NCBI GenBank assembly: GCA_963930775.1
Contig: OZ005690.1
Span: 7,486,225 to 7,550,224, forward strand
Source of the DNA: Cliona cf. orientalis
Lineage: Eukaryota > Porifera > Demospongiae > Clionaida > Clionaidae
Direction: 5' to 3'
Length of the DNA: 64,000 nucleotides
Positions within the stretch are counted from its first letter, which is position 1, and each line of letters begins with the position of its first letter. A model generated the notes under the pieces. It was not told the DNA's origin. It worked only from the letters and a program-made list of their open reading frames with translations, and made no database searches. Below, one piece after another: positions 1 through 64,000 of this stretch. Both the position numbers and the translations under genes were made by a program.

Positions 1-3000
1 TCAGTATGCAATACAGATGATGTACATACACATATGAATAATAAACATAGGTACCTCGACAGTTATTGTTGGAGTCAAGATTGAAATGGTCAGTACAAGT
101 GAGAGAGTAAGAACCGTTACCAGTTGGTAAGCATAACTGATCAGCAGACACATGGAAATGTGTACATCCATTAGATCCTACGTGAAACAAAAATAGAAAG
201 AGCCATAACACATATACGTACATACATGTAATACTACATGTATATGTATGTACCAATGTCCCTCCCACCCCTATGCCTCCCTTGCGCATAAGCACCCCTA
301 CATGTACACTTTCAGCTCGAGTTCCTATGATTACTACTATATGTACAGTATACACTGTACATGAACATGTACAGTGCAACCTCGATTATCCGGACCCCTT
401 TGTCCACCGGCCGATCGCTGCCATACCGGATAAGTGAAATGTCCAGATAACTGAAATGCCTACATTTCTCGCCTGGTTTATGATACCTAGCCTATAAACT
501 ATACCTATACAGTATGATCAAGAGTCCATAGCTCATCGCTCAATCTATAACCACACCCACAAAAGATCATCGGTCACGCCTTCTGCGCATGCGTGGTAAT
601 GTATTTTTAGGTCTCGGGCTAGTCCGGATAATCGAGGTTCCGGATAAACGAGGTCCAGATAATCGAGGTTGCACTGTACATATACAAACCAAACCTAAGT
701 CACTCCTACACTGACTATAAGAGGTACGTATCATATTATAAATGTATGTGTATAATACCATAGATTAATTTATGATCATACACTGTACGTACACCGTAGT
801 GTCCCGGATAAGTGCCCATTATAGAGATTGATACCTAGCCTATAAACTATACCTATACAGTATGATCATGGCCAGCAGTGTTCAGAAAAGTACTTTGGTC
901 GGTCAATTTTGGCCAAGGCAAGCCTGTAGAGTCCATAGCTCATCGCTCAATCTATAACCACACCCACAAAAGATCATCGGTCACGCCTTCTGCGCATGCG
1001 TGGTAATGTATTTTTAGGTCTTGGGCTAGTCTGGATAATCGAGGTTCCGGATAAACGAGGTCCAGATAATCGAGGTTGCACTGTACATATACAAACCAAA
1101 CCTAAGTCACTCCTACACTGACTATAAGAGGTACGTGTCATATTATAAATGTATGTGTATAATACCATAGATTAATTTATGATCATACACTGTACGTACA
1201 CCGTAGTGTCCCGGATAAGTGCCCATAGGGGCTTAAACATACATGTAACTCGCAATTTCGGCCCGCATGGGCACTTACCCAGGATATATGTGACAGGATA
1301 TGAGAAAAGGGACCACTTCGCGCATTTACCGAATTTTCATTTTAAAACGCTAATATCTCTGGAACCATAGCAGCTATGAACTTCAAACCTGGCATGAATA
1401 TTCTTACATCATCCTGCTACACTCGCTGCAAATCGCGAGCCCCGCCCACATCCGGTGTGGGCGGGGCGAGCGGCCGCGTCGATCTCGTTCGAAAATCGCC
1501 ATTTTATGCCTCACTTTGGCGGCTCACCGCTCGGGACAGGAGGCTTGCTGCAGCTTCTAACGTTGGATCTGTGAAGTAGAAGGCCCAAACTGCTTACAAA
1601 CAAAGTGGGAAGCCTGGGGCTCTTGAGACCTTGAAATGGTGACAGTTTGAAAATTGGCAAAAAAACGCGTTTTGCGCGAAGTGGTCCCTTTTCTCATATC
1701 CTACCACATATGTACATATAGAAGCTGCTACATTGGCCGCTTGAAATGCAGCATATGGGTGCTTACCCGGGACACCACAGTAATTATTACGTAGTTCATC
1801 ACCTTTCTCATCAAACAGACCAGAGAAAGTGCAGAGATTGTGCACCAATGTGGCATTATTGGTCAGTAATGGTCGTTAAAATACTGGCTATGTAGCTATA
1901 GTAGTTTAGCTTCTTCAAGTTAGCTGAACTACTATGGCTACATTCAATTCTCAATCACTTTATTAACCCTTGACGTATGCACGAGGGTTACGGTAGTCGT
2001 TCTGCGTGTAAGTGAATGAGTGTGTGTGTCTGTTACCGCGCTAGCTACTACATACCTGTTTTATACGTTGAAAACAAGATGCTATTAGGCTTTTCGTCGT
2101 AGGTACAATATATGCATTGTGTGGATTTCATCGAAAATGCTTTGTTCAAAAGCTTTGGCGACATTTTCTGACCACCACGGCCTTCCTCGCTTCTTGTCGA
2201 GCTCTCACTTGATGAAAGAGACAGTAACCGGTTCATTTCAAGAAGATTAGTGTGTAGCTCAAGCGATAGTTCTTGTAACTCGACTGACTCATCACTATTC
2301 ACAGTAGGCTATCAACTACGCTTCTTGGCTTTACTTTGTACTAGATCTGCTGATCTGGCATGCACCTGGTACTATTACGTAATACCATGCAATCAGTAAT
2401 GCATTCTTGTGGTTATAGTTACTCTCTACAACACTGCTAACAGCAACAGTGTTGCAGGCTTAGCTTGCAAATTTGCAACATGTAGTCACTACTGCAATAA
2501 ATCTCCGAAATCGGATATCCTAATTAGATTATCGGCGTGCGTGGTTATGACACAACGCGCATAATATTACATAACGATTTCGATAATAATATATGCGGAT
2601 GGGAGGGGCTGGGTTTCACATATCTCACAGCGCCGAGGGTTTAGCACCAATGGTGTTCATTCAAGCAGCAAGTGCCATTGCAAGCTGGACAACACAGGTA
2701 TCACAGTATCAAGGTTTTAGCCACGTCCCTTTATTTGAGAAATGTAGAAACCATGTGGGCACATGTATATTTGGATATACATACATGTAACTCATCTAGG
2801 GGCATCTCACTATCGTAATTAAACCTGTCCTTAAGGTAGGTTCTATGTATAATAAAAAAAATCTGCAAGATAGCACTAACATTGCACTATCACAGTCTGT
2901 CCTACCTGGATCTGCTGACTTGTTCACTGCTACTAGTCCATGAAGTCCACTAAGACCACGCAATAGAGGTTCTGAGGGGTGACCAGAGTTTTTGTCAGCC

Positions 3001-6000
3001 CGGCCCAATGGCACTTCTGAATTTCCACGGTCTGTCCAGTAGATATAACTTCCGTGAACTGCCAGCCCCAGAACATCAGACAAATCTGTAAAATAGAAAC
3101 ATACTAAAGTCAGGATACATGAATAAGTGGTTTCATTGCAGCACACAAGTGCAAAACTTCGCATTTTTGTTTCATTGTACACTGTACATGTACAATTGTT
3201 TGAGGTGAAAATGTTTCTACTTTCATACCACTCTGCAGTATGCATGTGCATGCATCTATTGTTTTTACATGTACATGTATATGTACGTTCACATGATTGT
3301 TTGATTAAGGGCGGCCAGATTCTATTAATACACACTGTATCAGGTTGGATCTTCACGGTGCTGTTTGACAACAATAGTGAACTGCAACTCAAATGGCTGG
3401 TTTAAGAACTACACCTAACAATTGAGGTAAAATCGAAATATAACCTACTAAACAGCTGCAGAACTAGCCTAATGCTATGATTCAGCACAAAAGAACATAG
3501 TGCAGGGCTAGCAATTGCAGCCATGCCCACTAAAATTACCGTATAGCGGGAAATTTTCGAGGGAGAAAACTTTCGCGGATCGGTAGGAAAGGAGCATTTC
3601 GCGGAGAAAATTTTCGCGGAACGTTAAAAGTGGTCACATAATGGGTGTGGCATGCCTAGAATTTCGTGGAGAAAACTTTCGCGGATGGCTGAAAAATCGC
3701 GAAATTCGTGAAAGTTTTCTCCCTCGAAAATTTCCCGCTATACGGTAAAAGGCATGCATATTCCAGTTCGGCTACATGGGGGCATACCGTATAACGGTTC
3801 CTGATACAAGTATTTTAAAATGAAAACTTGGGAATAGCCGAAATGGTCCCTTTTCTTCTGGCCAACACCCACAATAAACAATATACAGTACACCTTGGTA
3901 ATGTAGTTGCAATAACAATAAAAAAAGAAGGCTGACATTTGTATCTTGTCACTTGCCAGGCATGCTTTGTGTGAGCAGCTCAAGCAATCACCTCAAACAA
4001 AATAAAAGTACACGTACACGGGGATGTACCACAAATGTCTGTACATGTACATTTTAATTATTATGTACTGTACATGTAATTCATGAAAATTTCATTGTTA
4101 AATTTTCGTTTTGCACAAAATGACGAAAATTCTTTATTAGTTTACCCATACTAACTTATACAGCGAATATACATGCATAGCGCGCGCTTGAAGTTGACGA
4201 AATATTGTTACGCAAATATTTCTAACACAAAATTTACAAACAAAATTAACACAAATTACGGTATTGTACACATGTACAATTGTATATATACTGTATTTCT
4301 TCCAAAAATTCGGCCCTGAAAAAATTATTTCTTTCAGGCTTTGCCTAATATTTAGAGGATAAAGTGAGCACTCAGCGCCAGATGGCCGAATAATTAGAAG
4401 TACCGGACAAGCAACGCCTTCTGGTTCCTGGCTGCTTTCTGGCTGTGACTCGGCGACAGCGTCAGGTTGTGATTGATGGCGAGGTCGCCCCACAGGTCTT
4501 TTGCGATGAGAGACCGAGGTTGGCTGATAGTGCCTCAAGAACATTGGCATCACCTGCTGCTCTGGCTCCGTCTCCTGTTGCTCGGTGTTAGGCAGCTCTT
4601 TCTGAAAGAAATCTGAAATCTTTCTATGTTTGGGGCTCCTTTGCACACACGATTCCATCTTCCAAGACTTAGTGATCATACACACATACTACGAGGTGCC
4701 TGAATGTGCTATAATTAGAAACTAACTGGTGAAAAAGAATGATAACATTCACCAAAAATTAGAAACTATAGCGCGATCGAGTCCAGGGGTGCCAAATAAT
4801 TAGAAGGGCCGAATTTTTAGAAGAAATACGGTATACATGCAAGTATTCTCATTACAGTCATGCCAACATACCAAGTATTCCTAAAGGAGAATCACGTTGT
4901 CCATCATATTTGACAATCTTATTAATGTCGTCATGGGCATCAGACCAGTACACTAGTCTAGTCAATGGGTCAACAGCTATGTTAGTTGGCTGCTTGATAT
5001 CACCAACTACTCCAGGTAACACCATCCTGTCTGTACCATCCATTCGAGCTCGCTCTACTCTTGGTACATCTTTATCCAAGTCTGTCCAGTACATGTTGCT
5101 ATTAAACATGACCATACATCATTCATCATATTATTACGGTACCACTACATGCAAGTCTATCTATAGTATATACATGTAAGTAAAAGTTGCATCAATTTCA
5201 CCACCTGCTCTCACTGGAAAATTTCTATCATGCTAACTTTTTGTCCTGTGTTGAAGACTGCATAGAGCATATGGTGACCTTTACTACAACTGGTGAAAAT
5301 TTTTTCTACCAAATTTATCTGCAATACAAAGGTGGCTGGACTTGGTGAAATCCCCACAACATGGTCTTATTACTACATTCATCATCTACGTTTATTAACT
5401 TACGCATTCAACGGATCAAGAGCTAGGCCTTGCGGATGCGAGAGATCAGAATTGAACAGTACTTTCCTGGTATGGCTACTGTCAAGTCTCACAACTTCAA
5501 TTTTATCAAGTCCAGAATCAATCCAATAAAGATTACGGGCGAAATGATCAATAGCTAGTGACTCTGGACGACTGATGCTGGTGTTGATCAACACACGCTC
5601 ATCAGTACCATTGATGATGTAGGCACTCATGATTGCAGGAGGATCCACTTCTGTCCAATAAACCTGCAAAACATTAATTTACAATCATTAGCTAGGTAGA
5701 TGTACGTTGCATACATGTACGTACATCAGTACACTGAACTGATATGAATTACAAAGTTGGTTCTTAGCATTAGTTTGGTGAGTAAGGACAGAAGTGTATA
5801 GCTCACCTGACTAATGTGTTTAAAATCACATGTACATGTAAGATGTTGCTATACATACTTGGGCAACACCCGTTTAACTTCAACCCTAAATCGGAAAATG
5901 AAGATATTACCTATAATAATGATTATTGCATGAGGTTGCTTTTGATTTCTTGCTGCTACTACAGAAAATGACACATACCGTAGGTTGGGCTTCAATTGCA

Positions 6001-9000
6001 TAATTTAATTAATGATTGTGAATGAGGCTTTTCAATCACTACATTTTAACTAGTGTCATGCACGGCCTGTTTGGGGGGAACCTGAGATGAGCAGATGAGA
6101 TTCAAAAAGCCATACATGTAGATTATCCAAATTGCATGAAGCATTGATACAGACACAAACAAACTATGATAGTCATAGCTGCCATGTTAATTGCCCAACA
6201 ATTCCCTCTAGGTGAGCTGACTCAACTGTGATTGCAACTGATGACAAGCTTTATATGTGGTTAATGTTCATGGTGATCAGTCTATAATATGTACGTGTAA
6301 ATGCACGAGCGTAAATTTGCAATCCACTAAATTAGAACAGCATACACTGTATATAGGGAATGTGACCAACATACCGTATGGCAGGTAATTTTCGTGGGGG
6401 CTAATTTTTGTGGAAAATCTGAAAAGGCCCTCAAAACTAATTTTCGTGGTTTTAAATTTCGTGACAGCAAGCAGTCCAGGGGCGTGGCACTGCTACAGAA
6501 ACGATGACGTAATCGATACATGCACTCACGATCTTCTTTGTTACTAAGCCATACCTACAGAGACTTGGACAAACGGCATGAGATAGAAGAATATTAGTGT
6601 CGAAGATGCTATCAGCTGGATTACATTGGCTACTGTTGCTTGCTAATACTGGGAAGTGTTTCCCGCACTACCACGATGTTTGTGGCCACGCCCATCATCA
6701 TGGACTCGCATATCACTGTCGGCATTAATTTTCGTGGGTGAGAAAATTTCGTGACTGCCAGGTCACCACGAAAATAATGAAAATTAGCACCCCACGAAAA
6801 TTACCCCCATACATAATAGTTAGAGATTGAGTCTAAGGTCTCTACGCATTTTAAGAGACCTGAAGGCCTGAGGCTGTAGCATCCAGAGTGAAGCGAGGGT
6901 GCTACTAAGGGCTTGAGGGTCTCTTAAAAACATAGAGACCATTGGGGATGAGGTACTCCAACTGATTTAGAATAATACCGTATATGTTCTAATATAGGCG
7001 TCACCCTAATTTAGGCGCCCTTTGAGACCTGCGCAATTTTGTCGGTTCTAATTTAAGGCGCTTTTCCGGACATCAATTATTTTTAGGCGGCGCCTATCTA
7101 ATTGGAACGTATTGCCACGTGCAACTATGGCAATACGCGGTAAGCTTACCATACCATCGATTGATCTATCGAGCTAGCAGTTTAGATGTCAAATTAAGCT
7201 GTCTCCTACATTTATATGGGCACTTACCGACAGCTTTGATGTATTTCTGGAGTTAGAGACAATCGTTCTGATGGCTACGGTACCGACAACTCGAGAATGA
7301 TTCAGCAATCAGAGTAAAATTTCCAAAAAGAACTGAAACTAGAACCATATTTTGTTGTTCTCCACTATAATATTCACTGCCACTAAATAGGACCGATTAG
7401 TGATAGCACTTGTGCTCTGGCAAAACTTCCAGAACCGTTCTAATTGCAGCTCTTAGGCGCCTCCCTAATTTAGGCGCCCTTTGACCTGCTGTGAATTTTT
7501 CGGTTCTAATTGGAGGCGCCTGCGCGATCTGTAATTATTTTTTGGGGGCGCCTATATTAGAAAGTATACGGTATATCAACTGCAACCATGGTAGTTGACC
7601 TGAGGACTAGGCTACTATTGCATTGTGCATCTTTCTTTGCCCTTGGCTAAACTTGTAGGTCTCTAGGTCTCTACGAGAAACAGAGACCAATCAGATCACA
7701 GTATTTGTTACAATTATATTTTAAATGTACACAGATATATATTACCGTATAGCGGGAAATTTTCGCATGGTGCAAATTTTCGCGTTTTTCGCGGATTGGT
7801 CAGCTACCGCGAAAATAAGAACCGCGAAATTTTAAACACACGTGCGCGTATACGCATGCGCGCGTGCGACCGAGCGCGAGCCTAGCCAGGCCAGCTAGCT
7901 AGCTAGCTAGCTTGAGCGCACGCACGTGATACATGAACAACTGCACCTAGTATCTGTAGCTGTGTAAACGAGATGACTCTTTATCAGTATTGACGATAAT
8001 CACTGGACTCTCTCCCCGTCATATCGCGTGTTGTTGTTGACGTGGGTGTGGTCTTTATGGAGAGAAGACGCGAAAATTAAAACCACGAAATTTTCTTCTG
8101 GACGTGTGAATGGCGGATCCGCGAAATTTTGCACCAGCGAAAATTTCCCGCTATACGGTATATCTTATTCACGCAGTAAAGTACTGCTATGTGGGCGAGC
8201 CTGAGAAAATGTGTTTGGTGCATGCAGGCAAGCCACACTCCTCAATCCGAGCACGAGGGTACAACTTAAGCAATACATGGGATGGAATCAATTTTCAGAT
8301 GATGGGAAGTCCAAATAGCACAGCTGAGTCATTGGGATGGATGTCGGAACATTTGTCATCGGCCGAAAACATAAAATAGATTGACTACACATGTTCGTAT
8401 GCTTGATATCAACGTGGTATTGTCATGAGATCAATATGCTATACATTGTAACTCTATTCATTGCAAAACCTTTATCCTACAAATCAATTGATTGCAAGCT
8501 CTTAAATATCTTGGCAATTCACATTTAATTAGATACCCACAGTTAAAATCTGACCTACAGTAATTGTTTATGCACCTACTGACCTAAATTTCCACTGAAA
8601 AAGAAATTAATTTGGTACGGCCAATCAGAATATCATACATGCATGCATACACGTACTAGGCATCTTTCATGTACATGTGTACATACATGTATGATACATT
8701 CAAGTAGGACAAATTTAAATAGTAAAATGTACCCGATGGTCAACTTGATCATATGCAATGAAGACAGTTTCAGTCCCACGTAGATCAATAGGCACAAGCA
8801 CATCAATGTACTGGTTGATTATGTCCAGTGACATCATACGAATGTCAGTTCTGGCAACTTCAAACGAGGTAACACTATTATGAATTTGAGTGAACACAAG
8901 GTAGTTGTCAGGAACTGTGATAGAAATAATACAGATAAAATTAATGTGCATACATGTAATGTTACAATGTACATTTTGGAGATACACTGTAGTCAATGGT

Positions 9001-12000
9001 AGTACTACATGTACATGTACTACTGTACACTTCAACCAAGCACACCCTGAGTAGCATGACAAACAAGGCAATTTAAATGCATACAGTAGTAATTCAGATT
9101 GAGAGCCCAGTTTGGAACAGAACCTCCGCACAATAATCCTAACATAATAATGATGAAAAGGTATATCAGGGTTGCATACAGGATTTTTTTCTGGGGGGGG
9201 GGGGGGGGGGGGGGGGGGAGGGGCAATCTCACGGACGACTTATGTATGTATATGCGCCGCTGCCATGCGTATATACTAGTAAATAAATCACACAACAATG
9301 CTGTGATAACAAACGATTGCTTTTTGCTTGTGTATGTAATCATATTATTTGTGGTGTATATATTACATGTATATTATTATGGAATCCTGGGGGGGGGGGG
9401 GAACTCAAGCGGGGGGGGGGGGGGGGGTGTGGGGGAGATCCCAGTGCGCCCCCCCCCTCTGTATGCAACCCTGTATATCTGTATGTACATGCACATGTAG
9501 TAAATTCAACTTTTGCATTATTAACTATAGGGGAGGGAGCTTATTTGCAGGATTAATAATCAGTATTACTTACATAAACTACTACAAGATTGGTTGTCCT
9601 TGTCAAGCAGAATACCAGTGGGACAACCACACTGAACTCTAGTTCCTGCATTGTCTGGAACTGAAAAGCAAAACACCTCACAGCCACCATTATTAACTGC
9701 ACAACCATCAACTGGATCTGTGGACATACAAGAACACAAACAAGTGATCATTAAGGTTACGGGATAGTATTCGACGCGCAATTTATAAATGATTGCGCAC
9801 GGACACAATTCACGTATGTTTTAATGCGGTTTAGTCAGAAACGCGAACGAATGTCGACCATTTCCAGAAGTAAACAAAAGTCCGAATTTCTGCGTCAAGT
9901 TTTGAAGACTAGAGACTTGAACGAACTGACTTCGCTGTCGTTCACGCTAGTCCATCGATCGGAGCAGGGCCAAGTATAGCGCTTTTTCAAAAACTCTAAG
10001 ATGGTGAGTCATCAGACAAGGTTTTGTCCTGGAGGGCCGCCATTAAGCGAGTCACATGGCAGCTGAGCAGTAAGTTTTTATGTTCGCTTTCTGTTCGTGT
10101 AACTCGACAGAGTTCAAACGCTATACTTGGCCCTGAAGAGACTCGTAAGCTATCGTTTCGTTTGTATGTCAATACATAGAGACTGTTTACCTTGGCAAAA
10201 ACTGACACAGAAAATCGCAATACTTACCCGCGCTTGCAGACAGACAGTGGCAGGTTTGCTTTTCGTTTTTGTGGACCATGGGGCAGGCATCAGGAGCTAC
10301 ATGTACTTACCTGTGCCTTGACTGTGCAAAGAACGTGGACAAAAACTGGAATATAACTGTCTCATTTATTATTCATGTGAACTTTGACCATGCGTGGGTG
10401 GAACACTATCCCGTAACCTTAACATCTATACACATGTAGGCCTACTTATGTACACGTGTATAATATTAAATAAGAACTACTAACATGTACATATAAATGT
10501 ACAGTAGTACATATTGTACATGCATAATAATATGTGACCGTCTATGGGAAAACCCGCCATATGGAATTTTTTGTGAAAATTGAGTTTGATGCATCTATGA
10601 TAAGCTCTACCATAGAGCTAACTCGCGTTCAAGTCCTAGACCGATCGCGCGCTCTGTTATGGAGATACAGCGCTTTGTTTGCGATCGCGCCACACCCTCA
10701 ATAATCGAGAAATTACGGTCTAAAGGCATTGCTATGCACGCGTATGGCGTTTCCGCATACTACACGTGACCCGGAAATCAATTAAATGGACCTGGGCGGA
10801 GCCATTCAAAATGAACGTAAAGATCGAGCAAGAGTTGAATTTCGTTGTTGACGACGACAGCCGATTGTTCTTAGATGCCCAAGAAGCTAAAAAGGTGAGC
10901 AAACGTACAGTAGTTCGATGAATCTAGCTGTAGCTAGATAGAGAATTCTAATTAGCGCCCATAGCAACGGGCTCCGGGTACGGCAGCTGGGCCGACTAGG
11001 TGGGTCAAAATGAAGGCTTATTTCGCCTTTGTAACTTACGGTTAGCCTCCGTACATGATGGCAAAGGTTAGTAGAAAGGTTCTTTGACATGAATATGACA
11101 AAAACTGGACTTTGACATTTTTCAACCTGAGGTACTGAAAATGCGCATTGCGTGAATAGCGCGCGGATCCCATATGCCGGGTTTTCCCGTAGACGGTCAC
11201 ATATTATGATAAAAGCGTGTTTACATGTACGTGTATATTATGTGGCATTGTATTGTGCTACTGTCATAATGTATGTATGTCAACTGCTTATACTCCCCTA
11301 TCAATGGTGCTATCCATCATGCCTCCATGTATATCAGTTATTGATTTACATTCAGCAATAATTTACACCATACATGTACATGTACATGTACATGTATATC
11401 AATGGACCTCTACATATCACACAATGTCAAGCACTGCATCCCAAGCAAACAAAAAAACTTCACCCTAACCTTCATAATGATCATAGAAGAAGCAAAGGTC
11501 ATGAGGACTAAGATCATGGCTCTCAATCAGTGGTGTTATATGCATGTTGTCATTGCTCCCATTCATAGTACATGTATAGATTGCTCCTGGTCTGTCAATG
11601 CTCCTCAAATTTTCATTCACTTCCCTCAATTGAGTCCAGTAGAGAGTTGAATTGATGATAGCAATTTCATAGGGATTGGATTCAACATTGATTTGGGTTG
11701 GACCAGGCTACAAATAAGAAAATGTTTATGATAAAGTGCAGGATTTAATTAGTGCAAGAAAATTAGCTTTCTAGGACTTTTCATAATGTATCAGTGTGGC
11801 AATCCTTACCAGAAAATTGTGCGAAAGTGCAACTATTAATTTTTTTTTACATGTAGCTTGCGTTGTATTCGATAATAATTATTTTATATCCCCTTACATA
11901 GTTTTAGGATAGTTACATGTACATGTATTCTTAATATTGCAAAAGGTACGATATTAATCCCTTAGTGTGTACAGTGCAATATTAATTCCTTTAGAGTGTA

Positions 12001-15000
12001 CTAGTAGTATTGTGTACTTGATATAGAGGTAGAACGATATCATCAGGCAGGGCAAACCTTTGCTCATTGCATCAGCTTTACTCCTGGGTTTTTATTTGCA
12101 ATCATAGTGTTGTAATACCTTGGTTTTGAGTCATGAAGTCTACTTGAGTTTACTACCCGGCTCAGCATGGCAGGTATGCAGTCAGTTTCAAGCAAACAAA
12201 TTATCTAGCCTTGTCCCCAGGCCACTCCCACGTTTTCAGTGTTGCACACGGAAAAGAGGGAGAGCCTGAGAGACGAAATCACGTGAGCGGTATTGTGCAA
12301 TCGCTTTATACAGCAAGGTATAGAACCGTACATGAACCATACAAAACAAATCTTAAAGACGCTATCCGACCTGTACTTTGAAATCAATATTTGAGTTGAA
12401 TGCGATGTTGTAGAAGCAAAGAAACTCCAAGAGTGAGCAGAAATTTGGCGAACAGTTGGTGGCCTTGGGCACTATCGAGATAGCAAGAGAGGTAACGATG
12501 AATTAAATCACCCACTGTGACGTTATACGTCCATACTCAACTCGACTATACCTACCAACCTATAGCGACGCGAATCAGATGTCGACTCATTGGACGCTGC
12601 TTACTGCTACGGTCGTGTACAGTTCTATACCTCGCTGTACAAAGCGATTGTGCAATAGCGCTCACGTGATTTCGCCTCCCAGGCTCACCCTCTTTTCTGC
12701 GTGCAATATTGAAAACGTGGGAGTGGCCTGGGGACAAGGCTACCAATTATCAGCAGCCAGGCTGAATTTCATTATTCTTGACATCCTTGAGTACGGTATT
12801 AAAGTTTTACTTATCTCTTACATTGTTATAATGAGCTGGAGAATGGTGCAGTCATTTTAATACATGTATGGCCTTGGGCTCGAGCCTACTGCACTGCTGC
12901 AATTTAATTGATCGACTGCATTGATGGCAACCTTTACCAGTCACAGAAACAATCTATCACGTGGTGTCTGAACATGCACATTTGAGTCGTTGCTATGCAA
13001 GATCATGCACAAATAAAATAAATATCATAGTGGGTAGACTCTACAAATGTATAAATAGGGATGATACGGATATGCCATATATGTAATACATTACAAATAC
13101 CCAAATATCTCAAAACCGGTAACTTTGTGAAATTTCTGTGTCAAAATCAGAATCTACAGCAAATTATCTATCTAACAAGACCAAGATCATTCATCAAATC
13201 CATTGTACATGCCAGAACCAGATGTTCAAAAAAATGGCTATTTCTCATTCTTTCTTTCTTTCTTTCTAGTTTCTTGGGCTAGCTCAAGATTGCCTTGACC
13301 TCTCATCTTAGTTTAAGTATAAATCCATTCCATTTAGTAGCGCGCAGTGCAGTGGCACGTTAATTTTGACAGTTACATAATAGTGGGTGTGTACGGTGCA
13401 TTAACTACTGGGCATTATCTGATACGCCATTTTGTGATATAATGTGCATGCTCAGAATGTGTTGCCATGGTGAAGTCATGTGACAGCGCCCTGGTCCTCG
13501 GCGATTCCCTAGCGCATGCAGTGCTAGTATTCTAGTGCTCCGCTGGATCAATCAACGATATGAAAGCGCAAGGCTTGAGGAACGGTAAGGTGCTAGGCAT
13601 AAGCAAGCTACTCCCTAGCGCTTGCAGTGCTAGTGCTCCACTGGATAGATCATGGATATGAAGCCTGCACACGGCTCGAGGAGCGATAAAATACAGATTA
13701 GTTGCTGCCAACAATAAAACTTAGAACTTGGTTTTCTCCCTAAACGGAAGTCTCATCGCTACCGTACGTATATATCGGCCGCCTAAAGCTGCCTTCTTTG
13801 TCAGCCTCATAGGCATAGGAATGCAAGTTAACGAGGGGCGTGGTTATGAATTTTGCGCAGTTATTATGATCTTCCATCTTCCACACTGAACTTATTGACA
13901 GCAAACCATGTAAGATAAATTATACTGAGAGCAATAAAGAAATAACAGAAACAAGTACCGTAGAATCCCGCAATTACGCCCCCCCTTTGTGCATGCTAGG
14001 ATTGGGCAAAAGTGGGGAGGGGGCTTATACGCGGGATCCTAACAATTCCGTGTGACGACCATTACCGACCGCCGAATGCCACGTGGGCGCGCGATCTCTG
14101 TACTTTCTCTGGCTGTTTGGTGGGCAAAACTCGAGAAAAACGACAAAGTAAGGCATATTATGACACAAATAGCTAGTTTGCTAGCTGTAGCTACTGTTTT
14201 TATTGACTTATGGACTCCATTTTACAGTCAGGGAGGGGGGGGGCTTATACGCGAGACAAAACTACCTATGCAGGAACTTGAGCTAAAAATGCAGGGGGGC
14301 TTATGCACGAGGGGGGGCGTAATCGTGGGATTCTACGGTATAAAAACAATATAAAATTGAAGGATAAAGTAGGGATGGCAGGGTCAAAAAGTACATAAAC
14401 AGGATTTGTAGGGATAATCACATTCACTATACAGCCCTACACTTGCTTTCTGAGGGGTGCAAAAAACAGTAATATCTTCCACATGCAAGTCAAGAGTGCT
14501 TAACGAACAAGTTAGGTGCATGATAATCGAGAAAAGCAAGTGTAGGGATGTATAGTGGATGTGATTATCCCTACAAATCTTGTTTATGTACTTTTTGACC
14601 CTGCCATCCCTACTTCATCCTTCAATTTTATATTGTTTTTATACTTATTATATACACACCGCTTCCAGTTTCTTGTCGGGGCTCACTCAGGCTCACCCCG
14701 AATCACGTGTGCTTGGGATCTATAGCAACATATTACACTTAGATTCTTGGATACACACATGGGTAAATGCACCTTATACTGCATCATTATGAATAGGTAC
14801 ATTGTACATGCATATAGCACATGTGGCAACTACAACTTTTTTGGAAACATTATCAAACAACAAAATATCCCCCCCCCCCCCCCCCCCCCACCCAATTTCA
14901 AATGTGCTTTTCTTAATAACTGACTTCTGGAATAATATTTATTTTCTACCCTGGGACTGCCTCATACATACACGTACATGTATGTGCATTTAACCAAATA

Positions 15001-18000
15001 TATTATGTCAAGTACAGGACACTACAAATTAGCTCACCAAATGAACACCATGTAGTCTCCACTCTGTCATATTTAGTTGCATAATAACATTGCTGCTTGT
15101 AGTATTTTTAGCCCAGTAGAGAATATTTTTACGATGATCCACTGCAATACCACTGATACTAATAAAGTTTTGTGGTACAATAACTGTATCCTCGTTTGAA
15201 GCAGTACCGCTACCATCAAGGTTCATACGCTTAATACAACCAAGTTCTTGTCCATAATATAAGTGCCTACATTGGAATACAAAAAGGTATTATCTCATTA
15301 CTCATGCGCACAAATCTTGGACTAGTTCTTATATAGTTACATGCAAGAACAAACACAGTCTAGGCTACGTAATACCAATCTATTGCTCACTTATGACATG
15401 CATAGTGGAAATGTGATTATTAGATGCAGTGAATAGGTGGACATGTAGCTGATCAAAAAGCAGTTTATAGCATTTGTGGCCAAATATGGGCGGAGCAATA
15501 CTATGCCAATATCTGGTGATAACGGCTAGTAATTGTATCATCCTAACTGTATGAAGCCACCACAATATATGTTGTTGTTCACCTTCATAGTGTTCATATC
15601 AGGGTTTTATCTGGCCCAAAAATTTAGGGGGGGGGGGAAACATGGGAGAAGTTAAAGTAATGGGCCACCTTGGCGGCCCAAGGGGGTGGGTGCAGGGGTG
15701 CAGGAGGGGGACGTGCCCCTCCCGCGCAAAGTGCGGGAAGCTAAAGCATAAATTAATATTAATGCTTCCATAAAGGCACCTACATGTAAGTAACACTTCA
15801 ACATAATTAGTCCAGGTGATATTAATTTTTAATTAATTTTTTGTAAATTGGGGGGGGGGGGGACCCACACCCTGCTGGGCTCTATGCAGATAAACTCCTG
15901 CATATGCATGAGTATTATACGAAAGGTAATGGCTAAATGCACAATAACTCAGCTTGATACCAGCAGAGTGACATACCCGGTAATAGGATTGACAGCCAAA
16001 ACTCCAACAGACTCAAGATTATGTCTGAGCACCTTACGATGGCTTCCGTCACATTTAGCAACCTCAATTCTTCCATGACCCTCTCCTCTGGAATGACTGA
16101 AGTAGATGTTATTGCTGATCCAGTCAACAGCTAGACCATGAGGATTATGCAGATCACTACTAATGATCTGTAAATAAGAAATGGGCACCGTTAAAAAATT
16201 ACAAGGTTGTTCACTTAATATCATACGTACATTTCCTTACAGCTAAATTTAATACGCATTTTTGCTCACATACACAGTGCACTGAGATCACTTGATAACG
16301 TGACATTGGAGCATGGTGGTTGAGAGCAATGCCAAGACTAGCTACTCCGTCTTCTCCAGCGTGCCAGGACTCAAGCCGATTATGCCAGCTGGAGCCATGT
16401 ACCTCATGGTGAGATCAACCGCACTGCACAATGTACATGCAATCTGAGAGACAAGTCAGGCCTGGTAGTGTAGGCATAAAACTGGAAAGGTGAGTGCTGT
16501 ACTACTCTGGTAAGGCTCAGGTCCACGATTAATATCACTGGTCGACTCCACTTCCCTGACCATGAATGTGACTGCACGGAGGCTTATCCCCTCAGGGCCT
16601 GGCTACAGGTACTTGCGACTCATGATGGTCATGGCAGTATAGACTACTATTAAAATTAATCTAGCATAGGTGACAAATATTATTGGACTACATGTACATG
16701 TATGTACTAGCAGTCTATGATACATGTACATGTACTTTCACTGTCGTGGTAGCCTCTCAGGCCTAGCTATTAGGGTACCAAACCCCATGTGCGTGCCTAT
16801 GTGCTTTCAAAGAAATCTTACATGTACGTCCTTGGTGAAGGCTCGCCCCACACAGATGATTTCATCACCACTAGTTAATTTGGGAGTGGTACCTCTCAGT
16901 GTCATAAACATAATAGAGTAATTTTTCAGGATTGTTTTTTTAACAATTGAGATATGATCGAAAACATGTAAGCAGCTAAACCAAGCGAAGAACATCTGCC
17001 CTGCTTTTGCCACAAACTAGCTAACAACCACTCATGATTTGCAATCATGGCCATAACCATTCAATTGTGTTCATGCATACATGCATGCAGCTACTATTTC
17101 TTTCGCAAAGCTCAATGTGCAGTTACTAGTCGCATTCAATATCATATACCGTACCCTCGCGAAAGAGGGCCCACTACGGAATGTCGGCCCACCCCCCACT
17201 TTGGGCTCAATTTCCTGCTAAGGTCTAGTGTTTACTCGAATATGCGCCCATGTGTAGCTGCTCTTGAAAACCCAGCTCAAATGGCTGGTTTATAAGGACT
17301 GAACTTCGAATAATATATGTAAGATAGATAAGTAACGTGCTAAACAGCCGTAAAACTAAGCCTAGCAGGCTTTATGCCACGTTTCAGCACAAATAAATGG
17401 TCGTGCACAGCTAGCAATGGTAGCCATGCCCACTTGATATAGCTGCACTCAACGACATACGGTGAAGTATCACGGCCACCCTTGCTCTGGATTGGTAACC
17501 ATGCTTGAATAAGGCTGAAATCAATAGTAGCCACTGCTACTATTGAAAGTATGATGCTACCTGGGCGCTCTTTCGTGTATAAACACGATACTGATACCTC
17601 AATATTGGCCCATCCCCCAATCTTGGCCTATCCAATATTTACAGGCAAATGCTTAATATTCCAGCTACATGTACAAGCATACTGTTCCTTTTTATAAAAT
17701 ATGTAAGCACTCACGACAACTCTCATGGAAGGTACGTGTAAATTTTCACAGGGGGGGACCCGGGATGCCCCCCCCCCCTTATTAATCCCTGGACGACATC
17801 TATGATACCCATCACCAGACAAGCTGTACATTGAATCGGCCCCTTTCGGCGTTAAAGGCATTGTGCCACCATATAAGGGCTACTTTTAGTAAATTAGTGT
17901 CACACGTGATGTAACCGCGCCCATTAGATTGAAATCTGGCAGCCACTTTTCAATCAATGGTTGTAGTTCGCGGTAGCAGAATGCGATCGGTCCAAGAAAG

Positions 18001-19367
18001 GCTCAAGCGTTGGAGCTGGAAGGTCTTCAGCTAGTGGAGGATGGTAAGAGATCTATCAGAAGGACGGGCGAGAGTCGGCTGTGCCAGAGTAGCGATGTTT
18101 ATGTCTAGCTAGATCTACCACGTGCAAGGTAGTATGTCACGAGTAGATTTACCTTTAGCGAGCAAGAGTAGGTCGAAAAGTAGACAGAGATACCAGTCCT
18201 CTAGCAGCGCCACGAGTAGCTAAGTCCTTGCCTTATCATTCGATAGTGTTCTGGCGACCACGAGGAGTGCGCGACAATATTTTGTATGTGCGCGATTTTT
18301 GACAACGCGAGTCTGTATACTAGATCTAAATTTAGTAACAATCACTGCTTATATCGTGACACAATGCCTTTAAGTAGCTACATACTGGACTGGGCACCAA
18401 ACTGTCAAGTCAGCATATTTCTCTTGGGTTTAATTACATTCTAAATTTAGCACTTGTGTATGCATCTTACCCAGCCTCCTTCCAATGTATACTGATAGGC
18501 TACTTTCATCACTCCAATTAGAGCATACCCAAACAATTGTAACTTCAAGGATGGCATAATAATACACCCCAAGTTAATTATTTATCAGCTAAGGACTCAC
18601 AGTTTCAACACTTGCAGGATCATTGGGATCTCCTCTCTTGATCATCCCCGGCAGATCAATCCAGTATATCTTGTGATCACATAGGTTACACTCCAATGCT
18701 TCACCATATCCAAGGTTATCAAAAACCACCCTTGTATTGCTACCAGTTCTGTTGTAGTATTGGATATTCGAGATATTTGAAAAGTAGAGCAAACTAGCTT
18801 CAACCTCAATCCCTACAGGGAAAAGCACAATTAGGCAGTAATAACGGGAGTAGACATGTAAAAAGTCCCCAATTTTAAGATGCACACTACTAATATTGTA
18901 TGCTATACAGACATAGCATCAACTCCCCTATAGCCATGCATAGCAATTTATATACATAGTATATATCATCCTGTTGGACTAGGACATATGATATCACTCT
19001 AAAAAGTCTGAGTGATGGCCTTCAACTCTAATAACCTTTACTTCATAAGAACTTGCGGTTAATTCACAAGGTTACTGAAACTGAACAAGGAAACATGTTG
19101 GTGAAGCTCAAGTACCTACAGTCTTAATTAATATAGCCTACCCTCTCATACATGTAGGGCTAAACTTATAAGCATTCTTGTTTAATACTCAGTGTGTGTG
19201 TGAGAGAGAGGGGGGGAGGGAGGGAGGGAGGGAGAGAGAGAAGGAATCACTGCCCCGTTCACTCCAAATATCACTGGTCACATATTCGACCAGCGTCCTA
19301 TTAACATACCTTTTGTGAAACCCAGCATACAGAACGTGATATACAACAAAGTAGAAAAATACTCCAT
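1..19367 (-). CDS. LRP5/6-like receptor, 5' part (11 exons; continues left of window)
   Basis: Single-pass Wnt co-receptors of the LRP5/6 family bind Wnt and Dickkopf through YWTD beta-propellers at the cell surface. Coding exons seen here, on the minus strand: 19310-19367, 18601-18812, 15977-16167, 15038-15266, 11470-11707, 9574-9717, 8733-8914, 5404-5663, 4872-5098, 2906-3085, 55-177. All have AG/GT borders and compatible phases, giving about 681 codons. Order: signal peptide (residues 1-19), propeller 1 (about 20-309), EGF-like (310-357, six Cys), propeller 2 (358-640), EGF-like (641-681). YWTD or near-YWTD blade signatures are visible (YWID, YWAK, YWTQ, YWTE, YWSD, YWTD), together with LDLR-B style 'GLAVDW' and 'IAVDP'. 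The first propeller directly follows the signal peptide with no LDLR-A repeats before it, which is the LRP5/6 layout and not that of LRP1/2/4. Remaining propellers, LDLR-A repeats, membrane segment and PPPSP tail would lie left of base 1. LRP4-like or nidogen-like proteins are less likely alternatives. Confidence 0.82.
55..177 (-). CDS. LRP5/6-like exon 11: second EGF-like module
   Basis: Encodes 'GSNGCTHFHVSADQLCLPTG', then 'LTCTDHF' and 'NNNC'. The NGC-x-LC pattern and position after propeller 2 fit an EGF module. Only four cysteines are visible, so it is degenerate compared with the six of exon 6. Acceptor CGTAG, donor GTACCT; the next exon lies outside the window. Confidence 0.72.
377..677. 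mobile_element. MITE with GTGCAACCTCGATTATC ends
   Basis: Left end 'CAGTGCAACCTCGATTATCC' is mirrored by the right end near 655-677. Flanked by TA (gTACAGTG...CACTGTAC). The terminus resembles pogo/Tigger-group ends (inference). No transposase is visible. A related left end sits at 27427. Confidence 0.6.
481..1226. repeat. tandem duplication, about 350-400 bp unit, two copies
   Basis: Bases 481-827 recur at 829-1226 nearly unchanged, both beginning TGATACCTAGCCTATAAACT. Copy 2 carries about 58 extra bases (AGCAGTGTTCAGAAAAG...), which also occur at 27255-27310. The duplication includes the right end of the preceding MITE. Confidence 0.85.
1205..1785. mobile_element. nested inverted-repeat elements
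   Basis: Outer ends: 'GTGTCCCGGATAAGTGCCCA' at 1206 and its inverted near-copy ending near 1785. Inside are a second pair of inverted repeats ('GGATATGAGAAAAGGGACCA', 1294 and about 1681-1703). This looks like one non-coding element within another. Half copies appear near 32600 and 3840. Confidence 0.6.
1790..2900. other. intron sequence, mostly featureless
   Basis: Part of the last LRP-like intron seen here. Contains an 84-codon minus-strand open frame (2048-2302) without recognised similarity, and a CGAGGGTTACGGTAGTCG motif (about 1983) that recurs near 62598, suggesting another dispersed repeat. Confidence 0.4.
2906..3085 (-). CDS. LRP5/6-like exon 10: last blade of propeller 2
   Basis: 'DVLGLAVHGSYIYWTDR', then 'RADKNSG', 'LLRGLSGLHGLVAVNKS'. 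This closely follows the sixth-blade pattern of LRP5 (GxTLxGxxIYWTDW, ADKxTG, LxxLMGVxAV). Acceptor TTACAG, donor GTAGGA. Confidence 0.9.
3539..3745. mobile_element. CCGTA-ended TA MITE, subfamily 'TTTCGCGGA', copy 1
   Basis: 207-bp element between two TA dinucleotides. Inverted ends CCGTATAGCGGGAAATTTTC / its complement; the motif TTTCGCGGA or its inverse is iterated several times. The copy at 26021-26227 has the same length. Confidence 0.85.
4291..4831 (-). mobile_element. CTGTA/CCGTA-ended TA element with a protein-like frame
   Basis: Ends: CTGTATTTCTTCCAAAAATT and its inverse GAATTTTTAGAAGAAATACGG, both beside TA. The iterated motif is CCGAATAATTAGAAG. A minus-strand frame begins just inside (about 4685 to 4310) with 'RKISDFFQKELP', a Gln/Glu-rich stretch and KRPVGRPR, an AT-hook-like motif, which would suit a DNA-binding N-terminus of a transposase-like protein. 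No catalytic domain follows. Confidence 0.55.
4872..5098 (-). CDS. LRP5/6-like exon 9: propeller 2 blades
   Basis: 'NMYWTDLDKDVPRVERARMD' and 'TNIAVDPLTRLVYWSDAH' are two consecutive YWTD blades, the first intact. Acceptor AATAG, donor GTATGT. Confidence 0.9.
5404..5663 (-). CDS. LRP5/6-like exon 8: propeller 2 blades
   Basis: Starts VYWTEVDPPAIMSAY, then 'RPESLAIDHFARNLYWIDSG', 'DKIEVVRLD', 'RKVLFNSDLSHPQGLALDP'. This is one full canonical LDLR-B repeat and parts of two others. Acceptor TTGCAG, donor GTAAGT. Confidence 0.9.
5664..6373. other. intron stretch without recognised features
   Basis: Only short TACATGTA palindromes and AT-rich DNA; no exon or element end was identified. Confidence 0.4.
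6374..6813. mobile_element. CCGTA-ended TA MITE, subfamily 'TTTTCGTGG'
   Basis: Starts CCGTATGGCAGGTAATTTTC after TA and ends with an imperfect inverse (TTACCCCCATACA) before TA. TTTTCGTGG and inverse copies are iterated at both sides. The right end has drifted. Confidence 0.65.
6978..7571. mobile_element. CCGTA-ended TA MITE, subfamily 'TAATTTAGGCGCC'
   Basis: CCGTATATGTTCTAATATAG at left, inverse GTATACGG at right, TA on both sides. TTTAGGCGCC-type motifs recur at least six times, clustered near both ends. Confidence 0.75.
7745..8158. mobile_element. CCGTA-ended TA MITE, subfamily 'AAATTTTCGCG'
   Basis: Ends CCGTATAGCGGGAAATTTTC and its perfect inverse, TA on both sides. Iterated TTTTCGCG motifs. 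The centre holds a (GCTA)n run near 7895 and CGCGCG-rich DNA. Confidence 0.82.
8160..8732. other. intron stretch without recognised features
   Basis: Nothing beyond TACATGTA-type palindromes near 8640-8690 and an 89-codon plus-strand frame with no recognised similarity. Confidence 0.4.
8733..8914 (-). CDS. LRP5/6-like exon 7: start of propeller 2
   Basis: 'DNYLVFTQIHNSVTSFEVAR' matches the opening strand of the second propeller ('LLLARRTDLRRISL' in LRP5). Ends 'VFIAYDQVDHR', directly before the YWTE of the next exon. Acceptor ATCACAG, donor GTACAT. Confidence 0.82.
9165..9478. mobile_element. inverted-repeat element with long G tracts
   Basis: Left end 'CAGGGTTGCATACAGG' and inverse 'CTGTATGCAACCCTG' bracket several runs of 8-25 G on the plus strand. 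The runs could fold as G-quadruplexes; reported lengths may be affected by sequencing of homopolymers. Confidence 0.6.
9574..9717 (-). CDS. LRP5/6-like exon 6: first EGF-like module
   Basis: DPVDGCAVNNGGCEVFCF, then CGC and a final C: six cysteines with the 'NNGGC..C' pattern of the EGF modules that cap YWTD propellers. Joins exon 5 to complete a GAT codon. Acceptor CCACAG, donor GTAAGT. Confidence 0.88.
9755..10418. mobile_element. TTAA-flanked inverted-repeat element
   Basis: TTAA at 9751-9754 and 10419-10422 flank inverted ends GGTTACGGGATAGT. TTAA target duplication is typical of piggyBac and Kolobok groups (family knowledge). No transposase is seen, so it is non-autonomous. Confidence 0.7.
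10527..11207. mobile_element. inverted-repeat element carrying an exon-like frame
   Basis: About 35-bp inverted ends (TATGTGACCGTCTAYGGGAA ..., then AACCCG). Inside, bases 10811-10894 read MNVKIEQELNFVVDDD and on to DAQEAKK, immediately followed by a GTGAGC donor. It looks like a first coding exon, but no continuation was found in the window. Confidence 0.65.
11370..11400. repeat. tandem ACATGT palindromic repeat
   Basis: A run of TACATG units, the longest of many TACATGTA-type self-complementary tracts scattered through all introns in the window. Confidence 0.8.
11470..11707 (-). CDS. LRP5/6-like exon 5: end of propeller 1
   Basis: Contains 'NPYEIAIINSTLYWTQL', the counterpart of 'HPFALTLSGDTLYWTDW' in LRP5. 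This is the last blade before the EGF module. Acceptor TTTGTAG, donor GTTAGG. Confidence 0.75.
11710..12205. other. intron stretch without recognised features
   Basis: AT-rich sequence; no exon, element end or conserved frame was recognised. Confidence 0.4.
12208..12743. mobile_element. MITE with ends over 100 bp long
   Basis: The left arm begins TTGTCCCCAGGCCACTCCCA and the right arm is its inverse, with pairing extending over 100 bp (12208-12330 against 12620-12743). The centre is non-coding. Confidence 0.8.
13505..13690. repeat. short direct tandem repeat, about 107-bp period
   Basis: TCCCTAGCGCATGCAGTGCT recurs about 107 bases later with small changes, each copy followed by a related CTGGAT...ATATGAA segment. 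Confidence 0.65.
13958..14338. mobile_element. CCGTA-ended TA MITE, subfamily 'GGGGGCTTATACGCG', copy 1
   Basis: Left CCGTAGAATCCCGCAATTAC, right inverse GATTCTACGG, TA on both sides. GGGGGCTTATACGCG is iterated. The second copy is 26313-26619. Confidence 0.83.
14341..14642. mobile_element. near-palindromic MITE, copy 1
   Basis: The two halves are inverse copies (GAAGGATAAAGTAGGGATGG ... and inverse) for over 100 bp each. It abuts the preceding CCGTA MITE. The second family member is 63235-63612. Confidence 0.8.
14645..15037. other. intron stretch with a poly-C run
   Basis: A run of about 20 C lies near 14870-14890; otherwise no recognised feature. Confidence 0.4.
15038..15266 (-). CDS. LRP5/6-like exon 4: propeller 1 blades
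   Basis: Joins as 'NPITGHLYYGQELGCIKRMN', then 'ISISGIAVDHRKNILYWAK'. Blade spacing is normal; the cores are YYGQ and YWAK. Acceptor ATGTAG, donor GTGAGC, phase 0 exit. Confidence 0.8.
15267..15976. other. intron stretch with G runs
   Basis: G runs at about 15630 and 15850. 'GGTTTTATCTGGCCCAAAAA' near 15603 resembles the edge of a dispersed repeat, but no partner end was found. Confidence 0.35.
15977..16167 (-). CDS. LRP5/6-like exon 3: propeller 1 blades
   Basis: 'LHNPHGLAVDWISNNIYFSH' followed by 'GRIEVAKCDGSHRKVL' matches the LDLR-B consensus (PxGLAVDW, IEVA, DGS, RKVL). The YWTD core is degenerate (YFSH). Acceptor TTACAG, donor GTATGT. Confidence 0.85.
16168..17850. other. intron stretch, unassigned
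   Basis: No exon recognised. Several TACATGTA tracts (about 16690, 16725). Near 17150-17250 is a 'GGCCCACTACGGAATGTCGG' area that looks repeat-derived, without a clear partner. Confidence 0.35.
17853..18372. mobile_element. inverted-repeat element with AAAGGCATTGTG ends
   Basis: TTAAAGGCATTGTGCCAC at left and the inverse GTGACACAATGCCTTTAA at right, with TTAA included at both borders. Non-coding. Confidence 0.65.
18601..18812 (-). CDS. LRP5/6-like exon 2: propeller 1, first blades
   Basis: Encodes 'LLYFSNISNIQYYN', like the 'LLLFANRRDVRLVD' opening of LRP5/6 propeller 1, then 'KIYWIDLPGMIKR', a YWTD-type blade. Acceptor TGTAG, donor GTGAGT, phase 0 exit. Confidence 0.8.
19195..19245. repeat. 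GT/GA/GGGA microsatellite
   Basis: Purine-rich simple repeat (TGTGTG, GAGAGA, GGGAGG units) in intron 1 of the LRP-like gene, close to its first exon. Confidence 0.85.
19310..19367 (-). CDS. LRP5/6-like exon 1: start codon and signal peptide
   Basis: Begins MEYFSTLLYITFCMLGFTK, a hydrophobic leader typical of a secretory signal peptide, and ends at a GTATGT donor in phase 1. The first G of the next codon joins exon 2 (18812) to give G-I-E-V-E, the start of the propeller. No upstream exon is needed. Confidence 0.75.
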
Positions 19368-21660
19368 TTCCTTAGAAAGTTTTGCCGTCTTAGATTCGTC
19401 AGAGAATACAAAAAGCTCTAAACGAGATGAACGTTTGTGAACGACGTATAGATCATCAGATCGGCTATCGTTGTGCGACTTTTCTTGACGATCTCAGCTT
19501 CACCATTAGTCTTGCCTCCTCATCTGTGAACTTCTTTATGTACTGTATATGCATATAAAATACCATTTAGAAATGGTAATTGACCGTATCTAATTAAAAA
19601 CCTCTAATAAAGCGAAATAATATTATGTCCACCGCGCGCGTCATCTTACTAATTATTGCGCATCAGATTCTCTGCGCGCCGTTTATGCCACTTGACCCCC
19701 GAAGCCGAAGGTGGCGTATTCACTGTATGTTTAGTGCAGAGTGCGACAGCTGTGGGTGTCGTTCTTGTTTGCTGACTCGGCAACAAAATTACTGCGCATA
19801 ACCGCTTTCGCGAAAAAAAATTTAATTTAACTCCTTATGCTCGTATTCTGAGCACACATATGATAGTCGGATCCAACTTGTATCTACAGCTACGGGTATG
19901 GCATAACTATCCTGTCCAGGACATGACAGTCGGGTCCAACTTAATCTAATTAAATTTAATGTCTGAACTCGAGAGCATATGCAATAAACACCTGTCCGTA
20001 CAGTCCAACTTAATGTCAGTAACCGTTCTGAGTATTGCATCATTCATGACAGCACTCCTGATTATTGGCAAAACATGCTATGTCACACCAGCATGTCTTA
20101 GTATGTGTATGCGAATGACGACCATTACCTTACGTGTTCAAATTAGGAGCAATAAAATGCATTGGAGTGCGCAACTCCGATTGCTCTGCTTCAGCGCTTC
20201 GTTGTGAAGCTAAAGACGATTGTGGCGCCGTGCGGAGCCGTGACAACGAGCAAGTAATGTATCATTCATGCCAAAATCAGAGCTCCGCGGCGATCGCTTC
20301 TGTGGCGCGCGAGTGTAATAATACTTTATTAGGTGGTATTGGAGTTTCACAACGGACACATGACCAAAACCTTGTCGCATCGTGGAAATCCAATAAGCTA
20401 GGAACGCGCAATGCATACCTCAGTTGCCATACAGCCGTTAAACCAGCCTCCATTTGGTCTCGTCGATCCGTCTATCGTTGAGTCATGGTTAGCGTGCACC
20501 GCGCTTCTACCCCTACGTCGGGAGGGAAACGAGGCCAAGCCACGTTGATTCACTCGATTGCCAGAATTCCAGATTACAATTGCTGCACTTCACCCACGAT
20601 GCCTATGCTGCGCATCTGAGGGTACGAAATGGCCAAATGCGTCCGTACTTCTTCGGTTCCCTACAGCTTGCGCACATGCGCGCGCGGTTTTTTTTTTTGT
20701 TTATGGTATCTTCCCGTGATGCACGCTCAACAGCAAAACTGCTACATAACAGACGTATCTACAGAGCGAAAGAGCATGCACACTTACAGTACTAGCATCA
20801 AACATCGCTTTTGGAGACATACGATTCGCCGATTGACTGTGTAATTTTTACGAGACCTATGCACAATGTAGAGTTTCTTTCAATGCCTGGCACGAACTAT
20901 GGCCACCTAGAGAATGCAACCATTGCATCGAAGTAAGTTCTTTTCTTTCAAAATGACCACACTAAGCTTAGGTCTGTCTGAACACCGGTAGACTTTGGTC
21001 TCAAAACGCTCGCTGGAGAGCACACCACATCCAGAGCTCTTGTGAATTCTTCTGTTATACTCTATCTGACTGTAGACCAGGTGCTGTGGACTTTTCTTCT
21101 GGGTTGGTCACCATTTGCGAAGGAAAATTACACAAAGAATTTCGGGCGTATACAACAGCAGGCGCGACAACTGAGACCATTCAGATCACTCTTTTCACTA
21201 CATCATCTCCAGCTCCATAGCACTACACTTACTTAGTTTGGTCAGGGTTACCGTCGAATTCTAGGATAAGAGAGAGCCATAGACTACGATACTGTGCTTA
21301 TGCTAGCATGTACAGCCTTGCTAAAAGGGGTGTGTCCAACGTGACAAGTTTGTTCCGTGACGTCACTATAGAGCTATATGCGCGTTTCCAATCCCTCCTC
21401 CCCCCTCTATTATCTATGGTTGAACGTTAAGATCTCTGTTTTCGCAGCCTTCTCATTCGATATATTCTTAGATCGCCAGTGGGCGTGGTCAATGAAAACG
21501 TGACTATTGTATACATGTGCTGGGGACTACGTCAAGGCAGTCTGGAGCAACCGGCGGAAACATTTGCTTCCGGATTGGGCGTTTCCTGCAACATATTCGC
21601 AGTTCCACATATACATTAGGATTGTTAATGCAAAAGGATGTATAGAACACAATATTGACT
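19368..21660. other. region upstream of the LRP-like gene
   Basis: Should hold the promoter and 5' UTR of the LRP-like gene; no clear TATA element was identified. Two related GTCGGRTCCAACTT segments lie at 19866 and 19928. A short plus-strand frame at about 20864-20934 ends at a good GTAAGT donor but has no recognisable continuation. Confidence 0.35.
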
Positions 21661-21667
21661 CTTAATT

Positions 21668-22023
21668 AAAGCTAGCGATTACAGACCTCCAAATTTCAGT
21701 TTTTCCGCGGAACCTCTCCCAGTGAGATGTCAATGTTCGAGTATCAGAAGGTAGCTCTCCACGAGCTCTATTCAACGGCGCTTGTAATGCGATCGTAGGC
21801 AAAACCGTTACGAAGCCACGCCCACCTAAACTTTCCCCATAGAAACCTAATATAAGCAAAAATGAAGATAGCGGCGATTCCGCGGGACCGATTTGCAAGG
21901 GTAAGGCCTCAGTAAGAGTAGATAGCTTTTTCATTGAGCTATCCACTGCAATTTGTTTCATGCCAGAGCCGAGATATTCACGATCTACTGCAGGCCCTTG
22001 GAGGTCTGTAATCGCTAAAGCCT
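21668..22023. mobile_element. short inverted-repeat element
   Basis: AGCGATTACAGACCTCC near 21673 is inverted at about 21998-22014. The 128-codon minus-strand frame inside runs through both repeats and has no recognised similarity. Confidence 0.5.
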
Positions 22024-22504
22024 TCATGCAAGATTCTGTGCCTAGCAATATTTTAGGCTATTTTGGTATCTCCGTGACTCTGAGGTTAATTGGCACGAAG
22101 ATGTATCTAGAATTCAATCCATGGTTCTTAACCCCGTAAAACTGTGCCTAACATAAAATTGGAAACTTTTGGCCATTCTTGCATGCTGAAGCCATATAGG
22201 TGATAACTTTCTACTGCATAATAGTGTAGATAGTCCATCCATTGACCTAACTGGGTATCAAATCAAAGTCGATACATGCAAGTTCAACCACAAAACACTT
22301 CGAAAACCACACAGCGGTAAAAATTTACTCTCTTGCTCTGTAGCAAGCATCCGCTGTGTCGACCCTTCTAATTATTCGCACCCTTCACCGAATGATTGAA
22401 AATAATAGTCTCTAATTTCGGCAAAGGTCGTCATGCGTATAGGAGAATATTATTTTCATGCCGAAGAAATACGGTACCTTGCACATATTAAACACTAAGT
22501 AGTT

Positions 22505-24673
22505 AAACACTAATTAAACACTAAGTAGAAAAAAAAAAAAGATTTCTGCAATGTTTGGGGGAATTGGGAGCACTTGGGCAGATAATTTTTACACAGGCAC
22601 GCAGAATGGATCGAAATACAAGATTTGATGACAGATTTTTTGATTCACACCTTAGAATTAAAGTTATGGCCCTTTGAAGTTTCCCCACATGTTTGTATAG
22701 GGAAGCCATGCGTTTGCAATGTTTTCCGCCCACGCGCTATGTGAAAAACGGGGAATCCCCGTTAGGCACGCGCACACAAACGTGACGACCTTTACCTACT
22801 TTGGTCAAACTTGGAGTATAGGGTGCCTGCTTGCATTGTATGGCTCTACTAAGCATCCAGATCAACTATGTGGTGGTTTTGGACAATTTTTTTCTGCTTA
22901 GTGTTCTGGTCTTCTTGTTATACACTAAGTACAAATTATTTATACACTAAGAAGTAGAAAAAAAAAAAAAAAAAAAGATTTAAGATTTATATAATTAATT
23001 AATGTTTGGGGGGTTTGGGAGCACTTGGGGAGATAATTTTTACATGGGCACGCAGAATGGGTCGAAACTAGAGATTTGACCCTGGGGGATTTTGATTCAC
23101 ACCTTAGAATTAAAGTTACGGCCCTTTGAAGTTACCCCATATGTTTGTATAGGGGCCGGGCCACGCGCGCACATTAACGTGACGACCATTACCCACTTTG
23201 ATCAAAATTGATGTATGAGCTGCCTGCTTGCATTGTATGGCTCTACTATGCATCCAGCTCAACTATGTGGCAGTTTTCAAACAATTTTTTTTCTGCTTAG
23301 TGTTCTGGTCGCCTTGTTACACACTAAGTAGAAAAAAAAAGAATTTTAATAATTAATGTAATTCACTGAAGACTAGGAAGGAAGCACTTGGGGAGATATT
23401 TTTTACATGGGTACGCAGAATGGGTCAAAATTAGAATTTTGATGGCAGGGAATTTTGATTCACACTTTAGAATTAAAGTTATGGCACTTTGAAGTATTCC
23501 CATATGTTTATATAGGAAGCCATTCACTTGCAATGTTTGCCCAGAAAAAAATTACGGGCGCGCGGGGTACGTTGACGACCCTTTACCAAACATTGTATAT
23601 ATGGCTATACTATGCATCCAGCTTGACTAAGAGGTGGTTTTCGGACCATTTTTTTCCTGCTTAGTGTGTGGTCCCCTTGTTAAACACTAAGTAGAAAAAA
23701 AAAGCAAATTTAAATAAATAATCTAATTCACGGGGAGGTTTGGGAACACTTGGGGGGATAATTTTTACATGGGCACGCAGAATGGGTTGAAACTAGAGAT
23801 TTGATCCTGGGGAATTTTGATTCACACCTTAGAATTAAATTTACGGCCCTTTGAAGTTTTCCCATATGTTTGTAAAGGGAAGCCATGCGTATGCAATGTT
23901 TTCCGCCCACGCGCTACGTGAAAAACGGGGAATCCCCGTTAGGCGCGCGCACACAAACGTGACGACATTTACTTACTTTGGTCAAAATTGTAGTATAGGG
24001 TGCCTGCTTGCATTGTATGGCTCTACTAAGCATCCAGCTCAACTACGTGGTGGTTTTGGACAATTTTTTTCTACTTAGTGTTCTGGTCTCCTTGAAAAAA
24101 AAAATTAAACACTAAGTAGAAAAAAATTAATACACTAAGTAGGAAAAAAAAGCATATTTAAATAATTAAATAATCTAATTCATGGGGGGGTTGGGAGCAC
24201 TTGGGGGGAAAATTTTTACATGGGCACGCAGAATGGGTCGAAACTAGAGATTTGACGCAGGGGAATTTTGATTCACGCCTTAGAAAAAAAGTTATGGCCC
24301 TTTGAAGTTTTCCCATGTTTGTATAGGAAGCCATGCATTTGCAATGTTTCTACGTGAGGGGCGGGGCCACGCGCGCACATCAACGTGACGACCATTACCC
24401 ACTTTGGTCAAAATTGTGTACCCTAGATCTGGAAACTTTCGTATGATAAAGTTTCGTGTAAAAAATTTTTCGTAGAAACGACCCCTTACCTCATTAATAG
24501 TGCATGCTAATTTTCGTAAGATTAATTTTCGTAGCCGCCATCGACTACGAAAATATTTTTACAACGAAAATTTCCAGATTTACGGTATAGGCTGCCTGCT
24601 TGTATTGTATGGCTCTACTATGCATCCAGCTGGTGGTTTTCGGACAATTTTTTTTCTGCTTAGTGTATGGTCT
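22505..24673. repeat. array of five ~400-bp units with inverted ends
   Basis: Units begin ACACTAAGTAGAAAAAA (near 22519, 22945, 23320, 23684, 24109) and end with its inverse (TTTTTTCTGCTTAGTGT). All share CATGGGCACGCAGAATGGGT, CCCTTTGAAGTTTTCCCAT and GCCTGCTTGCATTGTATGGC blocks. Units are roughly 360-430 bp and differ by point changes and small gaps. The last unit is interrupted by a separate MITE (24421-24585). Either a satellite-like array or head-to-tail MITE copies. Confidence 0.85.
24421..24585. mobile_element. CCSTA-type TA MITE inserted in the array, subfamily 'TTTCGTA'
   Basis: CCCTAGATCTGGAAACTTTC to GGAAATCTAAATGCC-type inverse ending TTACGG, flanked by TA at 24419-24420 and 24586-24587. 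Neighbouring units read through this point with a single TA, so the insertion and its TA duplication are directly visible. Iterated TTTCGTA motif. Confidence 0.85.
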
Positions 24674-24751
24674 CCTTGTAATAATTATAAGAAAAATATT
24701 TTAGAATAATATAATAGCCAGAATTTATATCAGACAACATGCACATCTTCA

Positions 24752-24796
24752 TTAGAATGTGTATGAACTTGTTATAATCAGTCTCTCCTCTTCTCT
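24752..24796 (-). CDS. MON1: MON1 exon 16 (C-terminus and stop)
   Basis: REEERLIITSSYTF followed by TAA; human ends 'KEEDRLFILTPLTY'. Very short terminal exon after a CAATAG acceptor. Confidence 0.92.
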   Translation of the reverse strand, partial: REEERLIITSSYTF

Positions 24797-27700
24797 CTAT
24801 TGTACACACAAGAAGTTAATCTTTTTATTCATGTACATTGTTACCACTTACACTTATCCACCGAATCAATTTATTTCCCAAAAGAATCGCTTGGGATTTG
24901 GCAATAAGTGGATCAAATACAGCATACAAGTCAAAACCAGAAGTTCGCTGCATAACAAAAATTTAATAATATCTATAACTCGAGAGAGCACAAAACCCTC
25001 AGCACGTTGCATGTGTTAGGGGGTAAAGCGTCTATTTTGGGGGGGGGGGGGGGGGGGAGGTACTACATGTATATAACACTGGGGATGAGGATATTATATG
25101 CACAGCAGTGCTGTTTAAGGTTCAACGGCTCACAGCAACAACCACCTTGATGCATATGTAGTCTGCACTGCAGTACCAATATCCAGTCAACTTCCCTCAC
25201 ATGATAGCCGATTATTTAGGACTACATGTATGTTGACAATAATTTCATCTTGAAGGACTATGATGTAAAACCTTGGCACAAGACTGAAGTATACTCGGCA
25301 GTATTCCATGTTCAAGTTGGAATCAGCGATGCCAAAACTGGCAAACAAAGCATTTTTGGTGAAATTCACACAGTTTGAATACTTTGGACTTGCAAACAAG
25401 ATCAATACACTGTATGTAGTAGCAGTTACATGTAGCTTAGTAAACAGACAGATACACGGAAACATGCACACACACACACAAAACAACTACCATTTACCCC
25501 TGCATTGCATGCACTATTAATATACGTACATGTATAGGAGTGACATACCCATCCTAACATAGCTTCTTTGTGTGCCACATGGTACAAGATCTTTGTAGGC
25601 CATGTTTGAGAGTGTATTTTCTGTTGCATGAACATGTACAACTGAAACAACCTGCAGATCACTAAAATGAACTGAAAATATATAAGCAAGAGCCCTCCAT
25701 GCACCTCACGAAAAATTTTACTAAGAAAACTGACTAATCAAGGAGTCTTAATTGCGCATACTGGGCAGAGGTATCATCTATACATACACGTACACATAAT
25801 ATATTAATCGGACACTGACCTCTCTTTATCATCTGCATCAGCATACATATCTGGAATTCGTGGTGATGTCATGGACGAGGTCTTTCGTGACTTGTATATA
25901 AAATGCCTTAGCTCTGGTGCTTGAAGATGATCTATAATTTACGGTATGGTAACAAATCTGAACCATACAAATAATATTATGTACATATACTTGAAGGAGC
26001 TATATAGTCCCACACTATTACCGTATAGCGGGAAATTTTCGAGGGAGAAAACTTTCGCGGATCGGTAGGAAAAGAGCATTTCGTGGAGAAAACTTTCGCG
26101 GAATGCAAAAACTGATCGGATAATGGGTGTGGCATGCCTAGAATTTCATGGAGAAAACTTTCGCGGATGGCTGAAAAATCGCGAAATTCGTGAAAGTTTT
26201 CTCCCTCGAAAGTTTCCCGCTATACGGTATACAGACTATGATATGGGCCATATACATTGTTTTCCATCTACTGTAGTTAAAATTTAACATTTTCATAACG
26301 TTTATAATAATACCGTAGAATCCCGCGATTACGCCCCCCTTTGTGCATGCTACCATAGGGCAAAAGTGGGGAGGGGGCTTATACGCGGGATCCTAACATT
26401 GCCGTGTGATGACCATTACCGACCGTAGAATGCCACGTGGGCGCGTGATCTCCCAGCTGTTTGGTGGATAAAACTTGGAAAAAAAAAGATAAAATAAGGC
26501 ATTATAGCTATTTGTAGTTGTGGCTACTGTTTTTACTTAGCTTATGGTCTGTATTATTTTATAGTCGGGAGGGGGGGGGGGCTTATGCGCGAGGGGGGTC
26601 TAATCGTGAGATTCTACGGTATTACATAATTATATGAAGTGATTGAAGACCAACCTTTACCAGAAAAACACGCGATTCAAAAATTGAACCATGCACACAG
26701 GTATTATAAAATTGCCCAGTTCTTAGTGGCAAATATTTGACATTCTAACTGTGCATGCACCCTTAGCATTACATTATTGTAGGTTTGAAAATTCTTAGAG
26801 AAAATAATTCAGTAAAGGGTTTCAATAATACACGTAGGCATTAATTAGAGGTACTAACTGTTTTTTAGGGGGAGGTGGGGCTGCCAGCCCCCTCCCCCCT
26901 CCCAAGAATGAATTTGTATATGTACATACCGCATAGCTGGAAAATTTGGCGGTTTGGCGGTCGATGATACAACCGCCAAATTAAAATCCGCCAAAATTTC
27001 CAACTCGCATATACACGTATGGCGATCCTGTACCAAACCGCCAAATTTAAATCCGCTAATATTCTTGCAATAGCGATTTTGGGCTCAACTGCCAAATTTA
27101 ATTCCCGCCAATATTTCCGGCTATACGGTATTATAGAAATTTTATCAGCACTAAATATTTTAACTATGGCAAAACTCGAAATTGGATATTTTACTGATTT
27201 TTGAGCAATTTGTGCTCCACATTATAGACGGTAATCTCCCTGCAAATGATTATGACCAGCAGTGTTCAGAAAAGGCCAGTCATGATCAGTTTTGGCCAAG
27301 GAAATTCTGCAGAGTCCACAGCTTATCACTTGATATATTATCAAGAGTAAATACTCTTGTTGATATGTAATGTAGATTACCTGGTAGCTAGCTACATGTA
27401 CATACATTTTTTGGAAGACAAGTATAGTGCAACCTCGATTATCCAGATCTTGGAACCCGATTATCCAGATCAGCTGGACACCAGAAAATATATTACCACC
27501 CATGCGCAGAAGACATGACCAATGACTATGCACCCCACATATGCACACATTTACTTCACATAAAAGATTCCTGGGGTGCATACTTTCACAAAAATTGAAA
27601 ATGATCGACCACAGCATAATTTATTATAGGTGGTGGAAGGCAGGGTATGGCTTTTACATGGTCTCAAACTGTTTAAGATCACTAATTTCAAAATTTTTCT

Positions 27701-30700
27701 GGGAGAACACTCCAGACGCCACTTGTATGACTATATGTAGTTACTGTTGTACTATAAGAATTCCTTTCCAACAAAACTTGTATAATAGAGTCCTCACCCG
27801 CCGCTACCCCCCCCCCCCCCCCCCCCATTTGATAATTACTGTTTGCCCCTGCTTGACAAATCCTGGATGAAATCCAGATTACATACCGACATCATATTCT
27901 GATTCAATAACAGCTTGTTTAATAGACTCCAAACAGCCTTGCTTTTCAAGTTTCTGCAGCAATGAATATACAATGTACAACGCTATCTAGACACTACTGA
28001 GCTTGCAGCATAATAATATGTACCTCAACTATCTTCTGTTGGCATTCCTGCAAGGAGAAAAACTTTTCCTTGTCTGTAGAGAATAGCAGCAGGCAAGCAG
28101 GTGAGTCGTTAGGCAGGTAGGACACATAAGCATGAAGAAACCCAGTATCATTAAATTTGGGAAGACATATTGGTGTCCAACTTTCAGCTGATCTAAAGCT
28201 GGTGGAAGCATCCACAAGGTTTAGGATTAGGTGGATATCTGCAGCAATCAATAAAAAAATCACACTTCAAAGTATCTACGTAATTATGTATTGCACAGTA
28301 AATACTTGCCTAAAGGTAGCAGGCTATGTTCCTTTGGCCTAATAAATGTAATCACTTGATTATTAGCCACCAATACTGCAAATAGGACATCCTGTACAAA
28401 GAGAAGGGATGGCACAAACACGTGCACTCATAATGCGATCTACATGTATGCAAAACAAAATCCAGTAAAATCTTTCCTTTCCTTTATTCAGGGATCTTTC
28501 ACTCCATTCCCAGACCCCATCCTAATGGAGCATACATGTACATGTATACCATAACCAAAAACAGAATGTATTGAGGCAGCAGGATCAGACAAAATGAATA
28601 TTAAAACTTGTGAGTAGAGGTACGCGGTAAGCAAACTCTAATAATATATGGATGTGGGCTGTCACCATGACACATGTATTTTACATGTACAATATTATAT
28701 TATGTATATATACAAGCAGAAGTTTGCAGGGGACAAGATCCTTCTGCTTGGCCACAATACATGCACATGTATTATAGAAACAAACTCTACATATCCTGCG
28801 CACATGCAAGACACAACAGTTGCACAGCCATGAACCCTTAATTACTATTACTTTACGAATGTGACGACCCTGAGCTCAAGTACATGCAGTTGAAGTAGTA
28901 CATAGCATGATTAGGTGGGATCAAAAGGCATGGCTGATAGAGGTACTCATGACCTTTATCAAGCATCTGAGGTGTTTCAACATTTATTGGTAATGCCAAG
29001 TCTCAAATAGAGGCCGAGTGCCTTTGAGGGGGCATGGCACCTATCGTATGAGCCGATTACCTGGAGGTGTGGTCTTACCATACGATTGCATTCACAAACT
29101 CAAGTCTACGAGTGCAGATGTTCTATAGATGCTCCTATAAGTTTAGTTAACCCAATGGCCCAGAAATGAAAGCCATTTGTACATGTACATGTATCCCCTA
29201 CTATAGTTATTATTATGTATGTATGCACATGTACATGCACATGTAAAGACTATTGAAGTGGCAGAAACTCACTCTATAAATACTATTGCTCACAATTTTT
29301 TACCGATAGATAACGCTATGTGCCAGAAGCCAGCACAGAACTACATGTACACGTACATAAACACCAGTCCCATTCTAATACCGATCTCGTTTTAAAGCAA
29401 CGGTCTTGAGATCAAGGAAGGAAATGAGAAGTTTGGATTTGTACTCGGAGCATATACGGTACATCCATACATGTACATGTAGGTGGTATATCATACATGT
29501 ACATTAGGTGGATGGTCCAACATTTGAGATACATGTAGCAATACATGTAATTAACTGATTCACGTACATGTATATGTAGCTAGTGCTAGTATATATCAAT
29601 TTGCTGCAAGTGAGAAGACTAGCACATTATCTATTTTAATTGGCTGACCCACGTGCTTTCTACCCATGCGCATAAGCATGCCCAAAACTAGAGGAGTCAA
29701 CCGATGCCTCAAAGAGGGGTTGGGGGGACCTTGGTCGAGATCGGAGTCCAACATGCACATCAACTGCCTAAAAACATTGGCAGCCTTCCTGATGATCAAG
29801 TGTTTCACTCGGGATTGTAGAAGTGTGATAATCCTGCTCAGAATGGACAACATGAGTGCCATCACATATGAACAAGCTTGGGGACACAATTTCACAAAAT
29901 TTGACAGCCATAATAAAAAAAACTTGGCTCTGGTGCCTGCAGAACACCTACTGAGAGTACAGAACGTGATCACAGACAAGGAATTACGTGTGATGAATGA
30001 TAGGACAGACTGGAAACTGAGCTGGTTGCGAGGTTGCTCAAAGAAGCATTCAATCAATGCCCCCCCCCCCCCCACGACCTCGATATGAGACTATGTGGGA
30101 CGTAGCTCAAGTTACAGAGTACCTTAAAGAGAACAATATCCTAACCCTACAAGAGTTAACTTGGAAGCTAGCAATACATTTCTGCCTGACCTGACTGTCA
30201 AGGAGTTCGGACCTTTGCAGCCTAGACCTAAAGTTCCAGTATTATATCCCAGGGGGAGTAACCTTCCAAACTTCCAACTTGGCAAAACAATCTAGGAGTA
30301 CCAAACCAAGATCAGAATTCTTTTTCCCCGCTTTTCAGGGGTCACAGCCCCTGTGCCCAGTGGCAACACTCAGGGAATACGAAGAAAGGACTAAATGTCT
30401 CAGGAAGACAGAAGCTTGGGAATGGTCAAGCCACACAACCCTATCGCACCGTCTACAGTGGCTAGATGGCTCAGATCAATGATGGAGAAAGCTGGCATAA
30501 CTATCAGCATGTTTAAAGCACACTCAACAAGGGGCAGGGCAGTAATATAGTATTCAAAAACTTTTAACAAAAGATAACCAAGTTTGGGCAGACTGTGCTC
30601 TCCAAAATATAAGTCTAATTAAACTACAAACTACCATACATGTATAAGATGGAGCCTTCTGAAATGTAACTACAGAATGGCAGTGGATGCCAGCTATTCT

Positions 30701-33700
30701 GGATTACACGAAGAAGGCGAAGTAAAGCATATCAATTTCCCATCCTATAGTAAGATGATCTGAGCAGTTTCAAAAACAAATACATGCATTTAGTCCATTC
30801 CTACAAAATAGGGGCAACATTAAATGACATCCCAAGTAGGAAATCAATTTAATGTAACTCAGCTCAGCCCCAGAATAGGCTACAGACATAATTCAAAGAC
30901 CAGCAGAGAGACCATAAAAAAAAAACTAAAATTTACACGTTAAAGATTTTTCAATTTCATTTTCATTGTCGAGTAATAAGCGAAAATATCCTTATCAAAA
31001 CACAGAAGCCATAACTATGCCACAGTCCAGATGGTCTAGTGGCTAAGTACCAGTCTGCACAGAGAACCCCAATTCTCTTGCCCATGTGGAAGTGAATCCC
31101 GCATGCGAAGTTACGTTTATAATATGGGGATTTTGTACAGGCGAATTCCAACACGGCGGATAAAACAGCTGGTCAACTACAGTCGACGCTGTGTCAATAA
31201 AGCCAGTGCGCATGTAACGCCTGATATCTACTTCCAGGAATCCTACAAGTTAGCTGTAATAGTTGGAAATGAGGGCCAATACCATAGTTGATATGCTCAA
31301 CTTTGCCTTCTTCATATACATGTAACAGAATAGCCGGCACCCACTGCGTGGGCTGAGCCATTCTGTAACTAGTAATACTCAAGTGGGAATATAGCTCGTA
31401 ACTGTGTGTGTGTGAGTGTTAGAAGGATGAGGGTGAGAATAAGGGTACAGCTATGAGAAATGAGACCTATAGATAATAAAGTAGTCAAGTGTGCGGCATG
31501 GTGACAGGAACCAGTTGTTATCAATTTGGAACCCTTTTGTTATCATCTTCTCCTTGATGGCTGTCCCTTCCTTAATCTTTCTCTTAGTCCACTGTCTTGA
31601 TTGTTTGACATGGACTGCCAGTGCATTATTGCTGTGTCACCGTTCTTCACCGCAAGTTTGCGTTCACTCATCCACTGTGTTAGTGTTCTCCCCGTCTCTC
31701 CTACATGTACATGTACACATGTATGTATTCTTTGCCACATTCATATGTATTAGAAGAACAAAGATATCAATATATATTATCAGACCACTCTTTATGGCAA
31801 AGCACATACTCAGACATCTACCAGGAACAGCCTAGATCACAAGGATGCTGTGCACTCAATACCGTGTGAATATGGAGTACATAGGAGAGTCAGGGAGAAC
31901 ACTAACACAGTGGATGAGTGAACACAAACGTGCAGTGAAGAACGGTGACAGCAACAATGCACTGAGAGTCCATGTCAAACAATCAAGCCACAACATCCAA
32001 TGGGGAGAAGCCAATGTACTGGCAAGGGAAGGACATTGGACTAAGAGAAAGATCAGAGAAGGGATACATGTACATGTAGCTATCAAAGGAGAAGAACTTG
32101 AATCTTGATAAAGGGTTCCAAATTGACAACTGGTTCACTGTCGCCATGCCTCACACATGCTTAGGTCTTATTTCCCACAGCTGTACCCTCACCCTTTCTA
32201 ACACTCACACACACACACACACAGACACACACACACACACACGTCACAAGCTATTCCCACTTTCACTGTCAGTCTAGCTGAGGAAGGTCCAGGGGCCAAA
32301 ACGTCCTACTGTTGTTTATGTGACTGTGTCTAGATCTATCTGCTCAAAACATATATTATTAATACGATGGTGTTTGTACCACATTCCTGTGCTTCAGCAG
32401 AAAAATGAGTGCAATACATGTATGTGCATACCTTACTTCTGTACTGAACGATGATATTAGTTACATTTTGTCTTAATGAAGGAGGCATTGACAGACACTT
32501 CACCTGTAAAAAAAAATCAACATCTATTGACAGCTCACATACTGACAAAATTTGGGAGTGAAAACAGGATGTAACTCATAGATCCACATTAGCAGTACGG
32601 TAGTGTCCTGGGCAAGCAAGCACCCATGTACCAAATTTCAGGGGATTAGTGTACATATAGTGTGCACAAAACTTATCCCAGGTAAGTGCCTTATGTCAGC
32701 TAAAATTGCGAGTTATGCTTCAACGACCATAAAAGACACTGGTACCGTAAAGCCTTGCATGCGCTTATTACTCTCGGTGGTACAGAAATACAATTATGCG
32801 CCTATTAGATGACTTGCACTTAAGTTTTGGCCCCGTCCACTGCAAGCGCTCAATCACAAAGCTAGCAAATATGAACACAGCGATTATCAAAAAAGCTCTA
32901 TAATAGTTCGTAGAAATAGGATTGGAAGACATTGCTGGAAGAAAACCATAGCCGGCTTCTTTGGTGAGACTCGCTTCAAAGTCGAGGTCAAGAGTCCAAC
33001 CACGTCTCAGTGGAACATTGCAGTGTTGAGTACAGGTGATCTCTTGCAGCTGGCTGTCCACAAAATTAATACATATACATGTAGGTTGGTGAACAAATTC
33101 TAGCCATGCAGAACATGGATAACTCTTGATTGAACCTTGTAAAGCTAATAAAAATATGTACATGTATAGAGCCAATCCAGCACCATAACAAACATGGATT
33201 GTCATGTACATCATTTACCCCGGCAAAAATGAGAGAGGGATCGGTATCTGCCATGTTGAGAATGTTATCTACAAACTTCTCCGATCCTTGCAAAAGATGA
33301 CGCAGATCAAACCCAGGACTCTTTTCAAAGATTTGATGAAGCTGGGTGTTTGTCAGCACACTTAAGATTTGATTGTAGGCATATCCAAGCTGAATGGCAA
33401 GCTGTAGGGGTAAGATTTGAGTTGGTCATTGCCATGTTGTACAATGTGTAGTATAGTATTAAAGCAAACGGATGCTTGATTGTGCAAGCACATACATGAG
33501 GAGGGAGTGCAAACATCTATGTTTTGGGGTGCATGAATTGACTTACATGTACATGTAATTACACCTACATGTAGCTTAACGTTCTATAGGATAATCATTA
33601 GTACACTCACTGATATTATTTTTATAAAAACCTACATGTATATAAGGCCACTCAGAATAAATGTTTGTTTGAACTAATTTGACTGACTGTAAATTTGTAG

Positions 33701-36700
33701 CCGAGTTTATTACAGGCACATAACATTATACCAACTCAGACTTATAATAGGACTGTCTTAAAAATATATTTAAGCTACCACACAGCACAAGCAGCTGGAA
33801 GACTACAAGAAACGCTACGTACATCTGTCATGTACATGTACTTCAAATTATCATCCTCTCAAGCAGGCAGTCCTACTATTCTGTGGTCATGTTAGTTCAA
33901 ACAATTTATTCTGTATGGTCTAGAATTGTAGCACAACCTCTATTGCAGAAGTATACACCAGGTGAAAATTGAAACTCATAAGAAAAAATCTAGTACGTAT
34001 AATTCTATATAAGATTAATGCAGATGGCATTTGGGAGGTTTATACACGTACACTGTTGAAGCCATCCACCCCTCCTTTGCGAATGGCAACCTTGGCATAC
34101 AATGAATACAAGTATGTTTGATGTCACAGTCATGGGATAATGTGACTAACAGCATGCTATGTGCCAGTTAGTACAGTGAGCATACGCAGATGAAAGCAGC
34201 ACCGAACTTTGAATCTATGCTATTATGGTGTGAATCTATGCTTATGGTGTAGACCACACCCCTCATTGCAGGCCAAGAGCAGCTGCTCAAACTCATCGTG
34301 CAATAGCGACGTTCTCACTCCGCTCGAATGTCGAATCTACCACCAGACCATGACAAAGAGCAGACATTGCCTCTCGCTTTGTTCGAGGCTTGGTGGCCTG
34401 CCAAGCAGGCCTGTCAAAATGCGTGGTACTTGCGCCACTCGCTCGAGCTCGAGAATGCATCTCTATGGCCCCTAGGTCCTGGCAACCTTGTTTGTGCACA
34501 CGGCACAACAATTCTGACCAATAATGAGTCTTCTGAACTTGTAGGAGAACGCATCTTTTATGCTCTCCAGGTTAGGACACGGACTATATAAGAAAATTGT
34601 TGCTCTGAAAAATATTTTTCGTTGTGTATAGTATAACCACAATTTAAGATGGTTCACGTACTTGTGAAACAGACTGACAAGTTTGAGAAACAGCTACAAG
34701 AACCAGGTGTCCTCTGCACATAAACACAATCTGATGGTTGCCAGAAACAATGTAACGAAGGTTGTCCTTGTCATCTTGCACAAAGGAAACAAGTGCTTGC
34801 ATGATTCCAAACAAGTTGACTAACTTGTCTTCCTTTCCATACCTACATGTACATATACATGTATAATTATTATTATTCCTTCATGTATGATACGAATGCG
34901 CAGACACACACAACTCTCACCGCTCACGGAATTTATCACAATGAAACTAACATTCAAAGTACACATGTACGCCAGAATACTGATTCAAACCGTGGAGTTA
35001 TAATTTCGTTCGCAAATGTGCTACAGTGTACACATACGTACGTAATAGAGTAGATGCTCATACATGTACACTGTAACTATACATGTAGGTTTCTATTATT
35101 AGAGTGGAGAACTTTATTGTACAGCTGAAGAAGGACCTCGTGTCCGAAATGTACTGTACTACTGTTGCTGATTATCAAGAACTACGTCATTAATAAAGCT
35201 CTATTAGTTCTCCACTCTAAAATCTTACATGTACATGTACTATACCTTGCCTCTGATGAAAATTATCATACCACTAGCATACACCACCCATTATCCACTG
35301 AGGCAAAAACTGCACATGCTCTGTATTGCATAACAATAGGGCACCAGTGTGAGCTGAGTTGATCCGGACGTGACCTCAATCTGCATGTGGTTGCTGAGCC
35401 TCAAATTGAATAGGGAAATCCCACAGTGTATGTGCTCACCAAAAATTGAACTGAGAAAATTGCCGTATGTCCAACGATCTCTTCTACGCTAGGTTCAAAT
35501 TCTGGGTTCCAACAACCTTTTATGTGAGCTACACATTTAATTTTGAAACAGTCCTTCATTGTAATTTCACCATATTATGTAATTTCCATCATCTTTTTAC
35601 ATGTACATCGTAATTAACTCATAAGTTGGCCAAACGTTTTTGGTTGATTGGGATTCGGGATGTAATTCTGAATGCACATACATGTACATGCACGTTGGGC
35701 GCTCGCAAGCCCTATAGGTACAGTAGAGCAAGGTACTGATCTTCGGACATAGGTATTTTCGGACATCACTAAGCCATCTTCATTCAATCCGATGCACCTT
35801 CTCAACATAAACAGGTAGCTCTATCCCATAATAATTACATTCTATAATCTGTGACCATATTGCTAAGTGACGTGGGTACCGTACTAAATCAAAGATCTTG
35901 TGCGAAATATTAATTTCTGTCCAGGAGTATGAATTTTCGACTAACCTTCATAAAAAAATAAACCAAAAATGATCAACTCTCTCCAACACCGATACGGCTG
36001 TCCTACTACATGTACCTTGCCGTTCTTGACTGGTAATTGTAACTTCTGAAGCCCCTCCCACTGCGCATGCGCAGTGCTTACGTGAAGTCGAGTCCTGGTA
36101 TCAATGTTCGTTCAGTATGAATTTTCGTCCGCGCGGAAAAGCCATTGTCCAGGGGAAGAGCATGTGTACCAGCGTCTGCACCACAACGAGAATTTCTCTT
36201 AACAGTTCAGAGGGAAATTTTGATGGTCATTTAGAAAATAGGGTATCAATTGTCAGGTGAATAACACCAGATCTTCTAAGTTGTCATCATATATCCCGCT
36301 GAACTGTTTAAACAACTTGGTACACTATCGTCATGACGCAGACGCTGGCACATACGCTCTTCCCCTGGACAATGGCTTTTCCGCTTGGGCAAAAATTTAT
36401 ATCGAACGAACATTGATACCAGGACTCGATTTCACGTAAGCACTGTGCATGCGAGGTGGGAGGGGCTTCGGCAGTTGCAATTATCAATCAAGAACGGCAA
36501 GGTAGTAGGAGAGTCGTATCGGTGTTGGAGACAGTTGATCACTTTTGGTTTAGGTTGGTCAAAAATTCATACTCCTGGACAGAAATCAATATTTCGTACA
36601 AGATCTTTGATTTAGTACAGTACCCACGTCACTTAGTACTATGGTCACAGATTATAGATGGTAAATACTATGGGGTAGAGCTACCGTATAGCGGGAAATT

Positions 36701-39700
36701 TTCGTTGGTGCTAATTTTCGTATGATTGACTAAAACACCCTTAGAATAAATTTTCGTGTTTTTTATTTTCGTATGCTTGCTGCTGGAGATTGCGCGCATG
36801 CACAGCTGAGAGCGCTCACACTTACTTACGTGCGGTATACAGCATCACTGGCTTCCTTGATCGTAATCGATGCTGATAGCGGTCCACTGGGACCAGAAAG
36901 GTAACTCTGTTTCGACGCCTTGGCAAAGAAACGATAAAGAGACATCGTTCAGTGAGCTAGCCTTGCATTTAGCACCAGCCACTAACGACTGCGTGTGGCC
37001 GTGGTAGGCGTATAGGTCAAAGGTCACTTGCGAAAGGAAACAAATTCATACGTTCAAATTTTCGCAGTTTTTATTTTCGTATAAGGGATGGAGCATACGA
37101 AATATACGAAAATTAGCACCATACGAAATTTCCCGCTATACGGTACCTGTTTATGTTCAAGAAGGAGCATCAGGTTGAATGAAGTTGGCTTAGTGATGTC
37201 CGAAAATGCTTACGTCCGAAGATCAGTACCTTACTCTACATACATGTACATGTACGTTGTCATGGTATGGCAATAAAAAAAAAAACACTTCCTGTATGAT
37301 TAACAAAAAGTACGGAAACTTGGCCCCTTCATGCAGACTGAATATGAAAGTTAACAATCTTAAAATTCTGAGTTATTGTAATGAAAGCTTATTACGCATA
37401 ATAATTATGTCATATCTAGGCCATCCCTACTTATAGAGTACCGTAGTTAATCGAATACATTGTTATTACAACGCATGATCCAATTTAACACAATAAAATT
37501 TAATTATGAATTCTCATAACGTTTAATGTATATGGGGTGATTGACGACCTTTACCAGAAAAACGTGTTTTTCAAAATTGAAATTATTTTTTTCCATGCGT
37601 AGTATTAGATTAAGTATGGTATACCGATTCCGATTCGATAGCCCCGTTGACACTAGACCCTTAATCCAGATTAGAATCTGGAGTAATCCAGTTTCTGTGT
37701 GAATGCCTTAATCCATTTTTAACCCGGATTAGAATCCACATCCTGATGTACATGTACATGTACATGTAGATTACATGTTTACAAAATAATGGGCCATGAA
37801 AATGTTAATCCAGATTAAGCACTAGTGTGTAAACGCAGTTTAAACCTGTTCAGTTTAATCTGGATCAGTGTGTGTAAACAGGGTTATAATTCATTAATAT
37901 TATACATGACATTGTATAATATTATCTGTATGCAAGCTAACCTGCTATATACTGGTTTTCCAGAGAGACTAAGAATAAACACATGCTTGGAGTGCTGACA
38001 CCATTTTTGTGAGTCAACATCTAATAATATAGAAAACATTATTATTGTTCAATAATGAAATTAATGTCACCAGCTTTACCTTCATCTTCAAATTCCCTGT
38101 GATCTAGCTCAACACTGTCAATACGAGATCTTGATGCCTCTAGAATTTGCAAGAAAGACTGCACATTACGATCACAGAGCATAGTAGTATCTGCTTAATC
38201 ACTTCCAACCAAGTGTACATGTACGTATATAAATACAGTGAAACCTCCTCATAGCGGTCACCATGGGACCAAAGTACATTGTACATGTACAGTATACATG
38301 TGTATACGGCTGGGATATTGAGGTGGCTGCTTTGCCGAGTTGCATACAAGCATGGTGAGCTCCACCAATTTCAATGAAATTTTCATGTAATTAGATCGCC
38401 ACGTGTATATACAGGTACAGGTATACATACACGTACATGTATTATACAGATAAACAAGTATGTTTAATGTCACAATCATGGGATAATGTGGTTAGTATGC
38501 ATGATCATCTATTAACAGTACATGTTTACAAAACATAGAGAGGTAGTTCATGCACAAACAATATCCTGCCTGGGCAAGATTGCCCATTAGTACCGTGCGC
38601 ATGCGCAGATGGAAGCGGTTGCAGAGGCCACACCCCTCATAGCAACTAAGTGTACGTGTGCAATGGCTCTGCTCGAACATTGCTACCGGACTACTGACTG
38701 GTATGATGAAGAACAGGCAATGGACCTCGCCTCTCACTTCGCTCGAGGCTCGGTGGCTATTGCCAGTGCCTGCTTAGCAGGTGTGTGGTGCTTTCGCGCA
38801 GATCGTTCGACAATGCAAATGCGCACGCATCTCTAGCTAGCTGTAGCTATGGCCCGAGGCACTCTACTTGGTGCACACGGCCCTACTGACCAATCCTGAG
38901 CCTTGTAGTGCGGACTTTCTCATAGCAACCGGGCGCATCTAAGACACATTTCCATGCCCTCATGTAATGACACGGACTATATAAGAAAATTGTCACTCTG
39001 AAAAATATTTTTCGTTGTATATACATTGTAGTATAACTATTGTAGTCTTCTTCTCAGACCCCGCCCTCAAGGAGGAGAAGGGTGTGGTAACATTGAGCTC
39101 TTTCTGGGGCCTATTTCTGAATACTGACACACAAATCAGATTTACATGTACATGTACATGTGTTTGTCATGTGGCTTATACTAGAAATTATCCAAAGAGG
39201 GAGAAGATTGATCAATTGAAAGGCACACTACAAATATCATATACATGTACAATGTACATAGAAAGTTTCGCCAATTTCACCACCTACTCTCATTGGTGAG
39301 AGTTTTTTTCTTTGTCCAGTATTTTAAAAGATTACGTATAGGTTACATCACGAGGTAGAGGTCTCTACGGGATTCTATAATATCGCAGCTCATTTCAAAG
39401 GTCGTTTCTGATTGGTCAAATCGGCTAAAATTGGTCACGTGAAGGGGCGGGGTTTGGGTTTGGTATAGGGTTTTGTATGGAAGGGTTTGAAAACAGCTGC
39501 GGGATAGTTCACGGGATTTACACACCGAGGGCCGGAGGCCCAAGGCTGTGTAAATCGCGTAGAGACCGAACCGAGTGATGTAACCGACTTGTACCATGGG
39601 CTACGTGGTCCTGACAACGTATCTACGGCCCGGCCTAGCAACTACAGCGCCGGCCATAAAAGGCTCGAGCGCGTACCTAGCAACAGTTCAAACCATCGTC

Positions 39701-42700
39701 GTCGATCGAGTCGACGCTGGACATCGATGCATAGTGAGCCGACGCCGTTTTCTGTCCAACTCGAGCTTCTTCCTTGACATTCAGAACCACAATACTATCG
39801 TCGCTGCGTATAAAAGGCCGGCCATGTCATCGCTGCCTTGACTTCAACTCGAGGTAGTCAGAGTGCAGCTCAGTTTTTACTACTGCTGACTTGGCAAATC
39901 ATTCGCTCCACCCATTCAATTAACGCAGTAAGACCTGCCCACTAATCAGTACTCTGCATAGCACTAGAGCTCTGTACTTCATCTCTTTCACTAAAAAGAT
40001 GGGTTAGGTTATACGAGAGTGCCTACCTGCCATCGGAATTTTGCACCTCGCAGCCTAGGCTGTACGCGTTAATTAGGTTGCAGAAATCCAGCAATCCAGG
40101 ATGCAACTGCATGCTAGCAATTATACTGTGTCTACCGTACCGGCACCGGTAATAGCTAGCCACTAATACTGAGCGCTAGACGGCTAGTGAGGCTAGTAGT
40201 GGGGGGGGGGGGGGGGGGGGGGGGGTTGGGTTTCGGTATTCGGTTAGTGACGAGGGGTTTGGGTTTAGGCTATGGTTGTTGACCAAGGGTTAGTATGGCA
40301 AAAAAAATGGCATCCAGCCGCGGCGAGCTGGGTTGGCAGAGCGGGCTAGGACTGGGGCTGGTAGAGCGGTGATCATGGGTTCGAATCCCGCTTGATCTTC
40401 AGATAGACACAGTGTAATTGCTAGCATGCAGTTGCATCCTGGATTTCTGCAACCTAATTAACGCGTAGAGCCTAGGCTGCGAGGTGCGAAATTCCGATGG
40501 CAGGTAGGCACTCTCGTATAACCTAACCAAAAGATGCTGTAACTACCCTAGCGAGCATGATCATGTAAAATTTCATAGCCTCAGAGGTAGGTGTCTATCT
40601 AGATAGACACCTCCTAGGAGGTGTCTATTTTATTTAGACACCTCCTATAAATCAATCTGATTGGTCAGAATGTTACAACCATGGTACAAATAGAAGATAC
40701 AATGTACAGCAACCTTTACCGCATTGGCAAATATTTTTTCCATGAAATTTTTCTGCAATACAAAGGTAGCGGGGCTTGGCGATAATTTTATCAAAAATTT
40801 TCACGTTTACGGTATAACAGTGTTATGGAAAATCATGGATGTTGGCCGCTTGATTATGCACTGAGTGACCATTCAACGAGGATTCACTGTAATTATTTAC
40901 CTTTAGCCATTTCTTCATTGGCTGGTTCCAATCTTAAATCAGCTGGAGCTAGCCCAATGTGAATAGAGTGCCGGACAGAGTATCGAGAGTAGTCTGTTGC
41001 CCCACCTCCCGTACCTCCACCCATGGCAATCGACATGAGCATGTCAGAACTCAAGCCAGACTCTCCAGGATCAACAGAATCCACTGCTCCCCCAGTTAAA
41101 CCTGAGCAAAAGAAAAGCACTGTAAGATTTAGCAATAAGCAGCTCTACCTATCTGCACTTGCAATTTACATGTACAATGTATATGCATATGTACATGTGT
41201 ACATGTACATGTACCTATTCCTGCAGTAATTCCTTCATGCTCTTCTTCAACAGCTGCATTCCCTCCTGCAGATCCAGCGTGATGGTGGCTGATGCGATGA
41301 GACTCAGATAATTTGGACAGCTCAACATCACTTGCAAGTGCCTGGATAGAAAAAGCATCATACACTGTACATGTATTGGTACTAATGTTGACGGTGCTTC
41401 ATACTTGGAGCAAGGCATATGCAAGCACAATGCATGATCTATATAGCTTGATTTACACATACACAATAGATCCTAGCAACAATGCTCGACATGTAAACTG
41501 CTGCCTAGCAATAATTCTAACCATAGGCAACACTTTTTTTTACATAATTTAAATTTACATTAGCTTTAATAAATTAAAGTGAGTTAACCTGGAGGGCCTA
41601 GGGGCACGCACAGACGGCTGGCGCTGGCCGCGTAATGTTGTTACGCATGCGTGCAGGACAATCTCGATGGCAACTGTTTACAATACAAACAAATAGGTGC
41701 ACAATAAGCATTAGTTTAGTTCGCATTTCAGCAGGCAAGGCAAAAGTCATCTTTCTTGTGAGTCTACTTTTCTGCGTTATGGCGTTATCTCTGTCCAAGG
41801 GTGTACCATTGCTGGAGGGCTCTAGCTATGCGATTACGGAGCATTCAGTTCTTTTGGATGAACACCTGCAGCAAGTGATTGCTAATCTACTCTCAGCAAC
41901 TTCGTTCACAGCTGCCACCCACAACTTCCCTTGGTAAGTAGTTGTTAGGCCTGGGCTCTCCGCTCTTTGAGCGTGAATTATTTTAACATTATACTGTGGT
42001 TGTTGGCTATAGCTAATAGTCCGCGCCTCGCTGCTGCTGCTGAAACAGGCGGCAGAGCATTGTAGTTGCAAGAGCGGTGCTGCAGGGTGAAAATTTTTTT
42101 GCATGTGAGGGCAGTCAATGGCATGCTGAGGTTCCGCTGTGTCGCTGTTGCTGATGAAACTCTCAGATGTGGCTCGCTTTTGTCACAGCAAAGTTATGCT
42201 GGTGCTAATTTGCACGACATTGGCAGTGGTTCTACTACCATAATATTATTTGCTCTGCTGGGGGAATAGGCGTCGAGGTGGCTTGACTCATACATGTACA
42301 TGTACGTACTACACTGCATCTTTCTGCTGGGACTAGTTTGGCGCGAGGGCATGCCCAGAGTCGTTGGCGGGCTATTGTAGCACTGCTGTGTGGGTGTGCC
42401 CGTTGCTATCAGGGTTTCATTTAGGGGGTGAGGGGCACTCGCCCCCCCCCCCCTGGAAGCTGGCTGCCCCCCCCCCTTGAAAATAGCCACAAACCATATA
42501 CGCAACATATGTGCATGGTGAAAGTGTCCAAATAGGCACTTTTTTGCTTCTTTTTAAGATAAATTATTCTCAGCTTCGGGCTCCGCGCAGGAGGAGACAT
42601 ATTGTATTAAAAGGGAGGGGAACCAGTAGATATCATTGATAAGAGGAGCCACCAGAAGCAGTCTCAGCAGCTGGATCGGCAGACGCTTCATCCAATCAAC

Positions 42701-45700
42701 TCTTGTTAACTGCTGCTACATGTATGTCCTCTGTGGGAAAATCTTCAGCAGATGTCTTGCTCAGCAGATGTCTTGCTCAGCAGAAGAATTCCGTCACTGC
42801 CAAAGAAGCTGGAAGAGAAAATTCTTAATTGGGAGTTCGTGGATTTCAATGAGCTGCCTCCCGCCTGCAACTTGTCCAAGTCCTCCCATACTCCAGGGCC
42901 TAATATCCTGCTGGTGCAGTTGGCTGACTCAATCCAGGGCCACAAGAAAATAACGACAGACATTTGTACAGACATGGATGCAATGCTTCAGTGTATACAC
43001 TAGTGTCCTCGGCCCTCAGTACATCCCTGAGTTGTTGGCATACCCCCACAACATTATGAGGGTGAGTCACCAGTTCAAGTGGCCGTCCTGGGTGATCTAC
43101 GACACCAATTATCTCCGGCATACGGCTGACATCGGCCAGCAGGACTGGTCAAAGGTCGATCCCAACATTTATGCTCGGTGCTTCACTGGCTGGGCACAGA
43201 GTGCCTCTTGGTGCTCCATTCGTATAACCTTGGACCACAACTAGAACAACCATCTGTTTGCTCCATTGCAAGACTGTAAGGCTCACAGAAACCTCCCTTG
43301 TCCGCTGCATACTTGTACGCACGGGTCTTGTGCATCATATGCAATCGTCTCAGCACATAAGAAGGTTCTTAGAGAATAACATTTCTCATGTTTTAGAGTG
43401 ATCTGAGAGATACATGTATATGCATTACACACTATTAATTTTATAGGCTAGTGCGAAAAATAAGGGCCAATATAATAATATTATTAGTAATTGATGAGAC
43501 AGTCCTAGACACAAAACAATTTATGTTGGTACTCAATCAGGTGCTGCTCTGAGGGCTTCCTCGAAGTCTCGCACGACCCCAATCTGCATCAAATATAACA
43601 CGTACATGTACAACGGTGATTGCAAGCATGGCGAATCTTGTAAATTTCGCCACGAGTGTAGCCAATGCCAGGGGGCTCACCCCCAGACCCACTCCCAGTG
43701 CAAGTTGGATGCTGGATCTGCTGCTAAGTTGGATAGCTGAACAGTTCTGAAGCCAGAGCTCTATAGCCTAACAGAAGTCATGTTATTATGTTAGTGTTCA
43801 GGGGCTGCGAAGGAGAGTACTATCATCAGTTATACTATTAACATGCTGCATGTATGTTGTTCATGTGCAGGGTTGTTCAGGGTCGATAGCTTTTCTTTTT
43901 CGCTGCCTATCAGGTCATGGTGCATACCTTATACCAACCATCTCCTGAAGCTTGCTGCATGCTGTCCACCATCTGCTCCACCCTTGCCAGAGAGTCTGTA
44001 CCACATTAATACACCACTGAGGCCTGATGCATGGAAGGAAGCGTTAGCGGGTCATCCTAACAAAGCCTATGCTGATTATATTCCGAGGGAATCAGCAAGG
44101 GTTTTCATATTGGGTCTGATTACAGCCGCCACTCCTGCCGCCCTTCATGGGGGAACATGATATCCACCCTTGAGAATCCAGAAGTAGTGGATACTTATCT
44201 GCAGAACTAGAAGGAGCTGAGTGAAGGAAATGTAGTGGAAATTGCTGATCCTACTGGCTTGCTGGGCTTACAAGTTAGCCCTATTGGCGTGATTCCCAAG
44301 CGTCACATTGTGAATAAATGGCACTTGATTGTTGATTTATCTAGCCCAACCAGGTTCAGCGTCAATGACGGGATCAGCAAGGAGTTATGCTTACTGTCCT
44401 ACATGTACGTATTTGTGGATATGTAATTGTTATAATTATTGCTACTAGAGACTATCATTATTAATTTCATCATTCTGTTCAGGGTCTACTGTTTTTCTTT
44501 GAGATTTTTTTTCTGTATTGGTTTCATAAGATCTTTGGAGGGATGGGCAGATTTCATATACAAGGAGGTCATTAATTGGGGCTTGTATATGGTGGGGTCC
44601 CTCCAAAAAAGGCACCCATCAGAGAATGTAATGCAGAGTAGGCAAGAGTGCAAAGCATAAGATCTATCATATCAGACATTTCCATCATATGGAGCCGCCC
44701 ATCTCCAGGTCATCGGCCAAAAACCTCAATTCTTGGTGGGAATAGCTCTCTACAGGATTTGCCAAGATAAGGGTTATTCATCTGGTGTAACATAATTCAC
44801 GGAGTTCTGAACTGATTAAAGGATTGTATGAACTAATAGGAAATAGATACCTCCTCCTGATCAATCAGATCACAGAATTTGTTACAAGCCTACTTGTAAC
44901 AAATTCTGTGATCTGATTGGTTAAATTGAAGTAACTATCCTTCACAGAAAATCATGAAAAACTTCTTGCCTGTGGTCAGGATTGTTGCTAGGCAGCAGTT
45001 TATAGTTGAAGCTTCTGGGCATTGTTGCTAGGATCTAAATACACTGTATGTTAGACACTGTTTCACTGTTCTACATGTACATGTATATGATTTACAGTCT
45101 GCACGAAGGGGTCAAATTTCTTATTCGCGCGGAAGTGAATCACGCACCCGGAAGTTAATTTACACTATGGGGATTTTGTATGGGCGAATTCTAACATGGC
45201 GGACAGAACAGGCGATCAACTCGAGTCGACGGTACGTGTCAGCAACGCTGGTGCGAAGGCTTTTGAGCCAAGAACTGGTTGAAATAACTATATTATGAGC
45301 TACACGCAATCGTTTCAAGAGTTGTCCTGATGTAGGTTATGTAAAACAGCTCTCCTGCTGCTGCCACTATCTGCAGGGATCCTCAGTTCAACATATTTCA
45401 GAATTTTTGAACATATACTTGCACGCCTGCGATGGACCTAAAACTTGGTACAGGACTTCAATACCATAATATCTGCAACATACTTTCTTCAAGAGATACA
45501 GGTTGGCCCTAGTTGGGATCTGTGAGGTGCACAAAACCGAAAATTTCCACTATATTCAAGGCCCCCAGTCAGAGCCTACCCAACGCTGATGGCTGGATTA
45601 AATGGATGGTCTTAAGATTCTGTCCTAACACTCTCCAGTAGAAGCAACCCCATACTCCAATTCACTATTGTTTATGCTCATGTGCGTTAAAATTTCTTTT

Positions 45701-48700
45701 GCTGATATTAAATAATTAATTATACCTTATTATGTAATATTTACTATAGCTTAGCCAAGATTAACTTTGATGGTGTTAACATGTGATGTTCATGCTTCTC
45801 CTCTCTCAGTCTGTCCTCCTCATTGTCATGCTCTTTGTTGTTGCAAGGGGTCTATGGGGGGCCCTGCTCCACGTATTTAAGTTTTGTCCACCATGTTTCT
45901 CTTCACTTCACTCTCAGTCAATGTGATTTAGTAGTTGTGCATGCTTGTTGTCTTTCTGAATAAAAATTTGGTTAAGCTACTCAGTGAAGTCAACTTGTAC
46001 TCTAAAGCTTCAGTATTTGGTTGTAGCTAAGTCTAGCTATAGGAGCCTATGTTTAGTCTATTTGATTGTCTAGCCTGACTAGAATTGCTACTCACAAGAA
46101 AGAGCTCTACACATTTATGGTCCTTCGAGCCGGATACTACTTAACGGATCAATTGTTCAAACCAGTTCTTTCTTGTCTCTGTCACTATTATACAGTCCTA
46201 CTTCAGTTGCACAACGGTGCAAATACAGCTACTAGTAGTATCTTTCTGCACAAAGCGGGGTGCACGTTTCATTGCAACTGTCTACTGGCACAAGGGTGCA
46301 TGGTCAAACTCTCTTGCACAAAGGTGCATAGTTTGTTCTCTGCTTATAAGGTATCTTACACAAAGGTGTTCTTACACGCACAAGGGTGAAAATTTCCGCA
46401 AATTGGGTTTGCATAATTCCACCACGAAAATATTTGTGGTCAAGTTGACTCTGTTGATAAACAATTTCCTGCTTCCTAACCACAACTGATTGTCACTTAT
46501 CCCAACCATGGCCACCGTTGACTTGGCCGCTCTCAAAAGAAGGAGAGGTGCGATAAAGGCCAGCATCACCAAGCTTACCACCAAGATAGGTGATCTTGAA
46601 GGCAAGGAACCTAGCCTAACAATCCGAACTCAGGCTCAACAGCTTTCCAAACGTCTCGAGAGTCTTGATGGCGACTTCAAAACACGCCACTTTGCGGTTA
46701 TCGACGTTATTGACGACGAAGGGCAGCTGGCTGTGGAACAAGATGCCCTTGACAAACACGATGACGAATTAGCCGATCTCAATCTCAGACTGCAAATTTT
46801 GATGAACCCTGCTACCACAACTCCGCCCCCCTCTCTAACTCCTCCTCCTGAGGCTCGCCCACTCCCCAGTCGCGCCATTCTTGAACGACGATCAGCAATG
46901 CTCCAAGCGCGCCTTGTCTCCATGAATGAGAAGATTAATGATCTCAAAGGCGATGGCAGCGACGTCCATCTCGTCTATTTGTACCAAGAGCATCTAGCTG
47001 ACCTCAAGAGAGAGCTTTCTGAACTCAGGAATGAGATACTCGCAATTACAGCCGATACTTCAGACTCGCTCATGAGCAATGCCCAGAAACAAGAAGATAA
47101 CATCTTTGGTATGTCAGTAAAGGTTAAGAAACTCCAATTCCTGAATCCAGCCCCACCTTCCTCAGGTGCCGCTGTGGCTGCAAGTTCTCCCATTACCACC
47201 CCAGAATCGCGTACAGTCAAGCTCCCAAAGATTGATGTGCCCACATTCGATGGGGAAATGCTGCGTTGGCAGACGTTCTGGGAGCAATTCAGCATATCCG
47301 TTGACAAACGCTCTGACATCTCCAACACAGAGAAGTTAGTGTATCTTCGCCACTCCTTGAAAGACGGCTCAGCCAAGAATGTTATTGAAGGGCTGTCTCA
47401 CTCTGCTGACCAATACAAGGAAGCCATCGACTCTCTCAAGGCTCGATATGACCGACCACGGATCATTCACCAAACTCACGTCCGGGAGATCTACCAGGTA
47501 CCTAGCTTGAAAGATGGTTCAGGCAAGGAACTCAGACGATTCCACGACACCATTAAACAGCACCTGAGAGCACTGAGAGCGATGAAAGAAGAACCCACTG
47601 GCTCATTCATCACAGCCCTACTGGAGTTAAAACTCGACAAGGATACCATGTTTGAATGGCAGAAAGCTAGTCAAGACGCTGGGAAGATACCTCACTACGA
47701 CGCTCTGCTTGATTTCCTTGACCTCCGTGCGCAGGCCTCAGAAACCTGCTCAACTGAGCCTAAGAAACGCCATCCGCCAAGGCAGGCTACCCCCAAATCA
47801 GCTACCTCCTTCGCAGCTAATGCCCAGGAAGCAACACTCTATTGCTCTCTCTGTAAGACACAGAAACACCCTTTGTATGCTTGTCCCCAGTTCAAGCTAC
47901 TCCCACATGACAAGATGTTATCTACCATTCGCTCAAGCAATGTTTGTCTTAACTGCCTCAAGCCAGGGCACTTCTCAAGGAGTTGTGGGAGCAACAATCG
48001 CTGCCGGAAATGCCAGAAACCACACCACACTCTGCTGCACCAGGATTCAAAGTCAACTACAGAGAACAAAGAGCCACCCCCAGAAAGGGTAACCCCTTCT
48101 ACACTTGCAGTTGTACCCATGGTCTCAAGCTATGCTCAGTCTAACTCTGGGAGTGCTCTACTCATGACATGCCAGATGTTCATCCATGCACCCGATGGCA
48201 CTTGTATTCGAGCGCGTGGCCTGCTTGACTCAGGATCTTCAGCGTCATTCATCTCTGAGCGAGTAGCTCAATCTCTCCGACTCCCACTGTCTACCCAGCA
48301 CATCAGAATCACAGGAATCACTGGTATGTCTCGTGGCTCTCCATTGCAATCTGTTGCTACCCTCACAATTTCTCCTCTGTTCTCACCTACTGAGAAGCTA
48401 ACAATTTCAACTATCGTTGTACCCCGTGTTACTTGTGACCTACCCACCCAGCCTGTCCACTTCAACGCTAAATGGAGTCATCTCAATGGCCTACACCTTT
48501 CCGACCCCAGCTTTGATCAACCTGGCAAGATAGACATACTCCTGGGAGTGGATGTTTATGCCGATGTACTGTTGCAAGGCCGGCGGAAGGGACCCCCTGG
48601 CACACCAGTTGCCTTTGAAACGAAATTCGGATGGGTGCTTGCTGGCAAGACAGAAGATCCCACAACTCCCTCGACTGTCGCATCTCACCACGCAATGATA

Positions 48701-51700
48701 CTCTCTGGTGATGACATTCTACGTAAGTTTTGGGAAATCGAAGAATGCCCAAAGGTTGCCTCAAATTACTCCCCAGAAGAACGTGCTGTTGTTCGTCACT
48801 TTGCTGAAAACCATAGGAAGAATGAAGATGGTAGATTCGTTGTACCGTTGCCGAAAGATGCTCAGGCAAAACCGCTTGGTGAGTCAAGATCGTCAGCTGT
48901 GCGCAGGTTCCTCTCACTCGAGCGATCTTTACGTTCCAGGAATCAATTCAATGAGTTTGCCACAGTAATGAACGAGTACATGGATCTCAAGCATGCTGAA
49001 CTGGTACCAAAGGGAGACTTGAACAAGCTACCGGAAGAAACCTTTTATCTCCCCATGCACGCTGTCCGCAAGGAAGAGAGCACCACAACCAAGCTCCGAG
49101 TCGTATTTGACGCATCGGCAAAGTCTAGCACTGGTCTCTCCCTCAATGATATCTTGCTTGTTGGACCTACCGTCCACCCTCCCCTCATTGATGTTCTCTT
49201 ACGGTTCCGTACGCACCGTGTGGCTCTTACTACTGATGTCAGCAAGATGTACAGAGCCATAGAGTTAGTCCCAACTGACAGAGATCTGCACAGATTCGTG
49301 TGGCGCAACAATCCTGAAGAACCTCTACTTGACTACAGGATGACGCGTGTCACTTTTGGAGTCTCAGCCTCTTCATTTGCAGCAAACATGGCCGTCAAAC
49401 AGAACGCCTTGGACCATGCTATGAAGTACCCACTCGCAGCAAGAAGCGTGGACAACTCCTTCTATGTTGATGATGGTCTTACTGGTGCTGACTCCATTCA
49501 AGAGGCTATCCAGCTTCAACAACAGCTGCAAGAACTCTTCTCCAAGGGAGGATTCCTCCTAAGAAAATGGAATTCTAGTGATCCACAAGCTATCCAACAT
49601 CTGCCAGCAGAGCTGAAGCACACAAAGCCCACACAGGAGATGCCAACAGCTGATGAGTACACCAAAACACTTGGAATCCAATGGAATGCTCTCAAGGATT
49701 GCTTCAAGCTCTCTGTACCCTCTCCCACACCACTGGAAACTCTAACCAAGCGGGGTCTTGTCTCAGATGTTGCGAAGACCTTTGATGTTCTAGGCTGGTT
49801 CTCTCCTTCTACTATCAAGGCTAAGATTCTCATGCAGCAACTCTGGGAACTCAAGATTGGCTGGGATGACCCTGTGCCTGAAGATATCCATGACGCCTGG
49901 CTACAATGGAGAACCGAGCTTCACCTACTCTCTCAGATGCTGATCCCTCGCTGTTACTCCAGCAAGGAGTCTCAGGTAGTCACCACCGAAATTCATGGTT
50001 TCTCCGATGCCTCTGAACTTGCCTATGCAGCTGTGGTCTACCTACGCATTTCTGATGCCTCCGATCACACTCAAATATCACTGGTGATGTCAAAGAGCAA
50101 GGTGGCTCCCATCAAGCGGCTGACCATTCCTCGGCTGGAGCTATGTGGAGCACAGTTGTTAGCTCAACTCATCCACCATGTCAGACGAGTCCTTGATGTA
50201 CCTCTCTCCCATGTATATGCGTGGACTGACAGTACAATTGTACTAAATTGGCTGGATGGAAGTCCTAGACGTTTCAAAACTTATGTTGGCAACCGCATCT
50301 CCACTATAATTGATCTCATTCCCCCAGACAATTGGAGACACGTCTGCTCAGCTGACAACCCGGCTGATTGTGCTTCCAGAGGACTCTACCCCTCTGAGCT
50401 ACTCAACCACACTCTGTGGTGGAACGGACCAGATTGGCTCAAGGATCCACCTTCCAATTGGCCTGCAAAACTACCTTTGCCTCCAAATCAGCAAGAAATT
50501 GATGAGAAGGAAGTATCACTACATGTCCATGTGCTCACTGAGACACCCACACCAATCATTCCAATCGATCGATTCTCCAGTTTTGATCACCTGAAGCGCA
50601 TTACTGCCTGGATAGTTCGTTTCACTCGAAATTGCCAAACTAAAGGTTCTGCAGAACGTAACAAAGCCCACCTCACAGTTCCTGAATTACAAGCCGCAGA
50701 AAATTACTGGATCAAAATAATGCAATCCGCTCATTTTAAATCAGATTTGATATCACTCAAAGGGAGTCAATCTCTCTCAAGATCTAGTTCACTCCTACCC
50801 CTGCAACCATTTATTGATGACTCAGATATCCTACGTGTGGGTGGCAGAAGGCAACTCTCACAGACATCCAATTATCGGTCTCGGCACCCAGCCATCCTAC
50901 ATGGAAAACATCCTCTCACCCATTTGATGATCAGAGATGAGCATAGGAGACTTCTTCATGCAGGTCCCACTCTACTCACTGCTTCTCTGTCCAGGTTCTA
51001 CCATATAGTTGGTGGACGAAAGGTGGTCAGGTCTGTTGCTCGCAAATGTATTACATGTCGCAAATACACCGCAAGACCCAAACCTCAAATGCTTGGACAA
51101 CTACCTGTTGAACGAATTACCCCTGGCTCGGTATTCGACAAGGTTGGCGTTGATTATGCTGGACCTGTCTTCATCAAGTATGGATATGTCCGTAAGCCAA
51201 CTACAGTTAAGGCATACATCTGCGTGTTTGTCTCACTCTCCATCAAAGCTGTGCATCTCGAATTAGTCACAGATCTTACCTCTGAAGCATTCATTGCTTG
51301 CCTGAAACGTTTCATTTCTCGACGTGGCCTTCCCTCACTCATATGGAGCGACAATGGTACTAACTTCACAGGAGCTGCTCGAGAGCTCAAGGAACTCTAT
51401 CAATTCCTCAAGCAACCATCCACCCAAAATGATGTCAACCACTACCTCAGCGATAAGAAAATCACTTGGAAATTCATTCCCCAACATGCTCCTCACTTTG
51501 GCGGAATCTGGGAAGCAGCCGTTAAGTCCATGAAGACTCATCTCAAACGGATTCTAGGTGATGTTAAATTGACGTATGAAGAATTCTCTACTCTCCTGAC
51601 TCAGGTTGAAGCATGCCTCAACAGTCGACCACTCGTTCCGCTACCCAATGATGATGACGGAATTGAAGCACTCACTCCTGGTCATTTCCTTGTTGGCAAA

Positions 51701-54700
51701 CCATTAGCAGCTCTCCCTGAAGTAACTCCAACTAAACCGATCTCTCTGCTCAAGCGTTGGCAACTATGCCAGTCACTTGTGAGACACTTCTGGAAACGTT
51801 GGTCCTCGGAATATATATCGCAACTTGGACGATTTAACAAATGGCAACACCCTGCTAGAAATGTTCAACTCGGTGATTTAGTTGCGATTCACGAAGATTC
51901 TCCGATATCGACTAAATGGCCTCTAGCTCGTGTCATCAAAGTTCATCCTGGAAAGGATAATCTCGTTCGCGTGGCCACAATCAAGACAACCCATGGAACC
52001 TATATTCGCCCTGTTAACAAGCTTGCCCTAATTCTTCCGAACGATGAACAATTTAACGACTGATCACCACCAATTTGAACATTCTTATCTTCACACCCAT
52101 TGAGCATTTTCCTTCACACCTCACCCATTAATTTTGTTTCATTTTCATTATTTTTTGTAAGACCGTCTGGTCTTGGCCGGCGGTATGTTTATGCTCATGT
52201 GCGTTAAAATTTCTTTTGCTGATATTAAATAATTAATTATACCTTATTATGTAATATTTACTATAGCTTAGCCAAGATTAACTTTGATGGTGTTAACATT
52301 TGATGTTCATGCTTCTCCTCTCTCAGTCTGTCCTCCTCATTGTCATGCTCTTTGTTGTTGCAAGGGGTCTATGGGGGGCCCTGCTCCACGTATTTAAGTT
52401 TTGTCCACCATGTTTCTCTTCACTTCACTCTCAGTCAATGTGATTTAGTAGTTGTGCATGCTTGTTGTCTTTCTGAATAAAAATTTGGTTAAGCTACTCA
52501 GTGAAGTCAACTTGTACTCTAAAGCTTCAGTATTTGGTTGTAGCTAAGTCTAGCTATAGGAGCCTATGTTTAGTCTATTTGATTGTCTAGCCTGACTAGA
52601 ATTGCTACTCACAAGAAAGAGCTCTACACAACTATAGTTTTCGAGTGATGGTCTATTTTGTACAACACATTTGGAGATTTTTTATGTCTGGAGCATTTTC
52701 AGAATTTTTGAACATGGTGAAGTCAAGCAGCCAACCTTTCAAAAACACCAGTGTAGATACATTACAACCAGTAGTTTAACATATGTTATAGGTGAATCTT
52801 GATTGTTTCTATTTGTAAGAGATTTTTTGGTATCAAATCCTGATTTTTGTAATATGGTGCACTTGGCTCCCTTGACCCCTGCTTGGCCCGCTGACCTTTT
52901 TGGCGGTGGCGCTAATATTAATCGTAAAAACGCGCGCAACCGTATACAATGACGTTCATACAACGTGTGCGCAATATATTATCATGAATGCGCATACGTT
53001 TGGCGCTCGCGCAATGCGCTAGCTCTAGGCGCATGCGCCTGGCAACCAAGTAAACAACGTACTTCCTGTACAAATAAGAAAGTAGATGGAAAACGTGACC
53101 CCTTCGTGCAGACTGTTAGAAGAGCTCAGGGCTCTGTAGAACCCTTGCTTCACTTGGGATTCTACACAAAATTCTTCAGTCTTCTACATGTAAATCACAT
53201 ACATGTGTACATTTAGATCCTACTTGTAACAAATACAGTGATCTGATTGGTTGAATTGCAGTATCTATCCTTCATAAAAAAACCTGGTAAATTTTGTTTG
53301 CCTATGGCTAGTTTGTTGCTAGGCAGTTGTTTATATATAAAGCTATTGGGCATTGTTGCTAGGATCTAAAGTAGTTAGACACTGTTTAGTCGGTTTCTAC
53401 GTGATTTAGAAGACCTCGGGGCTCAGTAGAACCCTCGCTTCGCTCGGGATTCTACATAGAGCCCTTCAGTCTTCTAAATCACGTAGAAACCTCCTAAACA
53501 GTGTCTAACTATTATGTAGAAACCTCCTCAACAGTGTCTAATCATTAAGTAGAATGTACCAATGTACCTCAATTTGCTGAACTCTTTCTCCACTAATTTC
53601 ATGCATAGTCCAAGATTTCTCAAGTTTATCATGAGGTGAGTTTTGTCGACGAATATGCCTTAAAAATCTTCGTGGGCGATCACCAGAGTATGGCAGTGAA
53701 GGTGTATCTTCTGATCCTATTTGTACGTCTGATGGAGTCTCAACGTGAACAAAATCATCCGAATCATCTTCACACATCAAATCACAGCTGCATATACATG
53801 TACATATACATACATAATACATGTACACAAGTTTTAGTTACATACATGTATATGTATATGAAAAAGTAAGACTACATCCCTCGTCGCTCATAAAAAGTAT
53901 TACATCGCACTACTGTATGCCGTCACAGGACACATCGACAAACTGCGCATGCTCCGTATACGCTTGAGCTGGTTGACCCGAATGTGACCTTCACCTGCCA
54001 GGTGCTAGACTGAACAGAGAAATCCCCCCAGAGTGCAAACTCACCAAAGAAAGCGAACTGAGAATCACCATACATGTATATCCATGATCTCTTTTTACGC
54101 TAGGTTCAAATTCTAGGTCCTAACAATCTTTCATGCGAGATAAATATTTGAAGCAATATTTATAGTAATTACATGAACATTATACATCATACATCTAATG
54201 TAGGTTTCATCGTAATTACCTCATCGTAGTATTTGTTGATTAGGACTAAATATTATGGCATACTATTGAGCTAGATCCAAACTTTTTCGCCCGACAACCC
54301 TTACCCACTCCATCACACATGAAAAGGGTCTAGCAAAGGTCTACATTGGAAGGCAATACATTTGTTGAAGCCATATGAATGCACACCAGGATCATAAGTA
54401 AGAAAGGATGGCCCAGTCTGAAATCCTTGTTTTGATATAACATACATCGTAACATGTGTAGTAAGCTCAAGCATACTATATCTCCCGTCTCATGCTACTG
54501 CATGCTAGAATTTCCCCCCTCTACGAAAAATTGTCCTGCTAGCTACATGTACTTTGGAAAGCTGAAGGTTATGTAAATTTGAAATTTTGGTATTTTTCAT
54601 GAGCAATTTACATGTACATGTACATGTACGCATGGGTAAGGGTGTAAAGTAATGCACGTGGAGGCATGCTCCTGTAGGAAAATATACAACCTCTGGATTG

Positions 54701-57700
54701 TTTCCATTGGCTTCTGAGAGGGGGTGCCCTGAGGCTTTGTTATTCGCTTTCCAATTGTCGAAATCTCTAGCTTGCTGATGTAATTAGTGACTTCATTTTC
54801 ACTCCAGTTTCTCACTAACTTAGGCCTTTACATGTACATGTAAATGTTGGAGTCAATGGGGCTACGTGTAATTGTGTACATAGATGACAGTATTTATACA
54901 TCTCCCTCTGAATCTGAGGCTGAGAAAAGTGTAGTATCAGATCTTGATAGAGCTGGTTTTGTGTTAAATGTCATGAAGTCACAGCTGATCTCCAGTACAG
55001 ATTATCGATTGTTCTTGATTCACCTTAGACTTAGAGAGGGCTGTTTTAGAGTGCCACAACACAAGATTGACCGGCTTAAATCAGCTATAGCAAATATTTA
55101 TACATGTACGTGTACACATGTATGTTGGATGCAGGATGCAATTACTGCCTCTATCTTTTCAATGAGCTACATGTAGGCTATTGGGCCAGTAGTTTGCCTA
55201 CAGACTAGATATATTGTTGAGCTAAGGCCAGAGGTGTCTCAAGGTCAGTGGTCAGTTGACCAGGCTACTTATCCAGATCATCACACTATGGTAGTAAAAA
55301 GACTTATTTGCAAGATGGTACAATGAGTACATGTATCTTTGAAACATGTTTGCAGCACTCCATTGAGGAGTTTGGTAAACACATACATGTAGCAAACAGT
55401 GGATCCATGGATAAGATAAAAGGAAGCACACAAAAGAGATAAAATTTCCTCCGATCACCTTCACCCCAAGAAAAATCAGGGTAAGGCTGTGACTCTTCAA
55501 TCATGAATACATGCACATCATCATGTTTGCCACACATACACATGTAAAACAAGGGCCAAGCTGCTGCAGGATTCTACATGTACCTGCTTGGATGCCACTA
55601 GAGGATCCAGGCATCACATCGATTGTAGCAAGAGTACAATAATGCATGCTCTTGATTGCAGCTACTAGCTGAGCCATTGTTCCATCAGTGGAAGATACTC
55701 TTCCAGCCTGAGCACCAACATGCTGAGCTTTCTTGCTGGACTGAGAGGCAGATCCTTTTTATATTTTTAAGCTTTTCCCAGCCCTAAAATCTGCTCTCTC
55801 CTCCACCACAGCCCAACCATACTCTGATCTGTCAGCAATTCTAATTGCTTCTACCTAATTTTAAGAGAAGTCATACATGTACCTTTCTTCTAGACTCGTC
55901 TTAGCGTCTTAGCCTTCTCCACTGCTGGTGGAGTCTGCAATGCTGCAGTTGCCTCCTCCATTTTGTCCATGACAGTAACACTAAATTCTCATGAGAATTC
56001 TTCTTGAAGGTAGGGCTTTCTCCATCCTCATTCTCTTGACCAGCCTATCATCCGCTGCTCCCCTCTCCTAAGATAGCTCTCTCTTCAATGACTGCATCTC
56101 ATCCTCCAGACAATCCTTAAGGACCTGGGAGAGCTGGCCAGCACACAGAGCTGGAGCAGTGGCACCAGAACCAGAGGCCTGTTTGGCTGGAGCGGTCATC
56201 GTCGTGAGTAGAGAAAAGGATGAACTTTGCCAATGGAAAAGAAAATTGCTCGATGCATTGCAAAATCAAGTCACCAACAAAAATTGCTGTACACCGTAAT
56301 CGAAGTCCCCAAGAGAGTGACTACCACATTTTACTCAAAGCATCCAGAACTGAGCCAACCGTCCATGCATGCAACCAACCCAGCGTCTCCGTTGTCCGTG
56401 CTTTTATTCTCGCATCTCCTGAAATCTGGGTTTTTGACTAGGTCCTCCCTGGAACGCACAACTGGCCAGACTTGAGAACACTACCTTGACTTGTGGGCTG
56501 AGTGAGGAAATTCCTGCACTCAAGTGTGTCCAGTATAGTACATAATATAATTATTATGTACATGTACATGTATATGTATATAGACGAAGTGGTTGTGATC
56601 TATTACATGTAAGTGTTAATTTCCTGTTGTACTCAACCATAAACCTCATACATGTGCACACTGCTAAAAACTGATTGGTCACAGCCAAGTTTCTTGCTCT
56701 GGAATAACTTGCACCAGACACTCTACTACGCATGTACTAGTCTCGAATCCAGACCCTCCCTTTCCCGCAGCGCTGGATGTATTGCATCACCAGCACGCGG
56801 AAGGAAGGGTCTGGCAACTCTTGCATGGTTTTCGTGTTCTCTAGAGGAATTTGCATAGAGCCAATGGGGTGCGAGATGTCATGTGACTTTCGAATTATGG
56901 ACCGCAGGAACGCGCGATCGCGGTTGACATGGCATGCACTGATATGGCAATACTGTAAGTGAAAAGTTATGGCTGAGTTTATCGACGCAGTAGACTACTA
57001 GAGAACAAGGCGAAGGAGATGGGCTACACAGCATTCCGTGATAAGCCCGAGAAAGAAGCTGTTTTTCTAGGAAAGGACGTCTTTGTGTCTGTGTTCAGTG
57101 ATAGTCCTGACTCGACGAGGAGCTGTGTTAGTCGTCTATGCTTGCTCGATCGAGTCTTCAAGTGGCGAGCAATAGCATAGCAAGCACCATTTCATGGCTG
57201 TGAAGTTGATATGTGAGTCGTGCGAATTTTAATAACGCCAAAGAACAAAATTTTAAATTATAATAAAATTCCAATCATGTGACTATAGCTTTAATTGCAT
57301 ACCAAACGCACACGAAAACCGTGCAAGAGTTGCCAGACCCTTCCTTCCGCGTGCTGGTGATGCAATACATCCAGCGCTGCGGGAAAGGAGGGGTCTGGAT
57401 TCGAGACTACGCATGTACATGCATACATGTAGATCCGTATAGCGAAGAGTCTGCATGCCACAACAAATTTGGACCCCTCTCCTTTTTGTTCCCCCTAGTC
57501 AATATAATATTATTTGGACCCCTGGCCCTTAAATATTTCAGAAATAAAATGGACCACCATGTACGTTATCAATTATTAGAAAGGGGCTGGGTTCTGTACG
57601 GTAACAGGATTGTCTCCAGGTGGTTTGTATAGTAATAGTCTCCAGGATCTGCACGAGGGGTCCAAATATAAACACATGATAGGTCACAGGATGACACCAT

Positions 57701-57928
57701 AAGCGTAGTTTCTGATCTCGAGCTTGTGGCCCCCCTAGAACCCATTCTACTCACACCCCAGTCAAAATTGTACCGCGCTGAATTTATCCTCAAATTATCC
57801 CCAACTCTACAATGCAACGAGAATTTATCTATTTAATTATATAACATCATAAACATGCAACTCTATATCCCAATTTACCTGGTACTACTGTCTGGCAACT
57901 TTTCTGGTCGCATAACATCGTCAGCCAT
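24752..57928 (-). CDS. MON1: MON1, vacuolar fusion protein (16 exons, complete)
   Basis: MON1 pairs with CCZ1 as the exchange factor that activates Rab7 on late endosomes and autophagosomes. Exons on the minus strand: 57879-57928, 53568-53787, 41215-41341, 40901-41101, 38080-38139, 37942-38020, 34662-34842, 33219-33401, 32432-32503, 28310-28391, 28024-28238, 27887-27953, 25820-25919, 25549-25651, 24852-24947, 24752-24796. They sum to 1881 nt in one frame (626 codons plus stop); animal MON1 proteins are about 550-650. The N-terminal 220 residues are acidic and low in complexity, as in the family. Longin domain 1 starts at 'KHVFILSLSGKPVYSRYG', then 'MQALVSFVQ', 'YNQILSVLT', 'DLRHLLQGSEKFVDN'. 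Longin 2 and 3: 'WTPICLPKFNDTGFLHAYVS', 'LLLFSTDKE', 'ELRHFIYKSRKTSSMTSP', 'AMLGW'. C-terminus 'RWISREEERLIITSSYTF' matches human 'WIRKEEDRLFILTPLTY'. Introns are mostly long and filled with transposons. Confidence 0.93.
24852..24947 (-). CDS. MON1: MON1 exon 15
   Basis: 'RTSGFDLYAVFDPLIAKSQA' then 'NKLIRWIS'; human '[20 protein letters not shown]' then 'HKLMRWIR'. Donor GTAAGT. Confidence 0.92.
25549..25651 (-). CDS. MON1: MON1 exon 14
   Basis: 'LFQLYMFMQQKIHSQTWPTK', then 'HKEAMLGW'; human '[20 protein letters not shown]'. Phase requires the CTGCAG acceptor, not the TTTCAG ten bases inside. Confidence 0.93.
25820..25919 (-). CDS. MON1: MON1 exon 13
   Basis: 'APELRHFIYKSRKTSSMTSP', then 'ADADDKER'; human '[20 protein letters not shown]'. 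Acceptor TTCAAG, donor GTCAGT. Confidence 0.93.
26021..26227. mobile_element. CCGTA-ended TA MITE, subfamily 'TTTCGCGGA', copy 2
   Basis: Same 207-bp length and ends as 3539-3745, differing by scattered substitutions. It sits in a MON1 intron between TA dinucleotides. Confidence 0.87.
26313..26619. mobile_element. CCGTA-ended TA MITE, subfamily 'GGGGGCTTATACGCG', copy 2
   Basis: Ends CCGTAGAATCCCGCGATTAC / inverse with TA on both sides; shorter than 13958-14338 but with the same iterated motif. Confidence 0.83.
26929..27128. mobile_element. CCGTA-type TA MITE, subfamily 'TTTGGCGG'
   Basis: CCGCATAGCTGGAAAATTTG at left, inverse ATTTCCGGCTATACGG at right, TA on both sides. TTTGGCGG or its inverse occurs at least six times. 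Confidence 0.8.
27130..27886. other. MON1 intron with repeat fragments
   Basis: Holds a fragment shared with 865-920 (CAGCAGTGTTCAGAAAAG, near 27258), a left end of the GTGCAACCTCGATTATCC family (27427), and a poly-C run near 27808. Confidence 0.5.
27887..27953 (-). CDS. MON1: MON1 exon 12
   Basis: KLEKQGCLESIKQAVIESEY plus DV; human 'RLRKRGAHLALREALRTPYY'. Acceptor GCTGCAG, donor GTATGT. Confidence 0.9.
28024..28238 (-). CDS. MON1: MON1 exon 11
   Basis: 'DIHLILNLVDASTSFRSAES', 'WTPICLPKFNDTGFLHAYVS' and 'LLLFSTDKEKFFSLQECQQK' are the most conserved MON1 block. Confidence 0.97.
28310..28391 (-). CDS. MON1: MON1 exon 10, followed by a GC-AG intron
   Basis: 'DVLFAVLVANNQVITFIRPK' then 'LLPL', as in human 'SLVFSILLARNQLVALVRRK' and 'LHPIDLHLLFNL'. 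The donor is GCAAGT, not GT; frame and conservation on both sides fix this border. Confidence 0.92.
28392..29660. other. MON1 intron stretch, TACATGTA-rich
   Basis: No frame or element recognised. TACATGTA-type tracts cluster at 28535, 29178-29245 and 29470-29575. Confidence 0.4.
29690..30545 (+). mobile_element. DIRS-like tyrosine-recombinase retroelement piece (broken)
   Basis: Fossil. The first part resembles the RNase H region ('HINCLKTLAAFLMIKCF', 'ILLRMDNMSAI', 'AEHLLRVQNVITDKELRVM'). The second resembles the tyrosine recombinase region ('LAKQSRSTKPRSEFFFPAF', 'LCPVATLREYEERTK'). Both are typical of DIRS-order elements. Several breaks; clearly dead and partial. It lies in a MON1 intron. 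Confidence 0.75.
30550..31480. other. MON1 intron stretch with a dispersed-repeat segment
   Basis: GGAAGTGAATCCCGCATGCG to the CAACACGGCGGATAAAACAG region (31085-31200) recurs at about 45130-45240 with changes, so it is repeat-derived. The rest is unassigned. Confidence 0.45.
31480..32335. mobile_element. inverted pair of Penelope-like element 3' fragments
   Basis: At 31845-32108 (plus) the frame reads 'YIGESGRTLTQWMSEHKRAV', 'HWTKRKIREGIH', the GIY-YIG endonuclease end of Penelope-like elements. At 31490-31720 the same segment lies inverted. Near 32275 is GCTGAGGAAGGTCCAGGGGC then AAAACGTCCT, typical of the element's terminal region. Partial and inactive. Confidence 0.7.
32200..32245. repeat. 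(CA)n microsatellite
   Basis: ACACACAC run with one CAGA interruption. Confidence 0.9.
32432..32503 (-). CDS. MON1: MON1 exon 9
   Basis: VKCLSMPPSLRQNVTNIIVQ plus YRSK, matching human 'RCLPLAAAVRDTVSASLQQ'. 24 codons, acceptor TTTTTTACAG, donor GTATGC. Confidence 0.9.
32768..33053 (-). CDS. unidentified exon-like frame with a membrane segment, inside a MON1 intron
   Basis: After a possible GGACAG acceptor (33050-33055) an open frame reads 'QLQEITCTQHCNVPLRRGW', 'TLDLDFEASLTKEAGYGFLP', then the hydrophobic 'YYRAFLIIAVFIFASFVIER', a basic tail and a stop. It would suit the last exon of a single-pass membrane protein. It is not in phase with MON1 exon 8 and MON1 needs no exon here. I do not recognise the family. 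It may be a stranded exon of another gene or chance. Confidence 0.3.
33219..33401 (-). CDS. MON1: MON1 exon 8
   Basis: 'LAIQLGYAYNQILSVLTNTQ', then 'DLRHLLQGSEKFVDNIL'; human '[20 protein letters not shown]' and 'DLRRLLSGSERITDNLL'. 61 full codons. Confidence 0.95.
33402..34090. other. MON1 intron stretch
   Basis: Contains TATATAAGG and AATAAA about 20 bases apart near 33638-33660, perhaps a promoter remnant of a repeat; nothing else was recognised. Confidence 0.35.
34090..34645. repeat. dispersed repeat with TATA element, copy 1
   Basis: Shares CAAGTATGTTTGATGTCACA, GGGATAATGTG, a Cys/Arg-codon-like GC-rich centre, and the ending GACACGGACTATATAAGAAA then ATTTTTCGTTGT with 38450-39035. Same orientation, with MON1 exons between, so they are two separate insertions. 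They could be solo termini of a retroelement. Confidence 0.6.
34662..34842 (-). CDS. MON1: MON1 exon 7: longin 1
   Basis: 'YGKEDKLVNLFGIMQALVSF', then 'HQIVFMCRGHLVLVAVSQT' correspond to human 'YGSEDALSSTMGVMMALVSF' and 'YKVVFVRRSPLVLVAVART'. Confidence 0.95.
35097..35220. mobile_element. small inverted-repeat element with a Penelope-like terminal motif
   Basis: TTAGAGTGGAGAACTTTA and its inverse GTTCTCCACTCTAA enclose GCTGAAGAAGGACCTCGTGT, followed by CCGAAATGT, the sort of terminal motif seen in Penelope-like elements. Confidence 0.5.
35300..35540. repeat. dispersed repeat, copy 1
   Basis: Segment ending TACGCTAGGTTCAAATTCTG also occurs at 53900-54140 with many substitutions. GGTTCAAATTC resembles a Pol III B box, so a SINE origin is possible, but no A box is clear. 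Confidence 0.5.
35721..37240. mobile_element. foldback element, ~495-bp arms, with a nested MITE
   Basis: The left arm (35721-36215) and right arm (36298-37240 minus the nested MITE) are inverse copies, starting AGAGCAAGGTACTGATCTTC / inverse. The loop is about 80 bp. The right arm is interrupted by the 460-bp CCGTA MITE. No transposase is visible. Confidence 0.85.
36684..37143. mobile_element. CCGTA-ended TA MITE, subfamily 'TTTTCGTAT', nested
   Basis: CCGTATAGCGGGAAATTTTC and its inverse, TA at 36682-36683 and 37144-37145. The uninterrupted left arm of the host foldback has AGCTACCTG here with one TA, showing precise TA duplication. TTTTCGTAT motif iterated. Confidence 0.9.
37640..37885. 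mobile_element. MITE with TTAATCCAGATTA repeats
   Basis: TAATCCAGATTA and its inverses recur six or so times between CCCCGTTGACACTAGACCCT at left and its rough inverse (GTGTGTAAACAGGG) at right. Confidence 0.6.
37942..38020 (-). CDS. MON1: MON1 exon 6: first longin strand
   Basis: 'HSKHVFILSLSGKPVYSR' matches human MON1A 'HRKHVFVLSEAGKPIYSR'. The donor GTTAGC splits the Arg codon that exon 7 completes. Confidence 0.93.
38080..38139 (-). CDS. MON1: MON1 exon 5
   Basis: EASRSRIDSVELDHREFEDE, entered after a pyrimidine-rich TTTCTTGCAAATTCTAG acceptor and left at GTAAAG. Phase decides the acceptor: the earlier GTGCAG would break the frame. Confidence 0.75.
38450..39035. repeat. dispersed repeat with TATA element, copy 2
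   Basis: Second copy of the 34090-34645 repeat, ending GGACTATATAAGAAAATTGT then ATTTTTCGTTGT. A related GC-rich, TATAAA-containing piece may lie at 63760-63900. Confidence 0.6.
39036..40012. other. MON1 intron stretch, partly GC-rich
   Basis: Around 39350-39570, GAGGTCTCTACGGGATT and TTTACACACCGAGGGCCGGA with rough inverses suggest another palindromic repeat. No exon recognised. Confidence 0.35.
40014..40531. mobile_element. long-TIR element with poly-G and tRNA-like core
   Basis: Inverted arms of about 130 bp (GGTTAGGTTATACGAGAGTG ... and inverse). The core has a 25-G run (40200-40225) and, at about 40320-40395, GAGCTGGGTTGGCAGAGCGG followed by GGGTTCGAATCCCGC, which fit the D arm/A box and TpsiC/B box of a tRNA. 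Confidence 0.75.
40322..40395 (+). ncRNA. tRNA-derived (SINE-like) sequence
   Basis: A perfect B box GGTTCGAATCC lies about 50 bases after an A-box-like GGTTGGCAGAGCGG. I could not fold a full cloverleaf with paired acceptor ends by eye, so it is called tRNA-like and not a tRNA gene. Confidence 0.45.
40570..40680. repeat. short palindromic repeat AGGTGTCTA
   Basis: GGTGTCTATCTAGATAGACACC is a perfect hairpin; AGGTGTCTA units recur three times, followed by CTGATTGGTCAGAATGTTAC. Confidence 0.6.
40901..41101 (-). CDS. MON1: MON1 exon 4
   Basis: Gly/Ser-rich linker (MSIAMGGGTGGGATDYSRYS), then 'LRLEPANEEMAK'. Acceptor TTGCTCAG, donor GTAAAT. Confidence 0.72.
41215..41341 (-). CDS. MON1: MON1 exon 3
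   Basis: ALASDVELSKLSESHR, then a Gly/Ala/His-rich stretch. Preceded by CTATCCAG and followed by GTACAT, which comes from a TACATGTA tract. Confidence 0.7.
41590..42300 (+). other. exon-like frame with donor, intron of MON1, opposite strand
   Basis: From 41780 the frame reads MALSLSKGVPLLEGSSYAIT and continues to 'TAATHNFP', then meets GTAAGT at 41934-41939. The upstream DNA is GC-rich. It could be the first exon of a plus-strand gene or a leader of the DIRS-like remnant that follows. Family not recognised. Confidence 0.3.
42430..42480. repeat. C-run pair
   Basis: Two poly-C runs separated by TGGAAGCTGGCTG; part of an unassigned repeat (CAGGGTTTCATTTAGGGGGT). Confidence 0.5.
42750..44426 (+). 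mobile_element. DIRS-like retroelement piece: gag-like to RT start (broken)
   Basis: Fossil. Gag-like signatures: 'LPKKLEEKILNWEFVDFNEL', 'WPSWVIYDTNYLRHTA', 'WSKVDPNIYARCFTGWA'; a CCCH/Cys knuckle 'CKHGESCKFRHECSQCQGAH'; then the RT opening 'NTPLRPDAWKEALAGHPNKA', 'GVIPKRHIVNKWHLIVDLSS'. Several breaks; no downstream RT core in place. It lies in MON1 intron 2. Confidence 0.8.
44430..44860. other. unassigned sequence after the DIRS-like piece
   Basis: No recognised frame; probably intron or decayed element sequence. Confidence 0.35.
44862..44925. repeat. perfect hairpin, ~26-bp stem
   Basis: AATCAGATCACAGAATTTGT plus TACAAG is followed after 5 bases by its exact inverse. The arm also occurs singly at 7688 and 53223, so it is part of a dispersed repeat. 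Confidence 0.85.
44926..45663. other. repeat-derived intron sequence before the LTR element
   Basis: 44926-45060 is a diverged copy of 53240-53400 (both contain GGGCATTGTTGCTAGGATCT and TTAGACACTGTTT). 45105-45240 resembles 31085-31200. Confidence 0.6.
45669..46113 (+). repeat. BEL/Pao 5' LTR
   Basis: 445 bp, starts TG and ends CA. Contains TATTTAAG (promoter-like, about 45877) and AATAAA (about 45959). Confidence 0.93.
46118..46135 (+). other. primer-binding site, tRNA-Tyr type
   Basis: TGGTCCTTCGAGCCGGAT, four bases after the LTR, is the exact complement of the 3' end of animal tRNA-Tyr including CCA (from memory of the human tRNA-Tyr sequence). Confidence 0.8.
46508..52063 (+). CDS. BEL/Pao gag-pol polyprotein
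   Basis: About 1851 codons from the ATG in ACCATGG context; an open reading exists six codons further up but without ATG. In order: coiled-coil-like N-terminus; DUF1759-type gag ('LPKIDVPTFDGEMLRWQTFW', about residue 245); Cys/His knuckles ('CSLCKTQKHPLYAC', 'CLNCLKPGHFSRSC'); aspartic protease ('LLDSGSSASFIS'); reverse transcriptase ('LRVVFDASAKSS', YVDD); RNase H-like region ('HGFSDASELAYAAVVYL'); integrase with HHCC-like zinc region and DDE core ('VDYAGPVF', 'WSDNGTNFTGA', 'HFGGIWEAAVK'). Family and order are those of BEL/Pao elements. Described as an element, not a host gene. Confidence 0.95.
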   Translation: MATVDLAALKRRRGAIKASITKLTTKIGDLEGKEPSLTIRTQAQQLSKRLESLDGDFKTRHFAVIDVIDDEGQLAVEQDALDKHDDELADLNLRLQILMNPATTTPPPSLTPPPEARPLPSRAILERRSAMLQARLVSMNEKINDLKGDGSDVHLVYLYQEHLADLKRELSELRNEILAITADTSDSLMSNAQKQEDNIFGMSVKVKKLQFLNPAPPSSGAAVAASSPITTPESRTVKLPKIDVPTFDGEMLRWQTFWEQFSISVDKRSDISNTEKLVYLRHSLKDGSAKNVIEGLSHSADQYKEAIDSLKARYDRPRIIHQTHVREIYQVPSLKDGSGKELRRFHDTIKQHLRALRAMKEEPTGSFITALLELKLDKDTMFEWQKASQDAGKIPHYDALLDFLDLRAQASETCSTEPKKRHPPRQATPKSATSFAANAQEATLYCSLCKTQKHPLYACPQFKLLPHDKMLSTIRSSNVCLNCLKPGHFSRSCGSNNRCRKCQKPHHTLLHQDSKSTTENKEPPPERVTPSTLAVVPMVSSYAQSNSGSALLMTCQMFIHAPDGTCIRARGLLDSGSSASFISERVAQSLRLPLSTQHIRITGITGMSRGSPLQSVATLTISPLFSPTEKLTISTIVVPRVTCDLPTQPVHFNAKWSHLNGLHLSDPSFDQPGKIDILLGVDVYADVLLQGRRKGPPGTPVAFETKFGWVLAGKTEDPTTPSTVASHHAMILSGDDILRKFWEIEECPKVASNYSPEERAVVRHFAENHRKNEDGRFVVPLPKDAQAKPLGESRSSAVRRFLSLERSLRSRNQFNEFATVMNEYMDLKHAELVPKGDLNKLPEETFYLPMHAVRKEESTTTKLRVVFDASAKSSTGLSLNDILLVGPTVHPPLIDVLLRFRTHRVALTTDVSKMYRAIELVPTDRDLHRFVWRNNPEEPLLDYRMTRVTFGVSASSFAANMAVKQNALDHAMKYPLAARSVDNSFYVDDGLTGADSIQEAIQLQQQLQELFSKGGFLLRKWNSSDPQAIQHLPAELKHTKPTQEMPTADEYTKTLGIQWNALKDCFKLSVPSPTPLETLTKRGLVSDVAKTFDVLGWFSPSTIKAKILMQQLWELKIGWDDPVPEDIHDAWLQWRTELHLLSQMLIPRCYSSKESQVVTTEIHGFSDASELAYAAVVYLRISDASDHTQISLVMSKSKVAPIKRLTIPRLELCGAQLLAQLIHHVRRVLDVPLSHVYAWTDSTIVLNWLDGSPRRFKTYVGNRISTIIDLIPPDNWRHVCSADNPADCASRGLYPSELLNHTLWWNGPDWLKDPPSNWPAKLPLPPNQQEIDEKEVSLHVHVLTETPTPIIPIDRFSSFDHLKRITAWIVRFTRNCQTKGSAERNKAHLTVPELQAAENYWIKIMQSAHFKSDLISLKGSQSLSRSSSLLPLQPFIDDSDILRVGGRRQLSQTSNYRSRHPAILHGKHPLTHLMIRDEHRRLLHAGPTLLTASLSRFYHIVGGRKVVRSVARKCITCRKYTARPKPQMLGQLPVERITPGSVFDKVGVDYAGPVFIKYGYVRKPTTVKAYICVFVSLSIKAVHLELVTDLTSEAFIACLKRFISRRGLPSLIWSDNGTNFTGAARELKELYQFLKQPSTQNDVNHYLSDKKITWKFIPQHAPHFGGIWEAAVKSMKTHLKRILGDVKLTYEEFSTLLTQVEACLNSRPLVPLPNDDDGIEALTPGHFLVGKPLAALPEVTPTKPISLLKRWQLCQSLVRHFWKRWSSEYISQLGRFNKWQHPARNVQLGDLVAIHEDSPISTKWPLARVIKVHPGKDNLVRVATIKTTHGTYIRPVNKLALILPNDEQFND
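52186..52630 (+). repeat. BEL/Pao 3' LTR
   Basis: Same 445-bp length as the 5' LTR with one visible difference; preceded by a G-rich CTTGGCCGGCGG that may serve as the polypurine-type primer. Confidence 0.93.
52636..53567. other. MON1 intron with palindromic repeats
   Basis: 53220-53400 is the partner of the 44900-45060 repeat. 53395-53490 forms a hairpin (TTTCTACGTGATTTAGAAGA and inverse), with AACCTCCTMAACAGTGTCTA repeated downstream. 53090-53160 carries a GTGACCCCTTCGTGCAGACT motif also seen, inverted, at 45100. Confidence 0.6.
53568..53787 (-). CDS. MON1: MON1 exon 2 (acidic N-terminal region)
   Basis: CDLMCEDDSDDFVHVETPSD ... 'RPRRFLRHIRRQNSP' ... 'ERVQQIE'. Acidic, serine-rich, low conservation. 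Acceptor ATGCAG, donor GTACAT, phase 0 exit. Confidence 0.72.
53900..54140. repeat. dispersed repeat, copy 2
   Basis: Diverged copy of 35300-35540, ending TTTACGCTAGGTTCAAATTC. Confidence 0.5.
54844..55215 (+). mobile_element. DIRS-like reverse transcriptase piece (broken)
   Basis: Fossil. 'RVIVYIDDSIYTSPSESEAE', 'DLDRAGFVLNVMKSQLIS', 'LRLREGCFRVPQHKIDRLKS' are the palm-to-thumb part of a DIRS-order RT. Partial, without the rest of the element; some breaks. Confidence 0.75.
55590..56200 (-). mobile_element. DIRS-like first-ORF remnant (broken)
   Basis: Fossil. On the minus strand from 56200: 'MTAPAKQASGSGATAPALCA', 'LSQVLKDCLEDEMQSLKREL', then a further gag-like, Glu/Ala-rich stretch with several breaks. 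Its opposite orientation to the RT piece at 54844 shows a separate insertion or an inversion. Confidence 0.5.
56738..57415. mobile_element. inverted-repeat element, ~95-bp ends
   Basis: AGTCTCGAATCCAGACCCTC ... TGCATGGTTTTCGTG at left matches the inverse at 57308-57412. The centre includes GC-rich DNA with no recognised frame. It sits in MON1 intron 1. Confidence 0.85.
57416..57878. other. MON1 intron 1, unassigned part
   Basis: No element ends or frames recognised; contains two GGACCCCT-type motifs. Confidence 0.4.
57879..57928 (-). CDS. MON1: MON1 exon 1 (start)
   Basis: ATGGCTGAC start, MADDVMRPEKLPDSST, then a GTAAAT donor in phase 2. The start lies 62 bp from the KMO start on the other strand. 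The join to exon 2 is supported by phase only, because this part is poorly conserved in the family. Confidence 0.7.
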
Positions 57929-57990
57929 GTTTTAAATTGAGGCGCGCTCTATTTAGAAACACGGTTCGAACTTGACGTGTATAAATCGCT
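57929..57990. promoter_or_regulatory. divergent MON1/KMO promoter
   Basis: Only 62 bp separate the two start codons on opposite strands, so at least part of both core promoters must lie here or inside the 5' ends. TATAAAT at about 57980 reads toward KMO and is probably too near its ATG to place the start there. 5' UTRs must be very short or overlap. Confidence 0.65.
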
Positions 57991-59340
57991 ATGAAGACAG
58001 CAGTCATTGGAGGAGGCTTGGTTGGTAGTTTACAGGCGCTTTTTCTTTCCAAGTGCGGATACAAAGTGGAACTCTACGAATCTCGAGCGGACATACGAAA
58101 AGACCGACACTATGGCGGTCGAAGTATCAATTTGGCCCTCAGTGTTCGTGGAAGGGAGGCATTAAAGATTGTCGGGTTGGAAAGGGCGGTACTTGGTGAT
58201 GCTATTCCAATGCATGCAAGGATGATTCACTCTCTATCTGGGGCGACGTCGTCCCAAGCTTATGGAAAACGCAATCAATGTATTTACTCGGTGGATCGTC
58301 GTAAGCTAAATGAGTTGCTTCTAAATGAGGCTGAGAAAGACCCTAATATTTCTTTGAATTTTGAGCATAAGCTTGTGCGTGCTAATTTTGAAGAGAAAGA
58401 GTATACCTTTGCAAAGGGCACCCAAGCTGAAGATGTAAGCATTCATACAGATGTTGTATTTGGCTGTGATGGTGCTTACTCAACTGTTCGACGACAAATG
58501 ATGCGGTGGGGTCGGCTGAATTATCAGCAGGAATACATAGACCATGGCTATAAGGAATTAACAATGCCTCCAAATGAAAATGGTACTTTTTCCATGGCTC
58601 CAAACTTTCTTCATATTTGGCCACGTGGAAATTTCATGATGATAGCTCTTCCAAACAAGGATTACTCCTTTACCGTTACTCTTTTCATGCCGTTCAAGAT
58701 ATTTGATGCTATTGAGACAGAAGAAGAGTTGTTGGCTTTCTTTATGAAACATTTTCCTGACTCGGTAGACAAGATCGGTGTGGAGAGGTTAGTTCAAGAC
58801 TACTTCAACAATCCAGTTGGGAAACTTGTGTCAGTGAAGTGTTATCCTCACTTTATGGCTAACCAAGCTGTTATAATGGGTGATGCCGCTCATGCAGTTG
58901 TGCCTTTCTATGGTCAAGGAATGAATGCAGGATTCGAAGACTGCTTGATCTACTACGAACTCCTAACAAGAGAAGAAGATATCTTCAAAGCAGCTCAGTT
59001 GTATGCAGAGTCCCACTGGAGGGACTGTTACGCTATTGCAGAGCTCTCCATGTATAACTATTATGAAATGCGCTCACATGTTAACAGTCGGTTGTTCCTT
59101 TTGCGCAAAAAGGTAGACAGTTTTTTGCATGCACTATTTCCAAGGAAATTTATTCCTCTCTATACAATGGTGGCATTTACAAGAATTCCGTATCATGTAG
59201 TTGTCCAACGAAGCAGGAAACAGCAAAAGATGGTGACTGTTTGTCTTAGTCTAGGTGCTATTGTATCTCTGTTTATAGCTGGAATGTGTGTTTGGAAATA
59301 TCTGGCTCCTGAACATTATAAAAGTGTACAATGGTATTGA
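57991..59340 (+). CDS. KMO: kynurenine 3-monooxygenase, intronless
   Basis: FAD- and NADPH-dependent hydroxylation of L-kynurenine to 3-hydroxykynurenine, at the outer mitochondrial membrane. 449 residues (human 486). FAD-binding GGGLVG at 7-12 with the acidic E30 ending the Rossmann strand; RGRSINLALS-type block 'GRSINLALSVRGREALKIVG' (43-62); 'IPMHARMIHSLSG' (72-84) holding the Arg that binds substrate carboxylate in the family; GCDGAYS (158-164); GDAAHA (297-302) and 'PFYGQGMNAGFEDC' (305-318), the second FAD motif; 'SMYNYYEMRSHVNS'; C-terminal hydrophobic helix (about 416-437) as in the membrane anchor of human KMO. All family motifs are intact. The whole reading is in one exon, unlike the many-exon vertebrate gene, so either intron loss or an old retrocopy that kept function. 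ATG at 57991 starts right before the FAD motif; no earlier in-frame start is plausible. Confidence 0.96.
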   Translation: MKTAVIGGGLVGSLQALFLSKCGYKVELYESRADIRKDRHYGGRSINLALSVRGREALKIVGLERAVLGDAIPMHARMIHSLSGATSSQAYGKRNQCIYSVDRRKLNELLLNEAEKDPNISLNFEHKLVRANFEEKEYTFAKGTQAEDVSIHTDVVFGCDGAYSTVRRQMMRWGRLNYQQEYIDHGYKELTMPPNENGTFSMAPNFLHIWPRGNFMMIALPNKDYSFTVTLFMPFKIFDAIETEEELLAFFMKHFPDSVDKIGVERLVQDYFNNPVGKLVSVKCYPHFMANQAVIMGDAAHAVVPFYGQGMNAGFEDCLIYYELLTREEDIFKAAQLYAESHWRDCYAIAELSMYNYYEMRSHVNSRLFLLRKKVDSFLHALFPRKFIPLYTMVAFTRIPYHVVVQRSRKQQKMVTVCLSLGAIVSLFIAGMCVWKYLAPEHYKSVQWY

Positions 59341-60135
59341 TTATAATAATTTAATCACTAAAGTTTGAATTTGTGTCCAGAATATTTGCCCCACATAAAC
59401 AAATTTGCAGTTGCACTATGACACCTTAACTATTATATTGTCAGTTTGCACCAAAAGCTAGAAATGTTTGGCGTCTGGAATCACTATATACCCCCACATG
59501 CACATAGGCCATTTTCAGTTGATTTCCACTTATTTAAGCTGAGCGAGGATGTTTATGCACGAAATATACCGAGACTACTTAATCTATGATATGTATATAT
59601 CGCTTCCACTCAAACAAGTCTCCAACCGAGAGATGATCAAACCTCACGAAAAACAATTCATGCAGTCAGTTCGGCGGTGTTGTAGCCATGTATCAGAGTC
59701 TGGCCACGTCGATACTACTACTGAAAGGAAATCAGTCAGAGTTTGGAAATCAGTGTCGAATTGTACAAAAAAAGTCGATGCGCAATTTTATGGTCTGTTG
59801 AATGACATCAAAATCGTGGAGCCGGGTTCTTTGTTAATGTGGCTGACCATGTTTGATATCCTTAGCCATTGAAGCCATACGATATCAGCTGATAACTGCG
59901 TAGTCATGTAAGCCAAAACAATTTAACCACCCATGCTTGTCAGAGAAAGTAGTCACTAGCCTGGGTGCCAGCCCCTTCACAAGAGGGAGAAAGGGCGACT
60001 TGTTCTGTTGAGTCAGCAAGTAGCTAACAAAGTGGTGATGTTCTGGTCTGGTATACATGGTGCAGCGCTGAATTCATGAGGGGTTAACGCTAGGTCAAAG
60101 GTCGCGGGGCTTCTCCGATTCTATTTCAATGTGCA
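59341..60135. other. KMO 3' flank and upstream region of the APAF1-like gene
   Basis: No recognised gene. A 107-codon plus-strand frame (59549-59872) has no family look. CCTGGGTGCCAGCCCCTTCA (about 59964) is related to the inverted ends of the element at 61117-61445, a half copy. Confidence 0.4.
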
Positions 60136-60611
60136 ATGGCTGACCGATTGAGGCTTGGTTTTTTGGCTAACCATCACATTCTCACCAAGAAACTGGACAC
60201 AGATTCCTTACTTCCTGACTTGATCTCTTCTGGACTAATATCATTTGAAGAAAGAGAGCTTATTTCTCACGAAGCAACCGGATCCCTGAAAACTGATCGT
60301 CTCCTAACTATCCTCCATCGACGGGGAACGGTAAACCCTGATATCTTTAGCCAGTTATTTGAGCTGCTTTCCAACGAGTCGGTCACTGCAGGCCAGTTAC
60401 TGGACGACGTCTTGAAGCAGATTAAGGCAGACTCATGTAATGATGGAGTTGTTGCCAGGTTTGCTTATTCTAGTGGCGTACTCAAAGTGGGGGACAGTGT
60501 CTCCCTTCGCAATTCTGAAAACGATATCATCAATGCCCTTACCGTAAGTGAAGTTCTACCACAGTTGGTTTCATATGGAATTGTCAACTTGAGTGAAAAC
60601 GATCTCATTAG
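60136..60611 (+). CDS. APAF1-like exon 1: CARD 1 and first half of CARD 2
   Basis: ATG in GCAATGGC context, 158 codons plus two bases. CARD 1 is complete within this exon; CARD 2 is cut at a phase-2 intron (donor GTTAGT), inside 'SENDLIR'. Confidence 0.85.
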
Positions 60612-62001
60612 GTTAGTTGTACCATTGGTGGCTGATATTTTTGTGTCAAATAATTTGATCCTGTACATTGTTTCTATTAATAATATTAATATATTATACA
60701 ATGTATTACACCTGATGTGATTAATATACATATATATATGCACTTACACTATTATGCAATATGCTATCTTGGGATGAATTAATCTCGGTTGCATTACTTT
60801 TTCTTTGTACCTTCCACAATTTTCCATTTGGGTGCACTATCAGTAAGAGAAAAATATGCAGTCATGCCAATGATCTTTTTTATCATGTTTAGATCAAAGC
60901 CTGTGCAAAGGGATCAAGCAAAGGAATTGCTGACAGTCATTAGGAAACGAGGAGCCTCAGCTTTTGATAAATTTGTGGAGGTATTACTGCAATCAGATAC
61001 CTTATCCTTTCTTGGGAAGCGTCTAAAGGAGGAGACATGGGAGGATGACAAGCAGTATGGTTAGCATTTGCTGCTCTAACGGATCAATATGGAAGAATGA
61101 CTCCACATACTAACCCTTAGTCTCGTACCCAGCCCCTCCTATGCAAAAAGGGAGAAAGGGTCTGGTGAAAAGGGTCGCACTACCGTGTCCCCACGTTGAA
61201 AATCGTATGTGGCCAATCAGATAGCAGTAGCATAGTCACATGTATATTGGAATGTAATTATCTGTTGCACGCATGCACCCAACCTACATGTATGAGCTAG
61301 TATGCGCGTGCATGGTATGATTTATTTCTTATTTAACGCATACCAAAACGCCAATTATTGCATTCCGGAGGGATATGGTAGTGCGACCCTTTTCACCAGA
61401 CCCTTTCTCCCTTTTTGTGTAAGAGGGGCTGGGCACGAGACTAACTAACTCTAATACCTGAAACCCAGCCCCTGACTCTGTTCTTCCATATTGGTTCACT
61501 CTAACTGTTTTGCACAGCCTTATGATGTGATGCCGTCATGTATATTTTAGTGGAAGATGTACTGAAGAGAGCTCATGTTCCTCCACGTCAAGGGGTTTAT
61601 GTTGAAAGAAAAGTAATGATACAAAAGATTCGGAATGAACTTTACAAGCTGAAGGATCAGGATGGGTGTGAATTAAATTATATTTTTTGCATACAAAAAT
61701 GCCCCCCTCACCCTCTATATACACTGTACTAGGCAGAACACTTGGGTTTGTAAGTCTCATGAGCAACCTGAAATACATGTACATGTACAGTGGAACACCG
61801 CCTTGCAGACACCCCATAGCGGACGCTTTGGTGAAAGATTTGTAGACTCGCTTGTAAAACAAATAGTAAGAAGAGCTAAAGGCTAGCTACAGCGCTACGA
61901 GTGCGCTAGTGGCCTTGAGTAGCTTCCATGTGCTTCACTTGTGGGGTCACAGGTCACATCACATCATTGGTTTATAGCAGTCCACTATACTTCAACAACC
62001 A

Positions 62002-62042
<41 letters not shown>

Positions 62043-64000
62043 AGATGTGGGATACCTTGCTAATCTGGCCACTTGTATGGTGTCCAGATTAGAGAGGCTC
62101 CACTATGAACTCCAGATTAAGAAGATATTGGTCAATATTGTCACAAACTGCGGGGTAGCTGGGGTTGGTGATATTAATTTTCTCCCCCAAAAATTTATTA
62201 TAGTACATAAGTTGTGCCTGATCACTGAAGTACTGGGATTACTTTGTCCATTACAAGTGAAACTGAATTAAGCTACATGTATATGTACATATACAACTGC
62301 AAGTGCACATACATGTACATCTAATGTGAAGATATGTATTACCAGGAGTGTATTACCAGTATGTGTACTATTCATCCTGCAGGTGGGTGGTAGTTCATGG
62401 TATGGCTGGTTTTGGAAAGACAGTGCTTGCTGCTGAAGCAGTCAGAGATGCTGCGTTGCTTCGTCAAGTGTTTCCAGGTACATGTACGTTTGTTGCTATT
62501 ATGCAAAACTCTGTAATAATTTAATTTTGTGACAAACTGATATTGCATAGGAATGATGCTGAATGCTTATCACCATAGCTCGGCACAGAAGTGCATGAGG
62601 GTTACGGTAGTCAGTTTACTGCCTGCGTATGACATTTATGCAACGTATTAGCCAATTTTGCTCCAAACTCCAAAGGTTTCAGCTAAAGGATTTCACTAAA
62701 TGCTTCCTCTCATGAGTTGTATGCATGTACATGTTAACTTATTCTTTGTTTTTAGCATAGCGAAGTTAGCCTTTTTTCAATTCCCAATACCCTAGTCTAG
62801 GGTGAAGTCCCCTCTGTATACTACAGTGTACATGTACTTGTAGTAATGTCTATTTACCATGGCTACAGGGGTACTTGTCCAGGATTGCCATAGGGTGTCC
62901 TGGGTTGTCCTGGGGTTAGGGGATGGGTATGGGGTTAGGGTTAGGGATAGGGAACCAGGACATCTCGGGGCGTTCGCCGGCAATCCTGGACATCCCTGTA
63001 TTATTTCCGAGTGGGTCCTGGTTGCATTTGTATGGTTTCCCTAATTTCTAAAAATTAGCGTCGATCTCGGCCACCAGAGCATCACAGGCCAGCCTTTGCA
63101 GGTTTTCAATTGTTGATCAGATTGCCAACCTGCTACCAAATGTACAAAGCCATGCAATGCTTCATCTTGCCTAAGTTTATGGTCCTCATTTGAAAAAATG
63201 TGCACCTCCCTTAAAGTGTTAACAAAAAACAATAAAATTGAAGGATGAAGTAGGGATGGGGGGCCAAAAAGTGCACAAACAAGATTTGTAAGGAAAATTA
63301 TGTCCACTGTACATGTACATTCCTACACTTGCTTTTCTCAATTAGCTATCATGTGCCAGTTGACGGTGATTTGTTGGTACTATCCTTAACTGAGAGAAAT
63401 TCATGTTATCCCCTAGCTATTATTATGGCATGGCTCGTACAGGTGGGGGGATTGACCGTCACATTACTGCCTGGTTAGTTTATTCCTGCACCTACACATG
63501 TACTCAAAAAGCATGCGTAGGGATGTACAATGTATGGTGGACATGATTTTCCTTACAAATTTTGTTTGTGCACTTTTTGGCCCTCCCATCCCTACTTTAT
63601 CCTTCAATTTCATTGTTCCTTATACTTGTTTTATATTTGCTTCTGTTCTTTTTTTGTTCCTCTTTAGCGTAGTTCATCAATGCTATCTATTATGATGCTG
63701 TCATTAACTCTTAACTTTCAATGGTGCAGTACGTGGCATAGTAATATTGTTATACGTATCCAGGATGACAAGCCGAAGTTGCTCGCATGCGAGCCGTAGC
63801 CGCACCCCTCACTAGGTCGTTGTTACCGTACCGCGGCTGCACTCTGCATAGGCGAGCTCTAGATCTCGGCATATAAACAGTCAGCTCAGTGACTAGCCTC
63901 GTTCCCAGGCCCAGAGAAGCTGCTACCAACAATCAACTTTCTAGGTTCACTCCGGATCCCTAAATGGAAGGTTTTCATGGCCTAGCACGTTGTCAGGCTT
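60136..64000 (+). CDS. APAF1-like protein: two CARD-like domains and NB-ARC start (continues right)
   Basis: APAF1/CED-4 proteins form the apoptosome after cytochrome c or similar triggers and recruit caspases through a CARD. Exons: 60136-60611, 60893-61059, 61551-61665, 62383-62477, all with AG/GT borders and matching phases, 284 codons. Residues about 5-92 and about 124-215 each look like a CARD/death fold: 'LISSGLISFEERELIS', 'DRLLTILHRRG', and 'LVSYGIVNLSENDLIRS', 'AKELLTVIRKRGASAFDKFV'. Then 'YVEDVLKRAHVPPRQGVYVE', 'RNELYKLKDQDGWVVVHGM', matching APAF1 'YVRTVLCEGGVPQRPVVFVT' and 'QQKLSKLKGEPGWVTIHGM', and the P-loop GMAGFGKT (about 259-266) with 'VLAAEAVRD'. Vertebrate APAF1 has one CARD. 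The rest of NB-ARC and any WD40 repeats lie beyond the window. A CARD-NLR is an alternative, but the linker match favours APAF1. Confidence 0.85.
60893..61059 (+). CDS. APAF1-like exon 2: second half of CARD 2
   Basis: 'SKPVQRDQAKELLTVIRKRG', 'FDKFVEVLLQSD'. Acceptor TGTTTAG, donor GTTAGC. Confidence 0.83.
61117..61445. mobile_element. MITE with TAGTCTCGTACCCAGCCCCT ends
   Basis: Ends are inverse copies for about 75 bp (AGGGAGAAAGGGTCTGGTGA and inverse). Non-coding; in an intron of the APAF1-like gene. Confidence 0.85.
61551..61665 (+). CDS. APAF1-like exon 3: CARD to NB-ARC linker
   Basis: 'VEDVLKRAHVPPRQGVYVER', 'IRNELYKLKDQDG', aligned by eye with APAF1. Acceptor ATTTTAG, donor GTGTGA (weak). 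Confidence 0.88.
62005..62044. repeat. poly-C/poly-A run
   Basis: About 30 C followed by about 11 A; homopolymer length is uncertain. Confidence 0.85.
62383..62477 (+). CDS. APAF1-like exon 4: P-loop exon
   Basis: 'WVVVHGMAGFGKTVLAAEA', 'VRDAALLRQVFP'; APAF1 'WVTIHGMAGCGKSVLAAEA'. Walker A intact. Acceptor CCTGCAG, donor GTACAT. The next exon was not found before base 64000. Confidence 0.93.
62478..62860. other. intron stretch with dispersed-repeat motif
   Basis: GAGGGTTACGGTAGTC near 62599 matches about 1983. Nothing else recognised. Confidence 0.4.
62866..63002. mobile_element. small inverted-repeat element with TTAGGG-like core
   Basis: ACTTGTCCAGGATTGCC and its rough inverse GGCAATCCTGGACATCCCT enclose GGGGTTAGGGTTAGGGATAG. 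The telomere-like units are few and lie inside the element. Confidence 0.6.
63235..63612. mobile_element. near-palindromic MITE, copy 2
   Basis: GAAGGATGAAGTAGGGATGG at left and inverse at right; same family as 14341-14642, with a larger central spacer. Confidence 0.8.
63613..64000. other. unassigned end of window
   Basis: GC-rich DNA near 63780-63900 with TATAAACAG (about 63871) resembles the centre of the 34090/38450 repeat. No NB-ARC exon was recognised. Confidence 0.35.

Follow-up and report, generated by a model that had tools for sequence, protein, structure and literature searches.

CCGTA-ended elements in the window

The window, the whole 64,000-nucleotide stretch of the Cliona cf. 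orientalis genome analysed here, holds twelve short elements that end in CCGTA or a close variant next to TA. No strand is assigned to them; they are listed by window position, with the evidence that placed them.

3537..3747, CCGTA element with TTTTCGCGG boxes, 211 bp, terminal inverted repeat (TIR) 40/42 (scan)
4289..4833, CCGTA element with left end CTGTA and TAATTATTCGGCC boxes, 545 bp (scan)
6372..6816, CCGTA element with TTTTCGTGG boxes at 15/31/67/82 and a decayed right end, whose position was set by eye
6976..7573, CCGTA element with CTAATTTAGGCGCC boxes, 598 bp (scan)
7743..8160, CCGTA element with TTTTCGCGG boxes, 418 bp (scan)
13956..14340, CCGTA element with GATTACGCCCC / GGGGGCTTATACGCG motifs, 385 bp (scan)
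24419..24587, CCGTA element of TTTTCGTTG type with left end CCCTA, 169 bp (scan)
26019..26229, CCGTA element of the family of 3537, 211 bp, TIR 39/42 (scan)
26311..26621, CCGTA element of the family of 13956, 311 bp (scan)
26927..27130, CCGTA element with left end CCGCA and TTTGGCGG boxes, 204 bp (scan)
36682..37145, CCGTA element with TTTTCGTAT boxes at 15/31/67/82, 464 bp (scan)
37439..37621, further CCGTA element with right end CCATA, 183 bp, TIR 15/18 (scan)

The scan was a blind one for TA-flanked inverted pairs with ends at most one base off CCGTA. It returned 13 pairs (12 without overlaps), against none in 30 shuffles of the window. Counting both orientations, the window has 40 copies of the heptamer TACCGTA, compared with 4.2 ± 2.0 (maximum 10) across 200 dinucleotide shuffles. 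A sequence-only reading had proposed at least nine such elements plus looser ones at 4291 and 24421, with coordinates that start two bases in, after the TA; ten of these eleven were recovered by the scan. The eleventh, its 6374, has a decayed right end (ATACATA) and was not recovered, but we count it as a real element because a genome search found it in at least 39 other places, at 87–90% identity over approximately window positions 6370–6812 (40 scored of 1677 candidates). The element at 37439–37621 is one beyond the earlier set. The pair 35877–36622, also among the scan's 12, was dropped as a CCGTA element; it has a different inverted repeat, whose arms extend beyond TACC.

In size (169–598 bp), aligned TIR (18–42 bp, with 6372 decayed at one end) and high copy number the window elements are MITEs. 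TA lies on both sides, as the scan required. The bases outside the TA differ between sides, for example TTA...TAT at 7743, so a target duplication longer than TA does not fit.

Genome-wide abundance of the ends

End sequences were searched for genome-wide on both strands with up to three mismatches, using reversed patterns as controls. We found 7,345 ends for TACCGTATAGCGGGAAATTTTCG, 3,153 of the TTTGGCGG type, 1,163 of the ATTACGCCCC type and 1,515 of the TTCTTCTAAAAATTCGGCC type; the reversed control was 0 in each case. The bare heptamer TACCGTA was not enriched genome-wide relative to its reversed control, which contains no CpG (44,345, or 22,199 + 22,146, versus 51,068, or 25,611 + 25,457). 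Because that control lacks CpG, we relied on the dinucleotide shuffles of the window for enrichment.

Full-length relatives and their transposase

The prediction that full-length relatives with the same ends would encode a transposase was borne out by seven complete elements (L025, L031, L034, L051, L085, L086 and L087), of 2.3–3.1 kb, with TACCGTA ends (CCGTA...TACGG) and a pogo-type transposase. TA flanks all seven, a matter of consistency only, since the scans required it. In the transposase, a DDE_1 nuclease lies C-terminal to DNA-binding domains of the helix-turn-helix type. DDE_1 exceeds its Pfam cut-off in all seven, and HTH_Tnp_Tc5 in L025, L031, L034, L051 and L086. Within the TTTTCG/TTTGGCG group the best HTH_Tnp_Tc5 score is that of L087 (20.1, cut-off 22.2), and the Pfam search gave no such match in L085, L088 or L091. 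The N-terminal profile of this group nonetheless matches that of the HTH_Tnp_Tc5 group with probability 95.6 (E 1.3e-8). BrkDBD accompanies HTH_Tnp_Tc5 in L031 and L034, and was not found in the pieces from L025, L051, L086, L085 and L087. Counted by eye, the last two catalytic D residues are 35 residues apart in L025, L034 and L087 and 36 apart in L031. With DDE_1 and a predicted CENP-B/Tc5-type helix-turn-helix N-terminus, the CCGTA elements have the domain content of the pogo superfamily; for L085 and L087 the N-terminal part of this assignment comes from the profile comparison.

CAGT-ended DDE_1 elements also occur in this genome. A tree built from 57 DDE_1 domains unites the 11 from CCGTA-ended elements in one clade together with L053 (support 100/99), and the CAGT- and GCGTA-ended ones fall outside it; L031, L053 and L090 are long branches in this tree.

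A second gene with HIRAN and Ulp1-like protease domains

Five of the complete elements (L034, L051, L085, L086 and L087) enclose between their TIRs a second, convergent gene that encodes a HIRAN domain; none was seen in L025 or L031. HIRAN (PF08797, cut-off 24.7) scored 32.5 in L085, 28.5 in L087, 27.0 in L086 and 29.2 in L061, and slightly below the cut-off in L034 (23.7) and L051 (21.7). It is joined to Peptidase_C48 (PF02902, Ulp1-type, cut-off 20.7) in L085 (32.7) and L087 (24.5), where the Ulp1 His-Asp-Gln-Cys residues were read by eye. Peptidase_C48 was not found in the second frames of L034, L051 and L086, and a PDB sequence search with the second protein of L085 gave nothing at E 0.01. 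The expectation of a single lineage held as regards pogo relatives with the same ends, but it had not foreseen a HIRAN gene, nor the Ulp1-like protease in two elements.

Among the 97 HIRAN matches listed, 19 lie near DDE_1, compared with 0.57 expected by uniform placement, and 14 of these 19 pairs are convergent. An element end lies upstream of HIRAN in all 14 convergent pairs (CCGTA in 13, CCATA in one; one mismatch allowed), where the genome-wide TACCGTA count gives a chance expectation of ∼0.06 exact heptamers per 601 bp. At the divergent pairs L023, L065 and L076 the sequence that was read contains no CCGTA end, and we do not count them as two-gene elements: no end was found within 601 bp in L065 and L076, and TACCGTA is absent from the L023 locus. 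In the tree, the transposase of L023 is placed in the CAGT clade. Loci L078 and L082 do have an end, but were rejected as two-gene elements because the element it bounds does not include the transposase.

HIRAN genes might instead adjoin pogo transposases by co-insertion in repeat-rich regions, without being transposon parts. For repeats that cluster, a null of uniform placement is lenient; five of the 19 pairs lack the convergent arrangement, and the HIRAN of L078 and L082 apparently sits in a separate element. We regard this as highly improbable all the same, given the location of the gene within one TIR pair in five elements, the upstream end in every convergent pair, and the retention of the arrangement by subfamilies that differ in sequence.

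Relation of window elements to coding elements

Ten of the twelve window elements resemble a coding or HIRAN-carrying element, at their ends at least. Two are internal-deletion copies. Bases 1–274 of 7743 correspond to L085 3138–2856 (79%) and bases 277–418 to L085 164–23 (96%); bases 1–119 of 4289 correspond to positions 3159–3041 (87%) of the two-gene element L086, and bases 144–545 to its positions 959–516 (81%). Both ends of 26927 match the two-gene element L087 (84–93%). The ends of 3537 match the HIRAN-carrying non-autonomous elements L059–L064 (82–100% over 26–50 bases) and coding element L085 (81–89%), the latter also matched by the ends of 36682 (79–84%). The final 117 bases of 6976 are 72.5% identical to an L034 end. 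Pogo element L031 matches the ends of 13956 (72–93%) and is identical to the leading 27 bases of 26311. The right end of 24419 matches L091, L067 and L068 (85–92%), all from HIRAN/DDE_1 pairs. Comparison with the full-length and related loci found no coding partner for 6372 or for 37439, the latter having a relative in L052.

TA is a common target, and the two elements that lack a coding partner would suit an unrelated TA-targeting transposase (another Tc1/mariner, or Harbinger) as mover of these MITEs, their likeness to pogo ends being fortuitous. To this we give hardly any weight: for six of the twelve (7743, 4289, 26927, 13956, 26311 and 24419) it is contradicted by end matches to elements that code for a transposase or to HIRAN/DDE_1 pairs, internal-deletion structure is clear in two, and the reversed-pattern controls were 0 for all four end types.

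Iterated boxes at the ends

The sequence-only reading had each subfamily iterating one motif at both ends. As a loose 8-mer this was weak for several elements: taking the best 8-mer per arm (arms up to 150 bp, one mismatch), five or fewer of 100 shuffles did as well in only 18 of 38 arms. We gave up these crude counts, which were too weak and in part reflected poly-C and AT runs, in favour of a fixed-position test, where the result was strong for eight TTTTCG/TTTGGCG-type ends. Box windows for this test were set after inspection of the ends. It covered the TTTTCG/TTTGGCG and CTAAT types, leaving aside the C-rich 13956/26311 and GCGCATG families, and omitted L066, L070/L071/L073 (near-copies of L085 and L087), L067/L068 and other window ends.

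Boxes stand at positions 15, 31, 67 and 81–83 in six of the eight representatives, and in the remaining two, boxes 3–4 are displaced by about one helical turn. Box likeness within an element averaged 8.46/10, compared with 7.65 (sd 0.13, maximum 8.19) after permuting boxes between elements (0/2000). Boxes within one element agreed at 8.85/10 (n = 48), the same box between elements at 8.00 (n = 112). Two spacers showed no within-element likeness (5.0 within, 5.5 between). The CTAAT group gave a weaker result (19/2000 permutations) from five of its 12 ends, chosen for their forward boxes. The proposed concerted change of the motif across the element, at mostly fixed positions, is upheld by the eight ends. 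The terminal TACCGTA is identical in 11 of 11 compared elements.

Motif similarity follows transposase similarity (Mantel r = 0.75, 0/5000 permutations; r = 0.73, 25/5040, with a single representative of the close group). One end per element was compared, the transposase side in L034 and L086. Such a correlation is also expected from common descent alone, and joint descent, with boxes inherited along with the element and no need for co-evolution of binding, would produce the same Mantel value and the same agreement of subclades. Under descent alone, however, a box should most resemble its counterpart at the same position in other elements; the observed likeness is greater within an element in both groups, and the two spacers compared lack that pattern. 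We therefore judge joint descent unlikely as the whole account.

Alternatively, one box within an end could be duplicated, or spread by gene conversion, so that the array is renewed without stepwise, selected change. Within-element likeness would follow, local duplication does occur (in L061 a short end segment is repeated whole, three times in tandem), and the spacing differs in L067/L068, which do not keep the 67/82 box positions. But spacing is kept in six of the eight representatives despite dissimilar spacers, the other two being shifted by about a helical turn, and long tracts of duplication or conversion would bring spacer sequence along. We rate the chance of this explanation as low. 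The interpretation of one transposase lineage whose binding domain would change with the motif is supported by these sequence comparisons, in which the cutting and binding roles are putative.

Proposed mechanism and significance

Our best explanation, with a probability of roughly 0.85 for the whole, treats the window elements as non-autonomous copies belonging to several lineages within a single pogo-type group of DNA transposons, in which the cut site would be invariant and the boxes would follow the binding domain. The catalytic part may read or cut the invariant TACCGTA, and the N-terminal domains may bind the iterated boxes, each an AT-rich half plus a variable CG-containing half. Any change in the binding domain would have to be followed by all boxes of the element, and subfamilies would therefore diverge into non-cross-reacting systems with a common cut site. 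Deletion copies that retain the box arrays would amplify. The HIRAN protein could be an accessory acting at the end of excised or broken DNA, or on repair factors that carry SUMO/ubiquitin tags.

More tentatively, at somewhat less than even odds, we picture a large pogo lineage that keeps cut site and binding sites on separate clocks. One terminal heptamer would stay invariant, and the several boxes of each end, at fixed and helically phased positions, would be rewritten together whenever the binding domain changes, to yield many mutually insulated transposons in one genome. HIRAN, joined to Ulp1 in some elements, would be its dedicated helper, either processing the ends after the cut or removing SUMO/ubiquitin from repair machinery.

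Nature seldom offers a series in which changes in a DNA-binding protein go along with changes in many copies of its site. In this one genome, about a dozen end types have a coding element, at least four of these types number over a thousand ends, and box positions are comparable; the steps of protein-DNA co-evolution, and the origin of separate transposon families from one ancestor, are therefore directly testable. A step of pogo transposition that involves host repair or SUMO is suggested by the HIRAN and HIRAN-Ulp1 genes; it goes unmentioned in the available parts of the literature searched. The same genes can serve as a marker when other genomes are searched for the lineage.

Comparison with known systems

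Literature on sponge MITEs, CCGTA MITEs, Passer MITEs and subterminal repeats, searched outside Repbase and subscription journals, yielded no description of these CCGTA elements, and a search of the same scope yielded none of a HIRAN or Ulp1 accessory in pogo elements. Among the titles listed from the HIRAN-domain literature, including HIRAN with Ulp1, none concerned transposons; the one listed paper that brings the HIRAN domain together with transposon terms deals, by its title, with marine-basin viruses. The pogo superfamily, of the IS630-Tc1-mariner group, comprises elements of 1.2–5.2 kb with one or two ORFs encoding transposases, according to the main text of one account, which has no match for HIRAN or protease (PMC7386202). 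As far as that text goes, our elements share with the superfamily the DDE_1 nuclease, the HTH_Tnp_Tc5/BrkDBD-type N-terminus, the TA target, short TIRs and element length (PMC7386202). The Passer family of pogo has one ORF and mostly TIRs below 30 bp, in the portions of the accounts available (PMC9976928; PMC7386202). Set against the description of Passer, the picture is mixed: L031 and L034 have BrkDBD plus HTH_Tnp_Tc5, L034 also has the DD35D spacing (36 in L031), and BrkDBD was not found in the pieces from the other five. Five of our seven complete elements depart from the single ORF of Passer by having a second gene, with none seen in L025 and L031.

In the available part of PMC2836005, Ginger1 transposases have a C-terminal Ulp1 domain, and Mutator-like elements also encode one. 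Judged from that part, a DNA transposon with an Ulp1-type protease domain is the common feature; here, unlike there, the carrier is a pogo element whose separate, convergent gene combines Ulp1 with HIRAN. CAGT ends we take to be those of Tigger, also a pogo. Tigger belongs to the same superfamily, but the CCGTA clade stands apart (100/99) from the CAGT-ended transposases of this genome, which serve as stand-ins for reference Tigger sequences. In Fot1, CACTA, Ac/Ds and Hermes, several short boxes near each end are transposase binding sites. What sets the CCGTA arrays apart from these is that, from one subfamily to another within a single genome, the boxes change in concert at positions that are mostly fixed.

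CCGTA elements in the window and genome

The window (C2:7486225-7550224) contains 40 copies of TACCGTA/TACGGTA (the TA target plus the CCGTA terminal pentamer), against 4.2 ± 2.0 in 200 dinucleotide shuffles. A blind scan of the window for TA-flanked inverted pairs with ends at most one base from CCGTA found 13 pairs, 12 without overlaps, and none in 30 shuffles. This recovered 10 of the 11 elements claimed by the sequence-only reading and added another at 37439–37621. The remaining claimed element, E6372 (window elements are numbered by left-end position), was missed because its right end is decayed; it was confirmed by 39 other listed genomic places at 87–90% identity, among the best 40 of 1677 candidates scored. 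A candidate at 35877–36622 was rejected as another inverted-repeat type, since its arms, matching at 56/59 bases, continue past TACC. The proposed excess of iterated motifs over shuffled sequence was only partly upheld, with 18 of 38 arms passing a crude 8-mer test. Throughout the 217 Mb searched (149 contigs), ends of four end types numbered 7,345, 3,153, 1,163 and 1,515; the reversed pattern of each numbered 0. The window elements are ordinary in kind, namely pogo-derived MITEs.

Other features noted in the window were:
46490–52063, + strand: BEL/Pao polyprotein frame, 1,857 residues uninterrupted (Peptidase_A17, DUF1759, DUF5641)
57991–59340, + strand: FAD-binding frame, 449 residues
60136–60720, + strand: CARD-domain frame, 194 residues, which together with the gene content points to a probable animal genome

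Full-length pogo parents

The genome was searched for DDE_1, the pogo-type transposase nuclease domain, with the best 150 of 210 candidates scored. At the first 30 loci, scanned for any TA-flanked inverted repeat blind to end sequence, CCGTA-ended repeats surrounded DDE_1 in three and CAGT ends occurred in eight; no clear inverted pair was found at the other 19. The next 20 loci gave a sole further CCGTA-ended case, L051. Full-length transposase-coding relatives with the same ends, as had been predicted, are thus present, as seven complete elements with DDE_1 between CCGTA ends. Those listed here are loci elsewhere in the genome:
L025: CCGTA-ended inverted repeats, end TACCGTAAAAGTTCTAATTACAGCGCC, DDE_1 between
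L031: CCGTA-ended inverted repeats, end TACCGTAGAATCCCGCGATTACGCCCC, DDE_1 between
L034: CCGTA-ended inverted repeats, end TACCGTATCCGATCTAATTAACGCGCC, DDE_1 between
L085: complete two-gene element, 3,116 bp
L086: complete two-gene element, 2,644 bp
L087: complete two-gene element, 3,105 bp, transposase frame uninterrupted (510 residues)

A 24419-type CCGTA element lies inserted within L031 (366–793), which gives their relative age.

A convergent second gene

Five of the seven complete elements carry a HIRAN gene, each convergent to the transposase; none was found in L025 or L031. The 345-residue uninterrupted second frame of L085 scored 32.5 bits for HIRAN (cut-off 24.7) and 32.7 for Peptidase_C48/Ulp1 (cut-off 20.7). 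In L087 HIRAN (28.5 bits) and C48 (24.5 bits) are spread over a pair of overlapping frames, L086 has HIRAN only, and the opposite-strand genes of L034 and L051 fall just under the Pfam HIRAN cut-off of 24.7, at 23.7 and 21.7.

A genome-wide HIRAN search (best 150 of 186 candidates scored) listed 97 matches, which do not include those of L034 and L051. Nineteen had a listed DDE_1 match no more than 4 kb away, where uniform placement would give 0.57; 14 pairs were convergent, four divergent and one same-strand. We read 601 bp upstream of HIRAN for 18 of these pairs and for two other HIRAN matches. This stretch contained an end in all 14 convergent pairs, CCGTA in 13 and CCATA (one mismatch allowed) in the other, with about 0.06 exact TACCGTA expected per 601 bp from the 22,199 forward copies in the genome. 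L083 and L084, HIRAN matches without a transposase, likewise carry an upstream end. In the divergent pairs L065 and L076 no end was found in the 601 bp; L078 has its end between HIRAN and the transposase, and the L082 transposase is 3 kb away on the other side. The nineteenth pair, L023, lacks TACCGTA in the locus and has a CAGT-like transposase.

The three divergent HIRAN/DDE_1 pairs without a CCGTA end in the stretches read (C17:4476084-4477552, C18:3400488-3401994 and C17:5067561-5069421) perhaps represent another arrangement. Of 22 listed C48 matches, one is that of L085, and another, at C6:9300361-9301449, is convergent with a DDE_1 match and probably marks another second gene of this kind; the C48 domain is thus rarely recognised. 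L059–L064 are non-autonomous, with TACCGTATAGCGGG ends, a partial HIRAN gene and no transposase. Their lengths are about 650–715 bp (L060, 1,077 bp). One end is a palindromic mini-element of 103–104 bp, decayed in L063; in L061 the palindromic end segment is in three tandem copies.

Window copies and their parents

E7743 aligns with L085 at both extremities (1–274 with 3138–2856, 79%; 277–418 with 164–23, 96%), and E4289 with L086 (1–119 with 3159–3041, 87%; 144–545 with 959–516, 81%). Both are internal-deletion derivatives of two-gene elements. E26927 matches both L087 ends at 84–93%, E13956 and E26311 match L031 ends at 71–100%, and E24419 matches L091/L067/L068 at 85–92%. E3537 and E26019 match the HIRAN-carrying L059–L064 at 82–100% across 26–50 end bases. 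Partners were more distant for E36682 (79–84% to L085) and E6976 (72.5% to L034), and none was found for E6372 and E37439 among the loci compared. HIRAN-side ends also bear window-family motifs: that of 7743 in L066, 24419 in L067/L068, 26927 in L070/L071/L073 and 4289 in L080.

An invariant end in one transposase clade

In a tree of 57 of the 150 listed DDE_1 domains, 30 of whose rows carry no assigned end type, the 11 CCGTA-ended domains and L053 form one group (support 100/99). L053 has one candidate TACCGTA end without a matched partner. The 10 CAGT-ended and six GCGTA-ended domains lie outside the group. The inner order of the clade is unsure because L031, L053 and L090 are long branches. 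TACCGTA is identical in 11/11 elements at catalytic-domain identities down to 19%, a count due partly to selection: L085–L091 were fetched after HIRAN-side end typing and L051 through a CCGTA scan, with L025, L031 and L034 coming from the scan blind to end sequence. A separate DDE_1 group (L040, L041, L043, L044, L050, L057) has GCGTA/GCATA ends and an ATTATCG-type motif; CGTA is common to the CCGTA group and the ends of five of these six loci.

HTH_Tnp_Tc5, a predicted DNA-binding domain, scored above cut-off in L025, L031, L034, L051 and L086. In the TTTTCG/TTTGGCG group it was weak (best 20.1 against a cut-off of 22.2, L087) and was not found in L085, L088 or L091. A profile of five N-termini from this group nevertheless matched a profile of four of HTH_Tnp_Tc5 type across 165 columns (E 1.3e-8, probability 95.6). 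Conservation is lower in the N-terminal region than in the catalytic region, with identities to L087 of 63% versus 69% for L089, 44% versus 51% for L091, 44% versus 53% for L088 and 47% versus 56% for L085.

Boxes agree within an element and track the transposase

Similarity of subterminal bases 8–46 (TACCGTA excluded, one end per element) tracked catalytic-domain identity across the 11 elements, with r = 0.75 (0/5000 permutations). Reducing the close group to a single representative left r at 0.73 (25/5040). Common descent alone could produce this correlation.

Concerted change of the iterated motifs, or boxes, was assessed within elements, using eight TTTTCG/TTTGGCG-type ends (six HIRAN-side ends plus those of E6372 and E36682) and box windows set after inspection of the ends. 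Boxes lie at 15, 31, 67 and 81–83 in six of the eight; in L074 (15, 31, 56, 72) and L078 (15, 31, 57, 71) the second pair is displaced by about one helical turn. L067/L068, outside the test, differ in spacing. Agreement was 8.85/10 bases within one element (n=48), 8.00 for the same box between elements (n=112) and 7.76 for different boxes between elements (n=336). Two spacers showed no box-like pattern (5.0 within, 5.5 between). A permutation test used marginally different windows: boxes of one element agreed in 8.46 bases on average, against 7.65 after exchange between elements (sd 0.13, maximum 8.19; 0/2000 as high as observed). Five chosen CTAAT-type ends, with boxes near 13, 30 and 72, gave 19/2000 in a like test. 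By eye, the AT-rich half of the box is stable and the other half variable (TCGCGG, TCGTGG, TCGTAT, GGCGG, GGCGA; GCGCC, TCGGCC, CGAAC). Joint change of a binding domain and all of its sites would be expected to leave such a pattern.

Proposed mechanism and comparison with known elements

We propose that N-terminal helices of the transposase would dock on the boxes, with cleavage at the terminal TACCGTA. Copies with internal deletions retain the box arrays, and the parent of each subfamily would mobilise its own derivatives in trans. In HLTF the HIRAN domain binds DNA 3' ends, and Ulp1-type proteases target SUMO or related tags; the second protein might therefore be expected to act at an excision or repair step. 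Ulp1-type proteases have been proposed, in the portion of PMC2836005 consulted, to aid transposition via repair factors.

The sequence-only reading was right in substance. Of interest are an invariant end separate from concertedly rewritten boxes, and a convergent HIRAN or HIRAN-Ulp1 gene in a pogo element. Among open-licence papers, mostly judged by listing, none came up on CCGTA-ended pogo elements or on HIRAN genes in DNA transposons. Pogo elements are described, in the part of PMC7386202 available, as having one or two ORFs, encoding transposases; a text search of its main text found no mention of HIRAN or protease. Additional ORFs are possible in DNA elements, according to the section seen of PMC7325037. 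Passer is described with a single ORF in the text available of PMC9976928, whereas five of the seven complete elements here have a second gene.
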